Below are positions 1 to 64,000 of a stretch of 64,000 nt of DNA, in pieces. The DNA is from a virus. The DNA lies in the IMG/VR virus record IMGVR_UViG_3300049215_000771, positions 62,001 to 126,000 of that record; one strand, written 5' to 3'. The notes beneath the pieces were generated by a model that saw nothing but the letters and a program-made list of their open reading frames with translations, did not search any database and had not been told where the DNA came from. The translations under genes were made by a program, and so were the position numbers. Position 1 is the stretch's first letter, and each line of letters begins with the position of its first letter.

Positions 1-425
1 CGATTGGCGAGCCGGGTATCAAGTGCCCGAATGCCATCCTTCGTATCCCGACTGTTATTCGTCTGACCCGGTATGACAAGCTGCCGCAGGCGAAGATCAA
101 GTACAACCGTCGCACCATCTACCGCAGGGACAACAACACCTGCCAGTATTGTGGCGCACGACCGGGGACGAAGGAACTGTCGCTTGACCACGTTATTCCT
201 CGTGCCCAGGGCGGTAAGACCGTGTGGGAAAATATCGTGGTCGCTTGCACGGACTGCAACGCTCGGAAGGCAGACCGCACCCCGGCCCAGGCCGGTATGA
301 AGCTGCTCCGTCAGCCGAAGAAGCCGAAGTTCAACCTTTATTCTGGAGACATCCGGGTGAAGGATTGGGAAACTTGGCTGGGTGTGGCCTACTGGCTGAC
401 CGAACTCAAGAACGACGAGGAGTAA
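1..425 (+). CDS. HNH endonuclease, 5' end outside the window
   Basis: The frame is open from the first bases of the window (first full codon at 3) to TAA at 423-425, so the gene starts upstream. An HNH zinc-finger nuclease core is clear: CQYCG, then LDHVIPRAQGG, then WENIVVACTDCNARK, giving the two CxxC zinc knuckles and the D-H catalytic pair. The tail reads RTPAQAGMKLLRQP and then a Trp-rich end. Proteins of this form are common in phages and planctomycetes; specific target is unknown. Could be a free-standing homing-type nuclease or a packaging-linked nuclease. Confidence 0.85.
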   Translation, partial: IGEPGIKCPNAILRIPTVIRLTRYDKLPQAKIKYNRRTIYRRDNNTCQYCGARPGTKELSLDHVIPRAQGGKTVWENIVVACTDCNARKADRTPAQAGMKLLRQPKKPKFNLYSGDIRVKDWETWLGVAYWLTELKNDEE

Positions 426-431
426 CCCTTG

Positions 432-461
432 GCCGGGCGTATAGAATACGCCCGGCTATTT
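432..461 (+). terminator. Hairpin terminator after the HNH gene
   Basis: A 10-bp perfect stem (432-441 with 447-456, GCCGGGCGTA) closes a 5-nt loop and is followed by a weak T-rich tail (TATTTCTAT). It starts six bases after the HNH stop codon. Confidence 0.65.
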
Positions 462-473
462 CTATATACAGGC

Positions 474-644
474 ATGAAACGTGTCACTTTCAAGGAATGG
501 CTGGAAAAACGGGAAGGCAAGGTCAAGATTGCCGGCAAACCCGTGCGCCGACTCCCGCCTCCAAAACCTGGCGAAGATTCCGTGAAGACCGTCGATGGCC
601 TTCACCAGTACAAGCCCATGTCCGAACTTCCTCCTGGGCTTTAG
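474..644 (+). CDS. Small protein of unknown function
   Basis: 56 codons from ATG 474. The product is basic and proline-rich in the middle (RRLPPPKPGED) and ends PMSELPPGL. It lies between a terminator and promoter P653. It ends in TAG, a rare stop in this window; readthrough would add only one codon before TGA at 648. No family recognised. Confidence 0.5.
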   Translation: MKRVTFKEWLEKREGKVKIAGKPVRRLPPPKPGEDSVKTVDGLHQYKPMSELPPGL

Positions 645-652
645 TTTTGATC

Positions 653-681
653 TTTACAACCAGTGTATTTCGAGATAGAAT
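653..681 (+). promoter_or_regulatory. Promoter, TTTACA class
   Basis: -35 TTTACA (653-658, followed by ACC), 17-bp spacer, -10 TAGAAT (676-681), 33 bp upstream of the next ATG at 715. One of 16 similar elements in the window. Confidence 0.75.
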
Positions 682-714
682 CTGGTCATGACTGTTTTCT
701 AACCGAGAAGAACC

Positions 715-987
715 ATGACCACCAAAGTCACCCAAGCGGAATGCGAAGAGGCCAGGCCCGTTTGTGATCTGGTCTACACTGTCATCAAGGATCACCCGGA
801 AGGGATCAATTATCCCGACCTGATCCGTGAAATCAGGCTGCGGGGATGCACGATTTCTGATCTTTCGGAGCGTGTGCATTTTTCGCTGCACTGTATGGTT
901 TGTCACGGGGTTTGCGATAGGCTGGAAGCGCCGACCCTGGAGCGTATCTACCAACTTCCGGCACTGGAGAAGAAGTCCAATGAGTAA
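715..987 (+). CDS. Small protein, possible winged-helix fold
   Basis: 90 codons, with promoter P653 just upstream. The middle (HPEGINYPDLIREIRLRGC, then LSERVHFSLHCMVCHGVCDRL) resembles a winged-helix DNA-binding layout, with a helix-turn-helix followed by a hydrophobic strand; this is inference from pattern only. The stop TAA (985-987) overlaps the ATG (980) of the release-factor reading frame, so the two genes are likely translationally coupled. Confidence 0.65.
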   Translation: MTTKVTQAECEEARPVCDLVYTVIKDHPEGINYPDLIREIRLRGCTISDLSERVHFSLHCMVCHGVCDRLEAPTLERIYQLPALEKKSNE

Positions 988-1778
988 GCGCAAGAATCAG
1001 TGGTTCGAGGAACGCAAGGTCCAGCAGCCGGCGACTGTTTGTCTTTGAGGCAGCCAACACCCTTCTCGTCGAACTTCAGTTCGGCGAAGGCGGCACGGAC
1101 TCAAAGCTGTTCGTTGCTGACCTTCTACTCACCTACCAACGCTACGCCGCCATCAAAGGCTTCAAGACAGAACTCCTCTCCGAAGAAAATGGCAAAGCCA
1201 TGCTCAAGGTGATGGGGAAGAATGTCTGGACGGCCTTCAAGAATGAACCCGGCAAGCACGTTGTTCAGCGTGTGCCTCCGACCGAGCGTTCGGGGCGGTG
1301 GCAAACATCTGTGATTTCCGTCGCCGTCCTGCCGCTGCCCCCGGAAAACAAGCTGGTTCCACTCCAAGAAAAAGACTTGGAAATTACCACGCAAACCGGC
1401 AAGCAGAAGGCGGGCGGACAAAACGTCAACAAAGTCGCCAGCGCCGTCAGGATGAAGCATAAGCCTACGGGTCTGTCTGTATTCATCAACGGGCGGGACC
1501 AAGGCCAGAACAAGAAGGAAGCCCTGCATGTTCTGACGGCCAGGGTCAACCAGCTTCGTCTCGACAAGACCGCCTCCGATTACGACAATCTGAGGACGGG
1601 ACAGATGAAGGGAATCGGCGACAAACTCGGTGGTAGGGGCGACAAGATTCGTACCTACAACTTCATCAAGTCGAGGGTGGTGGATCACAGACTCGGCGTG
1701 AAGACCGGAAACATCAAGGAAGTGATGAAGGGAAACCTCACACTCCTGTTCGACAGTCAAGAAAAAGATGAAGAATAA
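980..1778 (+). CDS. Class I peptide chain release factor with probable +1 programmed frameshift
   Basis: Translation termination factor. Reading from ATG 980 gives 22 codons, then CTT TGA at 1043-1048. Skipping T1046 joins this to an open frame running 1047-1778 (join 980..1045,1047..1778; 265 aa). The second frame has no ATG, GTG or TTG before its first conserved residues, so it cannot start alone. It holds the domain 2 strand ELQFGEGGTDSKLF, the codon-recognition segment HVVQRVPPTERSG (PPT at about residues 99-101, an RF1-type PxT motif) and the catalytic GGQ (about 145-147, KAGGQNVNKVASAVR). The N-terminal domain 1 of normal RF1/RF2 is missing. CTT-TGA is the slip site of bacterial RF2 genes, but no strong upstream Shine-Dalgarno stimulator is seen. 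A PrfH-like rescue factor is an alternative role. Confidence 0.85.
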
Positions 1779-1783
1779 CAAAG

Positions 1784-1820
1784 AAAAGGCCAGGCCGATT
1801 TGATTCGGCCTGGCCTTTTT
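1784..1820. terminator. Bidirectional intrinsic terminator
   Basis: Stem AAAAGGCCAGGCCG (1784-1797) pairs with CGGCCTGGCCTTTT (1806-1819) around an 8-nt loop, with A- and T-runs on both sides. It lies between the convergent release-factor and protease genes and can serve both. Confidence 0.85.
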
Positions 1821-1833
1821 TCCCTTTTTTGTT

Positions 1834-2610
1834 TCAATTAGCCTTGAATCGGACATATTTGTGGGCTGTCCAGAAGTCGGAAGCGAGTTCCGGGTTCTCG
1901 ATGTAAGCGTAAGGCATTTCAAAGTAACCACTCATGCCCCAGCTTGCGCCCCAGGAATTGCGGACCTTGACCATCTTCGTGGCGTCGTTATAGCCAACTG
2001 CACATACAGCGTGACCACCAACAACCTGCTCGCCAGGCTTCGGCATCGGCATGATGCCAGTGTTGGCAACAGCGTCAGACTCGAAACTTTCGTATACGAC
2101 GAAACCGAAAATGAAAGGGTAGCCCTGCGCCAAGCACTGCTTCATGGCGGTCAAATTGCCATCGCCAATCTGCAAGCCCTTGTCAATGCTGTGCCAGTAA
2201 CCATCAGACCAAACAGGCTTAGATGGTTTTTCGGCGAACTTGTTGCCCTGGTCGGTGTACGGCCACAGGCTTTCGTGAGGAACGCCAAATCGAACAAGGG
2301 TGTTCATGGCATGAGCCAGGGTAGAACCATCATCCGATTGGGTGGTTCCATCCTGAAGGCGGTTCCACCAGTAGATTGCCAAACGAGATGGTACAAACTC
2401 GCCCAGCTTCAATTTCATCATGAGGAATTCAGCGAAACCAGCGGCAGAGTTGCCGGTGCAGGAACCAAGCTGCCCCTGGTCGTAGACAGCCGGACATTGC
2501 GGCGTCAGGTCAACTTCTGCGGGAAGGTTTGCTGCCTCGATTTCGGGCAGGAACTTGTGAGGGTGGTCAATGACCGGACCCTTCTTCCAACCATATGCGT
2601 ATTTTCCCAT
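1834..2610 (-). CDS. Papain-like (C1A) cysteine peptidase
   Basis: 258 aa. The active-site Cys lies in DQGQLGSCTGNSAAGF (Cys about 51, with the oxyanion-hole Gln shortly before). The His is in VVGGHAVCAVGY and the Asn in VRNSWGASWGMSGYF, so the papain triad is complete. There is no signal peptide or long propeptide; the enzyme probably acts in the cytoplasm or is packaged. ATG 2610 has a good ribosome site (GGAGG) on the minus strand. Similar peptidases occur in large phages and could cut host or virion proteins; substrate unknown. Confidence 0.9.
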   Translation of the reverse strand: MGKYAYGWKKGPVIDHPHKFLPEIEAANLPAEVDLTPQCPAVYDQGQLGSCTGNSAAGFAEFLMMKLKLGEFVPSRLAIYWWNRLQDGTTQSDDGSTLAHAMNTLVRFGVPHESLWPYTDQGNKFAEKPSKPVWSDGYWHSIDKGLQIGDGNLTAMKQCLAQGYPFIFGFVVYESFESDAVANTGIMPMPKPGEQVVGGHAVCAVGYNDATKMVKVRNSWGASWGMSGYFEMPYAYIENPELASDFWTAHKYVRFKAN

Positions 2611-2689
2611 AAGCCTCCATTCAAAACTGAGAGAAGAAAAGACATGAGTATGTATTCCTCAACAACAAGTTTCGATGTACAATGACCAT

Positions 2690-3238
2690 ATGCAGCACGA
2701 CAAACTCACGAATCTGGTGAAAGAATTCGCCTTGTCATTTGGCGATTTCACCCTCTCTAGTGGCGCAAAATCCCCATATTTTGTGGATATGAGCAAGGTC
2801 ACAAACCACGGTGAAGGTTTGGATGTCATCACCCTGGAATTTTCCCGAATGATAGGAGATGCCGATGCCATTGGCGGTCCAGTTTTGGGCGCAGCCCCTC
2901 TTGTAGCTGGAACTATCTTGGCTCATCGCCGGGATCATTTCGGTATGGCGAAGCCATTGCGAGGTTTCCTGGTTCGTAAAGAGCCGAAAGATGGGGAATA
3001 TATTGAAGGTTTCCTGAAGAAAGGCGACAAAGTGGTAGTCGTTGAGGATGTTGTTACCACGGGGACGCAAACCTTCAATGCCATCAAGCACGTTGAGGCC
3101 GCAGGAGGCCGAGTTGTGGGTGTTCTGGCGGTTCTGGATCGTCTCGCCGGGGCCAAGGGGAAGCTGGCCGATTACCACTTCCGGGCGCTGCTCACGATAG
3201 AAGATTTGGGAATTTCTGCGAACCTAACGGCCCCTTGA
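2690..3238 (+). CDS. pyrE: Orotate phosphoribosyltransferase
   Basis: 182 aa from ATG 2690; an earlier in-frame ATG at 2675 overlaps a possible -10 (TACAAT, 2678-2683). Transfers phosphoribose from PRPP to orotate to make OMP in pyrimidine synthesis. The family signatures are FTLSSGAKSPYFVDM near the N-terminus and the PRPP loop KVVVVEDVVTTGTQTFNAI. Normal length is about 200-215, so it is slightly short at the C-terminus. The PRPP synthetase at 15929 would supply its substrate. Confidence 0.85.
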   Translation: MQHDKLTNLVKEFALSFGDFTLSSGAKSPYFVDMSKVTNHGEGLDVITLEFSRMIGDADAIGGPVLGAAPLVAGTILAHRRDHFGMAKPLRGFLVRKEPKDGEYIEGFLKKGDKVVVVEDVVTTGTQTFNAIKHVEAAGGRVVGVLAVLDRLAGAKGKLADYHFRALLTIEDLGISANLTAP

Positions 3239-3258
3239 CGGGTCTTACTGGAGGCGAC

Positions 3259-3735
3259 ATGCACGTTGGCGATTTTTTCCGGGGTGTGGCCCGGTTTATT
3301 GACGAGAAGTTTGTACACTACGCTGGCAGGCCGCTGGTACACTACAGGCTCCTGCCGGTCAGTGTCAAACATGATGCGGACGGGTTGTATTACCCTGAGT
3401 CCACCGAGAAGAAGTGGGAAAACAAACCTACCTTTCTGCGAGGTTTTTACGAGATTCCTGTCTCGACAGCGACCGGCCAGTTTGGTATTGATGCACCAGA
3501 CGAAATGCTTGTTGAGTTGGGATTTAACGACACTGTGAAGGCGCTCGGCAAAGTTCCTGGCATCGGCGATCTCTTCCTGGATTGCAACCATGACAAGTGG
3601 ATTGTCGTCCAAAGAAGCAGAAAAGATGACATGGTGCGAGGCCAAAACCGCCTGATTTTGACAGTTTGTCGGTTCCAGGAGTCTGTGACTACGGGAGGCA
3701 AGCAAGATGTCGAACATCATCAAGGAACTGTATGA
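3259..3735 (+). CDS. Protein of unknown function
   Basis: 158 aa from ATG 3259, which follows CTGGAGG at good spacing; a TTG at 3235 is a weaker alternative. The sequence is mixed alpha/beta with no motif I recognise (for example FIDEKFVHYAGRPLVHYR). Its end overlaps the nucleotidyltransferase start by 29 nt, so both belong to the pyrE operon. Confidence 0.65.
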   Translation: MHVGDFFRGVARFIDEKFVHYAGRPLVHYRLLPVSVKHDADGLYYPESTEKKWENKPTFLRGFYEIPVSTATGQFGIDAPDEMLVELGFNDTVKALGKVPGIGDLFLDCNHDKWIVVQRSRKDDMVRGQNRLILTVCRFQESVTTGGKQDVEHHQGTV

Positions 3736-4846
3736 CAAGGGACTGGCAAGCTGTGGCGGACATCACTGGATGCCCGACAACATGCACTACATCACGATGA
3801 TGGGTTCGGTCGCCTACGGCGTCAGCAACGACACATCCGACACCGACATTTACTCCTTCTGCATCCCGCCGAAGGACAACTTGTTCCCGCACCTTCGGGG
3901 CGAGATCGTCGGGTTCGGCGATGCCAAGCACGCCAACAACAGGTTCCGCAACCATCAGCAGCATCACGTCAAGGATGTTGGCGCTGAGAAGGAGTACGAT
4001 CTCAACGTCTACAACATCGTTGACTACTTCCAGTTGGTGATGGAAAACAACCCGAACATGATCGACAGTTTGTTCACTCCGCAGTTCTGTGTTCTGCACA
4101 GTACCCGGATCGGCCAGATGGTTCGTGAGGCTCGGAAAACTTTCCTTCACCGTGGCGCATGGCACGCCTTCAAGGGCTACAGCTATGCTCAACTGAAAAA
4201 GATGAGGCCGGGCGAGGAATTGGTCTGCCCGGAGTGTGAGCAGATCAGCAAGGGGTGGCATTCCAAGGACAACAAGTTCGAGGTTGCCTACGCCTTGATG
4301 CTCGACTTGTGGGCAGCCCTGGAGCGTGACCAGGGAACTTTGACGGACGAGGAACTGGACAAGTATTGCTTTTACTGTGCCAAGTCCAGGAAGGTTTCCA
4401 AGCTGGAGAAGCAGAAGGTCAACCGGCGTGTCGGGAAGCGAAAGGAATCTGTCGAGAAGTACGGATTCGACCCGAAATTCGCCTACCACGTTGTTCGGCT
4501 CCTGGGTGAAATCGAACAGATTCTCACCGAGGGTGACATCGACCTGCAACGGAACCGTGAGCAACTGAAGTCCATCCGGCGTGGCGAATGGACTCTCGAA
4601 CAAATCGAGAGTTACTTCGCCGACAAGGAACCCCAGCTTGAAACTCTCTACAACGAGAACAAGGCTGGGTTGCCGTGGGGTCCGAAGGACGGGGACTTGC
4701 AGAAGAACGTCAAGCAGCTTCTTTTCCATTGCCTGGAAGAACACTACGGTTCGCTTGACAAGTGTGTGGTCAATGTCGATGCCGCCGCAAACGCCCTTCG
4801 GGAGATCGAGGGAATCGTCGCTCGTTACAGAAAGGCGCTTGCATGA
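3707..4846 (+). CDS. Pol-beta-type nucleotidyltransferase (RlaP/YcgL-like)
   Basis: 379 aa. The nucleotidyltransferase signature is GSVAYGVSNDTSDTDIYSF (G-S, then D-x-D for metal binding), as in PF10127 proteins. A central CPEC plus a later CFYC may bind zinc. The start is supported by GGGAGG. Such proteins transfer nucleotides to RNA or proteins; members are frequent in jumbo phages and may take part in RNA repair next to RNA ligases. Exact substrate unknown. The stop overlaps the next ATG (ATGA at 4843). Confidence 0.85.
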   Translation: MSNIIKELYDKGLASCGGHHWMPDNMHYITMMGSVAYGVSNDTSDTDIYSFCIPPKDNLFPHLRGEIVGFGDAKHANNRFRNHQQHHVKDVGAEKEYDLNVYNIVDYFQLVMENNPNMIDSLFTPQFCVLHSTRIGQMVREARKTFLHRGAWHAFKGYSYAQLKKMRPGEELVCPECEQISKGWHSKDNKFEVAYALMLDLWAALERDQGTLTDEELDKYCFYCAKSRKVSKLEKQKVNRRVGKRKESVEKYGFDPKFAYHVVRLLGEIEQILTEGDIDLQRNREQLKSIRRGEWTLEQIESYFADKEPQLETLYNENKAGLPWGPKDGDLQKNVKQLLFHCLEEHYGSLDKCVVNVDAAANALREIEGIVARYRKALA

Positions 4847-5478
4847 GGATGTTGGCAACAAGCCTCAAGGACGTTTCGGTCGTCGAGATGCCTCGTCATC
4901 TCGACGACCGAGGCTTCTTTCAGGAAGTCTACAGTCATCGTTGGGCATTTTCCATGCCCATGTACACCATCGGCTATGGCTATCTTGATTGGAAGCAAGT
5001 GAATTGGTCGTTCAGTGCCCCAGGAGTAATCCGGGGCATTCATGTCGCCCCATACGCCAAGTTTGTTACCTGCGTTGGTGGCCATGTTTTTGATGTGGTT
5101 GTTGATTTGCGGCCCGAATCGCCGACCTATCTGAAATGGGAAGGTTTCAACCTAATTTTCACCGAGCCAAGAAGCATCGTTGTTCCTCCAGGCTGTGGGC
5201 ATGGGTTTGCCGTTATCGAGCCTGCGTCTGTTATGTACCTTCAGTCCGACGTTTTTGGCCCCGACAAGGAATGGACAGTTCGCTGGGATGACCCGGAGAT
5301 CGCTGTTCAGTGGCCGCTTCCTGGTGCGCCCGTGTTGTCAGAAAGGGATGCCCTGGCGAAAACCCTGGCCGAGATCAAACAAGCACGAAGTCAGCAAACT
5401 GTATCTGCATCGCCTCATGGGGGAACTTCTTCCCGGAAGCGAGATCAGGGTCCGCTGACCCCCACCAGTTCTCCTTGA
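4843..5478 (+). CDS. RmlC-like dTDP-4-dehydrorhamnose 3,5-epimerase family protein
   Basis: 211 aa. Cupin-type sugar epimerase: APGVIRGIHVAPYAK carries the catalytic His region, VVDLRPESPTYLKWE the strand seen in RmlC, and PPGCGHGFAVIEP the conserved G-H-G-F motif. It probably modifies a nucleotide-activated sugar, which fits the nearby glycosyltransferase and methyltransferase. ATG 4843 overlaps the previous stop; ATG 4849 is an alternative. The last 35 residues are low-complexity and the gene's 3' end overlaps the convergent methyltransferase by 104 nt. Confidence 0.85.
   Translation: MRMLATSLKDVSVVEMPRHLDDRGFFQEVYSHRWAFSMPMYTIGYGYLDWKQVNWSFSAPGVIRGIHVAPYAKFVTCVGGHVFDVVVDLRPESPTYLKWEGFNLIFTEPRSIVVPPGCGHGFAVIEPASVMYLQSDVFGPDKEWTVRWDDPEIAVQWPLPGAPVLSERDALAKTLAEIKQARSQQTVSASPHGGTSSRKRDQGPLTPTSSP
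4877..4910 (+). repeat. 14-bp perfect inverted repeat inside the epimerase start region
   Basis: CGGTCGTCGAGATG (4877-4890) is repeated in reverse complement at 4897-4910 around a 6-nt loop. It would fold into a very stable RNA hairpin about 35 nt after the start codon. Confidence 0.8.
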
Positions 5479-6265
5479 TTCGCCGCACGATGGTTGGCCG
5501 GGTTGTGAAGAAGGTTTCAACATCTTGCTTGATGGTCGATTCCACAACAATCTCTAGCCCGGCCTGTTTGAACCATTCTTTGTAGGTTTTGATCGGGTCG
5601 ATTAGCCTGGTTGTTTTGTCCCCCTTCAGCCCCATTCCAAGCAATTCCTGGGGCGTGAATATCAGTTGTAGGTAGGCTTTGTTTAGTTTTCGGTACAGGT
5701 GCGTGCCATGCCTGGATGTCCAGGGGTGGCAGCGTACATGCACTTCCCCCTCAGTTTTCTTGAAGCGGTTGATTAGCTTCAGAATCGTCACCGGGTCATC
5801 TGTGTGATCCAACACGTCGTACAGCAACACTACGTCGAAGTCCCCTTCGGTCAGTGGTTTACTTGTCAGAATAAGGCCAGGTGTCGAAAAATCCTTCACA
5901 ATGGGGTCGTACCCGACTGAAAGAACCGCCCCGTGGTCAACGGCTCGGCGGGCCACATGGCCTTCGCCGCACCCGTAGTCCAAGAATTTTTTGCCTTTCA
6001 AGTTGGCATTCATGAATTCGATGATGCCTTCGGCTCGGTTGTTCTTACCTTCTTCTGTGTCGCTGGCAACAAGAGCTTCTTCGATGGCTTCCGGCCAGAT
6101 GTTGCTTTTCGTCAACATGCGCAGGTCGGTTAGCTCGGCGAGTTTTTCGTCGGGAGTGGCTGGGGCTGGGGTGACACGTTTTTCTTCATCCAGGATGGAT
6201 TTGAAGTAAGCGAGCATGTGTTCAAGGGCACGGATATATTCTTTGACGTTTTTCAGGTTAGTCAT
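5375..6265 (-). CDS. Class I SAM-dependent methyltransferase
   Basis: 296 aa. An N-terminal helical region of about 90 residues precedes the Rossmann methyltransferase core: motif I FLDYGCGEGHVARRA, motif II around VGYDP, and VVLLYDVLDHTDD as the post-strand-4 motif. The later HPWTSRHGTHLYRKLNKAY segment is like methyltransferases acting on sugars. It sits opposite the RmlC-like gene, overlapping its 3' end, so a role in glycan modification is an inference. Confidence 0.85.
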   Translation of the reverse strand: MTNLKNVKEYIRALEHMLAYFKSILDEEKRVTPAPATPDEKLAELTDLRMLTKSNIWPEAIEEALVASDTEEGKNNRAEGIIEFMNANLKGKKFLDYGCGEGHVARRAVDHGAVLSVGYDPIVKDFSTPGLILTSKPLTEGDFDVVLLYDVLDHTDDPVTILKLINRFKKTEGEVHVRCHPWTSRHGTHLYRKLNKAYLQLIFTPQELLGMGLKGDKTTRLIDPIKTYKEWFKQAGLEIVVESTIKQDVETFFTTRPTIVRRIKENWWGSADPDLASGKKFPHEAMQIQFADFVLV

Positions 6266-6309
6266 CGCTTCCTCACTCTAATATGTAGTTATTGTACCTG
6301 GAGCATCAA

Positions 6310-6837
6310 ATGATCCATTTTGATCGACAAATCGTTGTTGGAATAGTGTTGGATATTTCCATCCAGCATCGCAACGGCAGCAGACACATTGATATAGTGA
6401 AGTCGGGATTAGTTGATTTTTCAACTAAGTTGGGCCTGAACTGTGGCATTTATGTCGCTCATCCCAACAAACACGAAATGCCAAGACAACAAGGAGAAAG
6501 TGTGGCGGGCATCTTCTCTTATAGTGAGCCACTTGGTTTCCGTCCCGCTGATGCGTTTCTTCAGGCGACGGAGATGATCGCCGCTCAGGAAGCAGACGAG
6601 AAGTATGTGGTCCTGATTACCGACCGTTTCAGGCCGAGCAACCAGTACCTCAAACCTTTGTCGCTTAACGAAAGCAGGAAATATGGGTGTAAGTTCCTGT
6701 TTCTTGGTATAGGCGATACATATGACAGAAGTGACCTCAACAAGTTCAAGGAACATAAAGATTGCAGCGTCTATCATTTCGATGACCCGGCTCAGGTGGC
6801 ACAAAAAATTACCGAAACCATCATCATAGGTGTATAA
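6310..6837 (+). CDS. Possible VWA-like protein, unknown function
   Basis: 175 aa from ATG 6310 with TGGAG upstream. IVVGIVLDISIQHRNGSRH followed by KYVVLITDRF and CKFLFLGIGDTYDR resembles the strand order of a von Willebrand A domain, but the MIDAS DxSxS is degenerate (DIS-Q). The stop TAA immediately precedes the glycosyltransferase ATG, so the two form one transcription unit. Confidence 0.6.
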   Translation: MIHFDRQIVVGIVLDISIQHRNGSRHIDIVKSGLVDFSTKLGLNCGIYVAHPNKHEMPRQQGESVAGIFSYSEPLGFRPADAFLQATEMIAAQEADEKYVVLITDRFRPSNQYLKPLSLNESRKYGCKFLFLGIGDTYDRSDLNKFKEHKDCSVYHFDDPAQVAQKITETIIIGV

Positions 6838-7629
6838 ATGGCGGAAAACCACAAGGCGAGGCCGTATCAGAACATGCCCTTTCACATGAAAGCAGTTGAC
6901 ATCATTGTTCCTTTCCACGGCGAGCATGATCGTGTAGCGAAACTGTTGGAAAGTATCTTCTTCACGGTGCGAACAAATCGCTACCGGGTGACGCTGGTGG
7001 ATGATGCCTCGCCTAACAGCGTTTTCCACACACAATTCAGCAAGGTTCCAGGTGTGTATGCGATTCGCAATGACAAGCAAATTGGTTTCGGTGCATCTGT
7101 CAACAAGGCTATTGCTCACACCGCCGCTCCCATCATTTCTGCCAAGGGCCAGAAGATTTTGCCACCAAACTACATCTGTATCATCCAGTCAGACGTGGTT
7201 GTTGAATCCAACACCTGGCTCTCGAAACTTGGAGAAACTTTGCAGGAGTTGAAAGATCATGGCGTCAAGATGGTTAGCCCGCTCACTGATAATCCAGTAG
7301 TCAACGACGACAGGCTCAAGGCCGGCAAAAACGAGTTGAGAGAAGACACAGTTGCCCTCTCCAGTGGGTTTTTGCCGATGTACTGCGTCCTGTGTCATCG
7401 AGAGCTATTCAAGCGAATTGGCAAGCTGAAGGAACTTCCTTACGCTGGCGGGGAGGCTGAGGAATTTGCGTTCAGGATGAAGCAAAATGGTTTCCGACAG
7501 GCTGTTTGTGGTCAAAGCTGGGTCCACCATGATGGGCGGGCCACGCTCTCGAAGTACGATAACGATAAGAAAGTACAAGAAATCTTGCGAAAAGCTGCCT
7601 ATCAAGTTCCGCAGCAACCCAAAAAATGA
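6838..7629 (+). CDS. Family 2 glycosyltransferase
   Basis: 263 aa. GT-A fold: VDIIVPFHGEHDRVAKLL start strand, VTLVDDASPNS nucleotide-binding Asp pair, IGFGASVNKAI loop, and a metal-binding region near IIQSDVVVESNTWL. A later AGGEAEEFAFRMKQNGF matches the catalytic-base region of GT2 enzymes. It probably adds a sugar to a phage or host glycan; donor and acceptor are unknown. Confidence 0.85.
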   Translation: MAENHKARPYQNMPFHMKAVDIIVPFHGEHDRVAKLLESIFFTVRTNRYRVTLVDDASPNSVFHTQFSKVPGVYAIRNDKQIGFGASVNKAIAHTAAPIISAKGQKILPPNYICIIQSDVVVESNTWLSKLGETLQELKDHGVKMVSPLTDNPVVNDDRLKAGKNELREDTVALSSGFLPMYCVLCHRELFKRIGKLKELPYAGGEAEEFAFRMKQNGFRQAVCGQSWVHHDGRATLSKYDNDKKVQEILRKAAYQVPQQPKK

Positions 7630-7684
7630 GATGGGGTTTCTACATATCATTGAAAGTTGTCAAACATTCACGGAGGACAATCTC

Positions 7685-7834
7685 ATGAGATGCAAGAAAC
7701 CAAATGGTTCCTTTACCACCGTCACCTGGCGGTTTTTCTACCCGCAGTGCGAGGTAGGTGATCTTCACTGCAACGGTCTGGCCGGTGCTTGGGTAGCGGC
7801 TGTTACCATCTGCAATCAGCAGTTGTTCTTCTAA
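7685..7834 (+). CDS. Small Cys-containing protein
   Basis: 49 aa; ATG 7685 follows CGGAGGACAAT, a clear ribosome site. The product is hydrophobic and Trp/Phe-rich with four cysteines (RCKK, PQCE, LHCN, TICN). It ends just before a bidirectional terminator. Function unknown. Confidence 0.6.
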   Translation: MRCKKPNGSFTTVTWRFFYPQCEVGDLHCNGLAGAWVAAVTICNQQLFF

Positions 7835-7846
7835 GACAACTGAATG

Positions 7847-7876
7847 AAAAAAGCGGGGATTATTTCCCCGCTTTTT
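7847..7876. terminator. Bidirectional intrinsic terminator
   Basis: AAAAAAGCGGGGA and TCCCCGCTTTTTT flank a short loop. It separates the + strand small gene from the convergent minus-strand operon that ends at 7877. Confidence 0.9.
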
Positions 7877-8323
7877 TCATGCGCAGAATTTGGCGTACAT
7901 TTCCTTGGCGATGGCCTCGTACACGGCGTCAGTCGGCTTGCCGGCCTCGCTGTGGTAGTGAGTTTTCCCGCCAGCGTCGGCGCTGATGCTAAATTGCTTG
8001 TCGAAGACTTCCCACACCATTTGTTGGATTGTTTCGATGGTGCGGGGTTTCAGGTCGGCGAGCCGTCGAAGGATCATTCTTCCTTCATTCTCATATTCAT
8101 CTTTGGGAACTTCACAAGGCACGAGCCGGATGGGGTCGTGTTTGTAGAGAGTTTCCACCATCCAGTCGTAGTCGCTGCCGAACTGGAGGCGATCTTCCAT
8201 TTTCTCGATCTGGTGGAATTGTTGAAGTTCTTTACGCTCCTCGTCGCTGAGTTGCGACCCATAGGGCCGGGTGCGGAAGCGTTGTTTGAGTTCGGCAAAC
8301 TTTTCCTGTTGCTGTTTGTTCAT
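7877..8323 (-). CDS. Protein of unknown function, helical
   Basis: 148 aa from the ATG at 8323. Mostly charged helices (QQQEKFAELKQRF, LSDEERKELQQFHQIEKM) with LKPRTIETIQQMVWEVFDKQ near the C-terminus. No recognised family. It is the last gene of a minus-strand operon running from 10459 down to 7877. Confidence 0.65.
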   Translation of the reverse strand: MNKQQQEKFAELKQRFRTRPYGSQLSDEERKELQQFHQIEKMEDRLQFGSDYDWMVETLYKHDPIRLVPCEVPKDEYENEGRMILRRLADLKPRTIETIQQMVWEVFDKQFSISADAGGKTHYHSEAGKPTDAVYEAIAKEMYAKFCA

Positions 8324-8471
8324 GGCAGTCTCCGCATAACCCGCAATGCGGGCATTTGTCAATTGGTTCCCCGATCACCCGTAGGAACATTTCATCGTCC
8401 AGCAACATGATCGGGTAGTAATAGCACAGGTTGCAACACGGGCAGTATTCAACTTCGGCGAGGACGCTCAT
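8232..8471 (-). CDS. Possible zinc-ribbon small protein
   Basis: 79 aa from ATG 8471. CPCCNLC and CPHCGLCGDC form two Cys clusters as in a zinc ribbon. The 3' end overlaps the next gene by 92 nt, which is unusual; the Cys-rich part lies mainly before the overlap, which argues that the frame is real. Start uncertain (an in-frame ATG at 8528 exists). Confidence 0.5.
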   Translation of the reverse strand: MSVLAEVEYCPCCNLCYYYPIMLLDDEMFLRVIGEPIDKCPHCGLCGDCHEQTATGKVCRTQTTLPHPALWVATQRRGA

Positions 8472-8478
8472 GCCATAT

Positions 8479-9108
8479 TTACGGCAGGAGCGCTTTGATT
8501 CGAGGGAGTAGATTGAACAGTTCGTCATCGCTGGCGTCCTTTCCATCCCACGGCGATATTTGAATGTGTCGCTCCGTGGGATACACCAGGTCGTAGTTTT
8601 TCGGGTCGTAGGAACGAGGCTCCTTGGTGGGCTGAAAGCCCAATGCCTTCATCTTCTCCTGCACACCAGCCGTTCTCGGCCCCAGGTCATCCACCAACAA
8701 GTTGTGTGGATGTGACGGGATTTTTCCGAAGTCTTCCCGTCCATATAACTCTACATCAGGCAGGCCGAGGCGTCGAGCCAACTTCCATTGCCAAGTGGCC
8801 TTGCCGGACGTGAGGATGGCGGTGGTTGGGTCCAGGGCGAGGCACGCTTGCACGAACTCGATGGTCCTGGGGCGGGCGAAAGCAACAACGGTGTAGCCGT
8901 CCCGATCTTCCTGAATGACGCCGCCCCGGTCAAGCCAGAACTGGATTTGTTGCATTCGGGACATGGCTTTGAAGCGGTCGCCATGAATGCGGCGAGCCTC
9001 GAAGCGTTCTTTCAAAGTTTCCGCTTCGGGCATGGGAATGAAACCAGAAAAGGCGGTGTCCAGTGCATGGACAACCGCCAATGTTCCGTCGAAGTCAATG
9101 TGTATCAC
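8479..9108 (-). CDS. HAD-superfamily hydrolase
   Basis: 209 aa from GTG 9108, chosen because AAGGTG lies at ribosome-site distance and the conserved region starts at VIHIDFDGTLA. HAD motif I DFDGT, motif II AILTSGKATWQWKLA, and motif IV LLVDDLG are present. Probably a phosphatase (nucleotidase or polynucleotide-phosphatase like). GTG overlaps the stop of the small membrane gene upstream, indicating coupling. Confidence 0.8.
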   Translation of the reverse strand: MIHIDFDGTLAVVHALDTAFSGFIPMPEAETLKERFEARRIHGDRFKAMSRMQQIQFWLDRGGVIQEDRDGYTVVAFARPRTIEFVQACLALDPTTAILTSGKATWQWKLARRLGLPDVELYGREDFGKIPSHPHNLLVDDLGPRTAGVQEKMKALGFQPTKEPRSYDPKNYDLVYPTERHIQISPWDGKDASDDELFNLLPRIKALLP

Positions 9109-9242
9109 AGCAGCACCTTGCACAAAATGGCAGGGACAAGAAGGCTCACGCCGGCCCAACCAACAGGATGAAATGACGTGAATTTTTTGTTGGCGTACCA
9201 GCCAAGCGTGAGACACACGGCATAGATGCCAATTGCGGTCAT
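9105..9242 (-). CDS. Small membrane protein, 45 aa
   Basis: ATG 9242 is preceded by a near-perfect ribosome site (ACAGGAGGACC). The product has two hydrophobic stretches (AIGIYAVCLTLGWYA and WAGVSLLVPAILCKVLL), so it likely forms a two-helix membrane hairpin. Its TGA overlaps the HAD GTG start. Function unknown. Confidence 0.7.
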   Translation of the reverse strand: MTAIGIYAVCLTLGWYANKKFTSFHPVGWAGVSLLVPAILCKVLL

Positions 9243-9280
9243 GTTTTGGTCCTCCTGTCAGGAAGACCGGCAATCCGGCT

Positions 9281-10459
9281 TTAGGTTCGGGATTCTTTCC
9301 GAATGTTGCTGCTGCTCATGTCGCTGGGTGGCAGCACTTCATCCGGGATCGGTTTCGCCAGGTTGTTGAGATAGTGCGGGCACTTCTCGATGATCTCCAC
9401 CAGCGAAGTCTTCACGCCGTTGATGATCCGGTTGAACACCAGGAAGCGACAGTTGGCCTTTCTGATGCTGTCAATGGCATCGAAACGCTTCTTCTCATCG
9501 TTGCCGTAATACTTCAGGTCGCCGATACGGATGAAGGTGTCCATGCCGACGATGAAGGTGCAGCCGGGGAACAGTTGGGCTTTCTCGGCGAAGGTGGGCG
9601 TCGTGGTGAAATGCAGGTTGCCGGCCCAGGCCGCTCCTTGGATTTGTTCCCACACTTGGTCTTCACGAGTCTTCATGTCGTAGTAGCTGATCGGTGGCTT
9701 GTCCACGTTCCTGATGCACAACTCGAAATCCACCGACTCGCCGTGAAGTTCGTGGACCTTCTGAGCGATTTCCTTGTGGCGGGTGTGCATCGGGTTCCAG
9801 GCACCGGGCATCAGGTACTTCACACTTCCATCAGTCGGCTGACGATTCATGATGAGGGTGAATAGCTGGCGTTTGTCCTGAACCAGTTCCCTCCATTCGG
9901 GGCGGCTCAGGGTGACTTCGCTTCTGCATTCGGCGGGGATGGAGTTGTGCAGGAAACCGAGGACACCTTCTTGCTCGAAGCCGGCCACGAGAGCGTCGAT
10001 AATGCGCTCGGCGGCGAAAGTTTCTTCATCCTCACGGGTCGTTCGGCCACGATGGTCGATTTCGTAGGCGTAGCTGCCGGTGCGGTCTTTGTTCTGGATT
10101 GCTACGAAAACTTGATGTTGACGACCGGCACGCTCATTGCCATCCTTCTTCAAGGAACAAGAAGCGCCGACGCCGACGACATCATAGTTGCCGGCCAGTT
10201 TTGCGGCCCGGATATAGGCAGCCATCGCCAGGGTGCGGGCCGCTTCGATAGAGCAGTATTTGTCGGGTTTGCCCTTCACGAAGTCGTCGAAGGCGTGCTG
10301 GTCATAAGGAACAACGGCTTCCAGGAGCGTATTCGAGCCGCCGCCGTGACGGAGCAACATTCCGATGACTTCAGCGCCGCCGCCCGTGATGGCGAGAACA
10401 GCTTTATGCTGCCCAGGAAGGGCGTGCAGCTTGCGGACCAATTCTTCTGTGTGGTTCAT
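9281..10459 (-). CDS. CinA C-terminal domain fused to an NMN adenylyltransferase-like domain
   Basis: 392 aa from ATG 10459, which follows AAGGAG. Residues about 1-165 match the CinA C-terminal (NMN deamidase) fold: AVLAITGGGAEVIGMLL, then GVGASCSLKKDGNERAGRQH. Residues about 200-392 are a nucleotidylyltransferase: MPGAWNPMHTRHKEIAQ (the HxxH site), FIVGMDTFIRIGD, and a C-terminal SSSNIRK (the ISSTxIR signature). Together these would convert NMN to NaMN and adenylate it toward NAD. Substrate is inferred. Heads the minus operon 10459-7877. Confidence 0.85.
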   Translation of the reverse strand: MNHTEELVRKLHALPGQHKAVLAITGGGAEVIGMLLRHGGGSNTLLEAVVPYDQHAFDDFVKGKPDKYCSIEAARTLAMAAYIRAAKLAGNYDVVGVGASCSLKKDGNERAGRQHQVFVAIQNKDRTGSYAYEIDHRGRTTREDEETFAAERIIDALVAGFEQEGVLGFLHNSIPAECRSEVTLSRPEWRELVQDKRQLFTLIMNRQPTDGSVKYLMPGAWNPMHTRHKEIAQKVHELHGESVDFELCIRNVDKPPISYYDMKTREDQVWEQIQGAAWAGNLHFTTTPTFAEKAQLFPGCTFIVGMDTFIRIGDLKYYGNDEKKRFDAIDSIRKANCRFLVFNRIINGVKTSLVEIIEKCPHYLNNLAKPIPDEVLPPSDMSSSNIRKESRT

Positions 10460-10519
10460 GGTTTCTCCTTTGCAGTAGATAGTACCACGACAAATTCTGA
10501 TTGTAAATCGAAAAGGCAC

Positions 10520-10548
10520 TTTACAGTTGGGCGTTTTCGGGCTACAAT
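10520..10548 (+). promoter_or_regulatory. Promoter, TTTACA class
   Basis: -35 TTTACA (10520-10525), 17-bp spacer ending TTTTCGGGC, -10 TACAAT (10543-10548). Divergent from the minus operon and 31 bp before ATG 10579. Confidence 0.7.
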
Positions 10549-10578
10549 CATGTGCCTTACCTGATTCTAGGACTTTGT

Positions 10579-10812
10579 ATGGCTAAACCCCGAAGCTGCC
10601 CTTACTGCCAGCGCACCCTCCCCATTGGACAAGGATATAGGTTCGACGAACAGATCAATATGATTTGCGAAGGTTGTGGGAAAGTTATATTTCCGACAAC
10701 CGCCGCCCACGAACCCCCGCCTCCCCGAAATCAGTGGGATCAGCAGCATTTGCAGGTGAGGCCGCAACAATATGGCCCGCTCAAAGACCCTGATGCCGAA
10801 ATCTACCAGTAA
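10579..10812 (+). CDS. Zinc-ribbon protein
   Basis: 77 aa from ATG 10579. Two CxxC knuckles (SCPYCQRTLP and ICEGCGKVIFP) make a zinc ribbon in the first 45 residues, followed by a proline-rich tail. It lies just upstream of a SprT-like protease, in the same transcription unit. Role unknown. Confidence 0.7.
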   Translation: MAKPRSCPYCQRTLPIGQGYRFDEQINMICEGCGKVIFPTTAAHEPPPPRNQWDQQHLQVRPQQYGPLKDPDAEIYQ

Positions 10813-10821
10813 GAGGAAGAC

Positions 10822-11523
10822 ATGAGCGACAAACCCGCCATCTTGACGGAACTGGAGCGTGTGTACGAACTGTTGAATGAAAAGTTGTTCGATGGCAAGC
10901 TGAGTCCTGTCAATATCGTCATCGGTCGTGGCGCTGATTACCCGAAGAAGAAGGTGACACTGCGTTACTTCAACGAGTCGAAAAGCCTGGTCGTGGGAGC
11001 CGATTTCCCCGGCCTGGAATACGGCGATCTGCCGCTTGCGCTCCTGCACGAGATGATTCATATCAGGAATGCCCAGGCCGAAGTCGTCGATTGCACCACC
11101 AACCATTACCACAACAAGGCTTTCCTGACTGCGGCGCTTGCTGTGGGCCTCGTGGTCATCAAGCACAAGACCCAAGGGTGGTCGCTTACCACGACGATGT
11201 ATCCGAGGAACGTCGTCCAGAAAAAATACATCATGAAGCCCACCAGGGATGCCGCCACACGCCTTGGTGAAGTTTTCGCCCTCATCAAGTTCGACAAAAC
11301 GATCTTCAAACAAGCCAAGTCGGAAATCCGCCAACAAGCCAAAGAAGACAAGCCCAGCAAAACGTACTTCCTCAAGTACGTTTGCAACTGCCCTCCACCC
11401 CACAACAGCATTCGCAGCGGTCGCCGGCCCGATGGCCCCAATGCCCTCAATATCCAGTGCCAGAACTGTCATTCTACTTTCGTGTGCGTGACGGAACTGG
11501 ACCCCGATGATGAACAGGAGTAG
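10822..11523 (+). CDS. SprT-like zinc metallopeptidase
   Basis: 233 aa. The catalytic HExxH is LALLHEMIHIRNAQ, with a third ligand in NHYHNKAF. The C-terminal part holds a zinc ribbon (KYVCNCPPP ... IQCQNCHSTFVCV), the usual SprT/Spartan layout. SprT-family enzymes cut DNA-bound proteins; phage members may remove DNA-protein crosslinks. The stop is TAG and the next open frame continues in phase one codon later. Confidence 0.85.
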   Translation: MSDKPAILTELERVYELLNEKLFDGKLSPVNIVIGRGADYPKKKVTLRYFNESKSLVVGADFPGLEYGDLPLALLHEMIHIRNAQAEVVDCTTNHYHNKAFLTAALAVGLVVIKHKTQGWSLTTTMYPRNVVQKKYIMKPTRDAATRLGEVFALIKFDKTIFKQAKSEIRQQAKEDKPSKTYFLKYVCNCPPPHNSIRSGRRPDGPNALNIQCQNCHSTFVCVTELDPDDEQE

Positions 11524-11526
11524 TCT

Positions 11527-11772
11527 GTGCCGCAGTCTGATGAAAGCATCCTCGCCCATATTCGGAGCGAACTCGCTACCAGTCCGCATGTGAAACAGTA
11601 CAAACTGACCGTTTCCTACACTGGTTGCGGAAGCATCAGCATCACCGGCACCGTCCGAAGCTACTTCCACAAGCAGATAGCGAACGAGGCCGTCAGAAAA
11701 GTTTTGCAAAATACCAAGACCACTATCTTATTCAAGAACGATATTGATGTGGTGTCGGAAAGTCATGGCTGA
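11527..11772 (+). CDS. BON-domain-like small protein
   Basis: 81 aa from GTG 11527, with AGGAG seven bases upstream. ESILAHIRSELATSPHV followed by SISITGTVRSYFHKQIANEAVRKV has the helix-strand order of BON domains (lipid or small-ligand binding). It lies in the same frame as the SprT-like gene, separated only by TAG TCT, so it could also be made as a readthrough C-terminal domain. Confidence 0.6.
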   Translation: MPQSDESILAHIRSELATSPHVKQYKLTVSYTGCGSISITGTVRSYFHKQIANEAVRKVLQNTKTTILFKNDIDVVSESHG

Positions 11773-11792
11773 CAATAATTTGCGGCCACTAC

Positions 11793-11821
11793 TTTACAAC
11801 TCACGGTTTGCGGGGTATCAT
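11793..11821 (+). promoter_or_regulatory. Promoter, TTTACA class
   Basis: -35 TTTACA, 17-bp spacer ending CGGGG, -10 TATCAT (11816-11821). Drives the ligase gene at 11859. Confidence 0.75.
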
Positions 11822-11858
11822 CCCCGTGTCAAAATTGTGAAGATGAGGAGAGTGGTCC

Positions 11859-12497
11859 ATGCCGCAAGTGATCTTTCCACCCCGTCCGAAGGGCCGGATG
11901 AATCCGAAGGATTTGCCGTTCTACGAGGAGAGCGGCCTGTGGTGTGCCCAGCGCAAGTTCAACGGCACCAGGAACTTGATCCATATTGAGGCCACCGGCA
12001 AGGTCAGCGTGTGGGGTCGGCATGGCGAGCCGCACAAGAAGTTTTCTTTCAACAACACCTACCGGGACGAATTATTGTCCTGCCTCAAATTGGACAAGGG
12101 CGTTGAGTATTGGCTTGACTCCGAAGTGATGAACAAGCAGGCCAACGCCACCAACGAAATCATCCTTTACGACGTTCTTCAGGTGGGTCGCTATTTCTTC
12201 GGCAGCCCTGACCAGATGCAGCGCCTCGAAATTCTCAAGGGCATTTGTGGTGATCCACAAGACCTTGAGCCGGGCGGACTTGCACTTCGCCTGACAGACC
12301 GGGTGTGGATGGCGCAGACTTTCCCGGACCATTTCGTTGATCGGTTCAACGAGTCCCTTTCAAATCCCAAATTGGAGGGTTTGGTACTACGCAAGCGCAA
12401 GGCAGCCCTCGATCATTTCGGCAATGTCGAATACGAAACCGGCAACCTGATCCGGTGTCGCAAGCCATTTGCCGAAGACAAGGGATATAACCTGTAA
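11859..12497 (+). CDS. ATP-dependent DNA/RNA ligase-like nucleotidyltransferase
   Basis: 212 aa. Covalent nucleotidyltransferase motifs: motif I AQRKFNGTRN (Lys as adenylate acceptor, K-x-N-G), motif III around YWLDSEVMNK, motif IV LEGLVLRKR and motif V NLIRCRKP. It lacks the OB domain of typical DNA ligases, so it is a minimal ligase; DNA versus RNA substrate is undecided. One of four ligase-fold proteins in the window. Confidence 0.8.
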   Translation: MPQVIFPPRPKGRMNPKDLPFYEESGLWCAQRKFNGTRNLIHIEATGKVSVWGRHGEPHKKFSFNNTYRDELLSCLKLDKGVEYWLDSEVMNKQANATNEIILYDVLQVGRYFFGSPDQMQRLEILKGICGDPQDLEPGGLALRLTDRVWMAQTFPDHFVDRFNESLSNPKLEGLVLRKRKAALDHFGNVEYETGNLIRCRKPFAEDKGYNL

Positions 12498-12502
12498 CGG
12501 GC

Positions 12503-12531
12503 TTGACGCCGAGCAGTTGCCAGGATATTCT
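12503..12531 (+). promoter_or_regulatory. Possible sigma-70 promoter
   Basis: TTGACG (12503-12508), 17-bp spacer, TATTCT (12526-12531), 49 bp before ATG 12581. Confidence 0.5.
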
Positions 12532-12580
12532 TGTCAGATGGGGCTGGGCGTATGAACATCGTATTTTGAGGAGAGCAAGC

Positions 12581-13882
12581 ATGTCTTCGGACAAAAACGA
12601 AGCCGGCGTGGAATTGCCGGATGGCATTACGCATCTGCATGGTGCCATGTATCTGGTCCGGTTCAACTTGCTGCAAGTGCCGGACCCGGACGCCAAGTGC
12701 GGCGACGAGGCCAACAAGGAGTACGAATTCCGCAACCCCAGGACGCTCACCGAGAAGGGCCAATCGGTCCTGTTCGATAAGCAGAAGTCGCAGGAGATGC
12801 GGGATTCCATCAGGGAGAAGACTCTGCTCACGCCTTTCATCTGCCGCTGGAAGAACAAGGCGGTCCAGATGGTTGGGGGCGAGCGGCGGCATCGGGCGGT
12901 GTCGTGGCTGATCCACAAGAAGGAGATGGTCAAAGACCCCCGCTCGCTCAAGTTCAACGACGACATGGAGCCGCAGTACGATTACAGTCCTGCGGACCAG
13001 GTGTACGAATTCGTCCTGTGTCAAATCTACCATGCCTCCAACGATCTGGATGCTTTGGCTCTCGCTTACACGGAGAATGACTGCCGTGTGAATCAGGGGC
13101 CGGGGCACGACATCGCTATGGTGTTGGAACTCCGCAAGTGCGGTGCTTCCGACGAGAAGATCATGGGGGTGATGTCGAAGGACGAGAAGTGGTTGCGGGA
13201 TACCGACAACCTCATCGCCGGCCTCGACGAGTCCACGTTGCGTGACGTGATCGAGGACACCATCGACCGTGAAGCCGCCCTCGAACTCCTTCCCATCAAG
13301 GAGAAGTTCAATGAGGAAGTCACGGCGAAGGTGAAGGAAGTCGCCAAAGACCTGGCCGACAAAGACTACAAGAAGCGATTCGAGCGTCTGACCAAGCGTC
13401 TGACCGAGGCCCGTGACGAACAGGAGATCGCCGAAGGCAATGTCGCTGATTCTTCTTTCCGCTCCGATGCCCAACAAGCTGAGGATCAGGAGAGCCTGAC
13501 GGAAGCTACGGCCAAGGTGCAACGCATCGCCAAAGACCGTGCCGGCGACAAGCCCAAGGTGACGCCTGGCAATGTCCGCAGTGGTCTGCGGGTCATTGTC
13601 GGCGAAGGTGAGTCCGAGGACGGCGAAGGGACTGCCGCTCCTTCTGGTGGTGCCCGCCCGCCGACTCAACCCAAGGCGTTGCGATACGCCAAGATCAAGG
13701 AAGCCTATATCGACGTTCTGGATGATCTGGTGAAGAAGGGCGGCAAACACCCGGAGTTCAAGGAATTCACCGCTTCGCCTGATGCCTGCAAGCTGGCGAA
13801 GAAGCTGATCTCGGCGCTGGCGACGGGAGACAGCGAGTGCATCGAGATCATTCGCCTTCACTACAAGGGGCTTTCTGGATGA
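12581..13882 (+). CDS. ParB/Srx-fold nuclease-domain protein
   Basis: 433 aa from ATG 12581 (GAGGAG upstream). The N-terminal part includes LLTPFICRWKNKAVQMVGG then ERRHRAVSWLIHKKEM, the GERRxRA box of ParB-like NTPase/nuclease domains. The middle is rich in charged helices (TAKVKEVAKDLADKDYKK), likely coiled coil, with a Pro/Gly-rich linker before a C-terminal helical domain. Could be a phage partition protein or a regulator; no parA is visible nearby. Confidence 0.75.
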   Translation: MSSDKNEAGVELPDGITHLHGAMYLVRFNLLQVPDPDAKCGDEANKEYEFRNPRTLTEKGQSVLFDKQKSQEMRDSIREKTLLTPFICRWKNKAVQMVGGERRHRAVSWLIHKKEMVKDPRSLKFNDDMEPQYDYSPADQVYEFVLCQIYHASNDLDALALAYTENDCRVNQGPGHDIAMVLELRKCGASDEKIMGVMSKDEKWLRDTDNLIAGLDESTLRDVIEDTIDREAALELLPIKEKFNEEVTAKVKEVAKDLADKDYKKRFERLTKRLTEARDEQEIAEGNVADSSFRSDAQQAEDQESLTEATAKVQRIAKDRAGDKPKVTPGNVRSGLRVIVGEGESEDGEGTAAPSGGARPPTQPKALRYAKIKEAYIDVLDDLVKKGGKHPEFKEFTASPDACKLAKKLISALATGDSECIEIIRLHYKGLSG

Positions 13883-13934
13883 GGCTTCCTTCGCAAGAAG
13901 GGAGTGGTGTGCCACCCTGTTCTACAGGGCACAG

Positions 13935-13969
13935 CCCCGGTGGGAGTAAAATCCCACCGGGGTTTTTTT
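13935..13969 (+). terminator. Intrinsic terminator
   Basis: 11-bp stem CCCCGGTGGGA / TCCCACCGGGG followed by seven T residues. It ends the ParB-like transcript. Confidence 0.92.
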
Positions 13970-13993
13970 GTTTTGGCGGGATACATATCTGCA

Positions 13994-14302
13994 ATGATCT
14001 ACACCTGCCCCAACTGCGGTTTTCAGCTTGAAGAAAAACTGAACGATGGGCTGACCCATTGTTCGCATTGTCAAAGGGTGTTCGACAGCAGCGATTACAA
14101 CAGGCTCCTCTCCGCTGCCTGGCTGGTTCGTCGGCACAATCAAACCAAAGAACAACTAATGTTCCAGATGAATATGCCCGAAGACGAGGCTATACTCGTA
14201 TGCACCTTCGTTGGTGACTATGGATATAACCACGAGGAATTCCAAAGGGTATTGAAGAAGCTGGGCGTTGCGCAGCGGGCATATATGAATTACTCGGCCT
14301 GA
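13994..14302 (+). CDS. Zinc-ribbon protein with helical tail
   Basis: 102 aa. CPNCGFQ and HCSHCQRVF form a zinc ribbon in the first 30 residues. The rest is helical (EEFQRVLKKLGVAQRAYM). No family recognised. It lies between a terminator and the promoter of the kinase gene. Confidence 0.65.
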   Translation: MIYTCPNCGFQLEEKLNDGLTHCSHCQRVFDSSDYNRLLSAAWLVRRHNQTKEQLMFQMNMPEDEAILVCTFVGDYGYNHEEFQRVLKKLGVAQRAYMNYSA

Positions 14303-14314
14303 CCGATATTGATA

Positions 14315-14343
14315 TTGATCCTTTGCCGCCACTGCGATATTAT
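14315..14343 (+). promoter_or_regulatory. Sigma-70 type promoter
   Basis: TTGATC (14315-14320), 17-bp spacer, TATTAT (14338-14343), followed by AGGAGGGGC before ATG 14361. Differs from the TTTACA class at -35. Confidence 0.6.
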
Positions 14344-14360
14344 CTGCTAAGGAGGGGCAA

Positions 14361-14990
14361 ATGAGAATCAATTTCTTCGGCGGGCCTGGCTGCGGCAAAA
14401 GTACCATTGCCGCCAAAATCTTCTCCGAACTGAAGATCAGGAACTACAGCATCGAAATCGTTCATGAGTACATCAAGAAATGGGCGTACATGAAGCGGGT
14501 GCCGCAATCGTTCGATCAGGTGTACATTTTTGGCCAGCAGTTGCACGCTGAAGACCTGGTGTGTCAAAGCGGCGTGCAACACCTTGTCACGGACTCGCCT
14601 CTCTACATGCAACCGTTCTACGCAAGAACCTACAATGTGCCGATCTGGAACGAGTTGATGATGATCGCCAAGCAGTACGAAAGGATTCACCCTTCTCTCA
14701 ACATCTTTCTGAATCGGGCTGTTACCTATCAGCAGAACGGGCGCTATGAGACGCCCGAAGTAGCGCTGGACCGTGATGCCAAAATGCGAGAATTTCTGGA
14801 ACAGCAATGTATCCCCTTTGTCGTTTTCAAACCGACAGATTATACTGACATTCTCAATTATGTTGATCTCTACCTTTCCTCGCCGGATACCAAGGCCGAG
14901 GATTTGGTGAAGAAAGAACTCAAGAAAAAGCCCAAGCGAAAACGTCGTGACCCTGAAGTTGTGGATTACACGGAGTACAGTTGCTCATGA
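14361..14990 (+). CDS. P-loop kinase/ATPase (AAA_28, NadR-like)
   Basis: 209 aa. Walker A is FFGGPGCGKSTIAAKIF at the N-terminus. A DSPLYMQPFY segment and an IFLNRAVTYQQNGRYET lid resemble the AAA_28/NadR ribosylnicotinamide-kinase and nucleoside-kinase fold. The C-terminus is very basic (KKKPKRKRRD). It shares an operon with folD (ATGA overlap). A nicotinamide riboside kinase role would fit the NAD genes elsewhere, but this is inference. Confidence 0.75.
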   Translation: MRINFFGGPGCGKSTIAAKIFSELKIRNYSIEIVHEYIKKWAYMKRVPQSFDQVYIFGQQLHAEDLVCQSGVQHLVTDSPLYMQPFYARTYNVPIWNELMMIAKQYERIHPSLNIFLNRAVTYQQNGRYETPEVALDRDAKMREFLEQQCIPFVVFKPTDYTDILNYVDLYLSSPDTKAEDLVKKELKKKPKRKRRDPEVVDYTEYSCS

Positions 14991-15859
14991 GTTGCCAGAT
15001 CATTGACGGGAATGCCATCAGCGAAGCTATCCGGGCCGAACTTGCTGTTGAAGTTGCCAAGTTCAAAGAAGATTACAACGTCCAGCCCAGGCTGGCGGTC
15101 GTGTTGATTGGCGATGACCCGGCCAGCCAAATCTACGTCAAGAAGAAACGACAGGCGTGCGAGGAAGTCGGTATTGCCAGTTGTGTTGTTAGCCCACATT
15201 TGGGGCATATGCCTCAAAGAAGACTTGAAGAATCTATCCAGCATCTTGATGAGAACGAAGATATTCATGGTATCTTGGTGCAGCTTCCGCTGCCCAAGGA
15301 AATCAACGTGATGAGAATCTTCGACATGATTGACCCGCTCAAAGATGTGGATGTTTTTACGCCCTACAACGTCGGCTTGCTTGTGCAGGGAAGACCCAGG
15401 TACAAGCCTTGCACGCCTCACGCCGTCCAGCAACTTCTTGCCAGGTCTGGCATCCCGATTGCTGGACAGCATGTTGTGGTCATCAACCGCAGCAATGTCG
15501 TGGGCAAGCCCTTGTCCTCGATGCTGATTCAGGATTGCGATGATTTTGCCAACGCCACGGTCACAGTTTGCCACGACCGGACCCCGCCCGAAATGCTGGA
15601 GGAACTGACCAGGATGGCCGACATCGTTGTTGTGGCAGTTGGTCAGCCCGGCTTTCTCACCAGCAAGATGCTCAAACCTGGTGCAGTCGTTGTGGACGTT
15701 GGGATTACCAGAATCGACGACAAGGTGTACGGCGATGCCGATCCATCTTGCTATGAGGTTGCGAGCTATATTACCCCTGTGCCGGGCGGCGTCGGCCCCA
15801 TGACCGTTACCATGCTTTTGGAAAATACCCTCGCCGCCGCAAAACTGCTTCAGTTGTGA
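14987..15859 (+). CDS. folD: Bifunctional methylenetetrahydrofolate dehydrogenase/cyclohydrolase
   Basis: 290 aa, normal FolD length. Interconverts methylene-, methenyl- and 10-formyl-tetrahydrofolate, feeding purine and thymidylate synthesis. The catalytic Lys is in YVKKKRQACEEVGI; conserved segments HGILVQLPLP, VVINRSNVVGKPLSSML (NADP site) and TPVPGGVGPMTVTMLLENT are all present. ATG 14987 overlaps the kinase stop. Confidence 0.95.
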   Translation: MSCQIIDGNAISEAIRAELAVEVAKFKEDYNVQPRLAVVLIGDDPASQIYVKKKRQACEEVGIASCVVSPHLGHMPQRRLEESIQHLDENEDIHGILVQLPLPKEINVMRIFDMIDPLKDVDVFTPYNVGLLVQGRPRYKPCTPHAVQQLLARSGIPIAGQHVVVINRSNVVGKPLSSMLIQDCDDFANATVTVCHDRTPPEMLEELTRMADIVVVAVGQPGFLTSKMLKPGAVVVDVGITRIDDKVYGDADPSCYEVASYITPVPGGVGPMTVTMLLENTLAAAKLLQL

Positions 15860-15888
15860 TTTACAACCAGACTAGATGCTGGTATTAT
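15860..15888 (+). promoter_or_regulatory. Promoter, TTTACA class
   Basis: -35 TTTACA (then ACCAG), 17-bp spacer, -10 TATTAT (15883-15888). It overlaps the folD stop region and drives the PRPP synthetase. Confidence 0.75.
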
Positions 15889-15928
15889 GGAAATCATGGC
15901 ATCGTTTCTAACGAAAAAGGGGGCCACA

Positions 15929-16930
15929 GTGGACTTACGGGTGTTTGGTCTTGGGCAGTCACAGGAGTACGCCGACCAGGTGTGCCGGTCGATAGGGTTC
16001 AAGCGTACACCACACACTGAGGAGTTCCAGGATGACGGTGAGCCGTATGTCCTCTCGAAAGAAAACGTCCGGGGCTGTGATGTTTTTGTCGTTTCTTCTC
16101 TCTACAGTTGTGAGAAGGAACGGCTGGCCGACAAGTTCATCAAGTTGTTGTTTTTTGCTCGATCTCTCCGGGATGCCAGCGCTGGCAGATTGACGTTGGT
16201 GGTTCCCTACCTGGCCTACCAACGACAAGACCGGAAAACGGAATCGAGAGCGCCTGTTTACACCAAGTATGTCCCGGAGATGGTGGAAGGTTTGCTGGGG
16301 AAGGACGCTCGCATTTTGACGATGGATGCCCATAATCTTTCCGCCTTCCAGTCCGGCTTCCGCATGATGATCGACCATCTGGAGGCGAAGCCTTTGGTTG
16401 GCGACTGGTTCAGTAGAAACTACAAGGATTTCGACGAATTGGACGTTGACAACCTCGTGGCTTGTTCGCCGGACGAGGGTGGGGTGAAACGTACTGGCTA
16501 CTACCGTGACGAACTTTCGTCGAACCTGAAGGTTGATGTCGGCGTGGCGGCGGTTTACAAGGAGCGACGGGGCAAGAAGGTCCATTCACACGGCGTCATG
16601 GGTCACGTCAAGGGCAAGGACGTGATCTTGTTTGACGACTTGATCTCCAGCGGCAAAACGCTGATGGTCGCCACACAGGAGGTTGAGAAGGCCGGGGGCA
16701 GGGTTCGGGCGGCGGTTTGCACCCACGGTTTGTTTGTGGGCAACGCCAACGAGAACATTGGACACTTGATCGAGAAGGGGGTTAAGGTCGTGGTGACGGA
16801 CACGGTTGAACCGTTCCGGCTCGCCCCCGCTTTGAGGGAGAAGTTGGCGGTCATTCCAACTGCCAAACTGTTCGGGGAGGCCATTCGCTGTATTCACAAC
16901 GAGGAGTCCTTGAGCCGATTGTTGGGATAA
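15929..16930 (+). CDS. prs: Ribose-phosphate pyrophosphokinase (PRPP synthetase)
   Basis: 333 aa from GTG 15929, chosen because AAAGGGGG precedes it and the in-frame ATGs at 15887 and 15896 lie on or next to the promoter -10. Makes PRPP from ribose 5-phosphate and ATP. VVPYLAYQRQDRKTESRAP is the flexible catalytic loop and VILFDDLISSGKTLM the PRPP-binding loop (usual DDxIDTGGT, here slightly changed). PRPP feeds PyrE and NAD salvage. Confidence 0.9.
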   Translation: MDLRVFGLGQSQEYADQVCRSIGFKRTPHTEEFQDDGEPYVLSKENVRGCDVFVVSSLYSCEKERLADKFIKLLFFARSLRDASAGRLTLVVPYLAYQRQDRKTESRAPVYTKYVPEMVEGLLGKDARILTMDAHNLSAFQSGFRMMIDHLEAKPLVGDWFSRNYKDFDELDVDNLVACSPDEGGVKRTGYYRDELSSNLKVDVGVAAVYKERRGKKVHSHGVMGHVKGKDVILFDDLISSGKTLMVATQEVEKAGGRVRAAVCTHGLFVGNANENIGHLIEKGVKVVVTDTVEPFRLAPALREKLAVIPTAKLFGEAIRCIHNEESLSRLLG

Positions 16931-16940
16931 TGCCAAGGAA

Positions 16941-16965
16941 ACGGGGCGGGAAAGTCCCGCCCCGT
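16941..16965. terminator. Hairpin between convergent genes
   Basis: 11-bp perfect stem ACGGGGCGGGA / TCCCGCCCCGT with a 3-nt loop and no T-run. It separates the PRPP synthetase from csrA and may act as a bidirectional transcription barrier. Confidence 0.6.
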
Positions 16966-16975
16966 GATGGCTGCT

Positions 16976-17173
16976 TTAGACGACAGCTTCAAGATGCTGT
17001 TCTTCAACCGGCTCGGCGAGTTCTGACCGAAGGACGGTAATATCCTTCTCGGCCTCGATTCCGATGCGGACCTTGTTGCGGTTGTCAATCCTAACAACTG
17101 TGATACGAATATCCTGCATGTTTGGTCCCTTGAGGATGATCGTTTCGTCTTTCTTCCGAGATAGCACAAGCAT
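16976..17173 (-). CDS. csrA: Carbon storage regulator CsrA
   Basis: 65 aa. MLVLSRKKDETIIL at the N-terminus, ITVVRIDNRNKVRIGIEA in the middle and DITVLRSEL match CsrA/RsmA over its full length, including the RNA-contact strand (LSRK) and the IGIEAP-like region (P replaced by E). CsrA binds GGA motifs in mRNA leaders and represses or stabilises transcripts. Carried on a phage it could redirect host translation. Ribosome site GAAAGGAAG precedes ATG 17173. Confidence 0.95.
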   Translation of the reverse strand: MLVLSRKKDETIILKGPNMQDIRITVVRIDNRNKVRIGIEAEKDITVLRSELAEPVEEQHLEAVV

Positions 17174-17270
17174 GGGTACTTCCTTTCTTGCAATAGTGCC
17201 GATTCGTTATCTACAAGAGTACCCTGCAACTTTTTTTCCGAAGGACGCCAGAAAATTCTGATACGATGGC

Positions 17271-17298
17271 TTTACAACCAGATATTTTGGCGTACCAT
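17271..17298 (+). promoter_or_regulatory. Promoter, TTTACA class
   Basis: -35 TTTACA (then ACCAGA), 16-bp spacer, -10 TACCAT (17293-17298), leaving an 80-nt leader before ATG 17378. Nothing else was seen in the 17174-17377 gap. Confidence 0.65.
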
Positions 17299-17377
17299 CT
17301 GAATAGAGCGTATACGGCAACTGTGGCCCCTGCCGTATTGAATCTCACGATATTGGGGTCAGTCGAGGAGTGAACCG

Positions 17378-17836
17378 ATGAGCATGTCACTCGAAAAAGC
17401 GCAGCGAGTCGCTGAACTCGCTCAGGAAAGGGTCGGCCTCCTGGAGCGGCTGGCCGACGTGAACCGAGAAATTGCCGCAGCGATGGCTGATGAGCCTGGA
17501 GCCGTCTCCGATACCACTGTGGTTCGCAGCACAGCCCCCGCTCCGAAGAAAGCGAAGAAGACCGGCATCACTGTGATCGGCAAGGGCGTCCCTCGCAAAA
17601 CGGACGACGGCAAGCAGCCCGATCTCCCAACCCTTCTGGCGCAGATCGCCGCCGAGCAACAGCGTCCGCTCAAGATCGCCGACTTCGTGTCCCTGGCACG
17701 GGCGGCAGGCTACCAGACCGACGCCAAGGACTTCCCCAACATGGTCTACCAGGCGCTCCTCAAGCTGGTCAAGCGGGGTATCCTCGAAAAAGACCAGGAG
17801 AGCCGGGACTACCATTACGTTGGCCAGGCGGCGTAA
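17378..17836 (+). CDS. Putative winged-helix protein with coiled-coil N-terminus
   Basis: 152 aa; GAGGAG precedes the ATG. An N-terminal helix with heptad pattern (VGLLERLADVNREIAAAM), a basic Ala/Lys linker, then a C-terminal domain (LPTLLAQIAAEQQRPLKIAD ... VYQALLKLVKRGILEKD) resembling a winged helix with a beta wing at YHYVG. Similar C-terminal domains are common in planctomycete proteins (from memory). Probably a DNA-binding regulator. Confidence 0.7.
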   Translation: MSMSLEKAQRVAELAQERVGLLERLADVNREIAAAMADEPGAVSDTTVVRSTAPAPKKAKKTGITVIGKGVPRKTDDGKQPDLPTLLAQIAAEQQRPLKIADFVSLARAAGYQTDAKDFPNMVYQALLKLVKRGILEKDQESRDYHYVGQAA

Positions 17837-17854
17837 CCCGCTATCTCGATACAC

Positions 17855-17885
17855 AAACGGCCCGCCTTCTTTGGCGGGCCGTTTT
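17855..17885 (+). terminator. Intrinsic terminator
   Basis: Stem AAACGGCCCGCC / GGCGGGCCGTTT around a short loop, with T residues after it; promoter P17887 begins at once. Confidence 0.9.
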
Positions 17886-17886
17886 C

Positions 17887-17915
17887 TTTACAACCACACA
17901 CATTCGTAGTATCAT
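17887..17915 (+). promoter_or_regulatory. Promoter, TTTACA class
   Basis: -35 TTTACA (then ACC), 17-bp spacer, -10 TATCAT (17910-17915), upstream of ATG 17955. Confidence 0.75.
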
Positions 17916-17954
17916 CCTACGGGCAAACCTTCCTCAAACCTGAAAGGAACTAGA

Positions 17955-18290
17955 ATGCAGCAGCCCAAGGTCAAAATCGTTGCGCAAGTCCTGAATGAAA
18001 TGGGCTTGTGCCGGGAACCCGACACGAACAAGCTGCCGGATGGCTGGCGGCAGCGTGTCGAGAAGGCACTTGCCAAGCAAGGTGTCAAATGCCATATGAC
18101 GACCATTTACGAGGTTCGTCGTAAGGAAGTGGCCCGCCTTCAGGAAGAAGCGAGGCGTGTGACCTTGCCTCAGCCGGCTCGCCTGCAACCAGTCACGGTC
18201 CATGCTCCTCCGGTGACGGGGCAATTTCAGGAAGCCCCGGCCAACAACACGCCGGCGCAGGAGCCTGACCTGACGCAAAAGTCAAGATGA
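17955..18290 (+). CDS. Protein of unknown function
   Basis: 111 aa with AAAGGA before the ATG. The first half is helical and basic (WRQRVEKALAKQGVKCHMTTIYEVRRKEVARLQEEARR), suggestive of nucleic-acid binding; the second half is Pro/Gln-rich and probably disordered. Co-transcribed with the next gene. Confidence 0.65.
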   Translation: MQQPKVKIVAQVLNEMGLCREPDTNKLPDGWRQRVEKALAKQGVKCHMTTIYEVRRKEVARLQEEARRVTLPQPARLQPVTVHAPPVTGQFQEAPANNTPAQEPDLTQKSR

Positions 18291-18291
18291 A

Positions 18292-18747
18292 GTGGGGGTC
18301 TACCTCGCTGACCGGGCGCTGGCGATGGTCGCCGAGGACTTCCACACGGGCATGGAGTTGCTGAAGATCGAGAAGGATCAACTCGCCGAGTACGTCATCG
18401 ACTTAGCGAAGCAACTCCGAGAGAAAGAACAACAGGAGAGCAAACCCAAACTCTCCATGCCGACGCCCAAGGTCTTGAAGAAGGTGACGGTTGTTGGTTT
18501 GTTGCCGGACCAGGCTCGCAACCTGGAAGAAAAACTGGCGGGCCTAGCCGAGTTGAACTTCATCGACAAGAACCGGCGCTCACCAACAGCCATTCCGCCA
18601 GTTCAAGACATTTTGGTGCTTGCAGCGGAATTCGTCAGCGTTCCGATGAAGATCGAAGCCAAGAAGCGAGCCGAGAACGGCACCCAGGTCATCTTGCACC
18701 GGGGCGGGGTTGGCCTGATGGCACAGAAACTCAAAGAAATCCTATGA
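18292..18747 (+). CDS. Protein of unknown function
   Basis: 151 aa from GTG 18292, two bases after the previous stop; ATG 18325 is an alternative start. Helical N-terminus, then a conserved-looking core KVTVVGLLPDQARNLEEKLAG and a C-terminal ILVLAAEFVSVPMKIEAKKR. The core may be a Rossmann-like half; not recognised. Confidence 0.6.
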   Translation: MGVYLADRALAMVAEDFHTGMELLKIEKDQLAEYVIDLAKQLREKEQQESKPKLSMPTPKVLKKVTVVGLLPDQARNLEEKLAGLAELNFIDKNRRSPTAIPPVQDILVLAAEFVSVPMKIEAKKRAENGTQVILHRGGVGLMAQKLKEIL

Positions 18748-18818
18748 TTTTCAAGCCGGGTGATAAAGTCATGTGCATCAGCACCGACGCCCCCGCTCAT
18801 TTTCTGGCGTACCATTGA
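18744..18818 (+). CDS. Possible micro-ORF upstream of the Sec-type tRNA
   Basis: 24 codons from an ATG overlapping the previous stop (ATGA), reading MIFKPGDKVMCIST at its start, ending TGA 18 nt before the tRNA. Might be a truncated gene. Low support. Confidence 0.3.
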   Translation: MIFKPGDKVMCISTDAPAHFLAYH

Positions 18819-18836
18819 CGAAGGATAGATACACCT

Positions 18837-18930
18837 GGAAGCGAATGCCGTCTGGTGTAGGCCGCAGTCTTCAAAACTGTTGTAGGGTGTGAACAACACT
18901 CTAGGAGGGTTCGATTCCCTTTCGCTTCCG
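18837..18930 (+). tRNA. selC-like: tRNA with UCA anticodon, selenocysteine type
   Basis: 94 nt. The acceptor stem has 8 bp (GGAAGCGA 18837-18844 with TCGCTTCC 18922-18929), the T stem 5 bp (18905-18909 with 18917-18921, one G-U) around TTCGATT, giving the 8+5 stack of bacterial tRNA-Sec. Anticodon loop CTTCAAA (18869-18875) carries TCA at 18871-18873, on a 4-bp stem plus a G-U. The long variable arm has 7 bp (18884-18890 with 18896-18902) and a 5-nt loop. Length and shape match E. coli selC (95 nt); an opal-suppressor serine tRNA is the alternative. No selA, selB or SECIS is visible here. Confidence 0.85.
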
Positions 18931-19407
18931 TTCAACATACTCGGCGGCTTTTCTTAACAAGTCTGGATTGTCTTCAAATAAACCTAGAGCAGTGTTGCAA
19001 GTCCGACACAATAAACCACGAACATGCCCCTCAGCATGGCAGTGGTCAACAGCAAGTCGTTTGCCATCAGGATCGGGTTTTCCGCACAGGGCACACACGC
19101 CATTCTGTGATTCAAGTAACAAGTTGTAGTCATCAACTGATAAGCCAAATTCACGCCGAAGTTTGTTTTTCCAAACTACTTCGGCGTGATGTTTTTTGTC
19201 ACAGGTGGCATACCGTTTCTTGCAGTATGTTTTGTGCCATTCTTTGTTATTTTCGTAGCGGTCGCCGTATTTGTGACTGTTGTTTTTCCAGTAGTTTTGC
19301 TTGTACTTACGCTGGCAATCTCGACATTTGGTGTGCCGACGTTTTCCGCCATCACGGGGAGCGAATTCTTCAATCGGTTTGTCTATTTCGCAGGTGTTAC
19401 AAATCAT
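18901..19407 (-). CDS. Endonuclease VII-type HNH nuclease
   Basis: 168 aa. N-terminal zinc-binding CNTC ... CRDC, a basic linker, then the endonuclease VII core: CALCGKPDPDGKRLAVDHCH and VRGLLCRTCNTALGLFEDNP. The T4 family member resolves branched DNA; free-standing relatives act like homing enzymes. Its TAG stop and last 10 codons lie antisense to the 3' third of the Sec-type tRNA. ATG overlaps the stop of the VOC gene. Confidence 0.9.
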   Translation of the reverse strand: MICNTCEIDKPIEEFAPRDGGKRRHTKCRDCQRKYKQNYWKNNSHKYGDRYENNKEWHKTYCKKRYATCDKKHHAEVVWKNKLRREFGLSVDDYNLLLESQNGVCALCGKPDPDGKRLAVDHCHAEGHVRGLLCRTCNTALGLFEDNPDLLRKAAEYVERKRKGIEPS

Positions 19408-19973
19408 AGTTTGGCGGTACTCTCCATAAGGGCTTTTACGTTCTCACGACAAAACCCGAATTCGTCCCTTTCAATGAACTCATAGATCACTCCTGTCAGC
19501 AAAGAAGGTTTCGTGAACACCTGGGTCAATCCAGGACACTTCATTGGTTCGTCGGACGTAAATTCGGCGTACCCCTTCTGCTTCCAATCTTCCATTGTTT
19601 GTTGAACGCTATCTACCTGATAGGCGATATGGTGGATTCCTCCAACGCCGCCACGGGCAGCAACCCAATCTCCTACAATGGAACCAGGGGAGCCATCCGA
19701 AACAAAAATTTCAGGTGCAAGATGGTAATTTTGCATCACTTCACGCACAAGGCCGGCAGGTTCTTCGGGCATGTAGTTTACTCCACCGTAAACCCAATGA
19801 ACCTGAGTGCCAGCTTTCTTCTCAGGCGGCTCCAGGGCAATGCACTTGGCGGTTTGTCCTTCGCCAAAGTCAATGTCGAATTCCTGCTGAACGTGGTAGC
19901 CCAGGGCGTCGATGAAAAACTTCGCCGACTTCCAACGGTCGGCTACTCGATAGGCAATATGATCTAGTCGCAT
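19404..19973 (-). CDS. VOC/glyoxalase-superfamily protein, HPPD-like
   Basis: 189 aa from ATG 19973 with AAGGAG upstream. Begins MRLDHIAYRVADRWKSAKFF and repeats the pattern at GGIHHIAYQVDSVQQTMEDW, the two beta-alpha-beta-beta-beta modules of vicinal-oxygen-chelate enzymes; metal His residues sit in DHIAY and HHIAY with Glu in IYEFIER. Likely a dioxygenase or lyase with unknown substrate. Confidence 0.8.
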   Translation of the reverse strand: MRLDHIAYRVADRWKSAKFFIDALGYHVQQEFDIDFGEGQTAKCIALEPPEKKAGTQVHWVYGGVNYMPEEPAGLVREVMQNYHLAPEIFVSDGSPGSIVGDWVAARGGVGGIHHIAYQVDSVQQTMEDWKQKGYAEFTSDEPMKCPGLTQVFTKPSLLTGVIYEFIERDEFGFCRENVKALMESTAKL

Positions 19974-20010
19974 GATTTCTCCTTGTAGCAACACTCAACT
20001 AAGGTAGTTT

Positions 20011-20853
20011 ATGATTCCAGATTTGAATCCCGTCACCCGTGTTTGTTCGTTTCCATCAGAAATCAAGAATGAACTTCTGATGATGAACAAGTATCAGCCT
20101 GTTGATAAAGACATCTTAATTGTTGTCCACAACCAACTGCCGTACTTGAAGAATTGCGTCGAATCAATTCGTGAGAATACTGATAACTACAAGTTGTATA
20201 TATGGGACAATGCTTCTGGTGAGGAAATGAAAGATTGGTTAGCCGAGCAGAAAGACATTCAGGTTCATGGCTCGACGGCAAACCAGGGTTTCATTCTGCC
20301 GAACAACAAGCTGGCCTGGTACAGTCGCTCGCCTTATTTGGTCTTGCTCAACTCGGATACCAAGGTGTACCCTGGATGGGACAAGGCCATGATCGCCTTT
20401 CTCCAGGCCGGCTACGCCCAGGCCGGGTACTTAGGCGGTTTCCTTGATTGGCGTGGGTTCGGGCACAAATTCGGCTTCGGCGAGAATGTTGAGTACATCT
20501 GTGGCTGGTGTTTCGCCATGCCCAGGGATGTTTTTCAGCAGCATGGACTGTTTGACGCTCATCATCTGACCTTCGCCTATTGCGAGGACGCTGACCTTTC
20601 TTTGAGGCTCCGAGAGGCCAATTTGCGACTCTATGCCCTGCATTTGGGGTTAGTTTCGCACTACCAGAACAAGACCATCGAGGAGGTTTCCAAGGTTCTG
20701 GATTGCTCTAAAGCCATAGAAGCTAACCACTTGTACATGCGCAAACGGTGGGAAAAGTACCTGCCGAAAAAACCGGCTGATGCGCCGAAATCTGGTGCTG
20801 ACAACGGGTTATTGGTTTACAACACTGGCAGTCGTGGGGTAGAATCTGCGTAA
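20011..20853 (+). CDS. Family 2 glycosyltransferase
   Basis: 280 aa from ATG 20011 (AAGG upstream); the conserved part begins at KDILIVVHNQLPYLKNCV, so ATG 20080 is an alternative. GT-A motifs: IWDNASGEE, ANQGFILPNNKLA, LVLLNSDTKVYPGW (metal-binding D) and FAYCEDADLSLRLREANLR. Rhamnosyl-transferase-like layout. Probably decorates a surface glycan. Its 3' end contains the clpX promoter. Confidence 0.88.
   Translation: MIPDLNPVTRVCSFPSEIKNELLMMNKYQPVDKDILIVVHNQLPYLKNCVESIRENTDNYKLYIWDNASGEEMKDWLAEQKDIQVHGSTANQGFILPNNKLAWYSRSPYLVLLNSDTKVYPGWDKAMIAFLQAGYAQAGYLGGFLDWRGFGHKFGFGENVEYICGWCFAMPRDVFQQHGLFDAHHLTFAYCEDADLSLRLREANLRLYALHLGLVSHYQNKTIEEVSKVLDCSKAIEANHLYMRKRWEKYLPKKPADAPKSGADNGLLVYNTGSRGVESA
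20816..20845 (+). promoter_or_regulatory. Promoter, TTTACA class
   Basis: -35 TTTACA, 18-bp spacer ending GTGGGG, -10 TAGAAT (20840-20845), inside the end of the glycosyltransferase gene and 39 bp before clpX. Confidence 0.7.
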
Positions 20854-20883
20854 CGGCTGCCGTCAACGGGAAGAGGTAAAAAC

Positions 20884-22230
20884 ATGGCAAAGAAAGACAA
20901 GGGTTCGTCGGTCTGTGACTACTGTGGCAAAAGCAGCAAGCAGGCTGGCGTCTTGGTCGAAGGACCGCCAGCGAAAAATGAAGTGAACGGTCGTCCACCT
21001 GGATCGAGGCCGTACATTTGTCCTGGCTGCATCGAACTGTGTGCTGACGTGGTGAAGCAGAAGATGATGAAGCAGGGAACCGCTGATGTCATCCCCAAGA
21101 ACCTGCCGACTCCACGGCAGATCGTGGAGGAACTGGATCAGTACATTGTCGGCCAGGATCGAGCCAAGCGTGTCCTGGCCGTTGCCGTCCACAACCACTA
21201 CAAGCGGCTCAGGGACGATGCCGAGCGGCTGGACACCTACGACCCGGAAGATGAGTTGGCGAACACGACCATCGAGAAGGCGAACGTGCTGCTGGTCGGT
21301 CCTACGGGGTGTGGCAAGACATTGCTGGCCCGGACGCTGGCCCGCATTGTTGGTGTTCCTTTCGCAATCGGAGACGCCACGACGCTCACGGAAGCTGGTT
21401 ATGTCGGCGAAGATGTTGAGAACCTGGTTCTGAAGCTGGTTCGCAACGCCGAATTCAATGTCGAACTGGCCCAGCAGGGTATCATCTACCTGGACGAAGT
21501 TGACAAGATCGGGCGCACTACCTCGAACGTCTCGATTACTCGTGACGTATCAGGAGAAGGGGTCCAGCAAGCCCTGCTGAAGATGCTGGAAGGCACTGTC
21601 TGCAACGTGCCGCCGCAAGGTGGGCGCAAGCACCCGGAACAGCAGTACATCCAGGTGGACACGACCAACATCTTGTTCATCTGTGGTGGAACCTTCGTGG
21701 GCCTGGATCAGATCGTGAAACGCCGCACCGGAAAAAGTGGTATGGGTTTTGGCCAGGTCCGGCCTGCCGGCCTGACCGACCAGAAAGAAAAAAACCAACT
21801 CATCGAGCAGGTTTCGACGGACGACCTGGTGGAATTTGGCATCATCCCGGAGTTTGTTGGTCGGTTGCCGGTCATCGCTCCACTGATGGAGATGGACGAG
21901 GATGCCCTGGTGGACGTGCTGACGAAGCCCAAGGACGCCATCGTAAAACAGTACAAGAAGCTGTTCCGCATGGATGAAGTGAAACTGGAATTTACTGACA
22001 AGGCAATCCGTGAAATCGCCAAACTCGCCATCGAGAAGGGTACTGGCGCTCGTGGTCTTCGCAGCGTGGTGGAAGGTTTCATGACCGACACCATGTACGT
22101 TCTCCCGGAGCATAGCGGAGAAACCATCGTGATCGACGAAAGTATGGTCAAGGGCGAACGTCCGATCTTCGAGAAGCCCAAGGCTGTGGAAATCGTGGAA
22201 CCGCCCAAAGAAGAAGAAAAGGCAGCCTGA
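20884..22230 (+). CDS. clpX: ClpX-type AAA+ unfoldase
   Basis: 448 aa, near the normal 420-430. N-terminal zinc-binding domain ([12 protein letters not shown] ... ICPGCIELC), Walker [15 protein letters not shown], pore region [14 protein letters not shown], Walker [12 protein letters not shown], sensor-2 arginine near [12 protein letters not shown]. The ClpP-docking IGF loop reads MGFG here ([13 protein letters not shown]), so ClpP binding is likely kept. It may redirect host ClpP or remodel phage proteins. No clpP is in the window. Confidence 0.95.
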
Positions 22231-22538
22231 TGTTTGATGGCGTCTACTTCATTCAGAATGTGCCTGGCTTTGAATTGCTGCACGGCCCATTGCTGGCGCT
22301 GTGGACGCCGGTAGACACTCACGGCAAGTTCTTCGCACTTACGGGAGGGGAGGTAGTAAATTACCTCCTCTCCCTTCATCAGCCACACCTTGATGGTTTT
22401 GGTCCTACCCCCGACGCAGCCGAAGCCGACCTGTTTGCCAAGATTAACAAGGAATACGACAACTCGCCCGTTCTGCAAAGCCTATTAAGGAGAGTCGATG
22501 GCGCTGACGGTCTGCTTCAATTGCGACAAAACATATAA
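22230..22538 (+). CDS. Protein of unknown function
   Basis: 102 aa; ATG overlaps the clpX TGA. Begins [19 protein letters not shown]. The DNA at 22343-22375 contains a strong inverted repeat (GGGAGGGGAGGTA ... TACCTCCTCTCCC), which might stop clpX transcription inside this frame. Overlaps the next gene by 41 nt, which lowers confidence. Confidence 0.5.
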   Translation: MFDGVYFIQNVPGFELLHGPLLALWTPVDTHGKFFALTGGEVVNYLLSLHQPHLDGFGPTPDAAEADLFAKINKEYDNSPVLQSLLRRVDGADGLLQLRQNI

Positions 22539-22677
22539 CCACAGACAGGTTTCTTGTCCTTACTGCGGAACCCACAATTTCTTCTCGGACACGGACACAA
22601 TCCCGGAAGCGGTTGAATACTTGTGTCAGAACATGGAGACGAAAGCCGAGCGGGAAAAACAGATTAAGTTGAAGTAA
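22498..22677 (+). CDS. Small zinc-ribbon protein
   Basis: 59 aa from ATG 22498, with AAGGAG upstream. CFNCDKTY and CPYCGTHNFF form a zinc ribbon; the tail is a charged helix (EYLCQNMETKAEREKQIKLK). Likely a nucleic-acid or adaptor protein; unknown. Confidence 0.7.
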   Translation: MALTVCFNCDKTYNHRQVSCPYCGTHNFFSDTDTIPEAVEYLCQNMETKAEREKQIKLK

Positions 22678-22686
22678 CTGCGTCGT

Positions 22687-22758
22687 GTGCAACGAGAATT
22701 GAACCCGCCCTGGTGGGTGAGGTTCTACCGCTGGCTGAAGGAAAAATACGATGAGTGA
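22687..22758 (+). CDS. Possible micro-protein
   Basis: 23 codons from GTG: Trp- and Arg-rich amphipathic peptide (PPWWVRFYRWLKEKYDE) whose stop overlaps the next ATG (ATGAGTGA). Weak ribosome site; tentative. Confidence 0.3.
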   Translation: MQRELNPPWWVRFYRWLKEKYDE

Positions 22759-23173
22759 ACCACTGGACCTCCTGAAAACCTACCACGATCACATCTCTCG
22801 GTCCATCGACGAGAAGGGTGTGTACCCCCATCAGATGATGTGTGAGGACGACGATGGAAAGCTGGGCGTTTACGCCCTGATGTTGAACAAACCTCACGAA
22901 GTTCTCCAGGCAGTGCTGAAAGCGCTGATGGAACACAAGCCGAAGCAACTCATTTATGGCCTGGACCGTTTCTGCAAGTCGGGCCAGGGGACTACCCTGG
23001 GCGACTGCATCGCCGGGTTGTATTGGAATGGTGAAGCATGGCGTCCCTTCATCATCGAGTACCAACATGAGCCGAGGGTCGTGAAGCCAATCGACTTCGA
23101 CAACCAGTGGTGGAAGAAATCGCTCCAACAGGAGTGGACGGACTTCCTGAAGCGGGCGCTCTTGCAAGAATAA
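22751..23173 (+). CDS. Protein of unknown function
   Basis: 140 aa, acidic, with a helical N-terminus (LLKTYHDHISRSIDEKG) and a C-terminal stretch IIEYQHEPRVVKPIDFDNQWW. Not recognised. Nine bases before the phosphoesterase gene. Confidence 0.65.
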   Translation: MSEPLDLLKTYHDHISRSIDEKGVYPHQMMCEDDDGKLGVYALMLNKPHEVLQAVLKALMEHKPKQLIYGLDRFCKSGQGTTLGDCIAGLYWNGEAWRPFIIEYQHEPRVVKPIDFDNQWWKKSLQQEWTDFLKRALLQE

Positions 23174-23181
23174 GGATAATA

Positions 23182-23895
23182 ATGGGAAAACCTATTTTTC
23201 GTGTCATTGGTGACGTTCATGGTCACTACAACGCCTACGTCAATATCGCCAAGCAAGCTGAGAACAGTTTGCAGATTGGCGACTTGGGCTTTGAGTACGA
23301 TTGTTTGAAGCAATTGGACCCGGAGCATCACAAAGTTTTGGCCGGCAATCACGACAACTACGACAAGTGGGGGACGGAGAAGTTCATCCATATGCAGACC
23401 GGCCACTGGCTCGGCGATTATGGCGTGTACACTGTGCCTGGTTTTGGGGACATCTTCTTTGTTCGGGGTGGTTACTCTATTGACTGGAGATACCGGATGC
23501 CCGGTCGAAGCTGGTGGAAGGATGAGGAACTGACCTACGAAGAAATGCAGAAGGCTTTGGAACTTTACAACCAAGTGAAACCGGAGTATGTTTTCACTCA
23601 TGAGTGTCCTGGCGAGATCATCGACGCCGCCTTCGGTCAGAAAACATGGGATGGGGAGTTGTTGAAGCCCAGCATGACGGCGAAGTTGTTGGATACCATG
23701 TGGGGTAATCACGCCCCGAAGTATTGGTTGTTCGGCCATCATCACAAAACATGGACTGCGGAGTTGCGGGGTACGATCTTCCGTTGTCTCCCGGAGTTGG
23801 GGTTTGTGGATTTCGACAAGGATCGGGAGATCGTGTACGCAGAAAGTCCGGGAGGCAAGGCGTTGGCGAAACTTCAATCACAGGAATGGGATTAG
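23182..23895 (+). CDS. Calcineurin-like metallophosphoesterase
   Basis: 237 aa from ATG 23182. All metal-binding blocks are present: VIGDVHGHYNA, LQIGDLGFEYD, VLAGNHDNYDKW, FTHECPG and LFGHHHKTW. Probably a phosphodiesterase or nucleotide/protein phosphatase; in phages such enzymes may trim RNA ends before ligation. Ends with TAG. Substrate unknown. Confidence 0.88.
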   Translation: MGKPIFRVIGDVHGHYNAYVNIAKQAENSLQIGDLGFEYDCLKQLDPEHHKVLAGNHDNYDKWGTEKFIHMQTGHWLGDYGVYTVPGFGDIFFVRGGYSIDWRYRMPGRSWWKDEELTYEEMQKALELYNQVKPEYVFTHECPGEIIDAAFGQKTWDGELLKPSMTAKLLDTMWGNHAPKYWLFGHHHKTWTAELRGTIFRCLPELGFVDFDKDREIVYAESPGGKALAKLQSQEWD

Positions 23896-23902
23896 GGGGT
23901 CT

Positions 23903-24490
23903 ATGCAAAAATTCGTAGCAACAGTGTTCGATGGCGAATCGTGGGATAAGCACGGTTTGCCGTGGGTGCGAGCAGCAAAATCAACAGGCTATCATGGCCT
24001 GATAATCGACAATGGTTTGTCGGAAGAAGCAAAAAGCAAGGTGTTGGAACTGAAATTCCGACTGGTTCCCCAGGGAAGCGCCAAGACTAGGCATTTCGCC
24101 GCCTTGGTAGACAGCCTGAAAGAAGGTGAGCAATGCTTTTTGTGTCCCGTCGATCACGATTTCAAGTCCGCCGACTTGGACTCGTATTTCGCCGGTCCCG
24201 GTTTGGTTTGCGCCTGCGAAGGCGAATGGCATTTGCCCAACGCCGTTCTGCCAATCGCTAACATCTACAGGCGGGCCGATGCGACTCGCTTGATTGAGGA
24301 GAAGGTGATTCCTGTTTATGGTTCCACGCTGGACACCAGGCTGATGTGTGGCGATTTGGAGGCATGGGCGGGATTCGTGGGATATTACAATTTCCTGCTT
24401 CATTCGGCTTTTCTGGAGGCATGGCTTGAGGTTGATAGGATGGCACTCAACCTGTACGCTGCGCATTTTCCAGGCCGGGTGAGGGTGTGA
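23903..24490 (+). CDS. Protein of unknown function, possible glycosyltransferase-like fold
   Basis: 195 aa from ATG 23903. FVATVFDGESWDKHGLPWVRA then HGLIIDNGLSE and FLCPVDHDFKSADLDSYF look like a GT-A sugar-nucleotide fold with a DxD-like HDF, but no family is certain. C-terminal half has Trp/Phe-rich helices. Confidence 0.6.
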   Translation: MQKFVATVFDGESWDKHGLPWVRAAKSTGYHGLIIDNGLSEEAKSKVLELKFRLVPQGSAKTRHFAALVDSLKEGEQCFLCPVDHDFKSADLDSYFAGPGLVCACEGEWHLPNAVLPIANIYRRADATRLIEEKVIPVYGSTLDTRLMCGDLEAWAGFVGYYNFLLHSAFLEAWLEVDRMALNLYAAHFPGRVRV

Positions 24491-24520
24491 CCTATGTGCT
24501 TTCAAGACCCAGGTGGTACA

Positions 24521-24775
24521 ATGCTGATGAAGCTGATGATTCCCAAAGGGAAGAGTCTTTACGACGACGCTCCCTTCGACGTGCGGAGGCGTCTGTTTGA
24601 GACTTTCAAACGCTTCAAAGTCATCGACTCTCGTGAGATCGTTGGCGAGAGCCTGCTTCGACTGGAACGGGTGTGTCGGAAGACCAAACGGCATCAACAG
24701 AAGCCGCCGACGCCCACTGACCAGCAAAGCAGGACGCTGTTTGAAATGCTCCGATACTACAAGTCACTGAAATGA
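24521..24775 (+). CDS. Small basic helical protein
   Basis: 84 aa from ATG 24521 (AGGTGG upstream); ATG 24494 is an alternative. Arg/Lys-rich helices (DVRRRLFETFKRFKVID, LLRLERVCRKTKRHQQK), perhaps DNA-binding. Its TGA overlaps the next ATG. Confidence 0.55.
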   Translation: MLMKLMIPKGKSLYDDAPFDVRRRLFETFKRFKVIDSREIVGESLLRLERVCRKTKRHQQKPPTPTDQQSRTLFEMLRYYKSLK

Positions 24776-25002
24776 ACAACCGCTGGAACCCCGACATCCT
24801 CAACGACGTAATAGTGGAGGAAGAACCCGAAAACCCGTTCGACTTCGATGACAAGCCCCACCTGAGAACGGATAACTATCATCAGCACCGGAACCTGATG
24901 GGTATTTATGCCCTTCTCATCACGCTTGGCCTGTTTGTTTTTGTTTCGGTTTTTCTGGTCGGCATTGTTCATATAGTTGACCTGATTAAAACCATGAAAT
25001 GA
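24772..25002 (+). CDS. Small single-span membrane protein
   Basis: 76 aa; acidic N-terminus (VIVEEEPENPFDFDD) and one C-terminal membrane helix (YALLITLGLFVFVSVFLVG). Unknown role. Confidence 0.65.
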   Translation: MNNRWNPDILNDVIVEEEPENPFDFDDKPHLRTDNYHQHRNLMGIYALLITLGLFVFVSVFLVGIVHIVDLIKTMK

Positions 25003-25011
25003 AAGGCAAAT

Positions 25012-25449
25012 ATGGCTAACAAGCATCTATTGTTCGTGTATGGCTCCCTGAAGCAAGGAATGATGCGGAACGTGGCGCTGCGTGGTCAGCGATACATCGG
25101 TATTGCTACCACGCAGCCCCATTACGCTATGTATCAACTCGCTGGCTACCCGGCCCTCATCAAGAACGACCATCCCGAAGCGGAAACATTGTTGAAAGAA
25201 GGCGAGGAAATCTACGGCGAGTTGTATGAACTTGACAACGCCTGTGTTATGGAACTTGACAAGATCGAGGCGTGTGACCAGGGTTTGTACGAAAGGCGTA
25301 ATGTGGACCTGAAGGAAATTTGGCCGTCATTCCTTCCTTCTTGTCAGGAAGTCTTTGGAGCATTTCACCAGAAGCGGGCCGAGACTTACTTCTACAAGAA
25401 ACCAATCGGTGGCGCACGCAACTGCGGCCATTTCTGGAGTCCACGCTGA
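25012..25449 (+). CDS. Gamma-glutamylcyclotransferase-like (GGACT/AIG2 fold) protein
   Basis: 145 aa. LLFVYGSLKQGMMRN is the family signature; YQLAGYPALIK and GELYELDNACVMELDKIEAC provide the conserved acidic residue region, followed by ETYFYKKP. Acts on gamma-glutamyl or similar amide substrates; GGACT members remove crosslink products. Reason for a phage copy unknown. Confidence 0.85.
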   Translation: MANKHLLFVYGSLKQGMMRNVALRGQRYIGIATTQPHYAMYQLAGYPALIKNDHPEAETLLKEGEEIYGELYELDNACVMELDKIEACDQGLYERRNVDLKEIWPSFLPSCQEVFGAFHQKRAETYFYKKPIGGARNCGHFWSPR

Positions 25450-25455
25450 TCCTGG

Positions 25456-25484
25456 TTTACATCCGTGCAAAAACGGAGTAAAAT
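25456..25484 (+). promoter_or_regulatory. Promoter, TTTACA class
   Basis: -35 TTTACA, 17-bp spacer ending AACGGAG, -10 TAAAAT (25479-25484), directly before ATG 25491 (short leader). Confidence 0.7.
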
Positions 25485-25490
25485 CAGGAC

Positions 25491-26084
25491 ATGGACAAGC
25501 TGAAAGTGCTGCAACTGCTGGTCAAACACGCACGCCCGGAAATCCTCAAGGAATACCGGCGTGATTCGTGTATTGCGTCTAGCGGCGTTGGCCTGGATGT
25601 CCTCGATCATTTCGGCATCCTGGGCGAGCCATTGGCTGTCAAGGTAATGATTTGGAACCCGGCCTTCGTTAAGCGTATTGAGGCCGGTCATCCGTTCCCC
25701 AAAGATCGAGCCGAGTTGGATGTTTGGGTAAAGGAGGATGGTGCTTGGAACGTCGGCCTTGGGCTAGGCGGCGATCCTGAACCGATGAAGTGGCCTGGGC
25801 ACCTTGTCATCATCGGCGAGCGACGATACTTGTTGGATTTGTCGCTCGATCAGGCTAGTCGTCCCCAACATAACATCAACTTGGATGTCCTGGGGGCGGA
25901 AATTACGGATGATTTCTTGTCTGGCAAAGAGCCTCGTATCGTGGAGATCGGTGGCAGTATCATAAGATTCATTGCATGGCCGGACAACTTGGGGTATACT
26001 AATTCACCAGACTGGATGTTTCGCACCCGACGAAACAGGATTGTCCAACGGGTGATTCGGAGCATCGAGGAGGAATTAGGATGA
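25491..26084 (+). CDS. Putative papain/transglutaminase-fold protein
   Basis: 197 aa. DSCIASSGVGLDVLDHFG, WPGHLVIIGERRYLLDLSLDQ may supply Cys, His and Asp in the order of NAT/transglutaminase-like enzymes; this assignment is by pattern only. ATG lies very close to its promoter, so the leader may be only a few bases. Ends overlapping the next ATG. Confidence 0.6.
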   Translation: MDKLKVLQLLVKHARPEILKEYRRDSCIASSGVGLDVLDHFGILGEPLAVKVMIWNPAFVKRIEAGHPFPKDRAELDVWVKEDGAWNVGLGLGGDPEPMKWPGHLVIIGERRYLLDLSLDQASRPQHNINLDVLGAEITDDFLSGKEPRIVEIGGSIIRFIAWPDNLGYTNSPDWMFRTRRNRIVQRVIRSIEEELG

Positions 26085-26455
26085 ACCCTGTTATCGGCAT
26101 TGTGTTGCTGTCACTATTCATGGCGCTGTCGCTTGGTGCCCTGGCAACACTGGTCGTGAAATATAGAAACCGCTGGCTGACCCTCAAGGCCCGCCAAGAA
26201 GCGAATTTGGCTGTGGACTTGGACTTGGCGACAAGCGACCAACTCCTCGCCGAAATGCGTAAACGCCCAAGAACTTATCTCCTGTTGTTGCCCGTAAACA
26301 ACATGGAGGAAGGTTGCTTCGGCCTCTCGGTCGAAGTTCACAATATCGACGCCGTTCCTGCTGCTGGCATTCTCAAAGTGGCGGCTGCAATGGCTGAGAA
26401 GGAACTGCGTAAACAAGGTGTCGAACTACCCGATATGCCCGATCTACCGGAGTAA
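26081..26455 (+). CDS. Membrane-anchored protein
   Basis: 124 aa. N-terminal membrane helix (IGIVLLSLFMALSLGALATLVV), then a soluble domain with MEEGCFGLSVEVHN and a helix AAGILKVAAAMAEKELRK. Unknown. Confidence 0.65.
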   Translation: MNPVIGIVLLSLFMALSLGALATLVVKYRNRWLTLKARQEANLAVDLDLATSDQLLAEMRKRPRTYLLLLPVNNMEEGCFGLSVEVHNIDAVPAAGILKVAAAMAEKELRKQGVELPDMPDLPE

Positions 26456-26458
26456 GTC

Positions 26459-26668
26459 ATGGCAGAACTATGGGGCGACAAAGATGACCCCGATCCGGGT
26501 CCGAACCCGATCTGGTCCATTGTCCGTATCGCTATTTTCACAGCCATCATCTTGGTTTTTTACTTCTTCTTTCTTCGCCCTACATTCGTTCGAGGGGCTG
26601 ATGTCGAACAAAATGTGCGAAAGCTGCCCGTGGAATCCAACATCGTACTGCCATCACAGGATGAATGA
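26459..26668 (+). CDS. Small membrane protein
   Basis: 69 aa; acidic N-terminus, one membrane helix (IAIFTAIILVFYFFFL). Its last third overlaps the following Cys-rich frame by 68 nt. Confidence 0.55.
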   Translation: MAELWGDKDDPDPGPNPIWSIVRIAIFTAIILVFYFFFLRPTFVRGADVEQNVRKLPVESNIVLPSQDE

Positions 26669-26819
26669 TTGGGCATCACTTCTTGACGAACAAGGTTACA
26701 TCCGGCCTCACGGGTGTCATGAGCGGGAAGATACCGACACGCCTGCTCCCGAAAATGAATGTGTTGGTCACACCCTACATCTCAGAAAGCGAGACTGTCA
26801 TGGGGAACAAGTGGGTTGA
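26601..26819 (+). CDS. Small Cys/His-rich protein
   Basis: 72 aa from ATG 26601 (CGAGGGG upstream). MCESCPWNPTSYCHHR, IRPHGCHE and NECVGHTLHL place several Cys and His in a zinc- or iron-binding pattern. The composition argues for a true gene despite overlaps on both sides. Confidence 0.55.
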   Translation: MSNKMCESCPWNPTSYCHHRMNDWASLLDEQGYIRPHGCHEREDTDTPAPENECVGHTLHLRKRDCHGEQVG

Positions 26820-27165
26820 CATTCACAACGATCCTGACTGGCAGCGCTACGAAAAACACGTTCGAGAGAACGTCGTCCCGAACCTCAAAGACAGTTCCAT
26901 CTTCATCTCCATCACGCCCAACGATGGAAAGCCGGACGTGAAATTCGCCGTGGAATTGGGTTTTGCCATTATGTATGATAAACCCATCATCCTCGCCATC
27001 CCGCCCGGCACGAAGGTTCCCGACAGGTTGGTGAAAGTTGCCGACCGGATCGTGGAAATCGACATGAACGACGAAGACAGCCGCAACCGCCTGATGGAAA
27101 CCATCATGGAGATGAGGGCGGAATTCGGCGAGCAGGATGGCGAACATCGTCACGGGGAAGAGTAA
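26800..27165 (+). CDS. Nucleoside 2-deoxyribosyltransferase-like protein
   Basis: 121 aa from ATG 26800. PNLKDSSIFISITPNDGKPD then VKFAVELGFAIMYDKPIILA and VADRIVEID give a small Rossmann-like fold with the A-x-E-L-G segment found in nucleoside deoxyribosyltransferase/YtoQ-like proteins. Enzyme activity not certain. Confidence 0.65.
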   Translation: MGNKWVDIHNDPDWQRYEKHVRENVVPNLKDSSIFISITPNDGKPDVKFAVELGFAIMYDKPIILAIPPGTKVPDRLVKVADRIVEIDMNDEDSRNRLMETIMEMRAEFGEQDGEHRHGEE

Positions 27166-27407
27166 TGAGTCGCATTGTTTTCGGCCTTGACATCGACAAA
27201 CATCTCCAAGATGTGAGAGATACCGTCAATGAGTTCCTTAGCATCGTTTTGATGTGCGGTCATTGGCCTCTTGAACTCAATCCGAGGCCCGCCAGTTTCA
27301 AGACGCTGAACAAGTACATGGAACTCAAATTCAGGATGGTGGACATGGAGATGTGGAAGGAATGGCTGGAGAAGGAATTTCCCAACATTTTCGATTTCGA
27401 CAACTGA
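27165..27407 (+). CDS. Protein of unknown function
   Basis: 80 aa; helical (LDIDKHLQDVRDTVNEFL, YMELKFRMVDMEMWKEWLE). Stop two bases before the tRNA-Met-like gene, suggesting a common transcript. Confidence 0.55.
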   Translation: MSRIVFGLDIDKHLQDVRDTVNEFLSIVLMCGHWPLELNPRPASFKTLNKYMELKFRMVDMEMWKEWLEKEFPNIFDFDN

Positions 27408-27408
27408 A

Positions 27409-27492
27409 GGGACCGTAGCTCAATGGTAGAGCAGGGGATTTGAATTGTGTCTCATAATCCCTTGGTTGCTGGTTCGAGTCCAGCCGGTCCCA
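27409..27492 (+). tRNA. tRNA-Met(CAU)-like gene with 12 extra bases in the anticodon arm
   Basis: 84 nt. Acceptor GGGACCG (27409-27415) pairs with CGGTCCC (27485-27491), A73; D arm GCTC...GAGC; T arm GCTGG TTCGAGT CCAGC. The anticodon stem GGGGA (27434-27438) pairs with TCCCT (27458-27462), and a normal Met loop CTCATAA (27451-27457) is present, but 12 bases (27439-27450) lie between the 5' stem and this loop. Without them the gene would be a standard elongator-type tRNA-Met. The extra bases may be an insertion, a very small intron, or evidence of a decayed gene. Confidence 0.7.
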
Positions 27493-27503
27493 CAGGAGAT
27501 ACC

Positions 27504-27713
27504 ATGAAGAAATTCTTCAAGTGGTATTGGGAACATATCAAGTCCGCCTATAGCTTCGGCGGCTATCCCCACCCATTGAATTGCCAGGGGAAAGAATTCT
27601 GGCGTGCCGAGTGGCGACATACCAAGTCCCTTTTTATCGTCGCCATGTTGCCGCAAGCCATTTTGTTCGGCTTGCTGGCGCTGGCGATCTTGGGGTGTCT
27701 GATCTTCCAATGA
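27504..27713 (+). CDS. Small membrane protein
   Basis: 69 aa; ATG follows CAGGAG. Aromatic, basic N-terminus (KKFFKWYWEHIKSAYSFGG) and a C-terminal membrane helix (ILFGLLALAILGCLIF). Overlaps the next ATG. Confidence 0.6.
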   Translation: MKKFFKWYWEHIKSAYSFGGYPHPLNCQGKEFWRAEWRHTKSLFIVAMLPQAILFGLLALAILGCLIFQ

Positions 27714-28201
27714 ACCTCGAAGTTGTTCTGAAAGAAGTCTGCGGCGGCAACCTTGATGATTTTGGACGGTTGCTTCGTCGTGAGTTTCAATACAGGCATC
27801 CGACACTGGAGAAACACATGCGACCATTGGTTATCGACAACGACGCCAAGGCTAAAATCGCCGAAGTCATCGCCTACGCCGAGAATCACAAATACAACAA
27901 AGATTACATGGCGTTGCGCATGACAGGGAAGGCTGGCGTGCCTGGCGATATGGACTCCTACATCTGCTACCTCCAGGTTGGATACAAGTGCGTCTACACC
28001 ATCGAGGAGCAACCCGAACCGCTGGGCTGGTGTCATCACCTGTCAGTTTCGGTGGACAACCCGGCGAGAGTTCCCAGCATTCCTGCGGTCGAGTTGTTGA
28101 TGCAGGAATTCGGCATCACTCGCAAGCTGAAGGAAGAAGGGGTTCATGTGTGGATCGAGGATGTTACTCCGAAGGCGGTGAATATATTGGCGAAAATATG
28201 A
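27710..28201 (+). CDS. Protein of unknown function
   Basis: 163 aa. Contains SYICYLQVGYKCVYTIEEQ and GWCHHLSVSVDNPARVPS; alpha/beta without a familiar motif. Ends just before the sigma-factor promoter. Confidence 0.65.
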   Translation: MNLEVVLKEVCGGNLDDFGRLLRREFQYRHPTLEKHMRPLVIDNDAKAKIAEVIAYAENHKYNKDYMALRMTGKAGVPGDMDSYICYLQVGYKCVYTIEEQPEPLGWCHHLSVSVDNPARVPSIPAVELLMQEFGITRKLKEEGVHVWIEDVTPKAVNILAKI

Positions 28202-28209
28202 AGTCGATA

Positions 28210-28238
28210 TTGAGTGAGCCAATATCCTGGCGTATAAT
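28210..28238 (+). promoter_or_regulatory. Sigma-70 consensus-like promoter
   Basis: TTGAGT (28210-28215), 17-bp spacer, TATAAT (28233-28238), followed by GGAGG and ATG 28260. Closest to the bacterial consensus in the window and distinct from the TTTACA class, fitting early expression by host RNA polymerase. Confidence 0.75.
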
Positions 28239-28259
28239 CGTTCCACGGAGGGAAGAAAT

Positions 28260-29228
28260 ATGCGCATCACACAACGTATCCCCAGCCCTACAGAACAACG
28301 TGCCCGGAAAATACTCGAACGTCCTTTCCGGTTCATTTTCAATGCGGATTTCGATAACCCGAAGAAACGGAAGGAAATCCTTGGCGAGATGCCAGATATT
28401 GAAAAGTTCAACGAACAAAGAAAGAAGGTGGTTCAGCTTCGCAACGGAGACAAGATTGCCCCGGAAATGCGTCCATGCTACGAGGAACCATTGCTCACAC
28501 GAGAACAGGAGTACCATCTTTTCAGGAAGATGAATTACTTCAAGTATCGGGCCAAGAAGTTGATGGCGGACCTGAATCCGAGACGATGCAGCGATAAGCG
28601 CCTTGATAAAATCGAGTCGCTGCTGGAGGAAGCCAACAAGATCAGGAACCAGATCGGCAACTCCAACTTCCGGCTCGCTACCCAACTGCTCCGCAAGCAG
28701 TCCAGTTTCTACAGGGAACACAGTTTGACGGACGGCCTCCTGAGTGATGCCTACTTTGATGTGTTGAAGGCTATTGACTACTTCAACTTCAACCTGGGCA
28801 ACAAGTTCTCGACGTATTGCACCTGGGTACTGCGGAAGAATTTCAGCAGGGATTTGAAAAATCAGGCGAAGTATCAGGAACGCTTCACGACGGGAATGGA
28901 AGACCCGCTGAACGAAATCAAAGATGATGGTGATGGCTACAAGGAAGAAATCACTTACGAGAACAACCGCAAACTGGTTGACAAATTGTTGGAACTTCTG
29001 GCTGAAAGCGACTGCAACGGTGACGTGCAGCGCCAGGTGTATGCGATTGAGGAGTGGTTCGGACTACACGGAAAAGAACACCGCACCCTCGACGCCATCA
29101 GTCAAGATATGGACGTTACCAAAGAAAGAGTCCGACAACTCAAGGAGAAGGGGTTGCAGGTGATTCGGGAAAAAGTGAAGGAACTTGGAATCGTATTTGA
29201 GGAAGCTGATGAAGAAGAAGTGGCCTGA
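28260..29228 (+). CDS. Sigma-70 family RNA polymerase sigma factor
   Basis: 322 aa. Region 1.2/2: LLTREQEYHLFRKMNYFKYRA, then LATQLLRKQSS ... GLLSDAYFDVLKAIDYFN and GNKFSTYCTWVLRKNFSRDL (regions 2.1-2.4). Region 4: LDAISQDMDVTKERVRQLKE plus KGLQVIREKVKEL. Region 3 is short. The LFRKMNY-KY wording recalls planctomycete sigma factors (memory-based). It probably directs host RNA polymerase to phage promoters, possibly the TTTACA class. Confidence 0.88.
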   Translation: MRITQRIPSPTEQRARKILERPFRFIFNADFDNPKKRKEILGEMPDIEKFNEQRKKVVQLRNGDKIAPEMRPCYEEPLLTREQEYHLFRKMNYFKYRAKKLMADLNPRRCSDKRLDKIESLLEEANKIRNQIGNSNFRLATQLLRKQSSFYREHSLTDGLLSDAYFDVLKAIDYFNFNLGNKFSTYCTWVLRKNFSRDLKNQAKYQERFTTGMEDPLNEIKDDGDGYKEEITYENNRKLVDKLLELLAESDCNGDVQRQVYAIEEWFGLHGKEHRTLDAISQDMDVTKERVRQLKEKGLQVIREKVKELGIVFEEADEEEVA

Positions 29229-30189
29229 AGGCACGCAACTGACCGTCAATGAGAATTCTTGTGATTGGCCCAGCACCAAGGACAAGAAGGAGTGGCTGTG
29301 TTCGGCGGCATTCCCGGCACCTGACAGTGCCGGGATTCGTCCTTTGTACATCACTGGTCGGGGCCGGGTAAAATCTACCTGGTTCGCATCCGGGTACGGA
29401 CCCACGGCCCTGGAAGCGGAAGATGCCTGTTGGGAAAATTACAACAGCATCATCAACTGCAAGCATGATCTTGAGAGGATCGCTCACGTCGATCTTCCCG
29501 ACGACCAGCCCAAGGTTTACTTGTTGGATGGTGATGCTGTTTGTAAAACGTGTCAATTGTATCTTCCTTTCTACTACATGGATGACCGGCTGCATAAGTC
29601 GATGTGCCTGGCCCATCGTGGACATGAACACCAGAAGCGGAAGTATGGCGACCGCCCTTACATCGTGCATCCCCGCCAGGTCTACACGAAAACTGCATTC
29701 TGGAAGCCGAAACGCCCGGAAGAAGAGCGCATCGTGATGGGTTGCGCCGCCTGGATGCACGACCTGAAAGAAGATTGTCAAAGCAAGGACTCCAACCCTT
29801 TCATCTCGGATGATGAGATGAGGGAAGCAGGCGGCGATCAATCGTTTCAGTTGGTGTACTGGCTCACGAACCCATCGAAAGGCGTGAAGAAGCCGAGGGC
29901 TTACCGGAAGCAGATGGATCGGGAGCATATCGCTGTTGCCCCGCACCCGGCGAAGATCATCAAGATGTTCGACCGTATCTGCAATCTGAATGATTTGTAC
30001 GAATGCAACGACATGGATTTCTTGGCTCTCTACGCCAGCGAGAGCCGGCTGTTGTGGGATGTCCTCAAGGATGCAGACGAGAAGCTGGCACGGGACATGC
30101 TCGCTGTGATCGAGCAAGTCGAGAGGAGAGCGCAAAATGGCATCAACACCAGGAGTTCGCAAGACCCACAAAATCTATCACAAGACTAA
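29209..30189 (+). CDS. HD-domain protein, MESH1/SpoT-hydrolase-like
   Basis: 326 aa from ATG 29209, overlapping the sigma gene by 20 nt. N-terminal ~110 residues unknown, then CKTCQLYLPF (possible zinc pair), then the HD hydrolase core: AHRGHEHQKRKYGDRPYIVHP, CAAWMHDLKED (HD pair) and IIKMFDRICNLNDLYEC. This order matches (p)ppGpp hydrolases. It may degrade alarmones during infection (inference). Confidence 0.75.
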   Translation: MKKKWPEGTQLTVNENSCDWPSTKDKKEWLCSAAFPAPDSAGIRPLYITGRGRVKSTWFASGYGPTALEAEDACWENYNSIINCKHDLERIAHVDLPDDQPKVYLLDGDAVCKTCQLYLPFYYMDDRLHKSMCLAHRGHEHQKRKYGDRPYIVHPRQVYTKTAFWKPKRPEEERIVMGCAAWMHDLKEDCQSKDSNPFISDDEMREAGGDQSFQLVYWLTNPSKGVKKPRAYRKQMDREHIAVAPHPAKIIKMFDRICNLNDLYECNDMDFLALYASESRLLWDVLKDADEKLARDMLAVIEQVERRAQNGINTRSSQDPQNLSQD

Positions 30190-31348
30190 CCCCAACAGCT
30201 TGCCGAATCCCTACAATTGGGAACTTCGCATCAGGTTGTTGGACCAGGCCGGCGAATTTATCGAGATGGTCAGCCAGATCGCTGCATTCCGTCTCCTGAA
30301 AGGTGATGCCGCCGAACTGGTTCTTGTGAAGGAACCAACCATCCAGTTGAAGGTTCCTACTGAGGAGTGGCGACCCTTCGCTAAAGGTGCGCCTCAAAAG
30401 CACCAAGCGAAGTGGCACAACTGGTTGCACGCCCGCCGCACCATCTTGTACGGCAATTATCACATCTTGTCTCCTGAAGGCCATCTGATGTTCCATTGCA
30501 ACAATCAGAAGGCTTTGTGGTATCTCAACCGTGACCTGGTTGAGATCGTCGCCCACGATCCGCCCACCCTCCAGTTGAAGTTTATTCCTGGCGGGCCGGG
30601 GCACGTCGGCGATGACTACTACCTGACTCCGAAGATCAATCGCTGTGTGGTCTGTGGTGGTACGAACGGCCTGAATCGCCATCACGTTGTTCCGAGTTGC
30701 TACAGACGCTACATGGGATTGGACATCAAAAGCCATTCCTACCACGACGTTTTGTTGTTGTGCCTGGATTGCCACGAGTCCTACGAGGTCGAGGCCAATA
30801 GGCTGAAACATGAGATCGGGGTGGAGTACAACTGCCCGACGCATTGCATCTACGACCGACAAACAGGCGAGATGGTGTTGTACGATCATGACAACGGCAG
30901 GGCCGTTCAAGCCGCCATCGCCCTGGTCCGCAACGGAGAACGGATTCCTGAACCCCGCCGCCAGGAGTTGATGTCCCATATCTCGTCATGGCTAGGCCGA
31001 GAGGCTACCCACGATGACGTGCTGGAAATTTCCAAGCGGGGGCATCGCCACAGGAAGATGGAAGGCTGCTACGACCACGGTGAATACATCGTCCGCCAGA
31101 TGAAAAATCTGGCAGATGTACAAAAATTCATCGAGCGATGGCGACATCACTTCCTGGCGGTGATGCAGCCCAAGTACCTGCCGGCGAATTGGGACGTGGA
31201 GAAGGCAATTCTGCCGGAAGATTACGAACCTATCGGCGGTTCGCTGAGTCTTCACCATGAGCGGAGCCGAGAGTACGAGGGTCCGAAGCGTCCTTATTGG
31301 AGGAATCCTGATGGGGATGGTCAAACACTACCTGATGGAATACTGTGA
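30137..31348 (+). CDS. HNH protein resembling the C-terminal region of EXD2
   Basis: 403 aa; GAGAGGAGAG precedes the ATG, which overlaps the HD gene by 53 nt. Segment ILYGNYHILSPEGHLMFHC then KALWYLNRDLVEIV, DYYLTPKINRCVVCGG, LNRHHVVPSCYRRYM and HDVLLLCLDCHESYE follows, in order, the region after the exonuclease domain of eukaryotic EXD2. It includes a zinc CxxC ... CxxC and an HH pair like an HNH nuclease. The 3'-5' exonuclease domain itself is absent. Possibly a nuclease; target unknown. Confidence 0.75.
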   Translation: MASTPGVRKTHKIYHKTNPNSLPNPYNWELRIRLLDQAGEFIEMVSQIAAFRLLKGDAAELVLVKEPTIQLKVPTEEWRPFAKGAPQKHQAKWHNWLHARRTILYGNYHILSPEGHLMFHCNNQKALWYLNRDLVEIVAHDPPTLQLKFIPGGPGHVGDDYYLTPKINRCVVCGGTNGLNRHHVVPSCYRRYMGLDIKSHSYHDVLLLCLDCHESYEVEANRLKHEIGVEYNCPTHCIYDRQTGEMVLYDHDNGRAVQAAIALVRNGERIPEPRRQELMSHISSWLGREATHDDVLEISKRGHRHRKMEGCYDHGEYIVRQMKNLADVQKFIERWRHHFLAVMQPKYLPANWDVEKAILPEDYEPIGGSLSLHHERSREYEGPKRPYWRNPDGDGQTLPDGIL

Positions 31349-31526
31349 GGCGACCTGTCCCGGCGACTACGACGCCCAGGATGAGTTGTTCGAGCAGATC
31401 GTCAGCGGCGAGGTCAAGGTGTCGCTGGAGGAAATGAAGGTGGTGGTTGACCGTTACAGGGGGAGGGATCATGTACAAGAAATACCCAAGAACCCTCCAC
31501 CTTCCGTGGAGTCCGGGCCGCAGTGA
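31311..31526 (+). CDS. Small protein of unknown function
   Basis: 71 aa from ATG 31311 (GGAGGAAT upstream). Acidic helix (DAQDELFEQIVSGEVKVSLE) then a proline-rich end. Overlaps both neighbours. Confidence 0.55.
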   Translation: MGMVKHYLMEYCEATCPGDYDAQDELFEQIVSGEVKVSLEEMKVVVDRYRGRDHVQEIPKNPPPSVESGPQ

Positions 31527-32109
31527 CGACGACAAGGTTCTCGACGGAGTTGAACACTTCGTCGGGAAGGAAATCATCGTTACTGAGAAGCTGGATGGGG
31601 AAAACACCACCATGTACCGGGATCATATTCACGCCCGGTCGATTGATTCCAAGCATCACCCTTCCCGGACCTGGGTGAAAGCCGAGCATGGTCGTATTCA
31701 ATCCGACATTCCAGAAGGATGGCGGATTTGTGGCGAGAACGTGTACGCCAAGCATTCGATTCATTATCGAGGCTTGACGGCGTACTTCTATGTTTTCGGC
31801 ATCTACAACGACCAAGACCTGTGCTTGTCGTGGAACGACACGGAGGAATACGCCACCCTTCTCGGCCTGCAAATGGCCCCGGTTTTATACCGTGGCTCGT
31901 GGGACGAGAAGGAAGTGAGGGATTGTTGGACGGGCGAATCTTGCTACGACGCAGAACAGGAAGGCTACGTTGTTCGTTTGGCGAGTTCCTTCAAATACGA
32001 GGACTTTGCCATCTCCGCAGCGAAATTCGTCAGGGCGCATCATGTCCAGACCGACGAGTTCTGGATGTCGCAACCTGTGGTTCCCAACCTGCTCGCCCCG
32101 ATGGAGTAA
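31471..32109 (+). CDS. RNA ligase, Rnl2-like
   Basis: 212 aa from ATG 31471. Motif I IIVTEKLDGENTTMY (Lys nucleophile in K-L-D-G-E-N), then ARSIDSKHHPSR, PEGWRICGENVYAKHSI (motif III), EGYVVRL (motif IV) and AAKFVR (motif V). Seals nicked or broken RNA, such as tRNA cut by host anticodon nucleases. It lacks a long C-terminal domain. Confidence 0.88.
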   Translation: MYKKYPRTLHLPWSPGRSDDDKVLDGVEHFVGKEIIVTEKLDGENTTMYRDHIHARSIDSKHHPSRTWVKAEHGRIQSDIPEGWRICGENVYAKHSIHYRGLTAYFYVFGIYNDQDLCLSWNDTEEYATLLGLQMAPVLYRGSWDEKEVRDCWTGESCYDAEQEGYVVRLASSFKYEDFAISAAKFVRAHHVQTDEFWMSQPVVPNLLAPME

Positions 32110-32115
32110 CCCATC

Positions 32116-32610
32116 ATGCCAATGCAACAACTGAGGGATTACGTTCGCTCCCACACTGACCGCACCGCTTGTAGGTGTGGTCAGTGTATCACTTCCGGCC
32201 CCGACCATCTGCCCGGCGACGATAATGAGTGGTCGGTGGGTGCTTTCCGTCCCCATACCGCCGACATGGTGTTCTTTGAAGTGTCGGCAACCAACAATCC
32301 CGATCCCGACACTCTTCGGCGTCTTCTTCAGGAGAACGTCCAGGGTGAGTTTGGCGATCTCAACATGCTCGACAACCAGGAACATTCCTACATCGAAGTC
32401 GGCGGCTGGATCGGCGATCAGGGGCTTGCTATGCAGTTGATGGGCCTGGGCTGGCTCCTGGGCCTGTGGCAGTGCATGACCCCCAAGTTGATCGGGCTGG
32501 ATGGCGATCTGGCGATGCAAATGGCCGGCGCAGGCTATGTTTCGCTTGTTCCGCACCCGCCCGGCCAGGAAATTCGTTATCACCCGATTGGGACTTTACA
32601 ACCCAAGTGA
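32116..32610 (+). CDS. Protein of unknown function
   Basis: 164 aa. N-terminal CRCGQC may bind zinc; then VGAFRPHTADMVFFEVSATN and a Gly/Leu-rich end. Not recognised. Similar proteins occur in large phages as conserved unknowns (weak memory). Confidence 0.6.
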   Translation: MPMQQLRDYVRSHTDRTACRCGQCITSGPDHLPGDDNEWSVGAFRPHTADMVFFEVSATNNPDPDTLRRLLQENVQGEFGDLNMLDNQEHSYIEVGGWIGDQGLAMQLMGLGWLLGLWQCMTPKLIGLDGDLAMQMAGAGYVSLVPHPPGQEIRYHPIGTLQPK

Positions 32611-32623
32611 GTTGGGGTATTAT
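32595..32623 (+). promoter_or_regulatory. Promoter, TTTACA class
   Basis: -35 TTTACA (then ACC), 17-bp spacer ending TTGGGG, -10 TATTAT (32618-32623), eight bases before ATG 32631; the transcript may be leaderless or nearly so. Confidence 0.72.
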
Positions 32624-32630
32624 TCCACGC

Positions 32631-32888
32631 ATGAGCAAGGTGATCGACAGTTTGTTCAACCATCACGCCGACCATCGCCCCGTCATGTTTTGGGAGTTGG
32701 ATGGTGTGATGGTGCTGGTGTTGGTGGTTCTGGCGGGATATTTCCTTCTGGAACACTGGCAGTTCATCACCTTGCAGCGGCGCAATAAGCTGGTGCTGTG
32801 GACGATCTTCGTGTACGGCATTTACATCCTGGTTCTGCTGCTTACGCTCGGCAGCCTGGTGCTGTGGGAACACTATGCCACGTCCTGA
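32631..32888 (+). CDS. Two-span membrane protein
   Basis: 85 aa. Two hydrophobic helices (VMVLVLVVLAGYFLL and IFVYGIYILVLLLTLGSLVL) joined by a basic loop. Overlaps the next ATG by 14 nt. Function unknown; a holin-like role cannot be judged. Confidence 0.65.
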   Translation: MSKVIDSLFNHHADHRPVMFWELDGVMVLVLVVLAGYFLLEHWQFITLQRRNKLVLWTIFVYGIYILVLLLTLGSLVLWEHYATS

Positions 32889-33300
32889 ATTTACGCCCGA
32901 CTATCTGGCGAAGCTGGAGGAACATTACCAGGAATTTCTGGACGATCCTCCTGAAGACACCAGGATCATCCCCGGCCTTCACGACAGCGAACCTTTCAAG
33001 CAGGTGTTCATGGCCGGCGACTGGCTTGCCGACCGCCTGCACGATTCCGGGGCGACGGACGATGAGATTCACAATATCACGTTCGCTCTCGGTCAGCGTT
33101 GTTTCGGTCAGTCTGACCCCTGGGAAGTTGCCAAGGCCAGTCTTCGTCGTTATTGGGAGGGGAAGGCTGACAAGCCTGGAATGAAGCTGGCGGAAGAAAT
33201 TTGTGCTGAAGTTTTTGGCGGCGACATGAAGGAACATATCGACACTCGCCAGCAACGCCGCAATGAGTTGTACGCCAAGTACAGCAAGTTTGTGGAGTGA
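32875..33300 (+). CDS. Protein of unknown function
   Basis: 141 aa, acidic and helical (FTPDYLAKLEEHYQEFLDD, EIHNITFALGQRCFG). No family recognised; in one unit with neighbours. Confidence 0.6.
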   Translation: MPRPEFTPDYLAKLEEHYQEFLDDPPEDTRIIPGLHDSEPFKQVFMAGDWLADRLHDSGATDDEIHNITFALGQRCFGQSDPWEVAKASLRRYWEGKADKPGMKLAEEICAEVFGGDMKEHIDTRQQRRNELYAKYSKFVE

Positions 33301-33302
33301 CC

Positions 33303-33614
33303 ATGTTTTCCGCCGAAGATTTCACCGTTCAAAACTCGGAATTTCTCATCCGGCGTGGCTGGCGCATGTGGAGTCGTTCGGACTTGTTCGAGGGCAAGAT
33401 GTTGTTGCTTTGCCCGGTGGATGATTTCAAGAACATCCCCAAGGGAACCAGGATGACGCATATTTGCGGTGGACATGCGGTGAAGGGCAAAGACAAGATC
33501 ACAATGGACCACAAGGGCGGCGTGCTGGCTTACGGCATTTTGCTGGAAGACATCATTGTTCCCGACGAGAACAAGAAGTACCGAAGCATCGACGATTTTT
33601 CCGAACCTGGCTAA
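33303..33614 (+). CDS. Small protein with C-terminal KYRSIDD tag
   Basis: 103 aa from ATG 33303 (GGAG at good spacing). Strand-rich body (RRGWRMWSRSDLFEGKMLLL, GTRMTHICGGHAVKG). The last residues are KKYRSIDDFSEPG, a peptide shared with three other unrelated genes in this window. Function unknown. Confidence 0.65.
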   Translation: MFSAEDFTVQNSEFLIRRGWRMWSRSDLFEGKMLLLCPVDDFKNIPKGTRMTHICGGHAVKGKDKITMDHKGGVLAYGILLEDIIVPDENKKYRSIDDFSEPG

Positions 33615-33694
33615 TCGGCTAAAGTCCCGCCCAGCTTTGGTCGATATTACTGTAGAACGACAACGTAACTTTCAACAACGAACAGGAAACCATC

Positions 33695-35356
33695 ATGGGA
33701 CGTAAACTCGAAAAGTCCACCTACCCATCCGGCCACGGCCCGAACGATTTCCAGTGTTTCGGCCCGCCCGCCACCGAAGACGGGAATTTCGACACCTGCA
33801 AGATCGCCGACATGGGTTCCTTCTCCCAAGAGGAGAAAGATTCCAACAAGTATTATCACGCCGCCGTCGTCAAGTCGAAGATCAACGGCAACTACTACAC
33901 CTACTTCGAGTGGGGCCGGGTCGGGGCGTCCAAACCTGCTTTCCAGTTTGTCGAGTGTGGCAGCGAGGCCGACGCCCAGCGGGAATTCGCCGATCAGTGC
34001 CACGAGAAGAACGACAAGCGTGGCGTTTGGACAACCGTGGCGGGCCATCGCACGCTGACGGCCAAACCCAAGAAGGACGTGTATCTCGTCCGCCAACTCG
34101 CCACCCGTTCCACGGGTCTGCCCGATGCCAAAACCATCAAGCACACTGAGGGCGCAAAGCCGAAGCCGAAGCCCGGCAAGCCCGACGATGCCAGCGCTAC
34201 CGACAAGCCGACGAAGAAGGAAGCGAAACCAGCGGCCCCAGCCCGTCGTGCCGATCCAGTCACCAGTAAATTGCTTCAGGATTTGATCGGCGGCACGATC
34301 TCCTACACCCGTGGGAGCATGGCCGACGACTCGATTCCGACGCAAAATGCCATCGACATCGCTCGTGATGTTCTCACCGAGGCCGAGAAGCGACTGTTGA
34401 AGGTCGGCAACAGCCTCGATGACCAGATCGCCGACAAGGAACTTCGCCAGTTGTCCGGGGAACTGTACCGTCGCATCCCGAAGAAGAAGCCGGTTGGGAC
34501 GCCGGACAAGGTGTGGATTCTGTCCAGCGAGAATATCTTCTCCTGGCGGAACGACCTGGACGCCTTCGAGTCGGCGTTGTCGGCCCAGGCCGGCATTGAC
34601 GAACAGGCCGGTCAGGTTGCCGATCCCTTCCACGGCCTGCCCCTCACGATGGAATACATCGACCCGAAAACGGAACTCGGCAAGTTCCTCTACTTCTGGT
34701 GGCCGAAGGCGACGGCCAATCGCCACTACCACCTGAAAGACATGAAGATCAAGAATATGTGGAAGGTGGACCGCTTCGGCGACCCGGAGAAGGTTCGCCG
34801 CTCGCAGGACCGCATCGCCACCGAGATCGGCAAGGCGGCGCTGAAGGAACGGCCCTTGTTCCAGCCGTCCGAACGCTACGATGTTCCCGACATCAACGAG
34901 CGCAAGCTGTTCGGTCAGACCAACACGGCGCTGTTGTTTCACGGCACCCGTTCCGTCAACGTGAAGGGCATCTTGGAGAAGTCGCTGTTGCTGCCGAAGC
35001 AACTGGTCGGCGTTTCCATCAACGGGGCCATGTTTGGCCCTGGTCTGTATTGGGCCGATGACTGGAAGAAGTCGGCAGGCTACACCAGCTTGTCGGGTTC
35101 GCTCTACTCGGCGGGCTATGGCGGGGTTGCCGGTCGCCATGCCTTCATGTTCGCCGCCGATGTCGTCGTGGGGCAGCCACACGTTGCTCCTGGGCCGCAC
35201 GGTTATACCAGCCCGCCGAAGGGCCATCACTGTGTCTTCGGTATGGGCCGCAACCACACCAGCAGCCGCCAGAACAGCGGCGTGGAGAACAACGAGTGGA
35301 TCGTGTTCTCCGGTGAACAGTGCCGTCTCCGCTACCTGGCGGAATTCACGGCGTAA
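33695..35356 (+). CDS. Poly(ADP-ribose) polymerase with WGR domain
   Basis: 553 aa, PARP1/2-like order. WGR domain about residues 45-120 (W73-G74-R75 in YFEWGRVGASKPAF). Low-complexity Lys/Pro linker 150-185. Regulatory helical domain about 190-300 (SKLLQDLIGGTISYTRGSM, LRQLSGELYRRIP). Catalytic domain about 320-553: LLFHGTRSVNVKGIL (H416), FGPGLYWADDWKKSAGYTS (Y452/Y463) and ENNEWIVFSGEQCRLRYL (E534), so the H-Y-E triad for polymer synthesis is complete. Uses NAD+ to modify proteins or nucleic acids. ADP-ribosylglycohydrolases at 42579 and 60635 could reverse it. Target unknown. Confidence 0.93.
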   Translation: MGRKLEKSTYPSGHGPNDFQCFGPPATEDGNFDTCKIADMGSFSQEEKDSNKYYHAAVVKSKINGNYYTYFEWGRVGASKPAFQFVECGSEADAQREFADQCHEKNDKRGVWTTVAGHRTLTAKPKKDVYLVRQLATRSTGLPDAKTIKHTEGAKPKPKPGKPDDASATDKPTKKEAKPAAPARRADPVTSKLLQDLIGGTISYTRGSMADDSIPTQNAIDIARDVLTEAEKRLLKVGNSLDDQIADKELRQLSGELYRRIPKKKPVGTPDKVWILSSENIFSWRNDLDAFESALSAQAGIDEQAGQVADPFHGLPLTMEYIDPKTELGKFLYFWWPKATANRHYHLKDMKIKNMWKVDRFGDPEKVRRSQDRIATEIGKAALKERPLFQPSERYDVPDINERKLFGQTNTALLFHGTRSVNVKGILEKSLLLPKQLVGVSINGAMFGPGLYWADDWKKSAGYTSLSGSLYSAGYGGVAGRHAFMFAADVVVGQPHVAPGPHGYTSPPKGHHCVFGMGRNHTSSRQNSGVENNEWIVFSGEQCRLRYLAEFTA

Positions 35357-35370
35357 CCATCACGATGATC

Positions 35371-35404
35371 TAACGGAGTGGGATGGAAAATTCCCACTCC
35401 GTTA
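35371..35404 (+). repeat. 13-bp inverted repeat after the PARP gene
   Basis: TAACGGAGTGGGA (35371-35383) and its reverse complement (35392-35404) enclose an 8-nt loop. No T-run follows; could be a weak terminator or an RNA-processing hairpin just upstream of the next ribosome site. Confidence 0.7.
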
Positions 35405-35417
35405 CTTGGAGGAAACC

Positions 35418-36668
35418 ATGAGAAACGAAGAACAGGCCAAGCAACTCTACATCCCGGAGAAGTTGGCAGTCGGGTTCCAGAAACGTGAAGGAACCTACAA
35501 CGGGATGCTGGCCTACGTCATCTACTACGACAAGACCGGGACGCTTCGGAAAGAAAAATCCTGGCAGTCGTGGCGTGACAAGAAGATCAAGGCGCAGGAG
35601 ATCGAGAACAAGCCCACCGAAGGCTTCGTCCTCAACAAGAAGGTCGGCGGCTACAAGTCGCACTGGAACTTCCGGGACGCCCACGTTCGGGTGTACGATC
35701 CCAGGGGTTTCGAGTTCGAGATTTCAGTCCCGAACCTGTTGTTCATCCTCCGTGAAGGGGCTTGCTCGCCCGGCAAGGGGTTGGAAGGCCAGTTCGTGTA
35801 CGCCTGGGAAGGCACCGAGTTGGTGTTGCTGCCCTGCCATTCGGTGGACTACAAGAACAGCCAGAACTTCACCGACCTTCAGGGCAAGTCGGTCGGGGCG
35901 AAGGAACTGAAGGAAGGGGTGACGTACCTCACGAAAAAGCAGGAGGAACTGACCTACCTGGGCAAGTTCGACTACCACTTCCAGTACAATATCGCCCGCA
36001 ACCACTACTACGGGATGCAGTCGTATGCTCACTACAGGGGCTATGACGTGAACGAGGAGTGGAAGCACCCGCCCAAGAAGGACCAGAAGGGCGTCGTCAA
36101 GCGCTACGTTTTCTGGAATGGCAAGGAATTCGTCTACCTGAACGATCTCAAGTCGCTCGGTACGGCCAAGGACGACGGCGTTCATCCCGACTTCGCCGAG
36201 TTGGTGGACAAGTACAACAAATCCCCGCACGGCAGCAAGGTGGTGAAACTCTTCTTGAAGGAAGTCCCCGGCAAGAAGAACCCCGACCACTGGCAGAACC
36301 AGGAAGAAGACTGGTTCTACGAGGACTCGGACGGCACGTTTGTCGAATGCCAGACCTATTACGCCTGGAACAGCGCCCGCAACAAGCGTGACGTGATCGA
36401 ATACATCCAGGCACAGGCCAAGTGGTATATCGACGAGAAGACCGGCCTGCTGACCAGGAAGGAATACAACGCCATCTGTTATTCCAAGGACGTGGAACAG
36501 AAAAACAGGCAGGAGTACAACCACAAGACCGGGCGATACGAAACCATCAAGAACACGATGGAATGGCGTGAGCCGACGAACTTCCGCCTGTTCGCCCAAA
36601 CCGAGAACGGCGGCAAGCATCGGGCTTGTGGGCCGAGCTACAAGAACGCTTTCGAGAAGGAAAAATAA
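35418..36668 (+). CDS. Protein of unknown function, 416 aa
   Basis: TTGGAGG precedes ATG 35418. The sequence is rich in aromatic residues, Lys and short strands, with repeated W/Y-x-x patterns (YVFWNGKEFVYLNDLKSL, WQNQEEDWFYEDSDGTF). It is soluble, with no known motif. The composition is similar to the 372-aa protein at 62488. It may be a structural or internal virion protein; no evidence. Confidence 0.7.
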   Translation: MRNEEQAKQLYIPEKLAVGFQKREGTYNGMLAYVIYYDKTGTLRKEKSWQSWRDKKIKAQEIENKPTEGFVLNKKVGGYKSHWNFRDAHVRVYDPRGFEFEISVPNLLFILREGACSPGKGLEGQFVYAWEGTELVLLPCHSVDYKNSQNFTDLQGKSVGAKELKEGVTYLTKKQEELTYLGKFDYHFQYNIARNHYYGMQSYAHYRGYDVNEEWKHPPKKDQKGVVKRYVFWNGKEFVYLNDLKSLGTAKDDGVHPDFAELVDKYNKSPHGSKVVKLFLKEVPGKKNPDHWQNQEEDWFYEDSDGTFVECQTYYAWNSARNKRDVIEYIQAQAKWYIDEKTGLLTRKEYNAICYSKDVEQKNRQEYNHKTGRYETIKNTMEWREPTNFRLFAQTENGGKHRACGPSYKNAFEKEK

Positions 36669-36847
36669 TGGCCCATCGTGGCTATTACGGTGGCCGAAAG
36701 TCTCGTCTGAAACATTTGACGGGCGAGACTTTCGACACCGCTGCGAAGAAAAAACCAAAACGGCATCCAAACAAGGAGAAAGATCGTGGCAAAGACCGAC
36801 AAAAAGACACTCGAACTGATCGAGCAAGTGAAACGGGATCGGGCTGA
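36668..36847 (+). CDS. Small, highly basic protein
   Basis: 59 aa; ATG overlaps the previous stop (TAATG) with AAGGA upstream. Gly/Arg/Lys-rich (MAHRGYYGGRKSRLKHLTG), likely nucleic-acid binding. Overlaps the next gene by 62 nt. Confidence 0.45.
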   Translation: MAHRGYYGGRKSRLKHLTGETFDTAAKKKPKRHPNKEKDRGKDRQKDTRTDRASETGSG

Positions 36848-37229
36848 AATCGCCAAGCTGGACAAGCCCAGCTACAAGACCAACTGCTCGTTCACCTACA
36901 TCGAAGGGAACCGGGGCAGCGCAACCAACATTCACGTCGAAACGGACGTGAAGAAACTGATCCTGATGGCGGCGTTCCTGACGGAGAAGGAAAATTCCTA
37001 CAAGGGAGCGGCCAAGCTGCTCGGTGTGGAGAAGATTCCTGATTTCACCTGGGACGGCTACACCGTCGCCGAATGGCTGCAAGACCTGAAGACCCGCATC
37101 AGCAAGGTTCAGATTTCCAGCAAGAAAGCGAAGCTGGAGGCGCTGGAAGCCCGGCTGAAGAAGATCATCAGCCCGGAACTTCAGGCCGAACTGGAACTGG
37201 CCGATATTGAGAAGGAGTTGGGGGACTAA
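36786..37229 (+). CDS. Protein of unknown function with coiled coil
   Basis: 147 aa from GTG 36786 (AAGGAG upstream). Helical; the C-terminal third (LKTRISKVQISSKKAKLEAL ... ARLKKIISPELQAELELAD) is predicted coiled coil by heptad pattern. Unknown role. Confidence 0.65.
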   Translation: MAKTDKKTLELIEQVKRDRAEIAKLDKPSYKTNCSFTYIEGNRGSATNIHVETDVKKLILMAAFLTEKENSYKGAAKLLGVEKIPDFTWDGYTVAEWLQDLKTRISKVQISSKKAKLEALEARLKKIISPELQAELELADIEKELGD

Positions 37230-37238
37230 TCTTGCCGC

Positions 37239-37270
37239 ACGACTGCCTGGGGAATTCCCCAGGCAGTCGT
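37239..37270. repeat. 32-bp perfect palindrome
   Basis: ACGACTGCCTGGGGAA (37239-37254) followed directly by its reverse complement (37255-37270). As RNA it makes a hairpin with almost no loop; as DNA it is a candidate protein-binding or cruciform site. It lies 10 bases after a stop codon. The rest of the gap to 37352 shows no clear promoter. Confidence 0.85.
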
Positions 37271-37352
37271 ATACCCCCTGCGAAAATATGCGAGTTTCCG
37301 AACCTAGTGGATATTCGCCGGTCTTCTGAGTAGAAAGGGGGTTACGTTACCC

Positions 37353-37559
37353 ATGAAAAGCAAGATCGTTCTGGAGCAGCACGGAGCTACGATTAGCCCT
37401 GTGCCAGCGGGCAAGGCACAATATGATGTCGTTGCCCTTCACAACCGCACTCGTCCCTTGATCGGCGAGACTCTGACCGAGGAAGACGTGAAGAAGCTGC
37501 TGGCCGATGCCCGTGGCAACTTGACCGTCGAGATCAAGCCGTCCAAGAAGCGGCGCTAA
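37353..37559 (+). CDS. Small protein of unknown function
   Basis: 68 aa with AAAGGGGG upstream. LIGETLTEEDVKKLLADARG and a basic end (KPSKKRR). Unknown. Confidence 0.6.
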   Translation: MKSKIVLEQHGATISPVPAGKAQYDVVALHNRTRPLIGETLTEEDVKKLLADARGNLTVEIKPSKKRR

Positions 37560-37602
37560 CCAACACCTTCAACCACCATCCAACAAAAAAGGAACCATCA
37601 AC

Positions 37603-38391
37603 ATGGCTACCGCAGGAGTCCGCCCCGTTGTCGAACAGGTCTGTGATGAGCAGGTCCACAACGGCGGCATGTTCACCGCCCACGATATTACCCTGGAGGT
37701 CCGCAACCGGGGGCATCGTGTGGGGCATCACGAAGTTCGAGACGCCGTTCACGACTATTTCGCTCGTGGCGGTATGGGTGTCGCATATACCCGCACCACT
37801 ATCAGCGTTCCCGCAGGTGGCACGCCCTTCCTGTATCACCGCACCGCCGACGATCCGGCCACTTACGGCAATATCCGTGGCGTCGGCCTGGTCCCCAATC
37901 CGTCCGTCAATACGATCTCCGTTCCGCCCCCGTCCAGTATCGCCAGCACCGATGACGACGAGGAAGACGACGAAGAAGATGAAGACGATGAAGACGACGA
38001 CGTGGTGGACCCCAGCGCCCTGGGCTTGCCCAATTCCGTTGCAGGCGTGGCCGTCGCAAGCCGGCCCAAGACTCACCACAAGTCCAAGTCGGCCAACAAG
38101 AACAAGCTGGTCGGTCGCACTGTTGATGGCCGTGCAACGCTGTCGTTGCCCTCGCCGTTGGTTCGGGCTGCTGGGTTCAATCCTGGCGACAAGGTGTACG
38201 CTACCGGCGTCCCTGATGGCGTGGAAGTCACCTTACACCCGACCAGTGCCGCCCTGTGTCGCAAATACACCGTGGACAACCACGGCCATATCCGCCTGAC
38301 GCAAGGTCTGTTGAAGCGTGCCGGCATTCCTGGTGGCGCTTACGATGTGTCGGGCGACAATACCAAGATCACGGTCAAACTTCACAAGTAA
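37603..38391 (+). CDS. Winged-helix plus AbrB-like regulator candidate
   Basis: 262 aa. Residues 1-60 look like a winged helix (MFTAHDITLEVRNRGHRVG, HHEVRDAVHDYF). Residues about 115-135 are an acidic D/E run. The C-terminal part has two similar swapped-hairpin-like segments (GRATLSLPSPLVRAAGFNPG and GHIRLTQGLLKRAGIPGG), as in AbrB/SpoVT DNA-binding folds. Probably a transcription regulator or chromosome-binding protein; inference. Confidence 0.65.
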   Translation: MATAGVRPVVEQVCDEQVHNGGMFTAHDITLEVRNRGHRVGHHEVRDAVHDYFARGGMGVAYTRTTISVPAGGTPFLYHRTADDPATYGNIRGVGLVPNPSVNTISVPPPSSIASTDDDEEDDEEDEDDEDDDVVDPSALGLPNSVAGVAVASRPKTHHKSKSANKNKLVGRTVDGRATLSLPSPLVRAAGFNPGDKVYATGVPDGVEVTLHPTSAALCRKYTVDNHGHIRLTQGLLKRAGIPGGAYDVSGDNTKITVKLHK

Positions 38392-38404
38392 CCAGAAAAC
38401 GGGC

Positions 38405-38433
38405 TTTACAACCAGGCTTTGCCGAAGTAATAT
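38405..38433 (+). promoter_or_regulatory. Promoter, TTTACA class
   Basis: -35 TTTACA (then ACCAGG), 17-bp spacer, -10 TAATAT (38428-38433), before the AAA+ ATPase. Confidence 0.72.
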
Positions 38434-38487
38434 CTGAGCATTGACAGCGAGCCTGGTTGTTATCCCAAATCACAACGGAGGATAGTG

Positions 38488-40164
38488 ATGAGCGACACCG
38501 TTACCCTGACCCTGGAAGAGTTGGAAGAAATCAAGGCCCAACTCGTCGAAATGGATGCCGTTCTCACTCGGCTCCTGGCCCAGCCCCTTGTTTATGCAAC
38601 GGTCGTGAAGGCCGACAACAAGTTTCATCTGGACGCCTTCGAGCAGGGCGACCGGATGTTGGTGATCGACAAGAACCTTCGCAAGCAGAAGAAGTTCTAC
38701 GGCAAGATCGCCAGCCAGGGCGTCGATGACGAGGGCTGGGTCATCTTGGAATATCCCACGGGCGGGCGTGACCGGCTCAACATCGGCCTCAACGGGGAAT
38801 TGCCGCAGGTGAAACTGATCGGCAAGGACGACGGCACCAACGTCGTCATCGCCCATGACGGCAAGCTGTTCGAGGTTCACGGCTTGCCGGGGAAGGAATT
38901 CCATCCGTCGTCCACCGTCAAGGTGGATATGGAAACGAAGCAAATCCACGACGATGCTGGCGTCAGCGCCGCTGGTGACGTGGCCTACATCAAGACCATC
39001 GTGGACGAGGAACACGTCGAAGTGGAGAGCAACGGCCACAGCCGGGTCGTCATCCACGGCGTCAAGGACGAGGAAGGCGAATCCGTCAAGATCGAGCCGG
39101 GCGACCGGGTGATGTTGGATCACACCAACACCATCACCGTCCGTGTTCTCGAAAAGGACAACGCCGACCGCTTCAACCTGATCGAGCAGCAGAACGTCAC
39201 CTGGGACCAGATCGCCGGCCTGGGCGACGTGAAGGAATCGCTCGTCGAAGCGCTGGAACTGCCCTACCAGCACCCGGACATCTTCAAGTTCTACAACAAG
39301 AAGCCGCCGAAGGGCGTGTTGCTCTACGGCCCTCCGGGTTGTGGCAAGACCCTGTGTGCCAAGGCCGCTGCCAACAGCATGGCCCGCATCCACGGCAAGG
39401 AAAACTACCAGTCCGGGTTCATTTACGTCAAAGGCCCGGAATTGTTGAGCAAGTGGGTCGGCCAGACCGAGGCCGAAATCCGCCAACTGTTCGTCCGTGG
39501 CCGGGAACACTACAAGAAGCACGGCTATCCCGCCTTGCTGTTCATCGACGAAGCCGACGCCATCCTCCCGATGAGGGGTTCCGGCAAGTCGTCGGACGTG
39601 GAAAATACCATCGTTCCGATGTTCCTGTCGGAAATGGACGGCCTGGAGGAAGCACACCTGATGGTGTTGCTCGCCACCAACCAGCCGAAGCGTCTGGACC
39701 CCGCCGTGACTCGTGAAGGTCGTGTGGACCGGAAGGTTCGTGTCGGTCGTCCGACCGCCAAGAACGCACACGAATACTTCAACCTGCACATGAAGGGGAT
39801 TCCGGTCGCCGAGGGGTTCGAGGCGGAAGAACTGACGGCCCTGACGATCCGTGACCTGTTCAGCGAGAAGCGGGGTCTGTACACCGTCCAGTACAAGAAG
39901 CAGACCCATCTGTTCAAGCTGGGCGATGCCGTCAGCGGCTCGATGATCGCAACCATCGTGGATCACGCCACGAGCCAGGCCATGAAGCGTGACCTGCACG
40001 CCGGCACGCAAACGGGTGTGAACCACACCGACTTCCAGGACGCCGTGAACGGAATCTTCAAGCATCACGTCGAACTCAACCCGACGTTCGATCTCGAAGA
40101 ATTCTGTGATGCCAACAGCATCAACCGGAACGAGGCGACGTTCTCGAAACTGGTTCACGCATAA
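38488..40164 (+). CDS. ARC/Mpa/PAN-like AAA+ proteasomal ATPase
   Basis: 558 aa. N-terminal coiled coil (LTLEELEEIKAQLVEMDAVL), then two OB-fold-like beta regions (about 35-230), then one AAA+ module: Walker A LLYGPPGCGKTLCAKAAA, pore-loop area YVKGPELLSKWVGQTEAE, Walker B LLFIDEADAILPMRG, arginine fingers near REGRVDRKVRVGRP. The layout is that of bacterial ARC/Mpa ATPases that feed the 20S proteasome. The C-terminus (SKLVHA) lacks the usual HbYX-type docking end, so a proteasome partner is doubtful. May unfold or remodel proteins by itself. Confidence 0.88.
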   Translation: MSDTVTLTLEELEEIKAQLVEMDAVLTRLLAQPLVYATVVKADNKFHLDAFEQGDRMLVIDKNLRKQKKFYGKIASQGVDDEGWVILEYPTGGRDRLNIGLNGELPQVKLIGKDDGTNVVIAHDGKLFEVHGLPGKEFHPSSTVKVDMETKQIHDDAGVSAAGDVAYIKTIVDEEHVEVESNGHSRVVIHGVKDEEGESVKIEPGDRVMLDHTNTITVRVLEKDNADRFNLIEQQNVTWDQIAGLGDVKESLVEALELPYQHPDIFKFYNKKPPKGVLLYGPPGCGKTLCAKAAANSMARIHGKENYQSGFIYVKGPELLSKWVGQTEAEIRQLFVRGREHYKKHGYPALLFIDEADAILPMRGSGKSSDVENTIVPMFLSEMDGLEEAHLMVLLATNQPKRLDPAVTREGRVDRKVRVGRPTAKNAHEYFNLHMKGIPVAEGFEAEELTALTIRDLFSEKRGLYTVQYKKQTHLFKLGDAVSGSMIATIVDHATSQAMKRDLHAGTQTGVNHTDFQDAVNGIFKHHVELNPTFDLEEFCDANSINRNEATFSKLVHA

Positions 40165-40177
40165 AAAATGCCGAACC

Positions 40178-40227
40178 AAACACAAAGACCCGGCGTCTCT
40201 CATGTAGACGCTGGGTCTTTTGTGTTT
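40178..40227 (+). terminator. Long intrinsic terminator
   Basis: A stem of about 20 bp (AAACACAAAGACCC ... GGGTCTTTTGTGTTT) with one G-T wobble closes a 7-nt loop. The descending arm runs straight into the -35 of promoter P40225. Confidence 0.88.
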
Positions 40228-40253
40228 ACAAGGCATGATTCTTGGGGTATGAT
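40225..40253 (+). promoter_or_regulatory. Promoter, TTTACA class
   Basis: -35 TTTACA, 17-bp spacer ending CTTGGGG, -10 TATGAT (40248-40253), six bases before ATG 40260. Confidence 0.72.
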
Positions 40254-40259
40254 ACAGCC

Positions 40260-41489
40260 ATGTTCAATCTCTCCGAGGCGCTGGAGGCTCTGAAGGGCCA
40301 CGACGAGTTTGCAATCAAGGCTTATGACGGCCTGGTTACGCTTGACTACATTTTATGCTTCCCAGGCTCGTTCGATGCCGCAGAAGCCGAAATCGTGGCT
40401 CGTGGAGAGGCACAGGCTCACCGGGATGCAGAAATTCGCCGGAACTGTCGAGGGGTGACTTTCGACGAAAAGACTGGCGAGATCGTGTCTTTGCCGCTGC
40501 ACAAGTTTTTCAACATCGGCCAGACCGAGCAAACGCAGTTCCGCCACTTAACGTCCTGCAAGGCACGGATTTACGAGAAGATGGATGGTTCGATGATCCA
40601 CTTCTTCGTCCACCCGCACCGTCAGGAGTTGCTGGCGTCCACCTGCCGCTCGACGCAAACGCCCCAGGCGCAGGAGTCGCTGGGGCTGGCGAAGAAGAAC
40701 CAGCTTGTCTACGGCAAGATTCTCGCTATCATCGGTGAGGGTTGGACTCCGGTTTTCGAGTACGTCGCTGCACACAACCAGATCGTGGTGCAATATCCAC
40801 GTCCCCGGTTGGTGTATCTGATCTCTCGTCACCGGAAGACGGGCGAGTATAAGTTCCACGAAGGGTTCCCGGATACGGCAACGTATTTTGAGTTTCCCTT
40901 CCAGGACATCAACAACTACTTGGACCGCAAGGAATTCGAGGGCTACGTTTGCCACCTGGAATTCACGGAAGATGTTTCGTGCATCAAGGCGAAGAAGGGT
41001 GACAAGACGATTGTGAAGGCCAAGACGCCCTGGTACTTGGAGCGTCACCGGGCAGTGGATGCCCTGATGAGGCCGACCTACAAGTTGTACCAGGTCGTGT
41101 TCGATGGTGTCATGGACGACCTGTTGCCAACGGCTCCTGATCGGTTCAAGCCGAAGCTGGTTGGAATCTACGAAGAGGCGCAGCGTGATCTACTGAACGA
41201 GCAGCGCCGTGTTGAGAAGTTGTTCGATCTTTCGTTGGCGGCAGTGGAATCCGTTTGGAGCAGGACGTTCTCTCACGGAAAGCTGCCGGAACGCAAGATG
41301 GATCGGGTTCTCCGCAAGGCGTTCGTTGAGTACATCCAGCAGCACTACAAGTCGGATTTCTCTCTGCTGATGGCCCTGTATCTCGGCAATGACCCGTCTC
41401 CCACCATCAAGGACCGATTGATGGAAGGGTACAAGCTAAAGTACCCAAATCGGCTTTTTGCTGATTTGGAAGAAGAAGCTGTCGCATGA
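40260..41489 (+). CDS. RNA ligase, T4 Rnl1-like
   Basis: 409 aa from ATG 40260. NCRGVTFDEKTGEIVSLPL and HKFFNIGQTEQ precede motif I ARIYEKMDGSMIHFF (Lys in K-M-D-G-S), followed by TPVFEYVAAHNQIV (motif III), EGYVCHL (motif IV) and TIVKAKTPWYLERH (motif V). The helical C-terminal domain matches the Rnl1 length. T4 Rnl1 repairs tRNA cut by host anticodon nuclease. Confidence 0.9.
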   Translation: MFNLSEALEALKGHDEFAIKAYDGLVTLDYILCFPGSFDAAEAEIVARGEAQAHRDAEIRRNCRGVTFDEKTGEIVSLPLHKFFNIGQTEQTQFRHLTSCKARIYEKMDGSMIHFFVHPHRQELLASTCRSTQTPQAQESLGLAKKNQLVYGKILAIIGEGWTPVFEYVAAHNQIVVQYPRPRLVYLISRHRKTGEYKFHEGFPDTATYFEFPFQDINNYLDRKEFEGYVCHLEFTEDVSCIKAKKGDKTIVKAKTPWYLERHRAVDALMRPTYKLYQVVFDGVMDDLLPTAPDRFKPKLVGIYEEAQRDLLNEQRRVEKLFDLSLAAVESVWSRTFSHGKLPERKMDRVLRKAFVEYIQQHYKSDFSLLMALYLGNDPSPTIKDRLMEGYKLKYPNRLFADLEEEAVA

Positions 41490-41539
41490 AGCTATTTTCG
41501 CCCACGGATGGGCCTTCTTCACAACTAGGGGAAACGGAC

Positions 41540-41782
41540 ATGCCTGTATTCCGAGTTTGCAGTGGCGACCTGGATGTTACATTGACCCGGCAAACGCATC
41601 AGGAGGCGGCATCAGACGCTTTCGGTACTCTGCGTAGCGGAAACTTCGACAAGATGAAGCTAGGGGTGATGACCAGCGTGCTGGAGCTAGGCGACCCCGA
41701 CGAGTTGCCAGTGTTCATCGAAACCATGCACCTGGTCAAACTGAATGGACTGAACTACACCAACGCCGCAAGAAAGGGCTAA
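41540..41782 (+). CDS. Small protein of unknown function
   Basis: 80 aa from ATG 41540 (AGGGGA upstream); ATG 41486, overlapping the ligase stop, would add 18 residues. MPVFRVCSGDLDVTLTRQTH begins a strand-rich domain. Unknown, seemingly widespread in large phages (weak memory). Confidence 0.6.
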   Translation: MPVFRVCSGDLDVTLTRQTHQEAASDAFGTLRSGNFDKMKLGVMTSVLELGDPDELPVFIETMHLVKLNGLNYTNAARKG

Positions 41783-41783
41783 C

Positions 41784-42512
41784 ATGCCAATCCAGATTGG
41801 AAACATCGAGAAGAAAACCGACTCCCGCTGGCTCAACCTGTTTGAAGTCGATTATATCGGCATGACAGGCAAACCCGGCAAATGGCAGTTCGCCTCACGC
41901 AATCCCAACCCACAGCCCGGCCCCAATCCCATCACATCCAACGCCGTCATCATCGTTCCCCTCCTCAAAGATGGGCGCAAGCGGAAACTCGTCGTCATCA
42001 AGGAATTTCGCATTCCCCTGGGTGATTACGAGTATGCCGTCCCTGCCGGCCTGTTCGATCCGGGCGAGGAACTTGTCAAAACCGTCAAGCGGGAACTGAA
42101 GGAAGAAACGGGCTTGAAAGGGACGAAGATTCTCGTCACCAGCCCCGCCGTGGTTTCCAGCGCTGGCCTTTCCGATGAAGCCGTCAACTACGTTTTCGTC
42201 GAATGCACTGGCATCCCTGACAACAGTGGCAACGAGGGTACTGAAGACATCACCATCGAAGTTCTGGACATCGAAGGCGTGGCGAAACTCCGACGCTCCG
42301 GGGCCAAGATGTCTTCCAAGTTGTGGCCCATCCTCCTCATGTTCGAGGCGATGGGAAAAATCGCCATTCCCAGGAGCATCAGAGATGAAAATCGTAAGGC
42401 ATTACAACGAGGAAGAACTGAAGCAACTGCTGACCAAAGCGGTGGAGTTTCCGCAGAAGAACCGGCAGTTGAAGGTGAAGGAGATCAAGTTCCGAGTCAC
42501 GGAGCAGCGTGA
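41784..42512 (+). CDS. Nudix hydrolase, ADP-ribose pyrophosphatase-like
   Basis: 242 aa. Nudix box GLFDPGEELVKTVKRELKEETGLKG at about residues 95-119 (G-5x-E-7x-REL-x-EE-x-GL). The strand context (VVIKEFRIPLGDYEYAVPAG) is like ADP-ribose pyrophosphatases, which cleave ADP-ribose to AMP and ribose phosphate. The last ~42 residues are low-complexity and overlap the next frame by 128 nt, so the true stop may differ or a frameshift may exist. Confidence 0.85.
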   Translation: MPIQIGNIEKKTDSRWLNLFEVDYIGMTGKPGKWQFASRNPNPQPGPNPITSNAVIIVPLLKDGRKRKLVVIKEFRIPLGDYEYAVPAGLFDPGEELVKTVKRELKEETGLKGTKILVTSPAVVSSAGLSDEAVNYVFVECTGIPDNSGNEGTEDITIEVLDIEGVAKLRRSGAKMSSKLWPILLMFEAMGKIAIPRSIRDENRKALQRGRTEATADQSGGVSAEEPAVEGEGDQVPSHGAA

Positions 42513-42582
42513 CGCCCACGACCGGCCTGGATTCGGGAACGTCGTCGAAGCGGAGATCGAAGTGGAGGAAGAAGAAAGATGA
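42385..42582 (+). CDS. Small acidic protein
   Basis: 65 aa from ATG 42385 (AGGAG upstream). MKIVRHYNEEELKQLLTKAV then KEIKFRVTEQRD and an acidic tail. Overlaps the Nudix 3' end and the next ATG. Confidence 0.55.
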   Translation: MKIVRHYNEEELKQLLTKAVEFPQKNRQLKVKEIKFRVTEQRDAHDRPGFGNVVEAEIEVEEEER

Positions 42583-43580
42583 ACCTAAAAGACAAAGTAC
42601 GAGGAACCTTCCTGGGCCTCGCCATTGGCGATGCCCTGGGGAAAGCTACGGAATCGCTGTCGTTCAACACCATCATGGAGAAGTTCGGCAGGATTACCGA
42701 CTACATCAGCAATCCCCACCACAAGTATTTCGATGGCGCTCCCGTTGGCTCCTGGACTGACGACACTCAGCTTTCTCTTGCTGTGGCTCGTGGCATTGCC
42801 CACAAAGGCGAATTCGACCTGGATGCCATTGCCGAGGAACATTGTGTTGAGTTCATGAAAACTGTGGCTGGTTGGGGCAACACTACCAGAGAAGCCATCG
42901 CCAAGATCGTGGACGGTGGGCACTGGTCCCAGGCCAGCCTCACAGACCAACCCAACCGAGGCGTCGGCAATGGCGTGGCAATGAAGGTTGCCCCTGTTGG
43001 TTGCTACATGGCCTTGACCAACCCCGAATGCAACAACCCGCAGTGGGGCGAGGATGTGAAAAAGCTGATGAAGCTGGCGACTATGACGCACTTCACCAGC
43101 ATGGCGATTACTTCGGGATTCGCCCAAACCTTCGCCGTGTTCAAGTGCATGATGTCGGACCCCGAAAACTTCGATGTCAAGTCCTTCATCCGAACCATCA
43201 ACGGCGCAGGCATGATGGGGCGGCGGTACTTGTTCAAGACCATTACCCAGGATGACATTGCCAACAGGTTCGGCCTGTTGGAAAAATACGACGAGTACCC
43301 GCCCGAACGCATCATCGCCGAGTTGAAGGGTAGCTGCTACGTCTACGAGTCGCTGCCGTTCACCTTCATGTTCTTCGTCCGTAACCCACACAGTATTGAA
43401 ACGCTGTACGATGTGGTGACGGCGGGCGGGGACACGGACACCAATGGCTCCATGCTCGGCGCTCTCCTGGGCGCTCTGCACGGCACAGACATCTTTCCCG
43501 AACATCTGGTTGACGGCCTCCGTGAACGTGAGATGGTCATGGAAGTCGCCGACAGGATGTACGACAAGTTGAAGGGCTAA
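42579..43580 (+). CDS. ADP-ribosylglycohydrolase (DraG/ARH family), copy 1
   Basis: 333 aa. Signatures: LGLAIGDALGKATES at the N-terminus, SWTDDTQLSLAVARG (metal-binding T-D-D), GVGNGVAMKVAPVG, and VTAGGDTDTNGSMLGALLGA (second metal site D-T-D). Removes ADP-ribose from proteins or nucleic acids. Located right after the Nudix gene, so release and degradation of ADP-ribose may be coupled. Opposes the PARP at 33695 (inference). Confidence 0.93.
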   Translation: MNLKDKVRGTFLGLAIGDALGKATESLSFNTIMEKFGRITDYISNPHHKYFDGAPVGSWTDDTQLSLAVARGIAHKGEFDLDAIAEEHCVEFMKTVAGWGNTTREAIAKIVDGGHWSQASLTDQPNRGVGNGVAMKVAPVGCYMALTNPECNNPQWGEDVKKLMKLATMTHFTSMAITSGFAQTFAVFKCMMSDPENFDVKSFIRTINGAGMMGRRYLFKTITQDDIANRFGLLEKYDEYPPERIIAELKGSCYVYESLPFTFMFFVRNPHSIETLYDVVTAGGDTDTNGSMLGALLGALHGTDIFPEHLVDGLREREMVMEVADRMYDKLKG

Positions 43581-43581
43581 C

Positions 43582-43977
43582 ATGGGCGTTGCCACCACGC
43601 ATTACTGCATCTTCGGCGTCATGGAAACCGACAAGAAGAAAGTCAAGGAATTCTTCTCCCTGAACGAGAAGCACCTGGACTTCATGGATGGTTATGATGA
43701 CAATGGCTACAAGGATGAAGTTACGCCGAATGAAAGCGGCATCCACGTTATCGTGGACGGCATGAATGGCGGCTACGTCGTGATCGGGAAGATCATGTTC
43801 AAAAGCCTGGAGGGTTTCCCTCTCGAAGAAATGCTGAAGATCAAACAGCCCAAGGCCAAGGAAGCGGTCAAAATCGCCAAGGAAATTACCAAGATAGACC
43901 AGAAGTTGGGAACGAATTTCATGGTTGAGCAGGAGTTTCCGACATTTGGATTGTACTTTTTTACACACTGGCACTGA
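43582..43977 (+). CDS. Protein of unknown function
   Basis: 131 aa. Begins HYCIFGVMETDKKKVKEFF and contains GIHVIVDGMNGGYVVIGKIM, a strand pair, then Lys-rich helices. Unknown. Confidence 0.65.
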   Translation: MGVATTHYCIFGVMETDKKKVKEFFSLNEKHLDFMDGYDDNGYKDEVTPNESGIHVIVDGMNGGYVVIGKIMFKSLEGFPLEEMLKIKQPKAKEAVKIAKEITKIDQKLGTNFMVEQEFPTFGLYFFTHWH

Positions 43978-43978
43978 T

Positions 43979-44170
43979 ATGTCAAACTGGACTCTAGGCC
44001 ACTGTATTATGTGGCTCCCCTTGCTCATTCTCGCCCTGGCTGTCGGTTATTTCGAGACAACCGGGCAGCCCCAACCATCCTGGCTGGTGGTCCCGGTCGG
44101 CCTGCCAATTTGTGGTATTTGCTTCATTGGCGGGTTGTTCATTCGCAGCAGCAGGAAAAACGAACCATGA
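43979..44170 (+). CDS. Two-span small membrane protein
   Basis: 63 aa. Two hydrophobic segments (IMWLPLLILALAVGYF and LVVPVGLPICGICFIGGLF). TGA overlaps the next ATG (ATGA). Confidence 0.6.
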   Translation: MSNWTLGHCIMWLPLLILALAVGYFETTGQPQPSWLVVPVGLPICGICFIGGLFIRSSRKNEP

Positions 44171-44337
44171 AGATGGAACAGAAGGTTGTTACAGCTACTT
44201 CGGCGGCTGCCTTCAAGGAAGCCGTCGATAGTGCCCTGAAGGAAGGCTGGCGGGTTATTCCCGGCACGGTTGCTGTAGGCGGTTGTGGCTACGTTTGCTT
44301 CATGGAAAAACCCCAGCAAGGCCCGGCCAGAATTTGA
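44167..44337 (+). CDS. DUF1737-like small protein
   Basis: 56 aa. KVVTATSAAAFKEAVDSAL then KEGWRVIPGTVAVGGCGYVC has the helix then G-W-x strand pattern of DUF1737-like proteins. Unknown function. Confidence 0.6.
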   Translation: MKMEQKVVTATSAAAFKEAVDSALKEGWRVIPGTVAVGGCGYVCFMEKPQQGPARI

Positions 44338-44405
44338 AAAAGTTCCGAACCTTGCTCCAGGAGCAGGGTCTTCTATGCGAAGGATGAAAAAGCATCTAAC
44401 CTGAC

Positions 44406-44434
44406 TTTACAACAGGCCGGATGCGAAGTAGAAT
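44406..44434 (+). promoter_or_regulatory. Promoter, TTTACA class, long leader
   Basis: -35 TTTACA, 17-bp spacer, -10 TAGAAT (44429-44434), leaving about 80 nt of leader before ATG 44523. The stretch 44338-44405 holds only a short CCTTGCTCC/AGGAGCAGG hairpin. Confidence 0.7.
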
Positions 44435-44522
44435 CCTCCTCAGTAGTTGCAGCCCACCCCCGCATTGTGCTGGAAGGGTCGGAACCTAGTTGCAACGACT
44501 CTAGCAGAAAGGCTTTACGCCA

Positions 44523-45440
44523 ATGGCCGCAAAGAAACCCGCCGCTCCCGCTTCCACTGCTTCCGCCGCTGACCTGCTCAACGAGTTGAGCGATCTGGTC
44601 CCCAAGACGGAGAAGCCGAAGGCCGGGGCCAAGCAGAAGTGGGAAGTGGTCCTGACGGGCTACCAGGCCGAGGTTTTCGGTCGCTGGATCAGCGCCAAGA
44701 ACGTGTCCGAGGTCGTGGACACTCGGTTGGAGAACAGCAAGGAAGAACTGTGTGAGTTCGCCCTGGGCGTGGTCGCCGAGGCGATGTTCAAGTCCAAGAC
44801 CCGGCCCATCAACCCGACGCTGGTGGTCAAGAAGGCCGGCTCGCAGCAGGTGGACAGCCAGGCCGTCTACTTGTTCTCCGACAAGTTCAAGTACCGCTTC
44901 CCGGAAGTCCCGGACGGCGTGAAGGCTCGTGATTTCTTCGTCCAGACCTTCGAGGGGCTGGGGCTGACGAAGGGAGACGCCGAGAAGCTGGTCGATCAGG
45001 AACTCGATCTGAACCCGGTCGTCGGCCTCCGTCCGCTGACGGAACTGACCCAGGGCAAGTACGGCGAGAAGCGCCAGTACATCGAGTCCACCGCCGAAGA
45101 GAAGGAAGCGGGCCGCAAGCTGATGCTGTTCCTCACCGGCAAGCCGGACGAGAACGGCCAATGCACGGTCGAGGCGCTGACGCCGCAGGAACGGGCGCTC
45201 ATCATCAAGCGTGACCCCGGCATCAAGGTGAAGGCGGGCTTCTACGGGCGGGTCTGCAACTACGCTCACTCGGTCGATCAGTTGAAGGCCATCTTCAAGG
45301 TGATCGTTCCCATCGCTTACCCGGCACACCAGAAGTTCGGCCTCAACGACACGCCGGAAGTTCGGGCGAAGCGCCTGATCGACGCCACCGCCGACATCAT
45401 CGGTGTGGCCGTCGTTGACGACAAGGACAGCGACGACTAA
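44523..45440 (+). CDS. Protein of unknown function, 305 aa
   Basis: Ala/Pro-rich start, then a globular domain (WEVVLTGYQAEVFGRWISAK, then KYRFPEVPDGVKARDFFVQT). Strong promoter and own terminator suggest high expression; it may be an abundant virion or DNA-binding protein (inference). No motif recognised. Confidence 0.7.
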   Translation: MAAKKPAAPASTASAADLLNELSDLVPKTEKPKAGAKQKWEVVLTGYQAEVFGRWISAKNVSEVVDTRLENSKEELCEFALGVVAEAMFKSKTRPINPTLVVKKAGSQQVDSQAVYLFSDKFKYRFPEVPDGVKARDFFVQTFEGLGLTKGDAEKLVDQELDLNPVVGLRPLTELTQGKYGEKRQYIESTAEEKEAGRKLMLFLTGKPDENGQCTVEALTPQERALIIKRDPGIKVKAGFYGRVCNYAHSVDQLKAIFKVIVPIAYPAHQKFGLNDTPEVRAKRLIDATADIIGVAVVDDKDSDD

Positions 45441-45448
45441 GGTGCATT

Positions 45449-45519
45449 GGCGGGAGTGGGCTGGTCGATAGGAACCCCCTGGCAGCCCAGGGCGTTGTAA
45501 TCACAGGCTCACTCCCGCC
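45449..45519 (+). ncRNA. Structured RNA element upstream of smpB (candidate)
   Basis: A 10-bp perfect stem (GGCGGGAGTG 45449-45458 with CACTCCCGCC 45510-45519) encloses an inner hairpin CCCTGG-cagc-CCAGGG (45477-45492). A competing pair GGGCTG (45458-45463) / CAGCCC (45483-45488) exists. It has no tRNA T-arm and is not tmRNA-sized. Could be a leader element or a processed small RNA. Confidence 0.45.
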
Positions 45520-45530
45520 TTCTTATGCGA

Positions 45531-45555
45531 GGCGGGCCTTTGGCTCGCCTTTTTT
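45531..45555 (+). terminator. Intrinsic terminator before smpB
   Basis: GGCGGGCC-ttt-GGCTCGCC with one G-T pair, followed by six T residues, ending 16 bases before the smpB ATG. Transcription of smpB must then rely on leak-through or antitermination, since no promoter is seen after it. Confidence 0.8.
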
Positions 45556-45570
45556 CGTTGGGAGAATACG

Positions 45571-46002
45571 ATGATGGACGTTTGCAACAACCGGAAGGCC
45601 CGCTATGATTACCATATCCTCGATACTGTCGAGGCGGGGATCGTATTGCAGGGCACTGAAGTCAAGGCTCTCCGGGCCAAACTTGCCTCATTGGAAGGTT
45701 CTTACGCCGTCATTCGTGACGGCGAAGTGTGGATGATTGGCTCTCATGTTGAAGAGTACGACCACGGCAACCATCACAACCACAACCCCAAGCGGGAGCG
45801 GAAGCTGTTGGTCAAGCGACACGACATCAAGAAACTTTCTGGTGAGGTTCGTGTGAAGGGAAAAACCCTCGTGCCCCTTCGCATTTACTTCTCCGGGCGC
45901 TGGGCCAAGGTGGAACTGGCGCTGGCGCAGGGCAAGCAGACGCACGATAAACGGCAAACCCTGAAAGAAAGGGAGCAGCGTAAGGAAATGAAGGGCTATT
46001 GA
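45571..46002 (+). CDS. smpB: SsrA-binding protein SmpB
   Basis: 143 aa, full length. NRKARYDYHILDTVEAGIVL, GTEVKALRAKLASLEGSYAV, EEYDHGNHHNHNPKRERKLL, KTLVPLRIYFSGRWAKVELA and the basic DKRQTLKEREQRKEM tail match SmpB throughout. SmpB carries tmRNA to stalled ribosomes. No tmRNA gene is visible here; it may lie elsewhere or be the host's. Confidence 0.95.
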   Translation: MMDVCNNRKARYDYHILDTVEAGIVLQGTEVKALRAKLASLEGSYAVIRDGEVWMIGSHVEEYDHGNHHNHNPKRERKLLVKRHDIKKLSGEVRVKGKTLVPLRIYFSGRWAKVELALAQGKQTHDKRQTLKEREQRKEMKGY

Positions 46003-46475
46003 TGGAGAATATGGATCGAATTGTCGAGGTATGTCAGCGCCTCAATTTTGAATCGGATAACTGGAATCTACGCTACGAATACGCTCAGTATTTTGAAGAT
46101 GCTGACATGGTGGAAGAATGCCTCGCCCAAAGGTGGATGGCCGACAATCAGAAATGTCCGGGTCCACCATGCGTTCAAGAAGCCCACCCAGGCGAGGCGA
46201 CCTGGTTTTCTGCGGAAAATAGGGAAGATATGCGGTGGTCTTTCCCTCATTTCGTTAAATGCGACAAGGTTGATAGGAAATGGTGTCTTCCTGTTGATAT
46301 TTTCAAAAGGCTGGATGGATTCATCACGGATCGGCGGGATGGAGGGTTTCACAACAAGTGGGCAAAATCTTGGAACAGTCGGACGGATGCGGAACTAGCC
46401 CTCGCTGCGGCCTTGCCACGAAGAAAAAGAAAGTTTCGGTCGATTGATGACAATTGGAGGGCGTCAGGTTGTTAG
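46002..46475 (+). CDS. Protein with TIGR02996-like segment and C-terminal KFRSIDD tag
   Basis: 157 aa; ATG overlaps the smpB stop. LNFESDNWNLRYEYAQYFED then ECLAQRWMADNQ resembles the TIGR02996 segment abundant in Gemmata-type planctomycetes. The C-terminus RRKRKFRSIDDNWRASGC carries the tag shared with three other genes. Ends with TAG. Confidence 0.65.
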   Translation: MENMDRIVEVCQRLNFESDNWNLRYEYAQYFEDADMVEECLAQRWMADNQKCPGPPCVQEAHPGEATWFSAENREDMRWSFPHFVKCDKVDRKWCLPVDIFKRLDGFITDRRDGGFHNKWAKSWNSRTDAELALAAALPRRKRKFRSIDDNWRASGC

Positions 46476-46529
46476 GAAATTACCATCAGCTACACTACCC
46501 TAATTAGTTCCTAATTATGGAGGTAGTAC

Positions 46530-47021
46530 ATGGCAAGGTATGGTAATATCTTTTTCCTTCCTGGCATTGTTAGGGTATCGTTTGAAGACCCAGCACCAGG
46601 CTTCTTAGAGGACAAGTTGACGAATGGTGAGGGCGTAACCATCACCACTGTCAACCAGCCCTGGGAAGATGGTGGTCAAGTGTTGGTTGTTTCTATGGCC
46701 CCTGGAGCGGGGTCTGGAAATGTTCTTACTTTGAGAACGCCTGGGGCGCAGGTTACTCCTGACGTTTCCACTGTTTTCATTGATGCGTCACAAGGGCCGG
46801 TCGAAGTGATCTTCCCTGAAGCTGCCGCATTCCTTGGTTCGTTTACCCTGGTTTGTTTGGATAACAGCAATCCCATCACGTTGCAATCTTCGTCGGGTTC
46901 GACGATTTTTGCCCCGGAGAACTTTGAGTTCCACACTGCTGGGGATGCTTTCATTTTCCAAAGCGACAGGGTTGGTGTCTGGTATGCAATATCCAGGTAC
47001 ACCGCAAACTGGTACGCATAA
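46530..47021 (+). CDS. Beta-rich protein, possible virion or fibre component
   Basis: 163 aa, AGGAGG-like GGAGG upstream. Mostly Gly/Thr/Val/Phe strands (VEVIFPEAAAFLGSFTLVC, LQSSSGSTIFAPENFEF) with few charges, resembling decoration or tail-fibre domains. No family match. Confidence 0.6.
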   Translation: MARYGNIFFLPGIVRVSFEDPAPGFLEDKLTNGEGVTITTVNQPWEDGGQVLVVSMAPGAGSGNVLTLRTPGAQVTPDVSTVFIDASQGPVEVIFPEAAAFLGSFTLVCLDNSNPITLQSSSGSTIFAPENFEFHTAGDAFIFQSDRVGVWYAISRYTANWYA

Positions 47022-47663
47022 ATGAAGGAATATCCGAAGATTCTTGGTCCCTACGATGCAGCCCACGGACAACCGTGCATCGCATTCTACAAACTGGACG
47101 GCTCGAATCTTCGGTTTGAATGGAACCCGAAGTCGGGCTGGTACAAATTTGGAACCCGCCGACAATTGTTCCATCCCACTGATCCGGTCTATGGGTCGGC
47201 TGTGGAAATCTTTCTCCGAAAGTACGGCGATGGCTTAATCAAAGTCATACGAGAAAACTCCGCATATCGGAAGGTTGATGGCTTGATCGCTTATGCCGAG
47301 TTCTTCGGCCCGCATAGTTTCGCCGGCAAGCACGATGCCGAGTTTTTGGGTGTTGAATCCAATGACCCCAAAGATGTGGTGTTGTTCGACATCAATATCA
47401 ACAAGAAGGGTTTTGTCTCTCCAGAAAAATTTGTTGAGCATTTTGGGCATTTGCATATTCCCGAAGTGGTCTACCGTGGCCCATTTGACCGGGATTTCAC
47501 CGAGTCAATTCGCAACAATACCCTGGGCGTTCCACTCGTCGAGGGCGTCGTCGCTAAGGGCGGCGAAGGGCATAAACTCTGGATGAGGAAGGTCAAAACC
47601 CTCGCATATCTCAAAGAACTCAAAGAACGCCTGGGAACTGGCTGGGAGCAGTATTGGGAATGA
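47022..47663 (+). CDS. RNA ligase-like nucleotidyltransferase
   Basis: 213 aa; ATG directly follows the previous stop. Motif I IAFYKLDGSNLRFEW (K-L-D-G-S-N), KFGTRRQLF, YAEFFGPHSFAGKH (motif III), VVEGVVAKG-type motif IV (LVEGVVAKGGEG) and LWMRKVKT (motif V). Fourth ligase-fold protein of the window. Confidence 0.85.
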   Translation: MKEYPKILGPYDAAHGQPCIAFYKLDGSNLRFEWNPKSGWYKFGTRRQLFHPTDPVYGSAVEIFLRKYGDGLIKVIRENSAYRKVDGLIAYAEFFGPHSFAGKHDAEFLGVESNDPKDVVLFDININKKGFVSPEKFVEHFGHLHIPEVVYRGPFDRDFTESIRNNTLGVPLVEGVVAKGGEGHKLWMRKVKTLAYLKELKERLGTGWEQYWE

Positions 47664-47664
47664 C

Positions 47665-47693
47665 TTTACAACCAGCCTCCGGGGTGGTACAAT
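47665..47693 (+). promoter_or_regulatory. Promoter, TTTACA class
   Basis: -35 TTTACA (then ACCAG), 17-bp spacer, -10 TACAAT (47688-47693), 30 bp before ATG 47724. Confidence 0.75.
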
Positions 47694-47723
47694 CGGCCCT
47701 AGAATGGCGTTTTCGAGGTTCCC

Positions 47724-48074
47724 ATGCAACTGCTTTCCCTCCACCAACTGAGACAACTGCACACCAAACGGCTGTATTGGCTGTTTCGGCACGTCAGGTC
47801 CGTGGTGGAGTGTATGTGTGTTCCCGACTGGTCGGACGAGGAGCCTGATATTCGCTTGCCGGCCTACAAAGCCTACCTGGGCCGGATCAAGCAGGTGATT
47901 CAGGAGCGGCCCTACGTCAGCTTCAGCAAAAGCGCTGTGGCTCGCCGCCATCGTGAGAAACTTTCCAACCTCAAGGGCAACCGCAACCGGCCTCGAAACA
48001 AACAACACCGCAAGGCTGTGAAGTTTTCTCATGAGGAAACTTTCACGGCCTGGACTGATTCCTGGGGGATTTGA
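47724..48074 (+). CDS. Basic protein of unknown function
   Basis: 116 aa, strongly basic (LHTKRLYWLFRHVRSVVECM; NLKGNRNRPRNKQHRK). Possibly RNA- or DNA-binding. Unknown. Confidence 0.6.
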   Translation: MQLLSLHQLRQLHTKRLYWLFRHVRSVVECMCVPDWSDEEPDIRLPAYKAYLGRIKQVIQERPYVSFSKSAVARRHREKLSNLKGNRNRPRNKQHRKAVKFSHEETFTAWTDSWGI

Positions 48075-48704
48075 ATGAACAGCATCACCTACGGCGAGAG
48101 CAACGTCGCCATCGTATGTCTGCCTGGCTCGTCACTCCCGGAGTTGGCTTTCGCCCTGGAATTTGCTTCCAACAACTTCTGTGGGCGTGGCATCTATCGC
48201 TGGGACGTTGAGCGAGAGCGTGGCGAAAGTGGAGCCTGTATCGTCAATCTTGTTTCCCTGATGCCAGACAACAAGCCTCGCCCGCTGAAGATCAGCCAGG
48301 TTGCCCAACTCGGTGGCGCAGTGCAGCAAGGCATCATCCCGGCCACTTTGCCGTTGAAGGAATCTTTCCGATTCGACAAGGAATCTCCCCGGCTCGCCAA
48401 GGATGGCCAACATCGGCAACGCAAGTTGTTCAGTTTCGTCAGCCCTGATGTTGGCTGGGCGGAAAGCATCATCGAGTCCCATGATATTGACCCCCACCAG
48501 ACCCTTTCGACATACTCCTTCGGGTTTGCTGATATGGTGGTGGGATTGTTCGCCCTGGGCGTCAAGAATCTGAAATATCAGATGACTCGTGGCACGACTC
48601 AGCTTTACATCAAACACAAGCTGACTGACGAGCAACTGATTCGTTACTTCCAGGCCAACGGGAACGATTATCCGATTGGCTGGACTGTTGAGAAACTTCC
48701 ATGA
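48075..48704 (+). CDS. Protein of unknown function
   Basis: 209 aa, immediately after the previous stop. Mixed alpha/beta (NVAIVCLPGSSLPELAFALE, FADMVVGLFALGVKNLKYQM). Overlaps the next ATG. Confidence 0.65.
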   Translation: MNSITYGESNVAIVCLPGSSLPELAFALEFASNNFCGRGIYRWDVERERGESGACIVNLVSLMPDNKPRPLKISQVAQLGGAVQQGIIPATLPLKESFRFDKESPRLAKDGQHRQRKLFSFVSPDVGWAESIIESHDIDPHQTLSTYSFGFADMVVGLFALGVKNLKYQMTRGTTQLYIKHKLTDEQLIRYFQANGNDYPIGWTVEKLP

Positions 48705-48982
48705 GGCTCAAGCCTGCTGGGAACGTGCTGATTAAGGTCGGCATCGTTCTTTTGATGATGTCGTTTGTCAACGCAACAATCGCCACGCTCCTTGGGATCG
48801 AAATTCCCTATTGGAAAGCCATCATTTACAACATCGGCCATTTTGCCACTGGTGGTCTTGTTGTTTATTTCGTCCTGATGGGTTCCATGAAGCAAATCGT
48901 TAGCAGGGAAGTGGATGAACTTCGTTGTAAGGGTTGTACACACCCGGCCTGTTACAAGAAGCAGAAGTACGAGTTGAATTGA
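48701..48982 (+). CDS. Two-span membrane protein with Cys tail
   Basis: 93 aa. Helices VLIKVGIVLLMMSFVNATIA and YNIGHFATGGLVVYFVLMG, then LRCKGCTHPACYKK, a possible metal-binding end. Confidence 0.65.
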   Translation: MRLKPAGNVLIKVGIVLLMMSFVNATIATLLGIEIPYWKAIIYNIGHFATGGLVVYFVLMGSMKQIVSREVDELRCKGCTHPACYKKQKYELN

Positions 48983-49446
48983 TGAAACCTCGTTTCGACA
49001 TCGGCGAGAAGGTTGTGTGGGCTGTTGGTGAATCCGATCACACTTTTCGGCTCACCTACACTTCCCAGCCAATGATTGTTGCTGATATGTATTACCAGCA
49101 TCCGGTCCCAATCCCCAAGAATGGGGTGCAGAAGAAATTCCATGACGCTGGTTTCTGGCCACTGCTTCCTCCTGATTCTGCCGGCCTGATTTACGTTCTG
49201 CGGTACTGGAACGACAATCATAAGGAAACCTACAAATTCGTGATGCGGCCCGATTTGCAGGATGTCGATTACAACGAGTGTTTGATTCACGAAAAATGGC
49301 TTTGGCCGTATGAACACGAAGTAAAATTGTTGGCTTGTATCTTGTGGGAACGAGCCGGCAAACCAGAAGGTAGGGATTGGGAATTTTGGTTTGCCGCTGA
49401 AGCGTGGCAACAAGAACGGCGCATCCCATACACGGGGAGGAAATAA
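48982..49446 (+). CDS. Protein with DUF2934-like C-terminus
   Basis: 154 aa. Body of strands (FDIGEKVVWAVGESDHTFRL); C-terminal ACILWERAGKPEGRDWEFW plus FAAEAW matches the W-x-x-x-G-x-P-x-G-x-D pattern of DUF2934. Unknown function. Confidence 0.65.
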   Translation: MKPRFDIGEKVVWAVGESDHTFRLTYTSQPMIVADMYYQHPVPIPKNGVQKKFHDAGFWPLLPPDSAGLIYVLRYWNDNHKETYKFVMRPDLQDVDYNECLIHEKWLWPYEHEVKLLACILWERAGKPEGRDWEFWFAAEAWQQERRIPYTGRK

Positions 49447-49715
49447 TGGATCAGAATCCGATTTCGTACCACAGGTCGCCAGGCCGACGAGGGGAACCTT
49501 TGTTGGTTTTTGCTGCGCTCACCCAGGAATCTCCATCGCCGCCGCCCATCGACGACGCCCCGCCCTTGCACGTTTTCACCCTTTCCATCGGCATGATGAT
49601 CGGCAAGTTGTTGGAGCAGAAGAAATTCGCTCCGCAAGATGCCGTCGCCGCTGCCAATTGGATTGCCGGCAAGGAAACAGCCGAGGAAGTCATCAAACTT
49701 ATATGGAATCAGTGA
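49446..49715 (+). CDS. Small protein of unknown function
   Basis: 89 aa. Pro-rich middle then helices (IGMMIGKLLEQKKFAPQDAV, AAANWIAGKETAEEVIKLI). TGA overlaps the next ATG. Confidence 0.6.
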   Translation: MDQNPISYHRSPGRRGEPLLVFAALTQESPSPPPIDDAPPLHVFTLSIGMMIGKLLEQKKFAPQDAVAAANWIAGKETAEEVIKLIWNQ

Positions 49716-49948
49716 TGAAGAAACGGGTCAAAGCACTGTTGTTGAGGTACTGGACTTGGTACAATAACTTGAACGAACCTTGGCGAATGTTGATGATGCT
49801 TCTGATGTGTTTGCCCTTGTTTGCTTCAACTATTGTCTCCGAGTTTGTCGAGATGCCGTACAGACCGTTCGTGATGATCGGGTGCGTTCTCGTCCCATTC
49901 GGCCTGATCTGTACCAGGTGGTGGGCACACTCTAAGGACAATCCATGA
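49715..49948 (+). CDS. Two-span small membrane protein
   Basis: 77 aa. Basic N-terminus and two hydrophobic helices (RMLMMLLMCLPLFASTIV and FVMIGCVLVPFGLICT). Overlaps the next ATG. Confidence 0.6.
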   Translation: MKKRVKALLLRYWTWYNNLNEPWRMLMMLLMCLPLFASTIVSEFVEMPYRPFVMIGCVLVPFGLICTRWWAHSKDNP

Positions 49949-50490
49949 AGAAGCCGAAGAAGAAAAAGACCAAGGTGACTACCAAGAAGACGCCTGCCTT
50001 TGCAAAGGCAAAGGCGACGGTGAAAGCAAAGGCCGCAGCCGCCAAGATTGTACCGATGGTGGGTGACGCTGAACTGCTGAAGCTGGCCTGTGAGTTCGAC
50101 CTGGGGCCATTTCCCATCAGCAACGGACGCTACAAGTGGTGGGAGAAGTTTCCCAGGGAAGCCCACAGGAACCATGTTTACGTCAAGAACATGGGCAACC
50201 CCAACAAGGAAGACGATCCTGCTGCGCCCGACCGCTGGGGCATTTTCATGGAGGGCATGTCTTCCTGTCTCAACAAGGAAGGCGAGTGGCAGCACCAGGG
50301 GATGCCGAGCGGTCGTCCCGACGACTTCTACGATAAGTGCCGGTACGATACCGTCCACGAGGCCATCGCCTACTACCGGCGCTGGTGCAAGGCGATCTGT
50401 GAGTGGGCGGAACAGAAAGTGGCAAGCGCTCCCAACAAGGACAAGGTGATCCTGAATTGGGACGAGTGCCCGGACATGCCGAAGTTCTAA
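49945..50490 (+). CDS. Protein with Lys/Ala-rich N-terminus
   Basis: 181 aa. First 40 residues are Lys/Ala/Thr-rich (KKKKTKVTTKKTPAFAKAKA), histone-tail-like; then a globular Trp/Tyr-rich domain (NGRYKWWEKFPREAHRNHVY). Perhaps DNA-associated. Unknown. Confidence 0.6.
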   Translation: MKKPKKKKTKVTTKKTPAFAKAKATVKAKAAAAKIVPMVGDAELLKLACEFDLGPFPISNGRYKWWEKFPREAHRNHVYVKNMGNPNKEDDPAAPDRWGIFMEGMSSCLNKEGEWQHQGMPSGRPDDFYDKCRYDTVHEAIAYYRRWCKAICEWAEQKVASAPNKDKVILNWDECPDMPKF

Positions 50491-50507
50491 CCCGAAAGGA
50501 ACGTCCA

Positions 50508-51317
50508 ATGGACGAGAAAACTCCCGATACGACAACTGAAATGAAGGCGAACCTGGGCAAGCCCACGGCCATCGTCTTCTCGTTCGACACCACCGGCTCG
50601 ATGCAGCCCTGTATCCAACAGGTCAGGCAGAAGTTGCGTGACCTTGTTGAGATGATGCGACAGGACATCCCTGACCTGCGCATCGGCCTCATCAGCCACG
50701 GCGACTACTGCGACGGCCCCAACGCCATCCACGTCCTCGATCTGACGACGGACCTGGAAAAGATCATGCAGTTCATCAACGAGACGCCCAACACGGGCGG
50801 CGGGGACGCCCCGGAATGCTACGAGTTGGCGCTGAACCGGGCCAACAGCATGTCCTGGCCCGCCGAGGGCGGCAGCCTGGTGTTGATCGGCGACGACGAG
50901 CCGCACGATCCCAACTACCCACAGAACACCGATCATCTGGACTGGCGGGAGGAAGTGAAGGCATTGAAGGCGAAGAAGGTCAACGTCTTCCCCCTGCAAT
51001 GCCTTCAGGCCGACTACAAGAAGGGTGCGAACCTGTTTTGGGAACAGGTTTCTGGCGAGGCTGGCACGCCGCTCCTGATCCTCGAAAACTTCAAGGATTC
51101 CGCCAGTACGCTGGAAGCCGCTGCCTATGCCGCTGGTTCGGCTGCGACAGGGGATGCCGCTTTGTACAAGGGCTACCTGGGCAAGTATGCCGCCGCCCCA
51201 GCCTGTGCTTTCGATGGCGAATCCGTGGGCAGTGCCGAGAATCTGTGTTCCAACCGTGGCAAGCTGGATGCCTGGACGGAGACGAACACCACAACGGATT
51301 CCAGCAAGACCGAGTAA
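50508..51317 (+). CDS. von Willebrand factor A domain protein
   Basis: 269 aa from ATG 50508 (AAAGGAAC upstream). MIDAS motif FSFDTTGSMQPCIQQV, Thr in LISHGDYCDG region, and GGGDAPECYELAL give a complete metal site. C-terminal 80 residues are Ala/Gly-rich. VWA proteins mediate metal-dependent protein contacts; partners unknown. Confidence 0.85.
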   Translation: MDEKTPDTTTEMKANLGKPTAIVFSFDTTGSMQPCIQQVRQKLRDLVEMMRQDIPDLRIGLISHGDYCDGPNAIHVLDLTTDLEKIMQFINETPNTGGGDAPECYELALNRANSMSWPAEGGSLVLIGDDEPHDPNYPQNTDHLDWREEVKALKAKKVNVFPLQCLQADYKKGANLFWEQVSGEAGTPLLILENFKDSASTLEAAAYAAGSAATGDAALYKGYLGKYAAAPACAFDGESVGSAENLCSNRGKLDAWTETNTTTDSSKTE

Positions 51318-51321
51318 GTGC

Positions 51322-51350
51322 TTTACAATCGTGGCACTTCGGGGTAGTAT
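51322..51350 (+). promoter_or_regulatory. Promoter, TTTACA class
   Basis: -35 TTTACA, 17-bp spacer ending TTCGGGG, -10 TAGTAT (51345-51350), six bases before ATG 51357. Confidence 0.75.
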
Positions 51351-51356
51351 AGGCTC

Positions 51357-51995
51357 ATGATTGAGCGTTACCACTTCCCGAAGTGCCACCTGAATATCGG
51401 GCAGCACAAGACAATCGACGCTTCACTCCACCTGGAAGTGAAGACGAAAGTGGAAGATGAATACGCCGAACCCGACCCCACCGACAAGTCGGAAGATTAC
51501 ACTGACGGGGTTCGTGTGACAGGCGAGTTGGCGTTCGATTCCTGGCCTGTGGATATGAAACACCCCATCAGGAAGAACGCCATCGGCCAAATCACGATCA
51601 ATGACGCAGGGGACTCGACAAGGTTTAACGTGCTGTTCGTCGAAAAGAACGGCGAGAACACCCTGCTCAAAGATCACAACGTCATCAAGTTGAAAAGGTA
51701 CTTCTGGTTGGTTTTTGCCATCGGCAGGCCGGTCTGTGACGGGTTGGAAATCTTCCCGGACTGGTACAGGGGAAAACTCGTGAACAAAGTCTTCACTTGC
51801 ACCGACTTCCGTGGCATCTGGCCCATCGGTGTTTCTTCCGTTGTCGTGGCGAAGGACAAGATTCAGGGCAAGCATATGCTCATCGACGCCCTCAAAGCAG
51901 CAGGCGTCGATCAACCCGAAATCAATGACCTGACACTGCAAGAACTGGACCTGTCTCGTCCTGGCGCTGTGGTGTTGAACAGCGGCACCTACTGA
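51357..51995 (+). CDS. Protein of unknown function
   Basis: 212 aa. Begins MIERYHFPKCHLNIGQHKTI; strand-rich with RYFWLVFAIGRPVCDGLEIF in the middle. Leader is very short. No family recognised. Confidence 0.65.
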   Translation: MIERYHFPKCHLNIGQHKTIDASLHLEVKTKVEDEYAEPDPTDKSEDYTDGVRVTGELAFDSWPVDMKHPIRKNAIGQITINDAGDSTRFNVLFVEKNGENTLLKDHNVIKLKRYFWLVFAIGRPVCDGLEIFPDWYRGKLVNKVFTCTDFRGIWPIGVSSVVVAKDKIQGKHMLIDALKAAGVDQPEINDLTLQELDLSRPGAVVLNSGTY

Positions 51996-52357
51996 TGAAG
52001 CGTGAAAACGATCCTGTTAATTACACCTTCATCGACCCGAACATTCGTGGTCTGGTGAAAGTTCTCAACAGCCTGGAAGGTGTTCGGACGATGGGCTGTT
52101 GTGGCGGGCACAAGAACCCCGGCCCTACACAGCGACCCGCAGGACATTGGTTTGTGACGTTTTGGGTCTACAAACGTGGTCGTGCTACCACGCTTCCGAT
52201 GATCGAGGCATTTTGCAAACGCTACAAGTCCCTCAAACTGGATGGGCCGTACTTGTCGGGCATCAAGGCACAAAGGGGCTGGTATGCAATGGAGGGCACA
52301 GGCAATCCACAAGTAACAGAAGCAAGACTGCTTAGGGAGATCGGCGATGGACGATAA
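51995..52357 (+). CDS. Small protein with GCCGGH motif
   Basis: 120 aa. LNSLEGVRTMGCCGGHKNPG resembles the Cys-rich box of TYW3-like and phage proteins, and parallels LLTTGCCQGRR in the 57245 gene. Unknown; may bind RNA or metal. Confidence 0.6.
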   Translation: MKRENDPVNYTFIDPNIRGLVKVLNSLEGVRTMGCCGGHKNPGPTQRPAGHWFVTFWVYKRGRATTLPMIEAFCKRYKSLKLDGPYLSGIKAQRGWYAMEGTGNPQVTEARLLREIGDGR

Positions 52358-52739
52358 GGCTGGGGCCAACCCTTACTTTGGCAAGGCGTGGAATTGCAAC
52401 ATCGAAAAATACCACCCGCAGACGGAAACGCCTGTTGGGACGCCTTGCTCGTATTGTGACGAAGAAATCGTGGAGGGCGACCAGGGATTCATCATCCCGC
52501 ATGGTGAAGCCATTACGCAAAACCAAGAAGGTGTCTTCGATCAGATGGTTGCGGTGTTCCGCCCCGTCCATCTCGATTGCTTCCTCCGACAAATCTTCGG
52601 GTCTGTTGGGCATCAGAAGAAAACCTGTTCGTGTTTCGGCGGCACTGAAGAAGACCCGCCCGGCATGACGAAACGTGAAGCAGCTTCGGCGGCAGTGAGA
52701 ATGTACGAGTCCCAATATCTGCGAGGAGTTCCACAGTGA
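52347..52739 (+). CDS. Protein with zinc-binding Cys pairs
   Basis: 130 aa. TPCSYCDEEIVEGDQGFIIP, PVHLDCFLRQ give a C-x2-C ... H-x2-C zinc-binding pattern like LIM/treble-clef-type fingers. Unknown role. Confidence 0.6.
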   Translation: MDDKAGANPYFGKAWNCNIEKYHPQTETPVGTPCSYCDEEIVEGDQGFIIPHGEAITQNQEGVFDQMVAVFRPVHLDCFLRQIFGSVGHQKKTCSCFGGTEEDPPGMTKREAASAAVRMYESQYLRGVPQ

Positions 52740-54817
52740 ACAGCGTGAAATTGTACAGCAACGGCACGGCGGTCATTTCCCGGCAATACAAGCTGGAGAA
52801 AGGTCCGAACAAGATTTCCATCCCCGTCCGCAAGGACGACCTGGATGAAGTCGTCGCCAGTGTGGGCGTGTTCGGCAACGTCACCACGCCTGTCCCGCCG
52901 AGCTACACCCCCGTCAACGCCAAGGACACGAAGCTGGACATCAACCCGGCCAGTGCCCTGAAGGACACGGCCACCAAGCTGGCCGGCAGTCAGGTCGGCA
53001 TCACCAAGGCCAGCGGTCCCGCCGTTTACGGCACGCTCGTCGGTGTCCACACCTACGAGGAAACCAACGCCAACGGCATGACGACCGAGCGCCTGAAGGT
53101 CGTTGTGCAGACCGAGAACGGCATCCAGATGGTCGCCGAGAACGACATCAGCTTCCTCAAGTTCACGGACCCGGCCACGCAGGACGAGTACAACAAGGCG
53201 CTGGCGGCTTCTTACCAGAAGATCAAGCCCGACAGCAGCTTCGTGGACCTGACCATCGTGCCGAACGAGGACAACGTGAAGTCGGCGGTGGTCGGCTACG
53301 CCACGCCGGTCGCCGCCTGGAAGCCCCGCTATCAGTTGCGGTCCACCAACGGCGTGTGGGAACTTCAATCCGAGGCGGTCGTGGACAACGACACGGACGA
53401 TGCCTGGCTGGATTCCATCATCTCCGTCATCACGGGCGAACCCATCACCTTCCAGACCGATCTGGCGGAAATCCGTCGTCCGGCTCGCACCAGGGTCAAC
53501 GTCGTCAGCGATCAGGCCCAGGGCGCTGTTGGCGTCGAAGACACCGTGGCCCGTGCCAAGGTCGCCAACGTCCGTGCCCGTGGTGGGGCGGCGATGAGGC
53601 TCCAGTCGCTCGGTGCCCCCGTGCCGGCAGCGGCGATGGGGTTTGCTGCCGAGTCCCTGGAAGACGGCGAGTACGAAGCAGCAGGTGGCAGCGCCAACTA
53701 CTGTGCCGATTCCATCGAAGTGAAGCGACAGGCCGACGCTCCGCAGGCCGAGGTTCGGGAGAGCGGCGATTTCTCCATCTTCACGTCGCCGAATCCCGTC
53801 AGCATCGCCTCCAAGAAGTCGGGCATCATCCCGATGTTCCGTGCTTTCTTGCAGGAGGCGAAAACCGTCCTGGTCTACAACAAGAAGAACCATCCGACCC
53901 GTCCGTTCCGGGCGCTGGAAATCGTCAACGAGACGAAGCACCCGCTCGGCAAGGGCGTGTGTGAAATCTACCTGGACGGCGATTTCCAGGGCAAGTCCAT
54001 CCTGGAAGCCACAGGACCGGGCCAGCCCGCTTTCCTGGTTCACGCCAAGGAAACCGGCGTGAAGTGCCACGCCACTGAGGGCCAGGTGGAGAGCCGGCGT
54101 GTCGGCATCAAGATCAAGGATGGCGTCGTGACCTGTGAGCAGGCCAGCCGCACCGAGACGACTTACACCGTCACCAACAACAAGAACGAGCCGTTCACCT
54201 ACAACATCGAACACGCTCGTCGGCTGCCCCACTCCAAGTGTGGCGTCGAGGTCAGCGAAGGTGAAGCGAAGGTTTCCGACACGCCTTCCGGCTGGCGGAT
54301 CACCCTTTCGCTGCCGGCCTTCACTGGCCCGAAAACGGGCGAAGTCGAAGTGACCATCACCGAGAACTCCGTCGATGCCCAGGCGTGGGGTATCAACAAC
54401 GGCAACGGCCCGCTGTGGATTCAGCAGAACATCATCGCCGTCAAGAACCCGCTGTCCCGCAACGGCGGCATCAAGAAGATCATCGACTTGCAGGCGAAGG
54501 TGGACGATCTCGACAGCCAGATCGAGGAGGCCGAGGAACGGGAGGAGACGCTGACGAAGGAGCAGGAGAACTTGCTCAAGCTGATCCCGAACGGCCACGC
54601 TGACCAGGCCAACGAGTGGAAAACGGAACTCGGCACCAACAAGGCCGATCTGAAGACCCTCCAGCGGGAGACGCTGCCGGGCCTGAAGAAGCAACAGCGT
54701 GAGGCGACTCAGGCCGTTCAGGAAGCCTTGAACGATCTCGTCGCCAACTGGTCCGAGAAGGTCAAGGACAACGGCAACAACGAGCCGGTTGGGGCCGGCG
54801 CTGCTTCCGAGCAGTAA
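52736..54817 (+). CDS. DUF4139 (MuiA-like) family protein
   Basis: 693 aa from GTG 52736 overlapping the previous stop. N-terminal beta region, then SAVVGYATPVAAWKPRYQLR, the DUF4139 core signature, with a long insert. The C-terminal part has NGGIKKIIDLQAKVDDLDSQ followed by heptads, a coiled coil. No signal peptide. DUF4139 proteins have unknown function; its length and own terminator suggest high expression. Confidence 0.8.
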   Translation: MNSVKLYSNGTAVISRQYKLEKGPNKISIPVRKDDLDEVVASVGVFGNVTTPVPPSYTPVNAKDTKLDINPASALKDTATKLAGSQVGITKASGPAVYGTLVGVHTYEETNANGMTTERLKVVVQTENGIQMVAENDISFLKFTDPATQDEYNKALAASYQKIKPDSSFVDLTIVPNEDNVKSAVVGYATPVAAWKPRYQLRSTNGVWELQSEAVVDNDTDDAWLDSIISVITGEPITFQTDLAEIRRPARTRVNVVSDQAQGAVGVEDTVARAKVANVRARGGAAMRLQSLGAPVPAAAMGFAAESLEDGEYEAAGGSANYCADSIEVKRQADAPQAEVRESGDFSIFTSPNPVSIASKKSGIIPMFRAFLQEAKTVLVYNKKNHPTRPFRALEIVNETKHPLGKGVCEIYLDGDFQGKSILEATGPGQPAFLVHAKETGVKCHATEGQVESRRVGIKIKDGVVTCEQASRTETTYTVTNNKNEPFTYNIEHARRLPHSKCGVEVSEGEAKVSDTPSGWRITLSLPAFTGPKTGEVEVTITENSVDAQAWGINNGNGPLWIQQNIIAVKNPLSRNGGIKKIIDLQAKVDDLDSQIEEAEEREETLTKEQENLLKLIPNGHADQANEWKTELGTNKADLKTLQRETLPGLKKQQREATQAVQEALNDLVANWSEKVKDNGNNEPVGAGAASEQ

Positions 54818-54826
54818 TACCCAGGT

Positions 54827-54868
54827 AACACCCTGGCTGCGCCGCCTTCGCAGCCAGGGTGTTTTTGT
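54827..54868 (+). terminator. Intrinsic terminator
   Basis: 15-bp stem AACACCCTGGCTGCG / CGCAGCCAGGGTGTT followed by a T-rich run. Confidence 0.92.
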
Positions 54869-54883
54869 TTCTGGAGTTTCAAC

Positions 54884-55579
54884 ATGCAAGTCTGGCTTGA
54901 ACCTATTGAGATGGTCGGGGCATCAGTTCCGATCCCCGCCGTTCTCACACGAATTCAACTGGCGTGTTGTGATGCCGGGTTTCAAAGTCAGAAACTCAAC
55001 CAAATTCTCAATGAAGCCTGCATGGTCATGCCCGGCAATCTCGAACAAGCCAAGGGCAACTACGATCCTAGCGTTTACGCTATGGAGGTTATACAAACCG
55101 AGCGTATTCGAGTGGGATTTTTCGACAGGCTCCGTGATGCTCTCGATGAAGTTGCCCAGGCCGCTGGGGACACGATTGATTGGTGTCTGTTATTCATGGA
55201 TTACGACATCCATTTCGCTCGGCATGACGCCTTCGTGAACGGCCTGAAATGTTTTCCGTACTTGGAATGCTATCTTGTTGTCGCCGACGCCGACTCGCCA
55301 TTGATGAACAACTGGAGGAATCCACGGAAATTATCGGTACAAGTTATCACAGAGGCCACACTGCAAACAATGGCCCCCTCGATGGGTTTCCAGAATCCGA
55401 TTGGAATTCAAGGCATATTTGCGCAACAACCATTGCCGGCCCCAGCAGCGAGTGGTAATATGCCCGCTGTCTCGCCTTCTGGTTGGCTGAATGACTATGA
55501 AGACCCTGAAGAAGTGGAAGAAGTGGTCAAGCCACAACCAAAGCCCAAGACAAAATATCGGAGCATCGACGACCCGTGA
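54884..55579 (+). CDS. Protein with C-terminal KYRSIDD tag
   Basis: 231 aa. Helical N-terminal half (IQLACCDAGFQSQKLNQILN), MEVIQTERIRVGFFDRLRDA, then DWCLLFMDYDIHFARHDAFV. C-terminal linker rich in Glu/Val/Lys/Pro ends TKYRSIDDP, immediately at the stop. Three other genes share this end. Confidence 0.65.
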   Translation: MQVWLEPIEMVGASVPIPAVLTRIQLACCDAGFQSQKLNQILNEACMVMPGNLEQAKGNYDPSVYAMEVIQTERIRVGFFDRLRDALDEVAQAAGDTIDWCLLFMDYDIHFARHDAFVNGLKCFPYLECYLVVADADSPLMNNWRNPRKLSVQVITEATLQTMAPSMGFQNPIGIQGIFAQQPLPAPAASGNMPAVSPSGWLNDYEDPEEVEEVVKPQPKPKTKYRSIDDP

Positions 55580-55589
55580 GGATTATGTC

Positions 55590-56207
55590 ATGTGGCGAAA
55601 ATTTATCTGGCTGCTTCGACGATTGATCGGGCGGAAACTGCCTCCTGCCCCTGCTACGCTGCCAAAAGGCACCAGATACTACAATCCCAATATCGAAGCA
55701 GGACGTTTCGGCGTCCTGGTTGTGGAGAAGGAACCGACACCGAGGACAATTTTCGGAGCAAGGGGGACGACGCATTACTTGGCGTTTCCGTATATTGTAT
55801 TTATCATTCGATTTTCGGTGCAGCATCGGAGCGGCAAGCCGGTGTATATTTTCGATCACCTGCAAGTTGGTTTCTCGATGACTTCATTGACTTCTGCCAA
55901 TGATTATATTTCTGCATTGCCGCTCTCAAATTACGAGGGCAGTTTGCCCCTTGGTGTGTGTTTGGGAGAAGGGCCAGCAAGGTACAGGCACAGTTACTCC
56001 AGTTACGATTCGCCCGAAGAAATGGCGAACTCAATCATCGCTTACTACTGGTCCAGTAGCTTCACGAAACTGCAACCTGAAGAAATGAAACGCTGGGCCA
56101 AGAAATCACCAGACAAGTTGTCCAAGTTGTTCTACAACACCGACACGCTGCGGCGGATTGCAATGCTTCCAAAACACGAGGAGTTGGGCTATGGGACACA
56201 GCACTGA
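55590..56207 (+). CDS. Putative Prok-E2-type (UBC-like) protein, copy 1
   Basis: 205 aa from ATG 55590. HYLAFPYIVFIIRFSVQH, then ANDYISALPLSNYEGSLPLG, VCLGEGP and SPEEMANSIIAYYWSSSFTK. The last two segments resemble the V-C-L-G and F-x-S-x-F-T/N motifs of Prok-E2 family D/PRTRC-B proteins (UBC-like fold, some in ubiquitin-like systems). Paralogous to 59666 over its whole middle. No E1-like gene is nearby, so enzymatic role is uncertain. Confidence 0.6.
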   Translation: MWRKFIWLLRRLIGRKLPPAPATLPKGTRYYNPNIEAGRFGVLVVEKEPTPRTIFGARGTTHYLAFPYIVFIIRFSVQHRSGKPVYIFDHLQVGFSMTSLTSANDYISALPLSNYEGSLPLGVCLGEGPARYRHSYSSYDSPEEMANSIIAYYWSSSFTKLQPEEMKRWAKKSPDKLSKLFYNTDTLRRIAMLPKHEELGYGTQH

Positions 56208-56691
56208 GCAGCATGTTCGAGTCGGCACGAGCATCATCGTGGTTCGTGAGGGCAAGGTGTTGGCGGGCCGGCGAAAAGGGTCGCACGCCGAAGGTTTGAT
56301 CTCTTTCCCTGGCGGGCATCTCGATTTTGGTGAGACTTGGGAAAAATGTGCCTTCCGAGAACTCGAAGAAGAATGTGGGGACCAGTTACAGGTAAAGTTG
56401 AGGCCGCAAGCTAACATTGCCTCGCTTGGTCAGTCGCCGCCTGTCGGCCCACTAAGCTGGCGGCTGGACTGGTTCACTACGAACGACATCATGCCTCAGT
56501 ACGGCAAGCACTACATCACGATCTTCATGGTCGCTGATTGGGTTTCCGGGGAGGCTATCAATACCGAGCCTGACAAGTGTGAGGGCTGGGAATGGATCAC
56601 CTTCGACGAACTGAAGGCGCTGGGTGATAAGGCCGCTCAGTGGATTCCCATCAACCTCATCGAAGCCTACCGAGGAAGGATTGGCATATGA
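56191..56691 (+). CDS. Nudix hydrolase, NUDT15/MutT-like
   Basis: 166 aa from ATG 56191. VGTSIIVVREGKVLAGRRKG precedes the Nudix box GGHLDFGETWEKCAFRELEE ECG. Layout close to NUDT15/MTH3 nucleotide-sanitising enzymes that remove oxidised or modified dNTPs. Overlaps both neighbours by a few bases. Confidence 0.88.
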   Translation: MGHSTEQHVRVGTSIIVVREGKVLAGRRKGSHAEGLISFPGGHLDFGETWEKCAFRELEEECGDQLQVKLRPQANIASLGQSPPVGPLSWRLDWFTTNDIMPQYGKHYITIFMVADWVSGEAINTEPDKCEGWEWITFDELKALGDKAAQWIPINLIEAYRGRIGI

Positions 56692-57248
56692 TGTTTGCTG
56701 ACGCTGAAGGGGTTATCTCGTCGATCCCCTGGGTTTTCGTCATTGTGGTTGTTGGCATTTTCCTCTTCATCAAGATCGGGTTGCCAATGATCCGTGGTTC
56801 TGCCGCAGGGCAGGCCAACAACATGACGTTCCACACGACGGAGCAACTGGAAGAAGAAATCCACAACTTCAATTACGATACCGCCGCCAAGAGCGCCACG
56901 CTCACGCCACACGAGATTTACTTGATGAAACAGGCTGGCTACGAGCCTGTGCAGATCGTGTTTGGCAACGTGGTTTACAGCATGGGCGTGGCTGGTTTGT
57001 TTCGCACTATTGTCCGTGCCTTCACTCGTGGTGAGATGTACGATTTCACCAGGCTCAACAAGGACGCCCGCCAGCTTGCCCGCAATCGCCTTCTGGCCGA
57101 GGCTCACGAACTCGGCGCTGACCATGTGTTCGGCGTGGTTTTCGACACGAAGGAATACGCCGATTTTATCGAGATCATCGCCACCGGCACTGCCTGCAAG
57201 AAGGTGAGTGAAGGTGTCGTCAACCAGCAAATCGCAGTGGGCGTATGA
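56688..57248 (+). CDS. Membrane-anchored YbjQ/UPF0145-like protein
   Basis: 186 aa. N-terminal membrane helix (IPWVFVIVVVGIFLFIKIGL), then the YbjQ-like domain: VQIVFGNVVYSMGVAGLF, ARQLARNRLLAEAHELGADH, IEIIATGTA. YbjQ proteins form pentamers and have unclear, possibly metal-linked, function. ATG overlaps the Nudix stop. Confidence 0.8.
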   Translation: MMFADAEGVISSIPWVFVIVVVGIFLFIKIGLPMIRGSAAGQANNMTFHTTEQLEEEIHNFNYDTAAKSATLTPHEIYLMKQAGYEPVQIVFGNVVYSMGVAGLFRTIVRAFTRGEMYDFTRLNKDARQLARNRLLAEAHELGADHVFGVVFDTKEYADFIEIIATGTACKKVSEGVVNQQIAVGV

Positions 57249-57841
57249 GATTCAAACCGGAAGACATTGACCCGTTGTTGTTGAGATTGATTGTTGATCT
57301 CAACAACAACGGGCTTTTAACTACAGGTTGCTGCCAGGGCAGAAGGACCGCCGAAGAGTTTTATGTGGCCCAGGAACTATCCCAGCGAGGCATCCCTGCG
57401 TCCATAAAACGAAGCATCAAGCGTTTTCTCTCCATGAGAATCAGCGATTGGTTGTACCGTGTAGACCGGGCCACACGGGAAAAACAAGAACAAGAATACA
57501 AATACAGAAAACGATACCACTCACCGGAAGCCTATGTTGGTTTCTGGCCGGCTTTGCCTGCGTCAATCGAAGAATACGCTCGGTCGGTAGGGTTGTATGT
57601 CTATGGCGGCAATGACATGACAGGGATGGCGAGCATTCGTGTATGCTCTCCTCCAGGGGAGCCAGGAGCCGTTGTCGGTTACAAAGGCCCAAGATATAAC
57701 TTCATCGCCGAATCGTGGACCAAAGAAGGCATTGAACTGGTCATCAAGGCTAATGAAGCCTTCGGCGAGAAAATGTACAGGGTGTTGGAATATGCTACCA
57801 GTGTTCATCAAAGCCAGAAGGATTCATCGACGGCATACTAA
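57245..57841 (+). CDS. Protein with GCCQGR motif
   Basis: 198 aa; ATGA overlap. LRLIVDLNNNGLLTTGCCQG is parallel to the GCCGGH protein at 51995. Middle basic helix (TREKQEQEYKYRKRYH). Unknown. Confidence 0.6.
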   Translation: MRFKPEDIDPLLLRLIVDLNNNGLLTTGCCQGRRTAEEFYVAQELSQRGIPASIKRSIKRFLSMRISDWLYRVDRATREKQEQEYKYRKRYHSPEAYVGFWPALPASIEEYARSVGLYVYGGNDMTGMASIRVCSPPGEPGAVVGYKGPRYNFIAESWTKEGIELVIKANEAFGEKMYRVLEYATSVHQSQKDSSTAY

Positions 57842-57860
57842 TCTAGTCACCGACAGTGGT

Positions 57861-58139
57861 ATGTTGTGTAGCTGGATTCACTGGCCCAAGAACTTCATCA
57901 AGAATTTGTTCACCGAAGGTTATCGTTTTCTCAAGAACGATATTTTCGGATGGAACCTGGGTGCTATGGCCTGGGTCCAGTGGTTCCTCGTATTGTCGCC
58001 GTTCGCCTTTCACGGCTGGAGCGGTGGCTGGGAACATTTGTGGAACCACAACGCTCCAGTCATTTTTATCCTGTTCCTGGCAGCGTTTTTCAGTCGGTCT
58101 AAATCAAGGCGCACCAGTTGTGGCAACGATGACGACTAG
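57861..58139 (+). CDS. Membrane protein of unknown function
   Basis: 92 aa from ATG 57861; weak ribosome site. Basic aromatic start (IHWPKNFIKNLFTEGYRFLK) and two hydrophobic segments (AMAWVQWFLVLSPFAF, PVIFILFLAAFFS). Ends with TAG; the next gene lies in the same frame 17 codons on, but a promoter fills the gap. Confidence 0.55.
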   Translation: MLCSWIHWPKNFIKNLFTEGYRFLKNDIFGWNLGAMAWVQWFLVLSPFAFHGWSGGWEHLWNHNAPVIFILFLAAFFSRSKSRRTSCGNDDD

Positions 58140-58142
58140 GAC

Positions 58143-58171
58143 TTTACAACCATACCGAAACGGGGTATTAT
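58143..58171 (+). promoter_or_regulatory. Promoter, TTTACA class
   Basis: -35 TTTACA (then ACC), 17-bp spacer ending ACGGGG, -10 TATTAT (58166-58171). The -10 covers ATG 58170, which excludes that codon as start of the next gene. Confidence 0.78.
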
Positions 58172-58190
58172 GCGGGAGGAGGACAGACCG

Positions 58191-58745
58191 ATGGATTTTG
58201 AGGTTCCCGCCAACGTCGAGATTCATAAGCAAGCCATTCCGGGCGGGTGGTCTTACCCGCTCAAAACCAGCGAGATTGTGACCGCCCTTGACCTGGGCGA
58301 TCTGGATAAGAAGATCGACATTTTTTATATGAACGACCGTCCAGGTCCAACCCTTCCTCGCAACCAGAAGAAATACCGCTCCGAGGGGTGGTTCAACATT
58401 TTTTCCATCACCTGGTATGGGCATATGCGTAAGTCCGAGATGCACTTCTTCATGGGTGTGCATCTTTGCAAGCCCAAGTACCGGCAGCGGCTCAACAAAA
58501 TCATCACAGAAGAAGTGTTCCCGGTCATTAAGCCCTGGATGAAAGATGTTGGGAGATTACCAAACATCAACAGCATCTCCCTCGACTATCACACCTTCTT
58601 CCCCAAACCCGGCGTGTACCAAAAACTGGAATGGGGTTTGGAACTGCGAGAGAACAAGGACCACCGCAAGTGGTTCAAAGTCATCGACCTGGACAAGAAG
58701 GAAGGCGAAGATGAAGGCGCAGAAGGGACAGTTCTGGCGACGTAA
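58191..58745 (+). CDS. Protein of unknown function
   Basis: 184 aa from ATG 58191 (GGAGGAGG upstream). Body: YGHMRKSEMHFFMGVHLCKP, ISLDYHTFFPKPGVYQKLEW; acidic tail. Not recognised. Confidence 0.68.
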   Translation: MDFEVPANVEIHKQAIPGGWSYPLKTSEIVTALDLGDLDKKIDIFYMNDRPGPTLPRNQKKYRSEGWFNIFSITWYGHMRKSEMHFFMGVHLCKPKYRQRLNKIITEEVFPVIKPWMKDVGRLPNINSISLDYHTFFPKPGVYQKLEWGLELRENKDHRKWFKVIDLDKKEGEDEGAEGTVLAT

Positions 58746-59148
58746 TCACGAGTGTATTTGGGTCCGTTTCGTTTTTGGTATTGAGGATGATACCGTTCAC
58801 TTCTTGGAATATCAACCCAATGGTGTCGTGCCATACCGTGGTTCCGAGAAGATGTACGAAGAAGACGAAGATTACCCTTCCTGGGTTCAGATCAGCGCCC
58901 CGGAAGCGGAGTTGTTGATTGTCAACATGAAGGATCAGGACACCGAGTACAGCTATCGCCTGGGGAAGAAGGCTGACGCCGAAAAATTGGCCCAGGCGTT
59001 GAAGATACTGGAACGGAAGAAGGTATCGTCGGTTTGTATCCGTGACAACGTGGTTCGTATATCGACCGACAACGGGGCAGAATACGAGATCGCTTTGACG
59101 AGGGATGGGTATTCGAGCAGGCAGACTGGCCTGCCTGACCCGTGGTGA
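58711..59148 (+). CDS. Protein of unknown function
   Basis: 145 aa from ATG 58711 (GGAAGGCG upstream), overlapping the previous gene by 35 nt. Strand-rich, with AEKLAQALKILERKKVSSVC. Unknown. Confidence 0.62.
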   Translation: MKAQKGQFWRRNHECIWVRFVFGIEDDTVHFLEYQPNGVVPYRGSEKMYEEDEDYPSWVQISAPEAELLIVNMKDQDTEYSYRLGKKADAEKLAQALKILERKKVSSVCIRDNVVRISTDNGAEYEIALTRDGYSSRQTGLPDPW

Positions 59149-59157
59149 GGAAAAGCC

Positions 59158-59388
59158 ATGCCGAGGATTAAGTCGGGCGTTCAGAAGAAGCGCAAAAACT
59201 TCGATATTGCTGTCAAGCATCTCGATATGCTTGAGTATATCAAGAAGAAGCACAACATGGATTCTGACACGGAAGCCGTGCGTTGGTGCATTGCTCACAC
59301 TTTCTCCGTTGAAAAAATGGAGGAAGACAGCATCCAAATGCGGTTCGTAGATAAAGAAGGGAAAATTCGTGGAGTGATCTTCCTTTAA
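59158..59388 (+). CDS. Ribbon-helix-helix-like small protein
   Basis: 76 aa. Basic start (PRIKSGVQKKRKNFDIAVK) then HLDMLEYIKKKHNMDSDTEA and VRWCIAHTF, which fits the strand-helix-helix order of RHH repressors. Located just before the tRNA pair; may be a local regulator. Confidence 0.6.
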   Translation: MPRIKSGVQKKRKNFDIAVKHLDMLEYIKKKHNMDSDTEAVRWCIAHTFSVEKMEEDSIQMRFVDKEGKIRGVIFL

Positions 59389-59392
59389 GACT

Positions 59393-59463
59393 GCCCCGTT
59401 GGTACATTGGCTGTGCCGTGGCCTCTAAAGCCACAGAAGTCGGTTCGATTCCGGCACGGGGTA
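59393..59463 (+). tRNA. tRNA with CUA (amber) anticodon, first of a pair
   Basis: 71 nt. Acceptor GCCCCGT/ACGGGGT (G-U at the first pair), D stem GTAC/GTGC, anticodon arm GTGGC-CTCTAAA-GCCAC with CTA at 59425-59427, T arm GTCGG-TTCGATT-CCGGC. The 7-nt loop is identical to that of the E. coli supF amber suppressor. It reads UAG; charging amino acid unknown. Confidence 0.85.
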
Positions 59464-59466
59464 CAA

Positions 59467-59539
59467 GCCCTGGTAGCTCAGTGGTCAGAGCGGTTGACTC
59501 TAAATCAACGTGTCGTGGGTTCGATCCCCACCCAGGGCG
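59467..59539 (+). tRNA. tRNA with CUA (amber) anticodon, second of a pair
   Basis: 73 nt, three bases after the first tRNA. Acceptor GCCCTGG/CCAGGGC, D stem GCTC/GAGC, anticodon arm GTTGA-CTCTAAA-TCAAC with CTA at 59500-59502, T arm GTGGG-TTCGATC-CCCAC, discriminator G. The body differs clearly from the first, so the pair is not a simple recent duplication. Confidence 0.88.
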
Positions 59540-59560
59540 CTGCATATCATAGGGAGGTTC

Positions 59561-59656
59561 ATGATGAGACTTCGTTTCCACGAACAGGTTCCCACTATTG
59601 GCGGTTCCTACAGCGGGTATCACGGCGGTTGGCGAACTTCCGAGTCGCTTCTTTAA
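59561..59656 (+). CDS. 31-aa ORF resembling the start of the following gene
   Basis: ATG 59561 follows GGGAGG. Begins MMRLRFHEQVP, close to MRLRFQHDNVE at the start of 59666, and ends after a Gly/Ser/Tyr-rich stretch. May be a remnant of a duplicated gene or a small peptide. Confidence 0.4.
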   Translation: MMRLRFHEQVPTIGGSYSGYHGGWRTSESLL

Positions 59657-59665
59657 GGTCGTCCG

Positions 59666-60262
59666 ATGAGACTGAGATTCCAACACGACAATGTGGAGGA
59701 TGGCCAGGGCTGCGGTACAATTCTAAGTTTGGAACCACAGTTCCGTACCATCTACACAATGGGTAACGGGTATAGCACACGCAGTAGGTACGATGGAAAC
59801 ATTGTTACCCTGCCGTGGCCACATTTGATCTTTGTGTTTCGCTACACGAAGGTTGAGGGCGGCTATATGTATGGTGGTTTGTACGGCAACGGCCTGCGGG
59901 TGTTGTTGAAATCGGAGCCACTGCGCTCTTTCGATGACCTGGTGGCATACGCTCCTACCGAACATCACGGTGGAGGGCTGGCGTGTACCGATCATGGATG
60001 GGATAATTCCTTGTTCAAAAACCCACAGGAGTTGATGGGAACGATTCTGGAGATTTGGTGGGGGAGCGCCCATCACATGCGTCCGCCTCTCGACATTTCT
60101 GCATGGAAGAAGATGTCGGTAGAAGAAGTCGTAACCTACAAGTGGGGAGAAGTTGCCAAACTTTCTACCTTGCTGCCGTTTTCTGGCGAACTTATCGACA
60201 AGGACGTTGGTATTCTTCCAAGTGTGTTGAAAAAAGGACCGAAATTGTATGGCCGCAGATGA
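59666..60262 (+). CDS. Putative Prok-E2-type (UBC-like) protein, copy 2
   Basis: 198 aa. TLPWPHLIFVFRYTKVEGGY, EPLRSFDDLVAYAPTEHHGG, ACTDHGW and NPQELMGTILEIWWGSAH align in order with the 55590 protein. The Cys in ACTDHG sits where VCLGEG lies in copy 1. Same reservations about enzymatic role. Confidence 0.58.
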   Translation: MRLRFQHDNVEDGQGCGTILSLEPQFRTIYTMGNGYSTRSRYDGNIVTLPWPHLIFVFRYTKVEGGYMYGGLYGNGLRVLLKSEPLRSFDDLVAYAPTEHHGGGLACTDHGWDNSLFKNPQELMGTILEIWWGSAHHMRPPLDISAWKKMSVEEVVTYKWGEVAKLSTLLPFSGELIDKDVGILPSVLKKGPKLYGRR

Positions 60263-60599
60263 TTGGGTTGGGAAACGCTTTCCAGAACCGCCTGAACGCC
60301 TCACCCGTCCATACTTTGACCCTGACCATGTTGGTCGGGGTTATTGTATGTACTGCCGTGACGATCACGACAGTCCCGGACCAGTTTTCATGTGGCGAGA
60401 TAACAACACCCTTCTTCTCAAGCCAGGCCACATGAACTGTGTTTTGTGTGGGCAGCGGTACTTCGCCGAACTTGAAGACTTGGAATTGTTGTGTGGTTTT
60501 CCGCCCACGATGAACAACATCTACGATTTCGAGACGATCTACGCCCGGTGGAAGGCTCGCTACCGTTCCATTGACGACCCCTGGCAATCCAGTTCTTAG
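60249..60599 (+). CDS. Small Cys-pair protein with C-terminal RYRSIDD tag
   Basis: 116 aa. YCMYCRDDHDSPGPVFMW and MNCVLCGQRYFAELE form two CxxC knuckles of a zinc-binding fold. The end ARYRSIDDPWQSSS is the fourth copy of the shared tag. TAG stop. Overlaps the E2-like gene by 14 nt. Confidence 0.68.
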   Translation: MAADDWVGKRFPEPPERLTRPYFDPDHVGRGYCMYCRDDHDSPGPVFMWRDNNTLLLKPGHMNCVLCGQRYFAELEDLELLCGFPPTMNNIYDFETIYARWKARYRSIDDPWQSSS

Positions 60600-60628
60600 T
60601 TTACAACCACGAAAATACGGAGTAGTAT
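60600..60628 (+). promoter_or_regulatory. Promoter, TTTACA class
   Basis: -35 TTTACA (then ACCACG), 17-bp spacer ending TACGGAG, -10 TAGTAT (60623-60628), six bases before ATG 60635. Confidence 0.75.
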
Positions 60629-60634
60629 CTTATC

Positions 60635-61582
60635 ATGAACGACAGGCGCAAAGGAACACTGATCGGCCTGGCGATTGGCGATGCTCTTGGAGCCGCCGTC
60701 GAATTTCGTGATCCAGGCACTTTCGCCCCCGTCACCTGTTATCGCAGCGGCGGGCCGCACAGTCTTGCTCCTGGGCAATGGACTGATGACACCAGCATGG
60801 CCCTGGCGCTGGCTGACAGCATCGGCGAGATGGGTTGGAATCTGCACGATCAGATGACCCGTTATGTCAAGTGGTGGCAAGAAGGTGAGTACGCTGTCAA
60901 CGGCTGGTGTTTCGACATCGGCGGGACGACGGCTTCCTCTCTCAGCAACTTCATGGAAACCAATCAGGTTGAAGGTTGCTCCGACCCCGGCGAAGATATG
61001 AGTGGCAATGGGTCCATCATGAGGCTGGCTCCCGTCGCCATCAAGTATTACGACTACTTCCCCAATCGAATCAGGGAGTTGTCGATGATCGCCGATGACT
61101 CCAGCCGTACCACGCACGCCAGTCCGCAATGCCGTTCGGCGTGTCGTGCCCTGGCAGTGATGCTTGCCGGCCTCATCAACGGCGAGAAGAAGGAAGTGGT
61201 GTTGGATACCGACAGTGGTTGGTATTTTCTTGCTGAATTGCACAACATCGAACCGCTGCACCCGAAGATTCTGGATGTTCTGAAGGGCAGCTACAAGACG
61301 AAGAATCCGCCCGAAATCAAGGGATCGGGTTGGGTTGTGCAAAGCCTGGAGGCGGCATTGTGGGCTTTCTACAACTCTGGCAGTTTTGAGGAAGCGGTGC
61401 TGAAAGCCGTCAACCTGGGGGATGACGCTGATACAACTGGCGCTGTGTGTGGACAACTTGCCGGCGCTTGTTGGGGCGAGAGTGGCATTCCTACGTCACT
61501 GTTGACGGGATTGGCTCGTCACGACATGCTCAACAAGGCGCTGGTCAGCTTGATGGGAGCAGAGAATGTCATTTCAGGGTAA
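60635..61582 (+). CDS. ADP-ribosylglycohydrolase (DraG/ARH family), copy 2
   Basis: 315 aa. IGLAIGDALGAAVEFRDPG, GQWTDDTSMALALADSIGEM (metal T-D-D), SGNGSIMRLAPVAI and AVNLGDDADTTGAVCGQLAG (D-D-A-D-T-T) are the DraG metal sites. Only moderately similar to copy 1, so probably acquired separately or with a different target. Has its own promoter. Confidence 0.93.
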   Translation: MNDRRKGTLIGLAIGDALGAAVEFRDPGTFAPVTCYRSGGPHSLAPGQWTDDTSMALALADSIGEMGWNLHDQMTRYVKWWQEGEYAVNGWCFDIGGTTASSLSNFMETNQVEGCSDPGEDMSGNGSIMRLAPVAIKYYDYFPNRIRELSMIADDSSRTTHASPQCRSACRALAVMLAGLINGEKKEVVLDTDSGWYFLAELHNIEPLHPKILDVLKGSYKTKNPPEIKGSGWVVQSLEAALWAFYNSGSFEEAVLKAVNLGDDADTTGAVCGQLAGACWGESGIPTSLLTGLARHDMLNKALVSLMGAENVISG

Positions 61583-62243
61583 GTTCCTTGTCGCCCGCCC
61601 GATTCTGAAAGACCCCGTGTTCGGCGGCAAGGTGGTGTTCATTACCCGTTCGGACAAGAACGGGTCCGAGGGGTTCATTCTCAATGGCCCTCAGTGTGGT
61701 CGTGTTGGTTTCGGCGAAATGAAGGGTGAGGAAGTCCCCCAAGATCGGGAACAAATGACCAAGATGGTCAACGAGGGTAAGATTGACTCGGCCCCTCTCT
61801 ACAGTGGTGGGCCTTGTCAAAGTCCATCCATCGTGATGTTCCACGGCTACCCGGATTTCATCGAATCTGCCGACAAGGACGAATTCCAGATTGGTTCGAC
61901 CCTGTTGGATGAAGTGAGTGGGGACAAAACCATCATTCCGGGCGTCTACTACGGCGAACCGTCAACGATGGCTCAGATCATCATGGGCAAGCGGGTTGTT
62001 GAAGGAAAATTTCGGTTCTTCAATAACCAGGCTGCCTGGAGCGCCGGCCAACTCGAACGTGAGATTGAAGCGGGAGCGTGGGATGTAGTGGAAGCCGACA
62101 TTGAGGCTGTCTTCGACCCGGCCAAGGCCGACAAAATCTGGTCTGAAAAATACAACTATCAGGCCAAAGATTTCATCAAGGACATGCTTCAAAATGACGA
62201 CGACCTGCCCCCGTTCCGAATGCCGGAACCTTCTGACAATTGA
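61566..62243 (+). CDS. YqgE/AlgH-like (UPF0301) protein
   Basis: 225 aa, overlapping the ADP-ribosylglycohydrolase by 17 nt. FQGKFLVARPILKDPVFGGK, SEGFILNGP, YSGGPCQSP, and FRFFNNQAAWSAGQLEREIE with AGAWDVVEADIEAVF match the family. Cellular role of YqgE is unclear; alginate-regulation links are weak. Confidence 0.85.
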   Translation: MSFQGKFLVARPILKDPVFGGKVVFITRSDKNGSEGFILNGPQCGRVGFGEMKGEEVPQDREQMTKMVNEGKIDSAPLYSGGPCQSPSIVMFHGYPDFIESADKDEFQIGSTLLDEVSGDKTIIPGVYYGEPSTMAQIIMGKRVVEGKFRFFNNQAAWSAGQLEREIEAGAWDVVEADIEAVFDPAKADKIWSEKYNYQAKDFIKDMLQNDDDLPPFRMPEPSDN

Positions 62244-62251
62244 GGCGACCG

Positions 62252-62491
62252 ATGACGATTGCTGAACTGGCTGATGCCTTGACTCGTCCGACCCTGCTGC
62301 ATGAAATTTTGGGCGAGTACGAGGGCGACTTCTCGATTGGTGTGGCCGGTACTGTGGCGCAGCCGGCCATTTCTTTGCGTGTCCAGACAGGGAAACATTC
62401 TTTCCCTGAAAGTGTGGAAATTGATGGTGAGATTTTCCCACTTCACGTTGAGGAAGGATTTGTCTCACCAACACCATTGGGGAAGTCATGA
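62252..62491 (+). CDS. Small protein of unknown function
   Basis: 79 aa from ATG 62252. MTIAELADALTRPTLLHEIL then strands (FSIGVAGTVAQPAISLRVQT). Ends overlapping the next ATG. Confidence 0.6.
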   Translation: MTIAELADALTRPTLLHEILGEYEGDFSIGVAGTVAQPAISLRVQTGKHSFPESVEIDGEIFPLHVEEGFVSPTPLGKS

Positions 62492-63606
62492 GTCACGACA
62501 CCATCATCAAGAATTTTGCCGAACAAAAGGTCAACAGCCGCCGCAAGGAAGTTGCCTGGGGCAGCGGCAACGTCTTCTGTGAAGATGGCTTGATCTACAG
62601 CTACGGGACGCATTTCCCGATGGCGAAGTTTCTTGGCCAACAGAAGGGCGAAAACTTCTTCATCAAGAACGGCGACAAGTACAGTTGCAGCACGGCCAGC
62701 CACCAAAGCAGTGTCCAACACGCCTGCAAGGGACCGACTGTTTCCCGTACTGCTATCGCCGCAGCCGGCTTCAGTTTCTTCGATCTGACGCTGGACGACA
62801 TCGTGTGCTACCGCCCGGACTACACGCATCATTGCTACTACGACCGGGACACGAAACGATATTTCGAGGAGCGCCATTACCGCCGTGGTGAAGGCTGGAG
62901 CAGCGACGACGCTCCCCGCACCGACAGTGAAGATGAGTTCTACGTCGGCGCTCTGGAAGGTGAACTGGTTGACGACCCCTGGACGCCGCCGAAGCAGGGC
63001 ATGTTCATCTCACACTACCGCCGTGAGGGGGACGCCAAGGAGCGTATCGTCAGCGGCTACTGGCACATCCTTGGGGCCGTCGTGTTGAGGAAACGACTCT
63101 ATCCGAACGGCAAGCCCCCGGAAGTCGAGCAACACTACCTTTGTTCCCTGGATGAAGGAAGCTACTTCGTTTCGCAACTTCCCATTCAGGTCAAAACTGT
63201 CGAGCAAGCCTTCAGGTGCCTCAAGCCGAAGGCTGTGCTGGCTGCCGAACGGAAGGGGATCGAAGTCAAGCGTCAGGGCGAATGGTTCTTCGTGCCGACT
63301 GGACTGAACAACACTGCAATGGCGAAGCTGGTCGGTTGCACCATCACCCAATTGAAGGCCAAGGCGTCGGAAAGTCCGCTGCCCCGGCCCACCAACCAGA
63401 ACAGCAACCTGCATATGTGTCGTCAGGTCACTGTCGGCGATGCCTTATACGCCAGGGGCAACGTCTACCACCGTTGGGCTTCGCAGATCGGTGGAAAGTT
63501 TCATTCCACCGGCCAGCACAAGACCATTCACTTGGGCGATGAGTGGCATACCGTTCATCGCAATACCGAAGTGGCAGCGTGGAGTCAGGGCGGGAGTTTC
63601 GACTGA
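62488..63606 (+). CDS. Protein of unknown function, 372 aa
   Basis: ATGA overlap with the previous gene. AWGSGNVFCEDGLIYSYGTH, YRPDYTHHCYYDRDTKRYF, and a C-terminal NVYHRWASQIGGKFHSTGQH. Rich in His, Tyr and Trp, with no known motif. Possibly a structural protein like 35418. Confidence 0.68.
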   Translation: MSHDTIIKNFAEQKVNSRRKEVAWGSGNVFCEDGLIYSYGTHFPMAKFLGQQKGENFFIKNGDKYSCSTASHQSSVQHACKGPTVSRTAIAAAGFSFFDLTLDDIVCYRPDYTHHCYYDRDTKRYFEERHYRRGEGWSSDDAPRTDSEDEFYVGALEGELVDDPWTPPKQGMFISHYRREGDAKERIVSGYWHILGAVVLRKRLYPNGKPPEVEQHYLCSLDEGSYFVSQLPIQVKTVEQAFRCLKPKAVLAAERKGIEVKRQGEWFFVPTGLNNTAMAKLVGCTITQLKAKASESPLPRPTNQNSNLHMCRQVTVGDALYARGNVYHRWASQIGGKFHSTGQHKTIHLGDEWHTVHRNTEVAAWSQGGSFD

Positions 63607-63615
63607 GAGGGAGCG

Positions 63616-64000
63616 ATGAAGAAGGTTCTCGCATTACTGACCATGTTGATCTTGCCCGCCGTCACCTTGGCAGGGCAATTGACGCAGGATCAGGTTGATA
63701 GCCTGAAGGTCTACCAGGCCGGGATCAGGTCCATCAACCAACTTCAAAGTGATGGCCTGCTCAATGAAGAGCAGGCCAATCACTATCGTCAGGAACACCT
63801 GCAACTGGCCGGCGTGATCGCCAAACAGCCTGTGCCTTCGACCGATGTGTTGGATGAACTGATCCACCAGAACGATACCAGTCGGTTTTGGGGATTTTTT
63901 ACCTTCATCAACATCATGAAGGTGTTCGCTGGTATTTTGTTGGCAATTGCCATCACCTGGCTGTTCGTGATCTACATCGGCCCGATCCTGGTGAAGATGC
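63616..64000 (+). CDS. Exported or membrane protein, 3' end outside the window
   Basis: Open from ATG 63616 (GAGAGGGAG upstream) to the window end. N-terminal signal peptide (KKVLALLTMLILPAVTLAGQ), helical soluble part, then a membrane helix (VFAGILLAIAITWLFVIYIG). Looks like the start of a multi-span envelope protein. Not tracked to its stop. Confidence 0.7.
   Translation, partial: MKKVLALLTMLILPAVTLAGQLTQDQVDSLKVYQAGIRSINQLQSDGLLNEEQANHYRQEHLQLAGVIAKQPVPSTDVLDELIHQNDTSRFWGFFTFINIMKVFAGILLAIAITWLFVIYIGPILVKM

Follow-up and report, generated by a model that had tools for sequence, protein, structure and literature searches.

The window analysed here is a stretch of 64,000 nucleotides, positions 62,001-126,000 of a 532,729-base virus record that represents a 533-kb bacteriophage genome. 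Close to its start lies a short leader open reading frame (ORF) that ends at a stop codon, followed in the +1 frame by a longer coding sequence for domains of a release factor (Table 1). A papain-family cysteine protease gene (1834-2610, minus strand) lies directly downstream in convergent orientation.

Table 1. Features of the release-factor locus, with positions counted from the first nucleotide of the window.
Feature	Position	Strand	Details
Shine-Dalgarno-like stretch	966..975	+	GGAGAAGAAG, 5' of ATG980; read directly
Leader ORF, zero frame	980..1048	+	22 sense codons MSKRKNQWFEERKVQQPATVCL plus TGA; ATG overlaps 3' end of upstream ORF 715-987
Slip site TGT CTT TGA G	1040..1049	+	E-site codon TGT 1040-1042, slip codon CTT 1043-1045, stop TGA 1046-1048
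+1 frame, RF1-like class-I release factor domains 2-4	1047..1778	+	stop TAA 1776-1778
GGTDSK, at RF1 GGxEA position (first recognition helix tip)	1089..1106	+	alignments
Codon-recognition stretch	1266..1310	+	QRVPPTERSGRWQTS; alignments; PxT present
GGQ catalytic motif	1413..1421	+	read directly; alignment
Terminator-like hairpin and T run, 3' of gene	1784..1821	+	read directly

An initial annotation, made from the sequence of the window, had described 22 codons that begin at ATG980 and end in CTT TGA, and this arrangement was confirmed. It had also described a +1 frame that lacks a start codon of its own, and indeed ATG, GTG, and TTG are absent from that frame between its upstream stop (a TGA just before position 984) and ATG1200, which is well within the conserved release-factor domain. 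If CTTT is taken as a single step, leader and +1 frame become one open protein of 265 amino acids that runs to the TAA at 1776-1778, and the predicted leader-release factor fusion has the junction peptide ...PATVCLEAANTL.... Across the 533-kb genome, 44 places show an ATG-initiated ORF with its stop together with a +1 frame that has no start and is 150 codons or longer; CTT precedes the stop at only one of these, the site in the window. AGGA, GGAG, or GAGG was found 5' of the leader ATG in 16 of the 21 related loci checked, the window among them. The slip site itself is weak by the standards of bacterial prfB, with no Shine-Dalgarno-like stretch 5' of the CTT (hybrid energy of +0.4 kcal/mol) and with G rather than C as the base after TGA. 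Since both stimulators are missing, the efficiency of slippage at this site may be low.

Judged from its sequence, the +1 product is a predicted class-I release factor that is closest to RF1. It contains the Pfam domains PCRF and RF-1, it scores 212 bits against an RF1 profile versus 153 bits against an RF2 profile, and searches of NCBIfam and PDB sequences ranked RF1 above RF2, with PrfH far behind. The curated models for RF1 (PrfA) are missed, with 205.4 and 212.5 bits versus cut-offs of 423 (TIGR00019) and 400 (NF001859), respectively, and the score against the PrfH model (46 bits) is likewise below its curated cut-off of 167. The absence of domain 1, already noted in the initial annotation, was borne out by a match that begins at position 104-113 of the 347-position RF1 profile, as was the RF1-type recognition motif, given that PPT sits at the PxT position of RF1. 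The Gln three residues before PPT is kept, as in the QRVPxT of RF1, and the His of GRxHTS is replaced by Gln (GRWQTS), a residue found at this position in about half of the family. A few family members carry other recognition loops, including PHL in L041 and PDN in L047. An AlphaFold2 model built from 21 family members (mean pLDDT of 85) found its best Foldseek matches in RF1 on the ribosome (E of 1e-24), and the predicted fold is that of RF1 in its ribosome-bound shape. Collectively, the recognition motif and its surroundings suggest that the factor encoded in the window probably has RF1-like codon specificity (UAA/UAG).

Relatives of the locus were collected through seven scans of viral contigs with protein queries, a phage collection, and one genome scan. 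Automated frame analysis covered 40 distinct loci, four of which are ordinary bacterial-type RF1 or RF2, and nearly all of the sequences compared are metagenome assemblies. A CTT-stop +1 junction just 5' of the conserved release-factor domain is present in 23 distinct viral loci, including the window, and in three others (L010, L172, and L209) the junction lies roughly 30-40 codons inside the domain, where it was apparently recruited separately. The family thereby totals 33 CTT-stop sites in 26 loci, with TGA at 19 sites, TAG at 11, and TAA at 3. The protein sequences of the broken loci are 40-68% identical; the release-factor body is conserved and the junction is kept, and the leaders are divergent. 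The closest relatives of the window factor, L039 (TAA) and L040 (TAG), are ~67% identical to it and have the same PPT loop and the same place of junction. Compared with one another, L039 and L040 have release-factor bodies that are 98% identical in DNA and leaders that can barely be aligned, yet CTT and the frame are kept while the stop differs. Two checks proposed in the initial annotation could thus be answered: homologs with the same split occur, at 23 loci from many samples, and uninterrupted close relatives, as would be expected of a sequencing error, were not found, with all near relatives broken at the same point. That the sequences come from metagenome assemblies and that the window site has no stimulators would fit a sequencing or assembly error or a decaying pseudogene. 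Nevertheless, the recurrence of one junction across many samples, in 23 loci with this level of protein divergence, together with a conserved release-factor body and a pre-stop codon fixed as CTT, makes such an explanation barely credible for the window, and the sequences of the relatives have already refuted it for the family.

The CTT-stop sites look selected. In 23 of 24 +1 clade loci the codon before the junction stop is CTT, whereas 0.8% of ORFs that have a ribosome-binding site carry CTT as their final codon (p about 5e-42, which is overstated because loci were taken as independent). The sequence just 5' of the slip codon pairs with the anti-Shine-Dalgarno with a mean energy of -4.9 kcal/mol, compared with -0.8 kcal/mol for nearby control CTTs (p=1e-7), and C follows the stop at 23 of 33 sites versus 20% of genomic stops (p=1.5e-9), where both p values count related sequences as independent. 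About 60% of the family sites have a Shine-Dalgarno-like stretch. As for the stop that ends the release-factor gene itself, 21 of 26 clade members use UAA, compared with 44% of nearby genes (p=1.3e-4), a preference that would fit a factor that needs to be capable of finishing its own synthesis.

Seven loci require two successive +1 slips. The stops differ between the two sites in L003/L004 (TAG then TGA), L005 (TAA then TGA), and L041 (TAA then TAG), and the same stop is used twice in L042 and L043 (TGA) and in L049 and L117 (TAG). The stronger anti-Shine-Dalgarno pairing is usually at the first site of these genes, and in L003, L005, L042, and L043 the middle segment is without any start codon. 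These segments bear on whether the factor could arise from independent initiation in the +1 frame, either at a non-standard start codon or when ribosomes re-initiate past the leader stop, with the leader as a separate small ORF. Such a model would allow for a leader that is short and unconserved in sequence, as is observed. However, most broken loci have no ATG, GTG, or TTG in the +1 frame ahead of the conserved domain, and neither the start-less middle segments, the CTT at 23 of 24 junctions, nor the prfB-like stimulators at family sites would be expected from it, so that independent initiation is quite improbable. Frameshifting is almost certainly needed for expression of the factor, as judged from the arrangement of the frames.

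Reassignment of a stop codon as the cause of the break was ruled out, because genes end at TGA, TAG, and TAA alike, both in samples of 20-40 kb taken around slip-clade genes and across the entire 533-kb record. A raw comparison of ORF lengths had hinted that TGA is a sense codon, and this proved to be an artefact of antisense ORFs. ARAGORN called 55 tRNAs in the phage record, two of which are tRNA-Leu(GAG), which reads CUU. Three tRNAs with a CUA anticodon (UAG-reading) were also noted (window 59393-59540 and L036:11736-11826); UAG is still a stop in gene calls. A tRNA with a UCA anticodon (window 18837-18930) matches the selenocysteine tRNA family with 76.5 bits. The record contains a single match to the SelB model, which scores below that model's cut-off and could be a different translational GTPase. 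A 396-amino acid open frame (L292, G000:C1:490126-491031) matches the N-terminal part of the model below cut-off and is possibly a phage EF-Tu; a Pfam scan of one chosen stretch of L292 gave no match. Ribosome-rescue and proteolysis components, SmpB and a ClpX-like ATPase, are encoded elsewhere in the window (45571-46002 and 20884-22230).

On a protein tree, the slip clade has a support of 97/91 and includes two exceptions, L056, which is unbroken, and L158, which slips at GTT. On this tree the identity of the slip stop must have switched seven times or more, and the number of sites must have changed between one and two on at least five occasions. No link between the identity of the slip stop and the residues of the recognition loop was seen by eye in the alignment. 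The sister group without frameshift includes phages with an in-frame UGA in the release factor; in the release factors of such phages designated L006, L007, and L009, Val, Ile, or Asn replaces the RF1 Gln before PPT, which possibly alters reading of the third base. In-frame stops without a change of frame are also seen in L048 (TGA, 2968-2990), L118 (TGA, 2956-2995), and L159 (TAG, 2998-3110), and these genes would need readthrough because the phages that carry them use TGA or TAG as stops. They may be readthrough versions of the control, and assembly error is also possible, above all for L159. A UGA-reading tRNA suspected just 5' of the L048 gene found no support from ARAGORN or Rfam. The DNA motif AGGGGGTGYCTTTAGC was rejected as a diagnostic: of 20 such stretches in viral contigs only L272 (L049 record) is a release factor, and most of the rest seem to be ordinary in-frame coding sequence (GGVFS) for unrelated proteins.

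The explanation favored here, to which a probability of roughly 0.8 is assigned, is that the locus encodes a domain-1-less RF1-like factor expressed via obligatory programmed +1 frameshifting. As the initial annotation had suggested, the shift would take place at a prfB-like CTT-stop site, a claim supported by the frame structure and the kept junctions. Ribosomes that initiate at ATG980 would translate the leader to its end and pause there, with CUU occupying the P site and UGA the A site. Fast action of a release factor would free the leader peptide. If termination is slow, tRNA-Leu could, as the resemblance to prfB suggests, re-pair from CUU to UUU and the +1 frame would be translated, which would tie production of the factor to a shortage of termination capacity. 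Elsewhere in the family, UGA, UAG, or UAA may act as the sensing stop, and some genes carry two sites in series. Regulation of the factor through such sensing of termination is likely. A slip that is uncontrolled and constitutive, setting a low level of the factor and sensing nothing, would be compatible with the several sites, that of the window among them, that are without a Shine-Dalgarno-like stretch and with the freely changing identity of the stop. It is nonetheless an unlikely explanation, given that a stop always follows the slip codon, although a low level would need none, and given the strong likeness to the autoregulatory prfB cassette, whose shifting depends on the rate of termination (PMC5009743).

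What the sites would sense depends on the stop. An RF1-like factor could sense itself at a UAG or UAA slip site and would sense RF2 at UGA. A factor specific for UAA and UAG would therefore close no feedback loop at a UGA site such as that in the window, and this counts against the explanation favored above. The initial annotation had concluded that the switch senses host RF2 instead of itself; this may hold for UGA sites but does not extend to the family, where TAG or TAA is used at 14 of the 33 sites and seven loci carry two sites in series. These observations, together with the TAA of L039 and the TAG of L040, suggest that sensing of RF2 at UGA is one variant of a sensor with a freely changing stop. 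Free exchange of the stop in turn suggests sensing of overall termination capacity or a factor that reads all three stops. It is thus conceivable, if doubtful, that the family is a general termination-capacity sensor. Were all three stops read by the factor, any of them could serve for self-sensing; alternatively, mixed tandem sites (TAG then TGA, TAA then TGA, TAA then TAG) might act as an AND gate that opens only if both kinds of termination are slow.

The factor resembles bacterial RF1 (PrfA) in its best sequence and fold matches, GGQ motif, PxT position, and preceding Gln (QRVPxT), and differs from it in the lack of domain 1, the scores below curated cut-offs, and the frequent Gln in place of the His of GRxHTS. 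PrfH is likewise a class-I factor without domain 1, yet the window factor is far below the PrfH cut-off. RF1-like factors of other huge phages (LR756501, LR756502, LR745206, and LR756504) are also domain-1-less with PPT...QTS; their genes have no frameshift, and an in-frame UGA suggests that UGA is a sense codon there. A survey of huge phages lists RF1 and RF2 genes without mention of frameshifting (PMC7162821), and no account of these phage sites was found in the literature searched, which excluded subscription papers and bioRxiv.

The cassette is like that of bacterial prfB (RF2) in its CUU slip codon, A-site stop, short leader, and factor body in the +1 frame, and at many family sites also in the upstream Shine-Dalgarno-like stretch and the C after the stop. 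The window site shares the CUU-stop and the +1 position of the rest of the gene but not the Shine-Dalgarno-like stretch 3 nt before CUU or the C. Unlike prfB, the family is phage-borne, encodes an RF1-like factor without domain 1, uses UAG or UAA at 14 of 33 sites, and has tandem sites in seven loci. Among 8,164 bacterial prfB motifs surveyed, 98.6% have TGA, 1.4% TAA, and none TAG, and the same survey found no convincing programmed frameshift in prfA (PMC12421855). A 2016 review of recoding stated that a UAG/RF1 counterpart of the RF2 control was unknown; the largest series of CUU substitutions was run with UAG (PMC5009743). The nearest analogue is the eRF1 gene of Mimivirus and its relatives. 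It too is a release factor gene carried by viruses, it shares the CUU-stop cassette, and its two recoding events are a readthrough and a shift at CUU UAG or CUU UAA (PMC3521657; PMC6582330). In Mimivirus and Megavirus, UGA readthrough accompanies a +1 shift at CUU UAG C or CUU UAA C, and the Mimivirus CUU UAG C site shifts +1 in E. coli (PMC3521657). That system has a eukaryotic-type factor and host and pairs one readthrough with one shift, whereas two-site phage genes would use two shifts. RF1-type, UAG-based, and tandem +1 control in bacteriophages thus appears new on the basis of these sequences, although the principle itself is known. The family would supply the missing UAG/RF1 counterpart of the RF2 control and add tandem +1 shifting within one bacterial-type gene. 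It would also offer a natural set of sites with different stop codons, stimulators, and numbers of slips, set against an encoded protein that varies much less, and it bears on how translation termination is handled by huge phages in the course of infection.

Follow-up and report, generated by a model that had tools for sequence, protein, structure and literature searches.

The window is the whole stretch of viral DNA that we analyzed (64,000 nucleotides) and corresponds to bases 62001–126000 of the 532,729-base virus record IMGVR_UViG_3300049215_000771, designated G000 (the G and L numbers used below are labels of the present analysis for virus records and for sequence stretches or contigs, respectively). 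Its plus strand carries a Sec-type tRNA gene at positions 18837–18930, which ARAGORN reported as tRNA-SeC (tca) with exactly these boundaries. The Rfam model RF01852 matched positions 18837–18929 with 76.5 bits against a gathering score of 47 (E 6e-14 in the 64-kb window), and the score did not change when the tRNA stretch was scanned by itself. The acceptor 5′ strand (18837–18844, 8 nt, plus strand) forms eight of eight standard pairs with 18922–18929. The anticodon stem (five pairs), the long variable arm (18883–18903, plus strand; 8 bp and a 5-nt loop) and the T arm (18905–18921, plus strand; 5 bp) also contain standard pairs only. The UCA anticodon lies at 18871–18873, the discriminator base (18930) is G and no CCA is encoded. 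Bacterial tRNA-Secs have a 13-bp acceptor/T stack, split 8+5. The phage gene thus combines a score above the RF01852 gathering cut-off with the UCA anticodon, the 8+5 stack and the long variable arm of the family. Its single-strand folding z-score was −3.75, with one of 200 shuffles equaling the real fold, and the unconstrained minimum-energy fold (−37.1 kcal/mol) differs from the full cloverleaf (−36.0 kcal/mol). An initial annotation of this DNA, made from its letters and open reading frames, had proposed a Sec-type tRNA(UCA) with an 8+5 stack in a phage setting, which both programs and the pair count confirm; the variable arm of 7 bp that it described is 8 bp long.

The D arm (18847–18862, plus strand) is the one imperfect element. 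Bacterial tRNA-Secs have an extended D stem of 6 bp with a 4-nt loop. The phage gene forms four of the six pairs in the canonical register, and its two adjacent mismatches (G-A and U-U) are a feature absent from the initial annotation. Counted free of register, the stem has five pairs, four of them consecutive. The same register-free count in 119 distinct comparators, a set that omits the phage copy and L016, L023, L034 and L038, gave six pairs in 67, five in 39, four in 12 and none in one. In the canonical register, the phage stem is weaker than that of the majority of comparators. SelA reads the D arm of tRNA-Sec and, therefore, conversion to selenocysteine on a tRNA with such a weak stem may be poor. 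A tRNA-Ser gene or a pseudogene was ruled out, as RF01852 is the match retained for its clan and only the D stem is imperfect. The locus is a complete Sec-type tRNA gene with a blemish in its D stem.

The 3′ end of the tRNA gene is overlapped by the final 30 nt, stop codon included, of an endonuclease VII-like HNH gene (168 amino acids; 18901–19407, minus strand; PF02945, 5.4e-25). The start of the endonuclease gene in turn overlaps by 4 nt the stop of a glyoxalase-fold gene (19404–19994, minus strand; identified by PF13669/PF00903 and synteny), which is the right neighbor of the insertion and is present in nine of 80 ClpX loci as well as in LR756511.1. The left neighbor is a hypothetical gene (18292–18747, plus strand) with a homolog in G001. 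Judged by ClpX (68% identity), G001 and G002 are the nearest relatives. In G001, the left-gene homolog and the glyoxalase gene face each other across 40 nt, and the tRNA and endonuclease genes are jointly missing from this otherwise conserved site; in G002, no endonuclease match was found at the corresponding spot. In G041 (L182), the glyoxalase gene has an endonuclease VII gene as its neighbor (PF02945, 48% identity across 65 amino acids), and ARAGORN lists no tRNA at this locus. A 168-aa ORF beside the glyoxalase gene of LR756511.1 has the length of the endonuclease, yet is unrelated to it and has no Pfam match.

Of 45 related records (LR756511.1 and 44 from IMG/VR), many of which are partial, none yielded a tRNA-Sec, which argues against a long-standing need for it. 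LR756511.1 had no RF01852 match above the cut-off; among the 44 IMG/VR relatives only G032 had one (49.7 bits), at a gene that ARAGORN calls tRNA-Leu(UAA). For G001, G013, G020 and G025, the RF01852 scan scored 74 of the 77–121 candidates in each. The simplest reading of these comparisons is that the tRNA-Sec and endonuclease VII genes were gained recently as a cassette; a loss of both from the relatives is also possible.

The gene selC is a known site of prophage integration, and the phage copy could then be the remnant of an attachment site. The occurrence of selC 3′ halves in viral contigs and the tRNA-Sec annotated in phage Pf8 are consistent with such an origin. However, both ends of the gene are present, its sequence is distant from every selC that we compared, and nine neighboring proteins scanned against Pfam included no integrase (five matched a family and four had no match). 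We regard this origin as highly improbable.

Among the matches listed in genome contigs (117 tRNA-Secs, recovered with a pattern scan that favored sequences with the same anticodon and T arms), the nearest comparator comes from an Izimaplasma MAG and is identical at 78 of 94 bases; the next shares 74. The phage gene resembles bacterial tRNA-Sec (selC; RF01852) in its 8+5 stack, UCA anticodon, long variable arm and G discriminator, and differs from it in sequence (at most 78/94 identical among the 117 comparators listed), in its D stem (4/6), in the lack of an encoded CCA and in belonging to a phage without detected SelA, SelB or SelD. The closest selC gave no usable answer as a predictor of the host. 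Relative to the nearest comparator, five of the six pairs that differ in the acceptor, T and anticodon stems have changed on both sides.

These changes bear on whether the tRNA-Sec is a mere passenger, carried along by an endonuclease VII-type element, with a selected function in this phage that is slight or absent. Its place within an insertion that also holds the endonuclease gene, whose 3′ end it overlaps, the empty site in G001, the endonuclease gene without a tRNA in G041, the failure to find it in the related records and the weak D stem in the canonical register would all suit a passenger. However, a pure passenger should decay, and the stems other than the D stem are intact at a divergence of at least 17% from every comparator listed, with most of the differing pairs changed on both sides. 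The presence of similar genes in other viral contigs also suggests some benefit. On balance, we consider a passenger unlikely, while giving it real weight.

To place the gene among other viral sequences, we combined searches of IMG/VR and of a phage collection. A first IMG/VR pattern scan returned 91 stretches, of which 33 overlap an ARAGORN tRNA-SeC, 11 overlap other tRNAs and 47 overlap none; part of these 47 are 3′ halves of selC. A second scan returned 29 stretches, 24 of which were checked with Rfam (L042, L394, L403, L410 and L412 were left out). The RF01852 cut-off was reached in 11 of 15 and one of nine of the stretches scanned, the last with 47.6 bits (L392). Four contigs (L397, L399, L402 and L413) are alike, and the tRNA-Sec sits beside a tRNA-Ala in L397, L399 and L402. 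L399 encodes baseplate wedge proteins. Between its tRNA-Sec and that of L397, and likewise that of L413, two pairs have changed on both sides, while a single anticodon-stem position is unpaired in L397 and in L402; on balance, this suggests a maintained structure. In L390, the tRNA-Sec lies inside an array of 16 tRNAs. Sec-type tRNAs therefore occur in at least two further groups of viral contigs, one of them with baseplate genes. Some of the remaining RF01852-positive viral contigs may be bacterial or attachment sites.

The G000 gene and those of the L397/L399/L402/L413 group and L390 all score above the RF01852 cut-off. In L390, L397, L399 and L402, the tRNA-Sec lies beside other tRNAs. The four-contig group differs from G000 in GC content (31–34%; L390 has 38%) and in its baseplate proteins (L399), and the acceptor stem has seven of eight pairs in L390, L397, L399 and L413 versus eight of eight in G000. 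Viral contigs also contained class II UCA tRNAs (L392, L393, L400, L404, L407 and L408) with a fit to RF00005 or, in the case of L392, to RF01852 just at its cut-off, and four further class II UCA stretches below both the RF00005 and RF01852 cut-offs (L396, L398, L409 and L414).

Eight of the 50,697 records in the phage collection matched a query with E. coli selC. The one tested of these, Campylobacter phage A18a (MG065686.1, 65829–71923), contains a perfect E. coli selC; its flanks are 100% E. coli K-12 chromosome, and we excluded it from the count as contamination. A second bacterial query had no match in the collection, and blastn with positions 18700–19000 of the window gave one weak match (MT838886.1, 76.5% over 68 bases).

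The initial annotation had also stated that UGA is the commonest stop codon of the neighboring genes. Our own simple codon-model caller bears this out: of the genes called with a stop, UGA terminates 46 of 86 in the window and 356 of 692 across G000 (UAA 246, UAG 90). With self-trained callers, the UGA share was 51% of 700 in G000, 34% of 388 in G001, 40% of 78 in G010 and 39% of 372 in G020, records that differ in GC content (0.528, 0.478, 0.365 and 0.504, respectively) and of which G010 had few genes called. A second stop followed UGA within five codons in 74 of 356 cases in G000; the counts were 36 of 131 for G001, nine of 31 for G010 and 35 of 144 for G020. In G000, UAA was followed by one in 38 of 253 cases and UAG in 20 of 91. 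Sequence was coding-like on both sides of the stop at 11 of 907 UGA, seven of 485 UAG and 13 of 452 UAA sites in G000, and three, three and one of these, respectively, had no start in the next 15 codons. We found no excess of readthrough at the UGA sites of G000 and no avoidance of UGA as a stop. Thus, nothing in stop usage, second stops or flanking coding signal suggests general readthrough of UGA.

These counts speak to a tRNA that would act as a general UGA suppressor, inserting serine instead of selenocysteine. The UCA anticodon, the weak D stem and the second stops, somewhat commoner after UGA than after UAA in G000, are compatible with suppression, as are the three CUA tRNAs, EF-Tu and SerRS core of the phage and a UCA tRNA in its relative G020. 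The latter (L257:11389–11459) is a class I tRNA of 71 nt that ARAGORN labels SeC. On the other hand, UGA ends a larger share of genes in G000 than in the three relatives, second stops after UGA are not raised relative to them and are matched by those after UAG, and an 8-bp acceptor with a good fit to RF01852 is typical of a SelB substrate. A serine-inserting suppressor is, in our judgment, quite improbable. The argument of the initial annotation that such a suppressor would be harmful receives indirect support from the high UGA share (51% versus 34, 40 and 39%) and the lack of a readthrough excess. The G020 tRNA shares its anticodon with the G000 tRNA-Sec, but its variable arm is short, and none of the 74 candidates scored in G020 (of 121) matched RF01852 at E 1e-9; it warns against calling tRNA-Secs from the anticodon alone.

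The tRNA-Sec is one of 56 tRNAs that ARAGORN called in G000, which was scanned in pieces. The set covers most amino acids and includes three tRNAs with a CUA anticodon; tRNAs for Lys, His and Cys were not called, and two tRNAs have an unclear anticodon. Two of the amber-decoding (CUA) tRNAs, identified with ARAGORN and Rfam, lie in the window on the plus strand (59393–59464, 72 nt, and 59467–59540, 74 nt) and the third, of 91 nt, was called by ARAGORN on the minus strand of G000 (491736–491826). They are present despite the standard code of G000, and G001 and G020 have two and one, respectively, in the portions examined. A tRNA-Phe(GAA) of 85 nt in the window (27409–27493) has an anticodon loop that looks about ten bases too large, intron-like or degenerate.

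Protein genes with roles in translation or RNA repair were also identified. G000 encodes an EF-Tu (TIGR00485, 590 bits versus a cut-off of 522), and the window contains an RF1-like release factor fragment (192 amino acids; 1200–1778, plus strand; PF00472 and PRK00591). The fragment matches positions 159–339 of the PRK00591 model with 173 bits (cut-off 400), so that the N-terminal region of the model has no counterpart in it, and has homologs in G001 (70%) and G020 (59%). Two genes of RNA-repair type are on the plus strand of the window: a nucleotidyltransferase of the RlaP-like RNA-repair family (3707–4846; PF10127, 7.2e-13; phrog_388) and a T4 Rnl1-like RNA ligase (40260–41489; phrog_562, 2.6e-49; TIGR02308, 100.9 bits, below the cut-off of 242). 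A search of G000 for RtcB found none. Furthermore, G000 has a SerRS core (46690–47694; L190:6690–7694, plus strand) that matches model positions 151–397 with 252.6 bits, below the cut-off of 301.65; it has no N-terminal tRNA-binding arm and carries a C-terminal extension. No match to this core was found in the portions examined of G001, G010 and G020 or in the ClpX flanks. The viral contig L415 does encode a homolog (250 amino acids, 71% identical), next to an ORF that by eye resembles a terminase. Full-length SerRS genes (about 433–436 amino acids) occur in two Brevundimonas jumbo phages.

The dedicated Sec pathway was not detected in G000. SelA (TIGR00474) and SelD (TIGR00476) had no match at E 1, and the sole match to the SelB model (TIGR00475, 148.7 bits, cut-off 242) is the EF-Tu; the record may be incomplete and these absences are thus no proof. 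The phage could in principle run UGA decoding itself, with a tRNA of relaxed D arm working through the phage EF-Tu and the armless SerRS core to insert serine or selenocysteine at a few chosen UGAs (e.g., codon 14 of the ORF at 177358–177813), and with the RF1-like fragment and three CUA tRNAs serving other stops. We see only a very slim chance of such a system.

The initial annotation had raised the prospect of phage selenoproteins elsewhere; the tRNA-Sec would decode such a protein with host SelB. Our homology screen for readthrough used queries with at least 20 open codons before the stop and 15 after it; selenocysteine close to the start of a protein would escape it. Spanning matches were obtained for 135 of 993 stop-codon queries (62 UGA, 51 UAG, 22 UAA) and, among those listed, mostly resembled antisense shadows of conserved genes. 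For example, a UGA at 167542 (minus strand) has a cysteine opposite it, yet no coding signal follows, and a UGA conserved in L397, L399, L402 and L413 is antisense to a small membrane-protein-like gene. When only the ends of called genes were considered, 22 of 311 queries had spanning matches. Six of them end in UGA, and the relatives have a gap, stops, Glu or Lys opposite these codons, never Cys.

One weak candidate emerged, an ORF at 177358–177813 of G000 (L194:13358–13813) with an in-frame UGA at codon 14 and coding-like sequence on either side. Its start overlaps the preceding gene by 4 nt, a purine-rich stretch precedes the ATG and 21 codons without a start follow the UGA. Our searches of the phage collection and IMG/VR found no homolog, and it has no Pfam domain. 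Folding also gave no SECIS-like excess: the 49 nt from the UGA had a z-score of 0.13, and longer cuts had −1.52 and −0.17. The ORF could represent a short leader ORF, reflect a sequencing error or contain a genuine recoding site. The features of its start and flanks, and the ease with which selenoproteins are missed by a screen that requires 20 open codons before the UGA, leave some room for a phage selenoprotein. Against it stand the lack of a homolog, domain or SECIS-like fold in this lone notable UGA-interrupted ORF, the UGA sites with coding-like flanks, which are not enriched relative to UAG or UAA, and the absence of cysteine at all six UGA gene ends. A selenoprotein of the phage's own is therefore doubtful, and the earlier suggestion is further weakened by the searches for SelA, SelB and SelD. 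No convincing phage selenoprotein emerged from these comparisons. Separately, a UAG that ends a called gene at 132145 of G000 (L192:8145, about 6 kb past the window end) faces a Glu codon in G001. The alignment with G001 continues beyond it, which could reflect UAG readthrough or a gene fusion.

Sec tRNAs have been annotated in phages before. The passages of PMC6145125 drawn on here describe a tRNA-SeC in Basilisk-like Bacillus phages, which the authors considered the first in phages to their knowledge and of unknown significance. Compared by that description, these phages are smaller (about 81–83 kb) and have two to three tRNAs versus the 56 of G000. Huge phages from wastewater, including 1-SewaA, have five to 47 tRNA genes, with Sec tRNA genes in three of seven genomes, and selenoproteins were suggested for the carriers in the part of PMC10747093 used here; these tRNAs are known to us from their description and could include anticodon-only calls like that of G020. 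Going by these annotations in open PubMed Central papers, a phage tRNA-Sec is a known kind of gene. PMC7162821 describes huge phages that carry as many as 67 tRNAs together with the elongation factors G, Tu and Ts; a look for the word selenocysteine in its main text found no instance. Evasion of tRNA-targeting defenses by phage tRNAs is reported in PMC10264068.

The other genes known to be needed for selenocysteine were not found in this giant phage, which most likely relies on its host for them. The explanation that we favor, tentatively, is a host-dependent Sec tRNA that the phage gained as a cassette and retains as part of a large kit for translation. The roles of SerRS, SelA, SelD and SelB in the synthesis and decoding of selenocysteine are well established. 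In a host that uses selenocysteine, the host SerRS would charge the phage tRNA-Sec with serine, SelA and SelD would turn the seryl-tRNA into its selenocysteine form and SelB would bring it to UGA codons marked by a SECIS. The phage would have acquired the tRNA in a small cassette together with the endonuclease VII gene and retained it as one item of a kit of 56 tRNAs, EF-Tu and RNA-repair-type genes. Such a kit could sustain translation, including that of host selenoproteins, when host tRNAs are damaged or outnumbered, and this may be the benefit to the phage; the initial annotation had likewise named a contribution to the making of host selenoproteins as one of its two readings.

Several observations agree with host dependence. 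The stems other than the D stem are intact despite the distance from all comparators listed, and Sec-type tRNAs with paired changes are also present in another phage group. The reported evasion of tRNA-targeting defenses by phage tRNAs fits as well. In addition, G000 uses the standard code, with UGA as its main stop and no excess of readthrough. On the other side, a Sec tRNA would be of little use to a phage without selenoproteins and may be a passenger.

A phage tRNA-Sec without a detected pathway makes the remark in the open literature about the significance of such genes testable. It raises the questions of whether phages sustain the synthesis of host selenoproteins, make selenoproteins of their own or harbor endonucleases that merely carry a tRNA along. 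The occurrence of Sec-type tRNAs in further viral contigs permits comparative tests of these possibilities.

Follow-up and report, generated by a model that had tools for sequence, protein, structure and literature searches.

A mostly C-terminal peptide shared by about 40 small proteins of a huge T4-type phage, possibly a docking tag on mimics of its own core proteins

The genome under study is a 532,729-bp record of a T4-type huge phage, and the window is the 64,000-nt stretch of it that was analysed here. Genes were called with our own hexamer-based caller; C-termini are set by the stop codons and starts are approximate. In six-frame translation of the window the pentapeptide RSIDD occurs exactly four times, in all four cases C-terminally in a protein encoded on the plus strand. 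The first gene (33303..33614), with an early-type promoter two genes upstream, encodes a small protein of 103 aa that ends KKYRSIDDFSEPG, with RSIDD at 33582..33596 (CGA AGC ATC GAC GAT). The protein of 157 aa encoded at 46002..46475 ends RRKRKFRSIDDNWRASGC (tail RKFRSIDDNWRASGC) and has RSIDD at 46437..46451 (CGG TCG ATT GAT GAC). A P/K-rich linker characterizes the third protein (54884..55579, 231 aa), which ends KPQPKPKTKYRSIDDP (tail TKYRSIDDP; RSIDD at 55559..55573, CGG AGC ATC GAC GAC). The fourth (60249..60599, 116 aa) contains CxxC pairs, zinc-ribbon-like by eye, and ends KARYRSIDDPWQSSS (tail ARYRSIDDPWQSSS; RSIDD at 60564..60578, CGT TCC ATT GAC GAC). The common C-terminal peptide described in an earlier note on this DNA is hence present in all four proteins and close to the stop codon, at a distance of 1–7 residues rather than the 0–7 given there. 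Searches of the four bodies against Pfam and against core phage HMMs gave no match. Within the window they can indeed be described as unrelated; across the genome, roughly one carrier in four is a recognisable piece of a core protein of the phage itself.

Among the 861 predicted proteins of the record, RSIDD was the most over-represented five-residue pattern (31 proteins versus 0.09 expected), and a degenerate DNA pattern of the tag yielded 38 matches genome-wide compared to none for the reversed-pattern control, which rules out a chance origin. The wider pattern [YWHF]R[STN]ID[DEA] is carried by 39 proteins, and the consensus reads [K/R-rich linker]-[YWHF]-R-[ST]-I-[D/N/T]-[D/E/A]-x-W. Not more than 9 residues separate the tag from the stop in 35 of these carriers, and in the other four it is internal or near the N-terminus (18099, 140650, 478594 and 524328). 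A possible likeness to HSIDAEAEL, a conserved gp23 segment of some T4-like phages, was seen in an alignment. The consensus is thus a short linear motif on about 40 small proteins, kept at the peptide level, mostly C-terminal and shared beyond chance by non-homologous bodies. The scan proposed in the earlier note returned dozens of C-terminal copies across the genome, and the tag is kept in homologues, so the absence that would have refuted that note was not seen. Among 84,980 bacterial and archaeal genomes, YRSIDDPW followed by D or E had no exact match and YRSIDDPW alone gave only five scattered matches; this near-absence disfavours mimicry of a host motif.

All six arginine and all six serine codons are in use within the tags, roughly at their background frequency in the genome, and the tags of orthologous proteins from different phages differ in their codons with the peptide kept. 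Because the tag codons match genome usage, it is the peptide and not the DNA that is conserved, as had been claimed from the window, and the codon spread rules out a conserved DNA element. Together, the enrichment, the empty reversed-pattern control and the codon spread support well the suggestion of a shared docking or targeting tag with a putative partner. A protease site, also proposed before, is unlikely because core positions vary (D/N/T and D/E/A are tolerated) and proline often comes next.

About 11 of the 39 carriers are partial copies of core proteins of the phage itself, comprising six capsid (gp23) fragments, a copy of the gp21 protease, gp32 fragments, PrkA and a SpoVR-capsid chimera. 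For about 27 of the tagged proteins, among them the four of the window, no parent can be recognised. Of the tagged proteins in G000, 7/39 were partial core-protein copies versus 6/594 in the comparison set (p=2.6e-6), and independent family matches among the tagged proteins were obtained to Gp23, Peptidase_S77, the PrkA C-terminal domain and SSB. The gp21 copy has lost the catalytic residues, His of GELDHP and Ser of SSRG; searched alone, it returned no solved homologue. In the chimera, SpoVR 53-81 is joined to capsid 436-463, and some fragments are only about 20-30 residues long. Since the bodies are short and some are chimeric, they could bind but could not perform the parent's job. The capsid fragments together tile most of the capsid protein. 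Compared to the parent, their pS is 0.69-0.98 and amino-acid identity is 50-88% in all but one; with synonymous sites saturated while so many residues are kept, most of them are old and constrained to stay similar to the parent, i.e. selection has kept truncated versions of the capsid protein in the genome.

The parents include many late functions (gp23, gp20, gp21, gp19 and gp55); the fragments of the portal, the tube and the late sigma factor carry the N-terminal tag or none. In another explanation, tagged fragments of the capsid, protease, portal, tube and late-sigma proteins would act as dominant negatives that poison the assembly or the late transcription of a T4-type phage infecting the same cell, or, as a variant, would set the phage's own timing, with the tag anchoring or removing the poisoned complexes. 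The late-acting parents, the protease copy without catalytic residues and the tiling of the capsid protein are consistent with it, and the truncated Gag protein p22 poisons particles of the Ty1 element (PMC4599808). However, the capsid fragments are about equally close to the capsid proteins of this phage, of G004 and of LR756511.1, and far from outside T4-like capsids, so that self-poisoning would be expected; by the same measure, capture of the fragments from a distant competitor phage was not seen. Moreover, SSB, PrkA and SpoVR are not assembly proteins, and fragments of merely 20-30 residues fit poorly. Taken jointly, we consider these dominant-negative variants unlikely, at odds well short of even.

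No close named relatives were found by DNA in the phage collection. In the related genomes G004, G006, G038 and G012, 6/11 tagged proteins are capsid fragments versus 2/796 of the others (p=3e-11), and both of the latter carry a second, N-terminal tag, MKN[YH]WL. In this phage and in no fewer than six related phages, the cargo most often recognised on the tag is a piece of the major capsid protein; pieces of gp32, of gp21 with its catalytic residues lost, of PrkA, of SpoVR and of other proteins come next. Capsid residues ~237-314 recur with the tag in three phages; residues ~398-472 do so in six phages by alignment, and a further case was seen in a seventh. The related phage LR756511.1 contains capsid fragments without the RSIDD tag, hence the tag is not needed for such fragments to exist. 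It is conceivable that the carriers have no common function and are gene debris, or that a mobile 3′ end was dispersed through the genome. Their small size, the frequent adjacency of carriers (6 pairs versus 1.7 expected, p=0.006) and the chimeric bodies are in line with this, but the peptide is kept under fully diversified codons, also between orthologues, the bodies are under purifying selection and corresponding capsid regions are tagged in several phages, leaving this explanation a next to negligible probability.

Tagged genes are scarcer in the late/structural region (4/39 versus 246/861, p=0.01), and a consensus promoter lies directly upstream of only one or two of the 39. Because few have their own consensus promoter, their early expression is inferred mainly from position. 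T4-like N-terminal capsid-targeting look-alikes are present in the genome on a gene set essentially separate from the tagged one, and 3/13 of them have late promoters versus 25/810 (p=0.008). The single overlap with the tag, 453477, is one of these three late-promoter genes and starts in capsid-like sequence. In T4, the capsid-targeting sequence is found at the N-terminus of many small internal proteins and is removed by gp21. The tag resembles it as a short element common to many small proteins of a T4-type phage; unlike it, the tag is mostly C-terminal and lacks the arrangement of an N-terminal peptide with an LxE-type cleavage site after it. Capsid packaging therefore seems to use a separate N-terminal signal, and the packaging role offered earlier for the tag keeps a low probability. 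Encapsulin cargo-loading peptides are short, terminal and placed on a flexible linker; to our knowledge the phage tag motif is unlike them. The tag could nevertheless send proteins into the prohead for ejection into the next cell, in a manner comparable to encapsulins, where a dedicated cargo-loading mechanism for an HK97-fold shell exists (PMC8346489) and a short conserved peptide likewise occurs on unrelated proteins. The HK97-fold capsid protein is what the tag is joined to most often, and tagged genes are found repeatedly within ~4-13 kb of the capsid gene. Yet much of the recognisable cargo here derives, as fragments, from the shell protein itself or from other proteins of the phage, shell binding is only putative, and cargo loading gives no reason for tagging the capsid protein's own fragments. 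With the late region avoided and the separate late-promoter-linked look-alikes, we regard cargo loading as improbable.

Two candidate readers are encoded in the window, both on the plus strand: a phage ClpX-like protein (20884..22230; named by reading the sequence, phrog_4339 match) and an AAA ATPase (38488..40164; PF00004), the ARC-like unfoldase of the earlier note. Their presence, together with a brief C-terminal peptide repeated across many proteins, would be compatible with a degradation or localisation tag that is read by such an unfoldase or by a phage compartment. The ClpX-like protein, however, has a full-length homologue, 58% identical, in the tag-less LR756511.1 and none was found in the tag-bearing G004, which may be incomplete, and for the AAA ATPase the homologues in both genomes are partial and weak; the proposed ClpX/ARC-like docking is thus not supported. 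ssrA/ClpX degrons are C-terminal peptide tags on many proteins. Despite this similarity, the phage tag lies off the extreme C-terminus (1-9 or more variable residues trail), is position-independent, with internal and N-terminal copies, and does not co-occur with phage ClpX, in a comparison that covered the phage protein and a possibly incomplete G004. A degron would also leave the capsid likeness of the bodies unexplained, and we find a degradation or localisation tag very doubtful. Neither phage ClpX nor PARP was retained as tag reader, as neither co-occurs with the tag, and gene 349334, near tagged genes in three phages, was dropped as candidate partner since it is also present in G018, the examined part of which is tag-free.

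We favour, with a probability of about 0.4, that the tag is a short docking motif and that its carriers compete with core proteins of the phage as mimics (decoys) of them. The tag would dock all mini-proteins onto one common partner, and the fragments would bind ligands of the real capsid, SSB or protease protein, the ligand then being held on, or delivered to, this partner. CapRel is activated by phage capsid protein (PMC9712102) and AbpAB is triggered by phage SSB (PMC10732053); the two main fragment parents are thus proteins sensed by bacterial defences, where they act as activators, in contrast to the decoy fragments proposed here. The likeliest targets would be host anti-phage sensors recognising such proteins, followed by homologous proteins of a co-infecting related phage. 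Against decoys, sensors of PrkA, SpoVR or gp55 are not known to us, though fragments of each were found, and intracellular capsid fragments might also interfere with assembly of the phage itself. More broadly, and somewhat short of even odds, this clade of huge T4-type phages may possess a system of tagged mimics, truncated versions of its own capsid, portal, protease, SSB, tail and late-transcription proteins, that serve as decoys or inhibitors against host immunity or rival phages. Many of them would be joined to one of two shared docking peptides, a C-terminal RSI[D/N/T]DxW or an N-terminal MKN[YHF]WL, and mimics would be gained and swapped in a modular way.

No described phage system known to us keeps tagged small proteins by the dozen, with many truncated versions of the phage's core proteins among them, and nothing relevant on the tag, on C-terminal motifs of jumbo phages or on capsid-fragment decoys was found in the full text of the open-licence literature. 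The Ty1 p22 protein, which functions in copy-number control, is similar in being a separately made, truncated form of the capsid protein of the element. It is, however, one fragment of one protein and lacks a shared tag, whereas the phage has a common peptide on many fragments derived from many proteins. Inhibition, established for p22, is a candidate role for the phage fragments.

The putative tagged self-mimics look like an undescribed viral strategy. If the fragments are decoys, one genome would reveal which phage proteins, and which parts of them, are sensed by bacterial immunity, the set of fragments serving as a natural epitope map; as dominant negatives, they would amount to phage-phage interference via protein fragments. 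Under either reading, the tag provides a direct biochemical handle on the putative hub, and a function class is suggested for many 'unknown' small proteins in huge phages.

The virus record G000, whose bases 62001-126000 form the window, comprises 532,729 bp and represents a T4-type huge phage with a gp23-like capsid protein, gp20 portal, gp21 protease and gp55-like late sigma factor; a T4-type RNA ligase and a PARP are also encoded in the window. A self-trained hexamer caller yielded 861 genes (92% coding), with approximate gene starts. Positions below refer to G000 unless stated otherwise. Six-frame translation of the window returned exactly four RSIDD peptides, each at the C-terminus of a reported ORF, in agreement with the earlier note. 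RSIDD is the most enriched 5-residue pattern of the whole G000 proteome (31 proteins versus 0.09 expected), and a degenerate DNA pattern for the tag has 38 matches in G000, whereas the reversed control has none.

Using the wider pattern [YWHF]R[STN]ID[DEA], we defined 39 carriers, with a median length of 103 aa versus 143 aa for all G000 genes. In these, a Lys/Arg-rich stretch (43% Lys/Arg versus 12% in the genome) is followed by Y/W/H/F, R, S/T, I, D, D/E/A, often P-W-E, and the stop; most carriers have one or about 4-9 residues after the five-residue motif. The linkers preceding the tag are frequently proline-rich and charged. A free C-terminus is not required, since the tag is internal or near the N-terminus in four carriers (18099, 140650, 478594 and 524328). 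Codon choice within the tag matches the background, and different phages encode orthologous tags with different codons, which bears out the earlier view that the peptide, not the DNA, is conserved.

BLAST and HMM comparison identified many of the carriers as incomplete copies of core proteins of the phage itself. Residues of the capsid protein (full gene at 338843-340279) recur in carriers 58150 (53-105), 453477 (257-311), 517817 (316-370), 351369 (403-443) and 524328 (307-420, tag at the N-terminus), while 518270 is a chimera of SpoVR 53-81 and capsid 436-463 (also given as 437-463). The gp32 SSB is represented by 36315, 18099 and, weakly, 13759, the PrkA C-terminal domain by 247046, the gp21 protease by 238157 and, as a weak case, the tail sheath N-terminus by 200293. 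Gp23, Peptidase_S77, PrkA and SSB were named independently by Pfam and PHROGs. When the count is restricted to families represented by full-length homologues in related phages, core-protein fragments make up 7/39 tagged versus 6/594 untagged small proteins (p=2.6e-6; some p-values of this analysis count related genes as independent). No parent could be recognized for about 27 of the 39 carriers, among them all four in the window. The gp21 copy should lack enzyme activity because the His of GELDHP and the Ser of SSRG, which we take from T4 gp21 to be the catalytic residues, are both replaced. The portal gp20 gene itself (330903-333470) carries an intein-like insert.

Compared with the full gene, the G000 capsid fragments are saturated at synonymous sites (pS 0.69-0.98) and have kept 50-88% of residues over 23-70 aa (35% in 524328); they are thus old and constrained to retain their likeness to the capsid protein. 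Their about equal similarity to the capsid proteins of G000, the related record G004 and the related phage LR756511.1 implies that they stem from this clade's own gene.

More than 300 relatives were found in IMG/VR by capsid protein; these records are mostly fragments and may be incomplete, and RSIDD is at background level in most large ones. Where the tag is present, capsid fragments are again its cargo: residues 421-440 in G004 (343 kb), 400-446 in G006, 414-472 and 243-303 in G038, 398-465 and 246-314 in G012 (diverged tag RSI[N/T]D[D/P]W), about 427-445 in G002 (by alignment only) and, read by eye, a C-terminal piece ending in KFRSIDDPWLSF in L276. Pooling G004, G006, G038 and G012, capsid fragments make up 6/11 tagged versus 2/796 untagged proteins (p=3e-11), and the latter two bear the N-terminal motif MKN[YH]WL instead. 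In several phages the capsid gene has a tagged gene, usually one for a capsid fragment, at a distance of roughly 4-13 kb. In G004 the tag also occurs on an SSB copy (99953) and on a piece of a conserved protein (150121; parent phrog_5931). The tagged G004 gene 130161-130838 has, by eye, repeats like the ribosomal protein L7/L12 C-terminal domain and matches G000_31434 at 3.5e-6. Several tags in very short ORFs and a coding density of just 72% suggest frame errors in the G002 assembly (IMGVR 3300045125_000119). A portal peptide (~505-539) is repeated in small proteins of three phages.

LR756511.1 (W01, 595 kb) has five capsid-protein fragments without RSIDD (125926, 195953, 306665, 430481 and 588014), one of which bears a second tag, M[KR]N[YHFV]W[LI]. 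This clade-wide tag is N-terminal on small proteins and often followed by D/N and K/R; some of the proteins that bear it are pieces of the capsid protein, portal gp20, late sigma gp55 or tail tube gp19. As a DNA pattern it occurs 4 times in G000, 6 in G004, 7 in LR756511.1 and 10 in a 390-kb relative (reversed-pattern controls 0), and it is absent from four T4-like phages that do not belong to the clade; among the genomes pattern-searched it is restricted to this capsid clade. Sites are at 242010, 286352, 286677, 287081 and 378486 in G000, 245132 and 162703 in G004, 7212 in L292, 5936 and 6385 in L295, 11928 in L267 and 12653 in G038.

Enrichment upstream of G000 genes revealed an early-type (TTTACA-N15-18-TAnnAT) and a late-type element (TATATAC), both probably promoters to judge from their form and the genes downstream. 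Candidates resembling the T4 late promoter, TATATAC(C), lie at 306519, 324153, 335178, 446531 and elsewhere; TTTACAACC-N-GTATCAT is an early candidate. A leader element, TTTCCGAACCT-stem-AGGTCTTCC, perhaps an RNA hairpin, is repeated 5′ of genes at 213-230 kb outside the window (e.g. 216721, 219386), with scattered copies at window positions 33600, 37297 and 44344, and alternates with a second leader, TTTGTACCCTA. The structural region at 260-460 kb contains fewer tagged genes than expected (4/39 versus 246/861, p=0.01). The tag had also been proposed as a capsid packaging signal. This is less likely, as a separate N-terminal signal is present: N-termini resembling the T4 capsid-targeting sequence are associated with the late element (3/13 versus 25/810, p=0.008), and the genes that have them are essentially another set than the carriers.

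Among genes common to G000 and G004 and absent from LR756511.1, G030 and the part of G018 examined, there was no obvious candidate for a reader of the tag. For ClpX, suggested earlier as a docking partner, a full-length homologue exists in the tag-less LR756511.1 and none in the tag-bearing G004; the same holds for PARP. Both results are negative yet not final because G004 may be incomplete, and degradation by ClpX is disfavoured. The WGR and PARP catalytic domain protein (window 33695-35356; 61% identity to its LR756511.1 homologue) lies immediately 3′ of a tagged gene. An early reader candidate, the neighbouring gene 349334, is present in G018 as well.

Full-text searches of open-licence papers yielded no account of the tag motif or of phages that tag fragments of their own proteins, and none of the nearest known concepts compared covers such a panel. 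The tag would dock its carriers on one common hub, where the fragments may act as decoys or competitive mimics. The main rival is dominant-negative interference as with Ty1 p22 (PMC4599808), which most of the decoy evidence would also fit. We favour decoys aimed at host sensors on the following grounds: bacterial immunity senses both capsid protein and SSB (PMC9712102, PMC10732053), the two parents represented by the largest numbers of tagged fragments; the bodies are too small for, or lack residues needed for, the function of the parent; and most tagged genes lie outside the late region.
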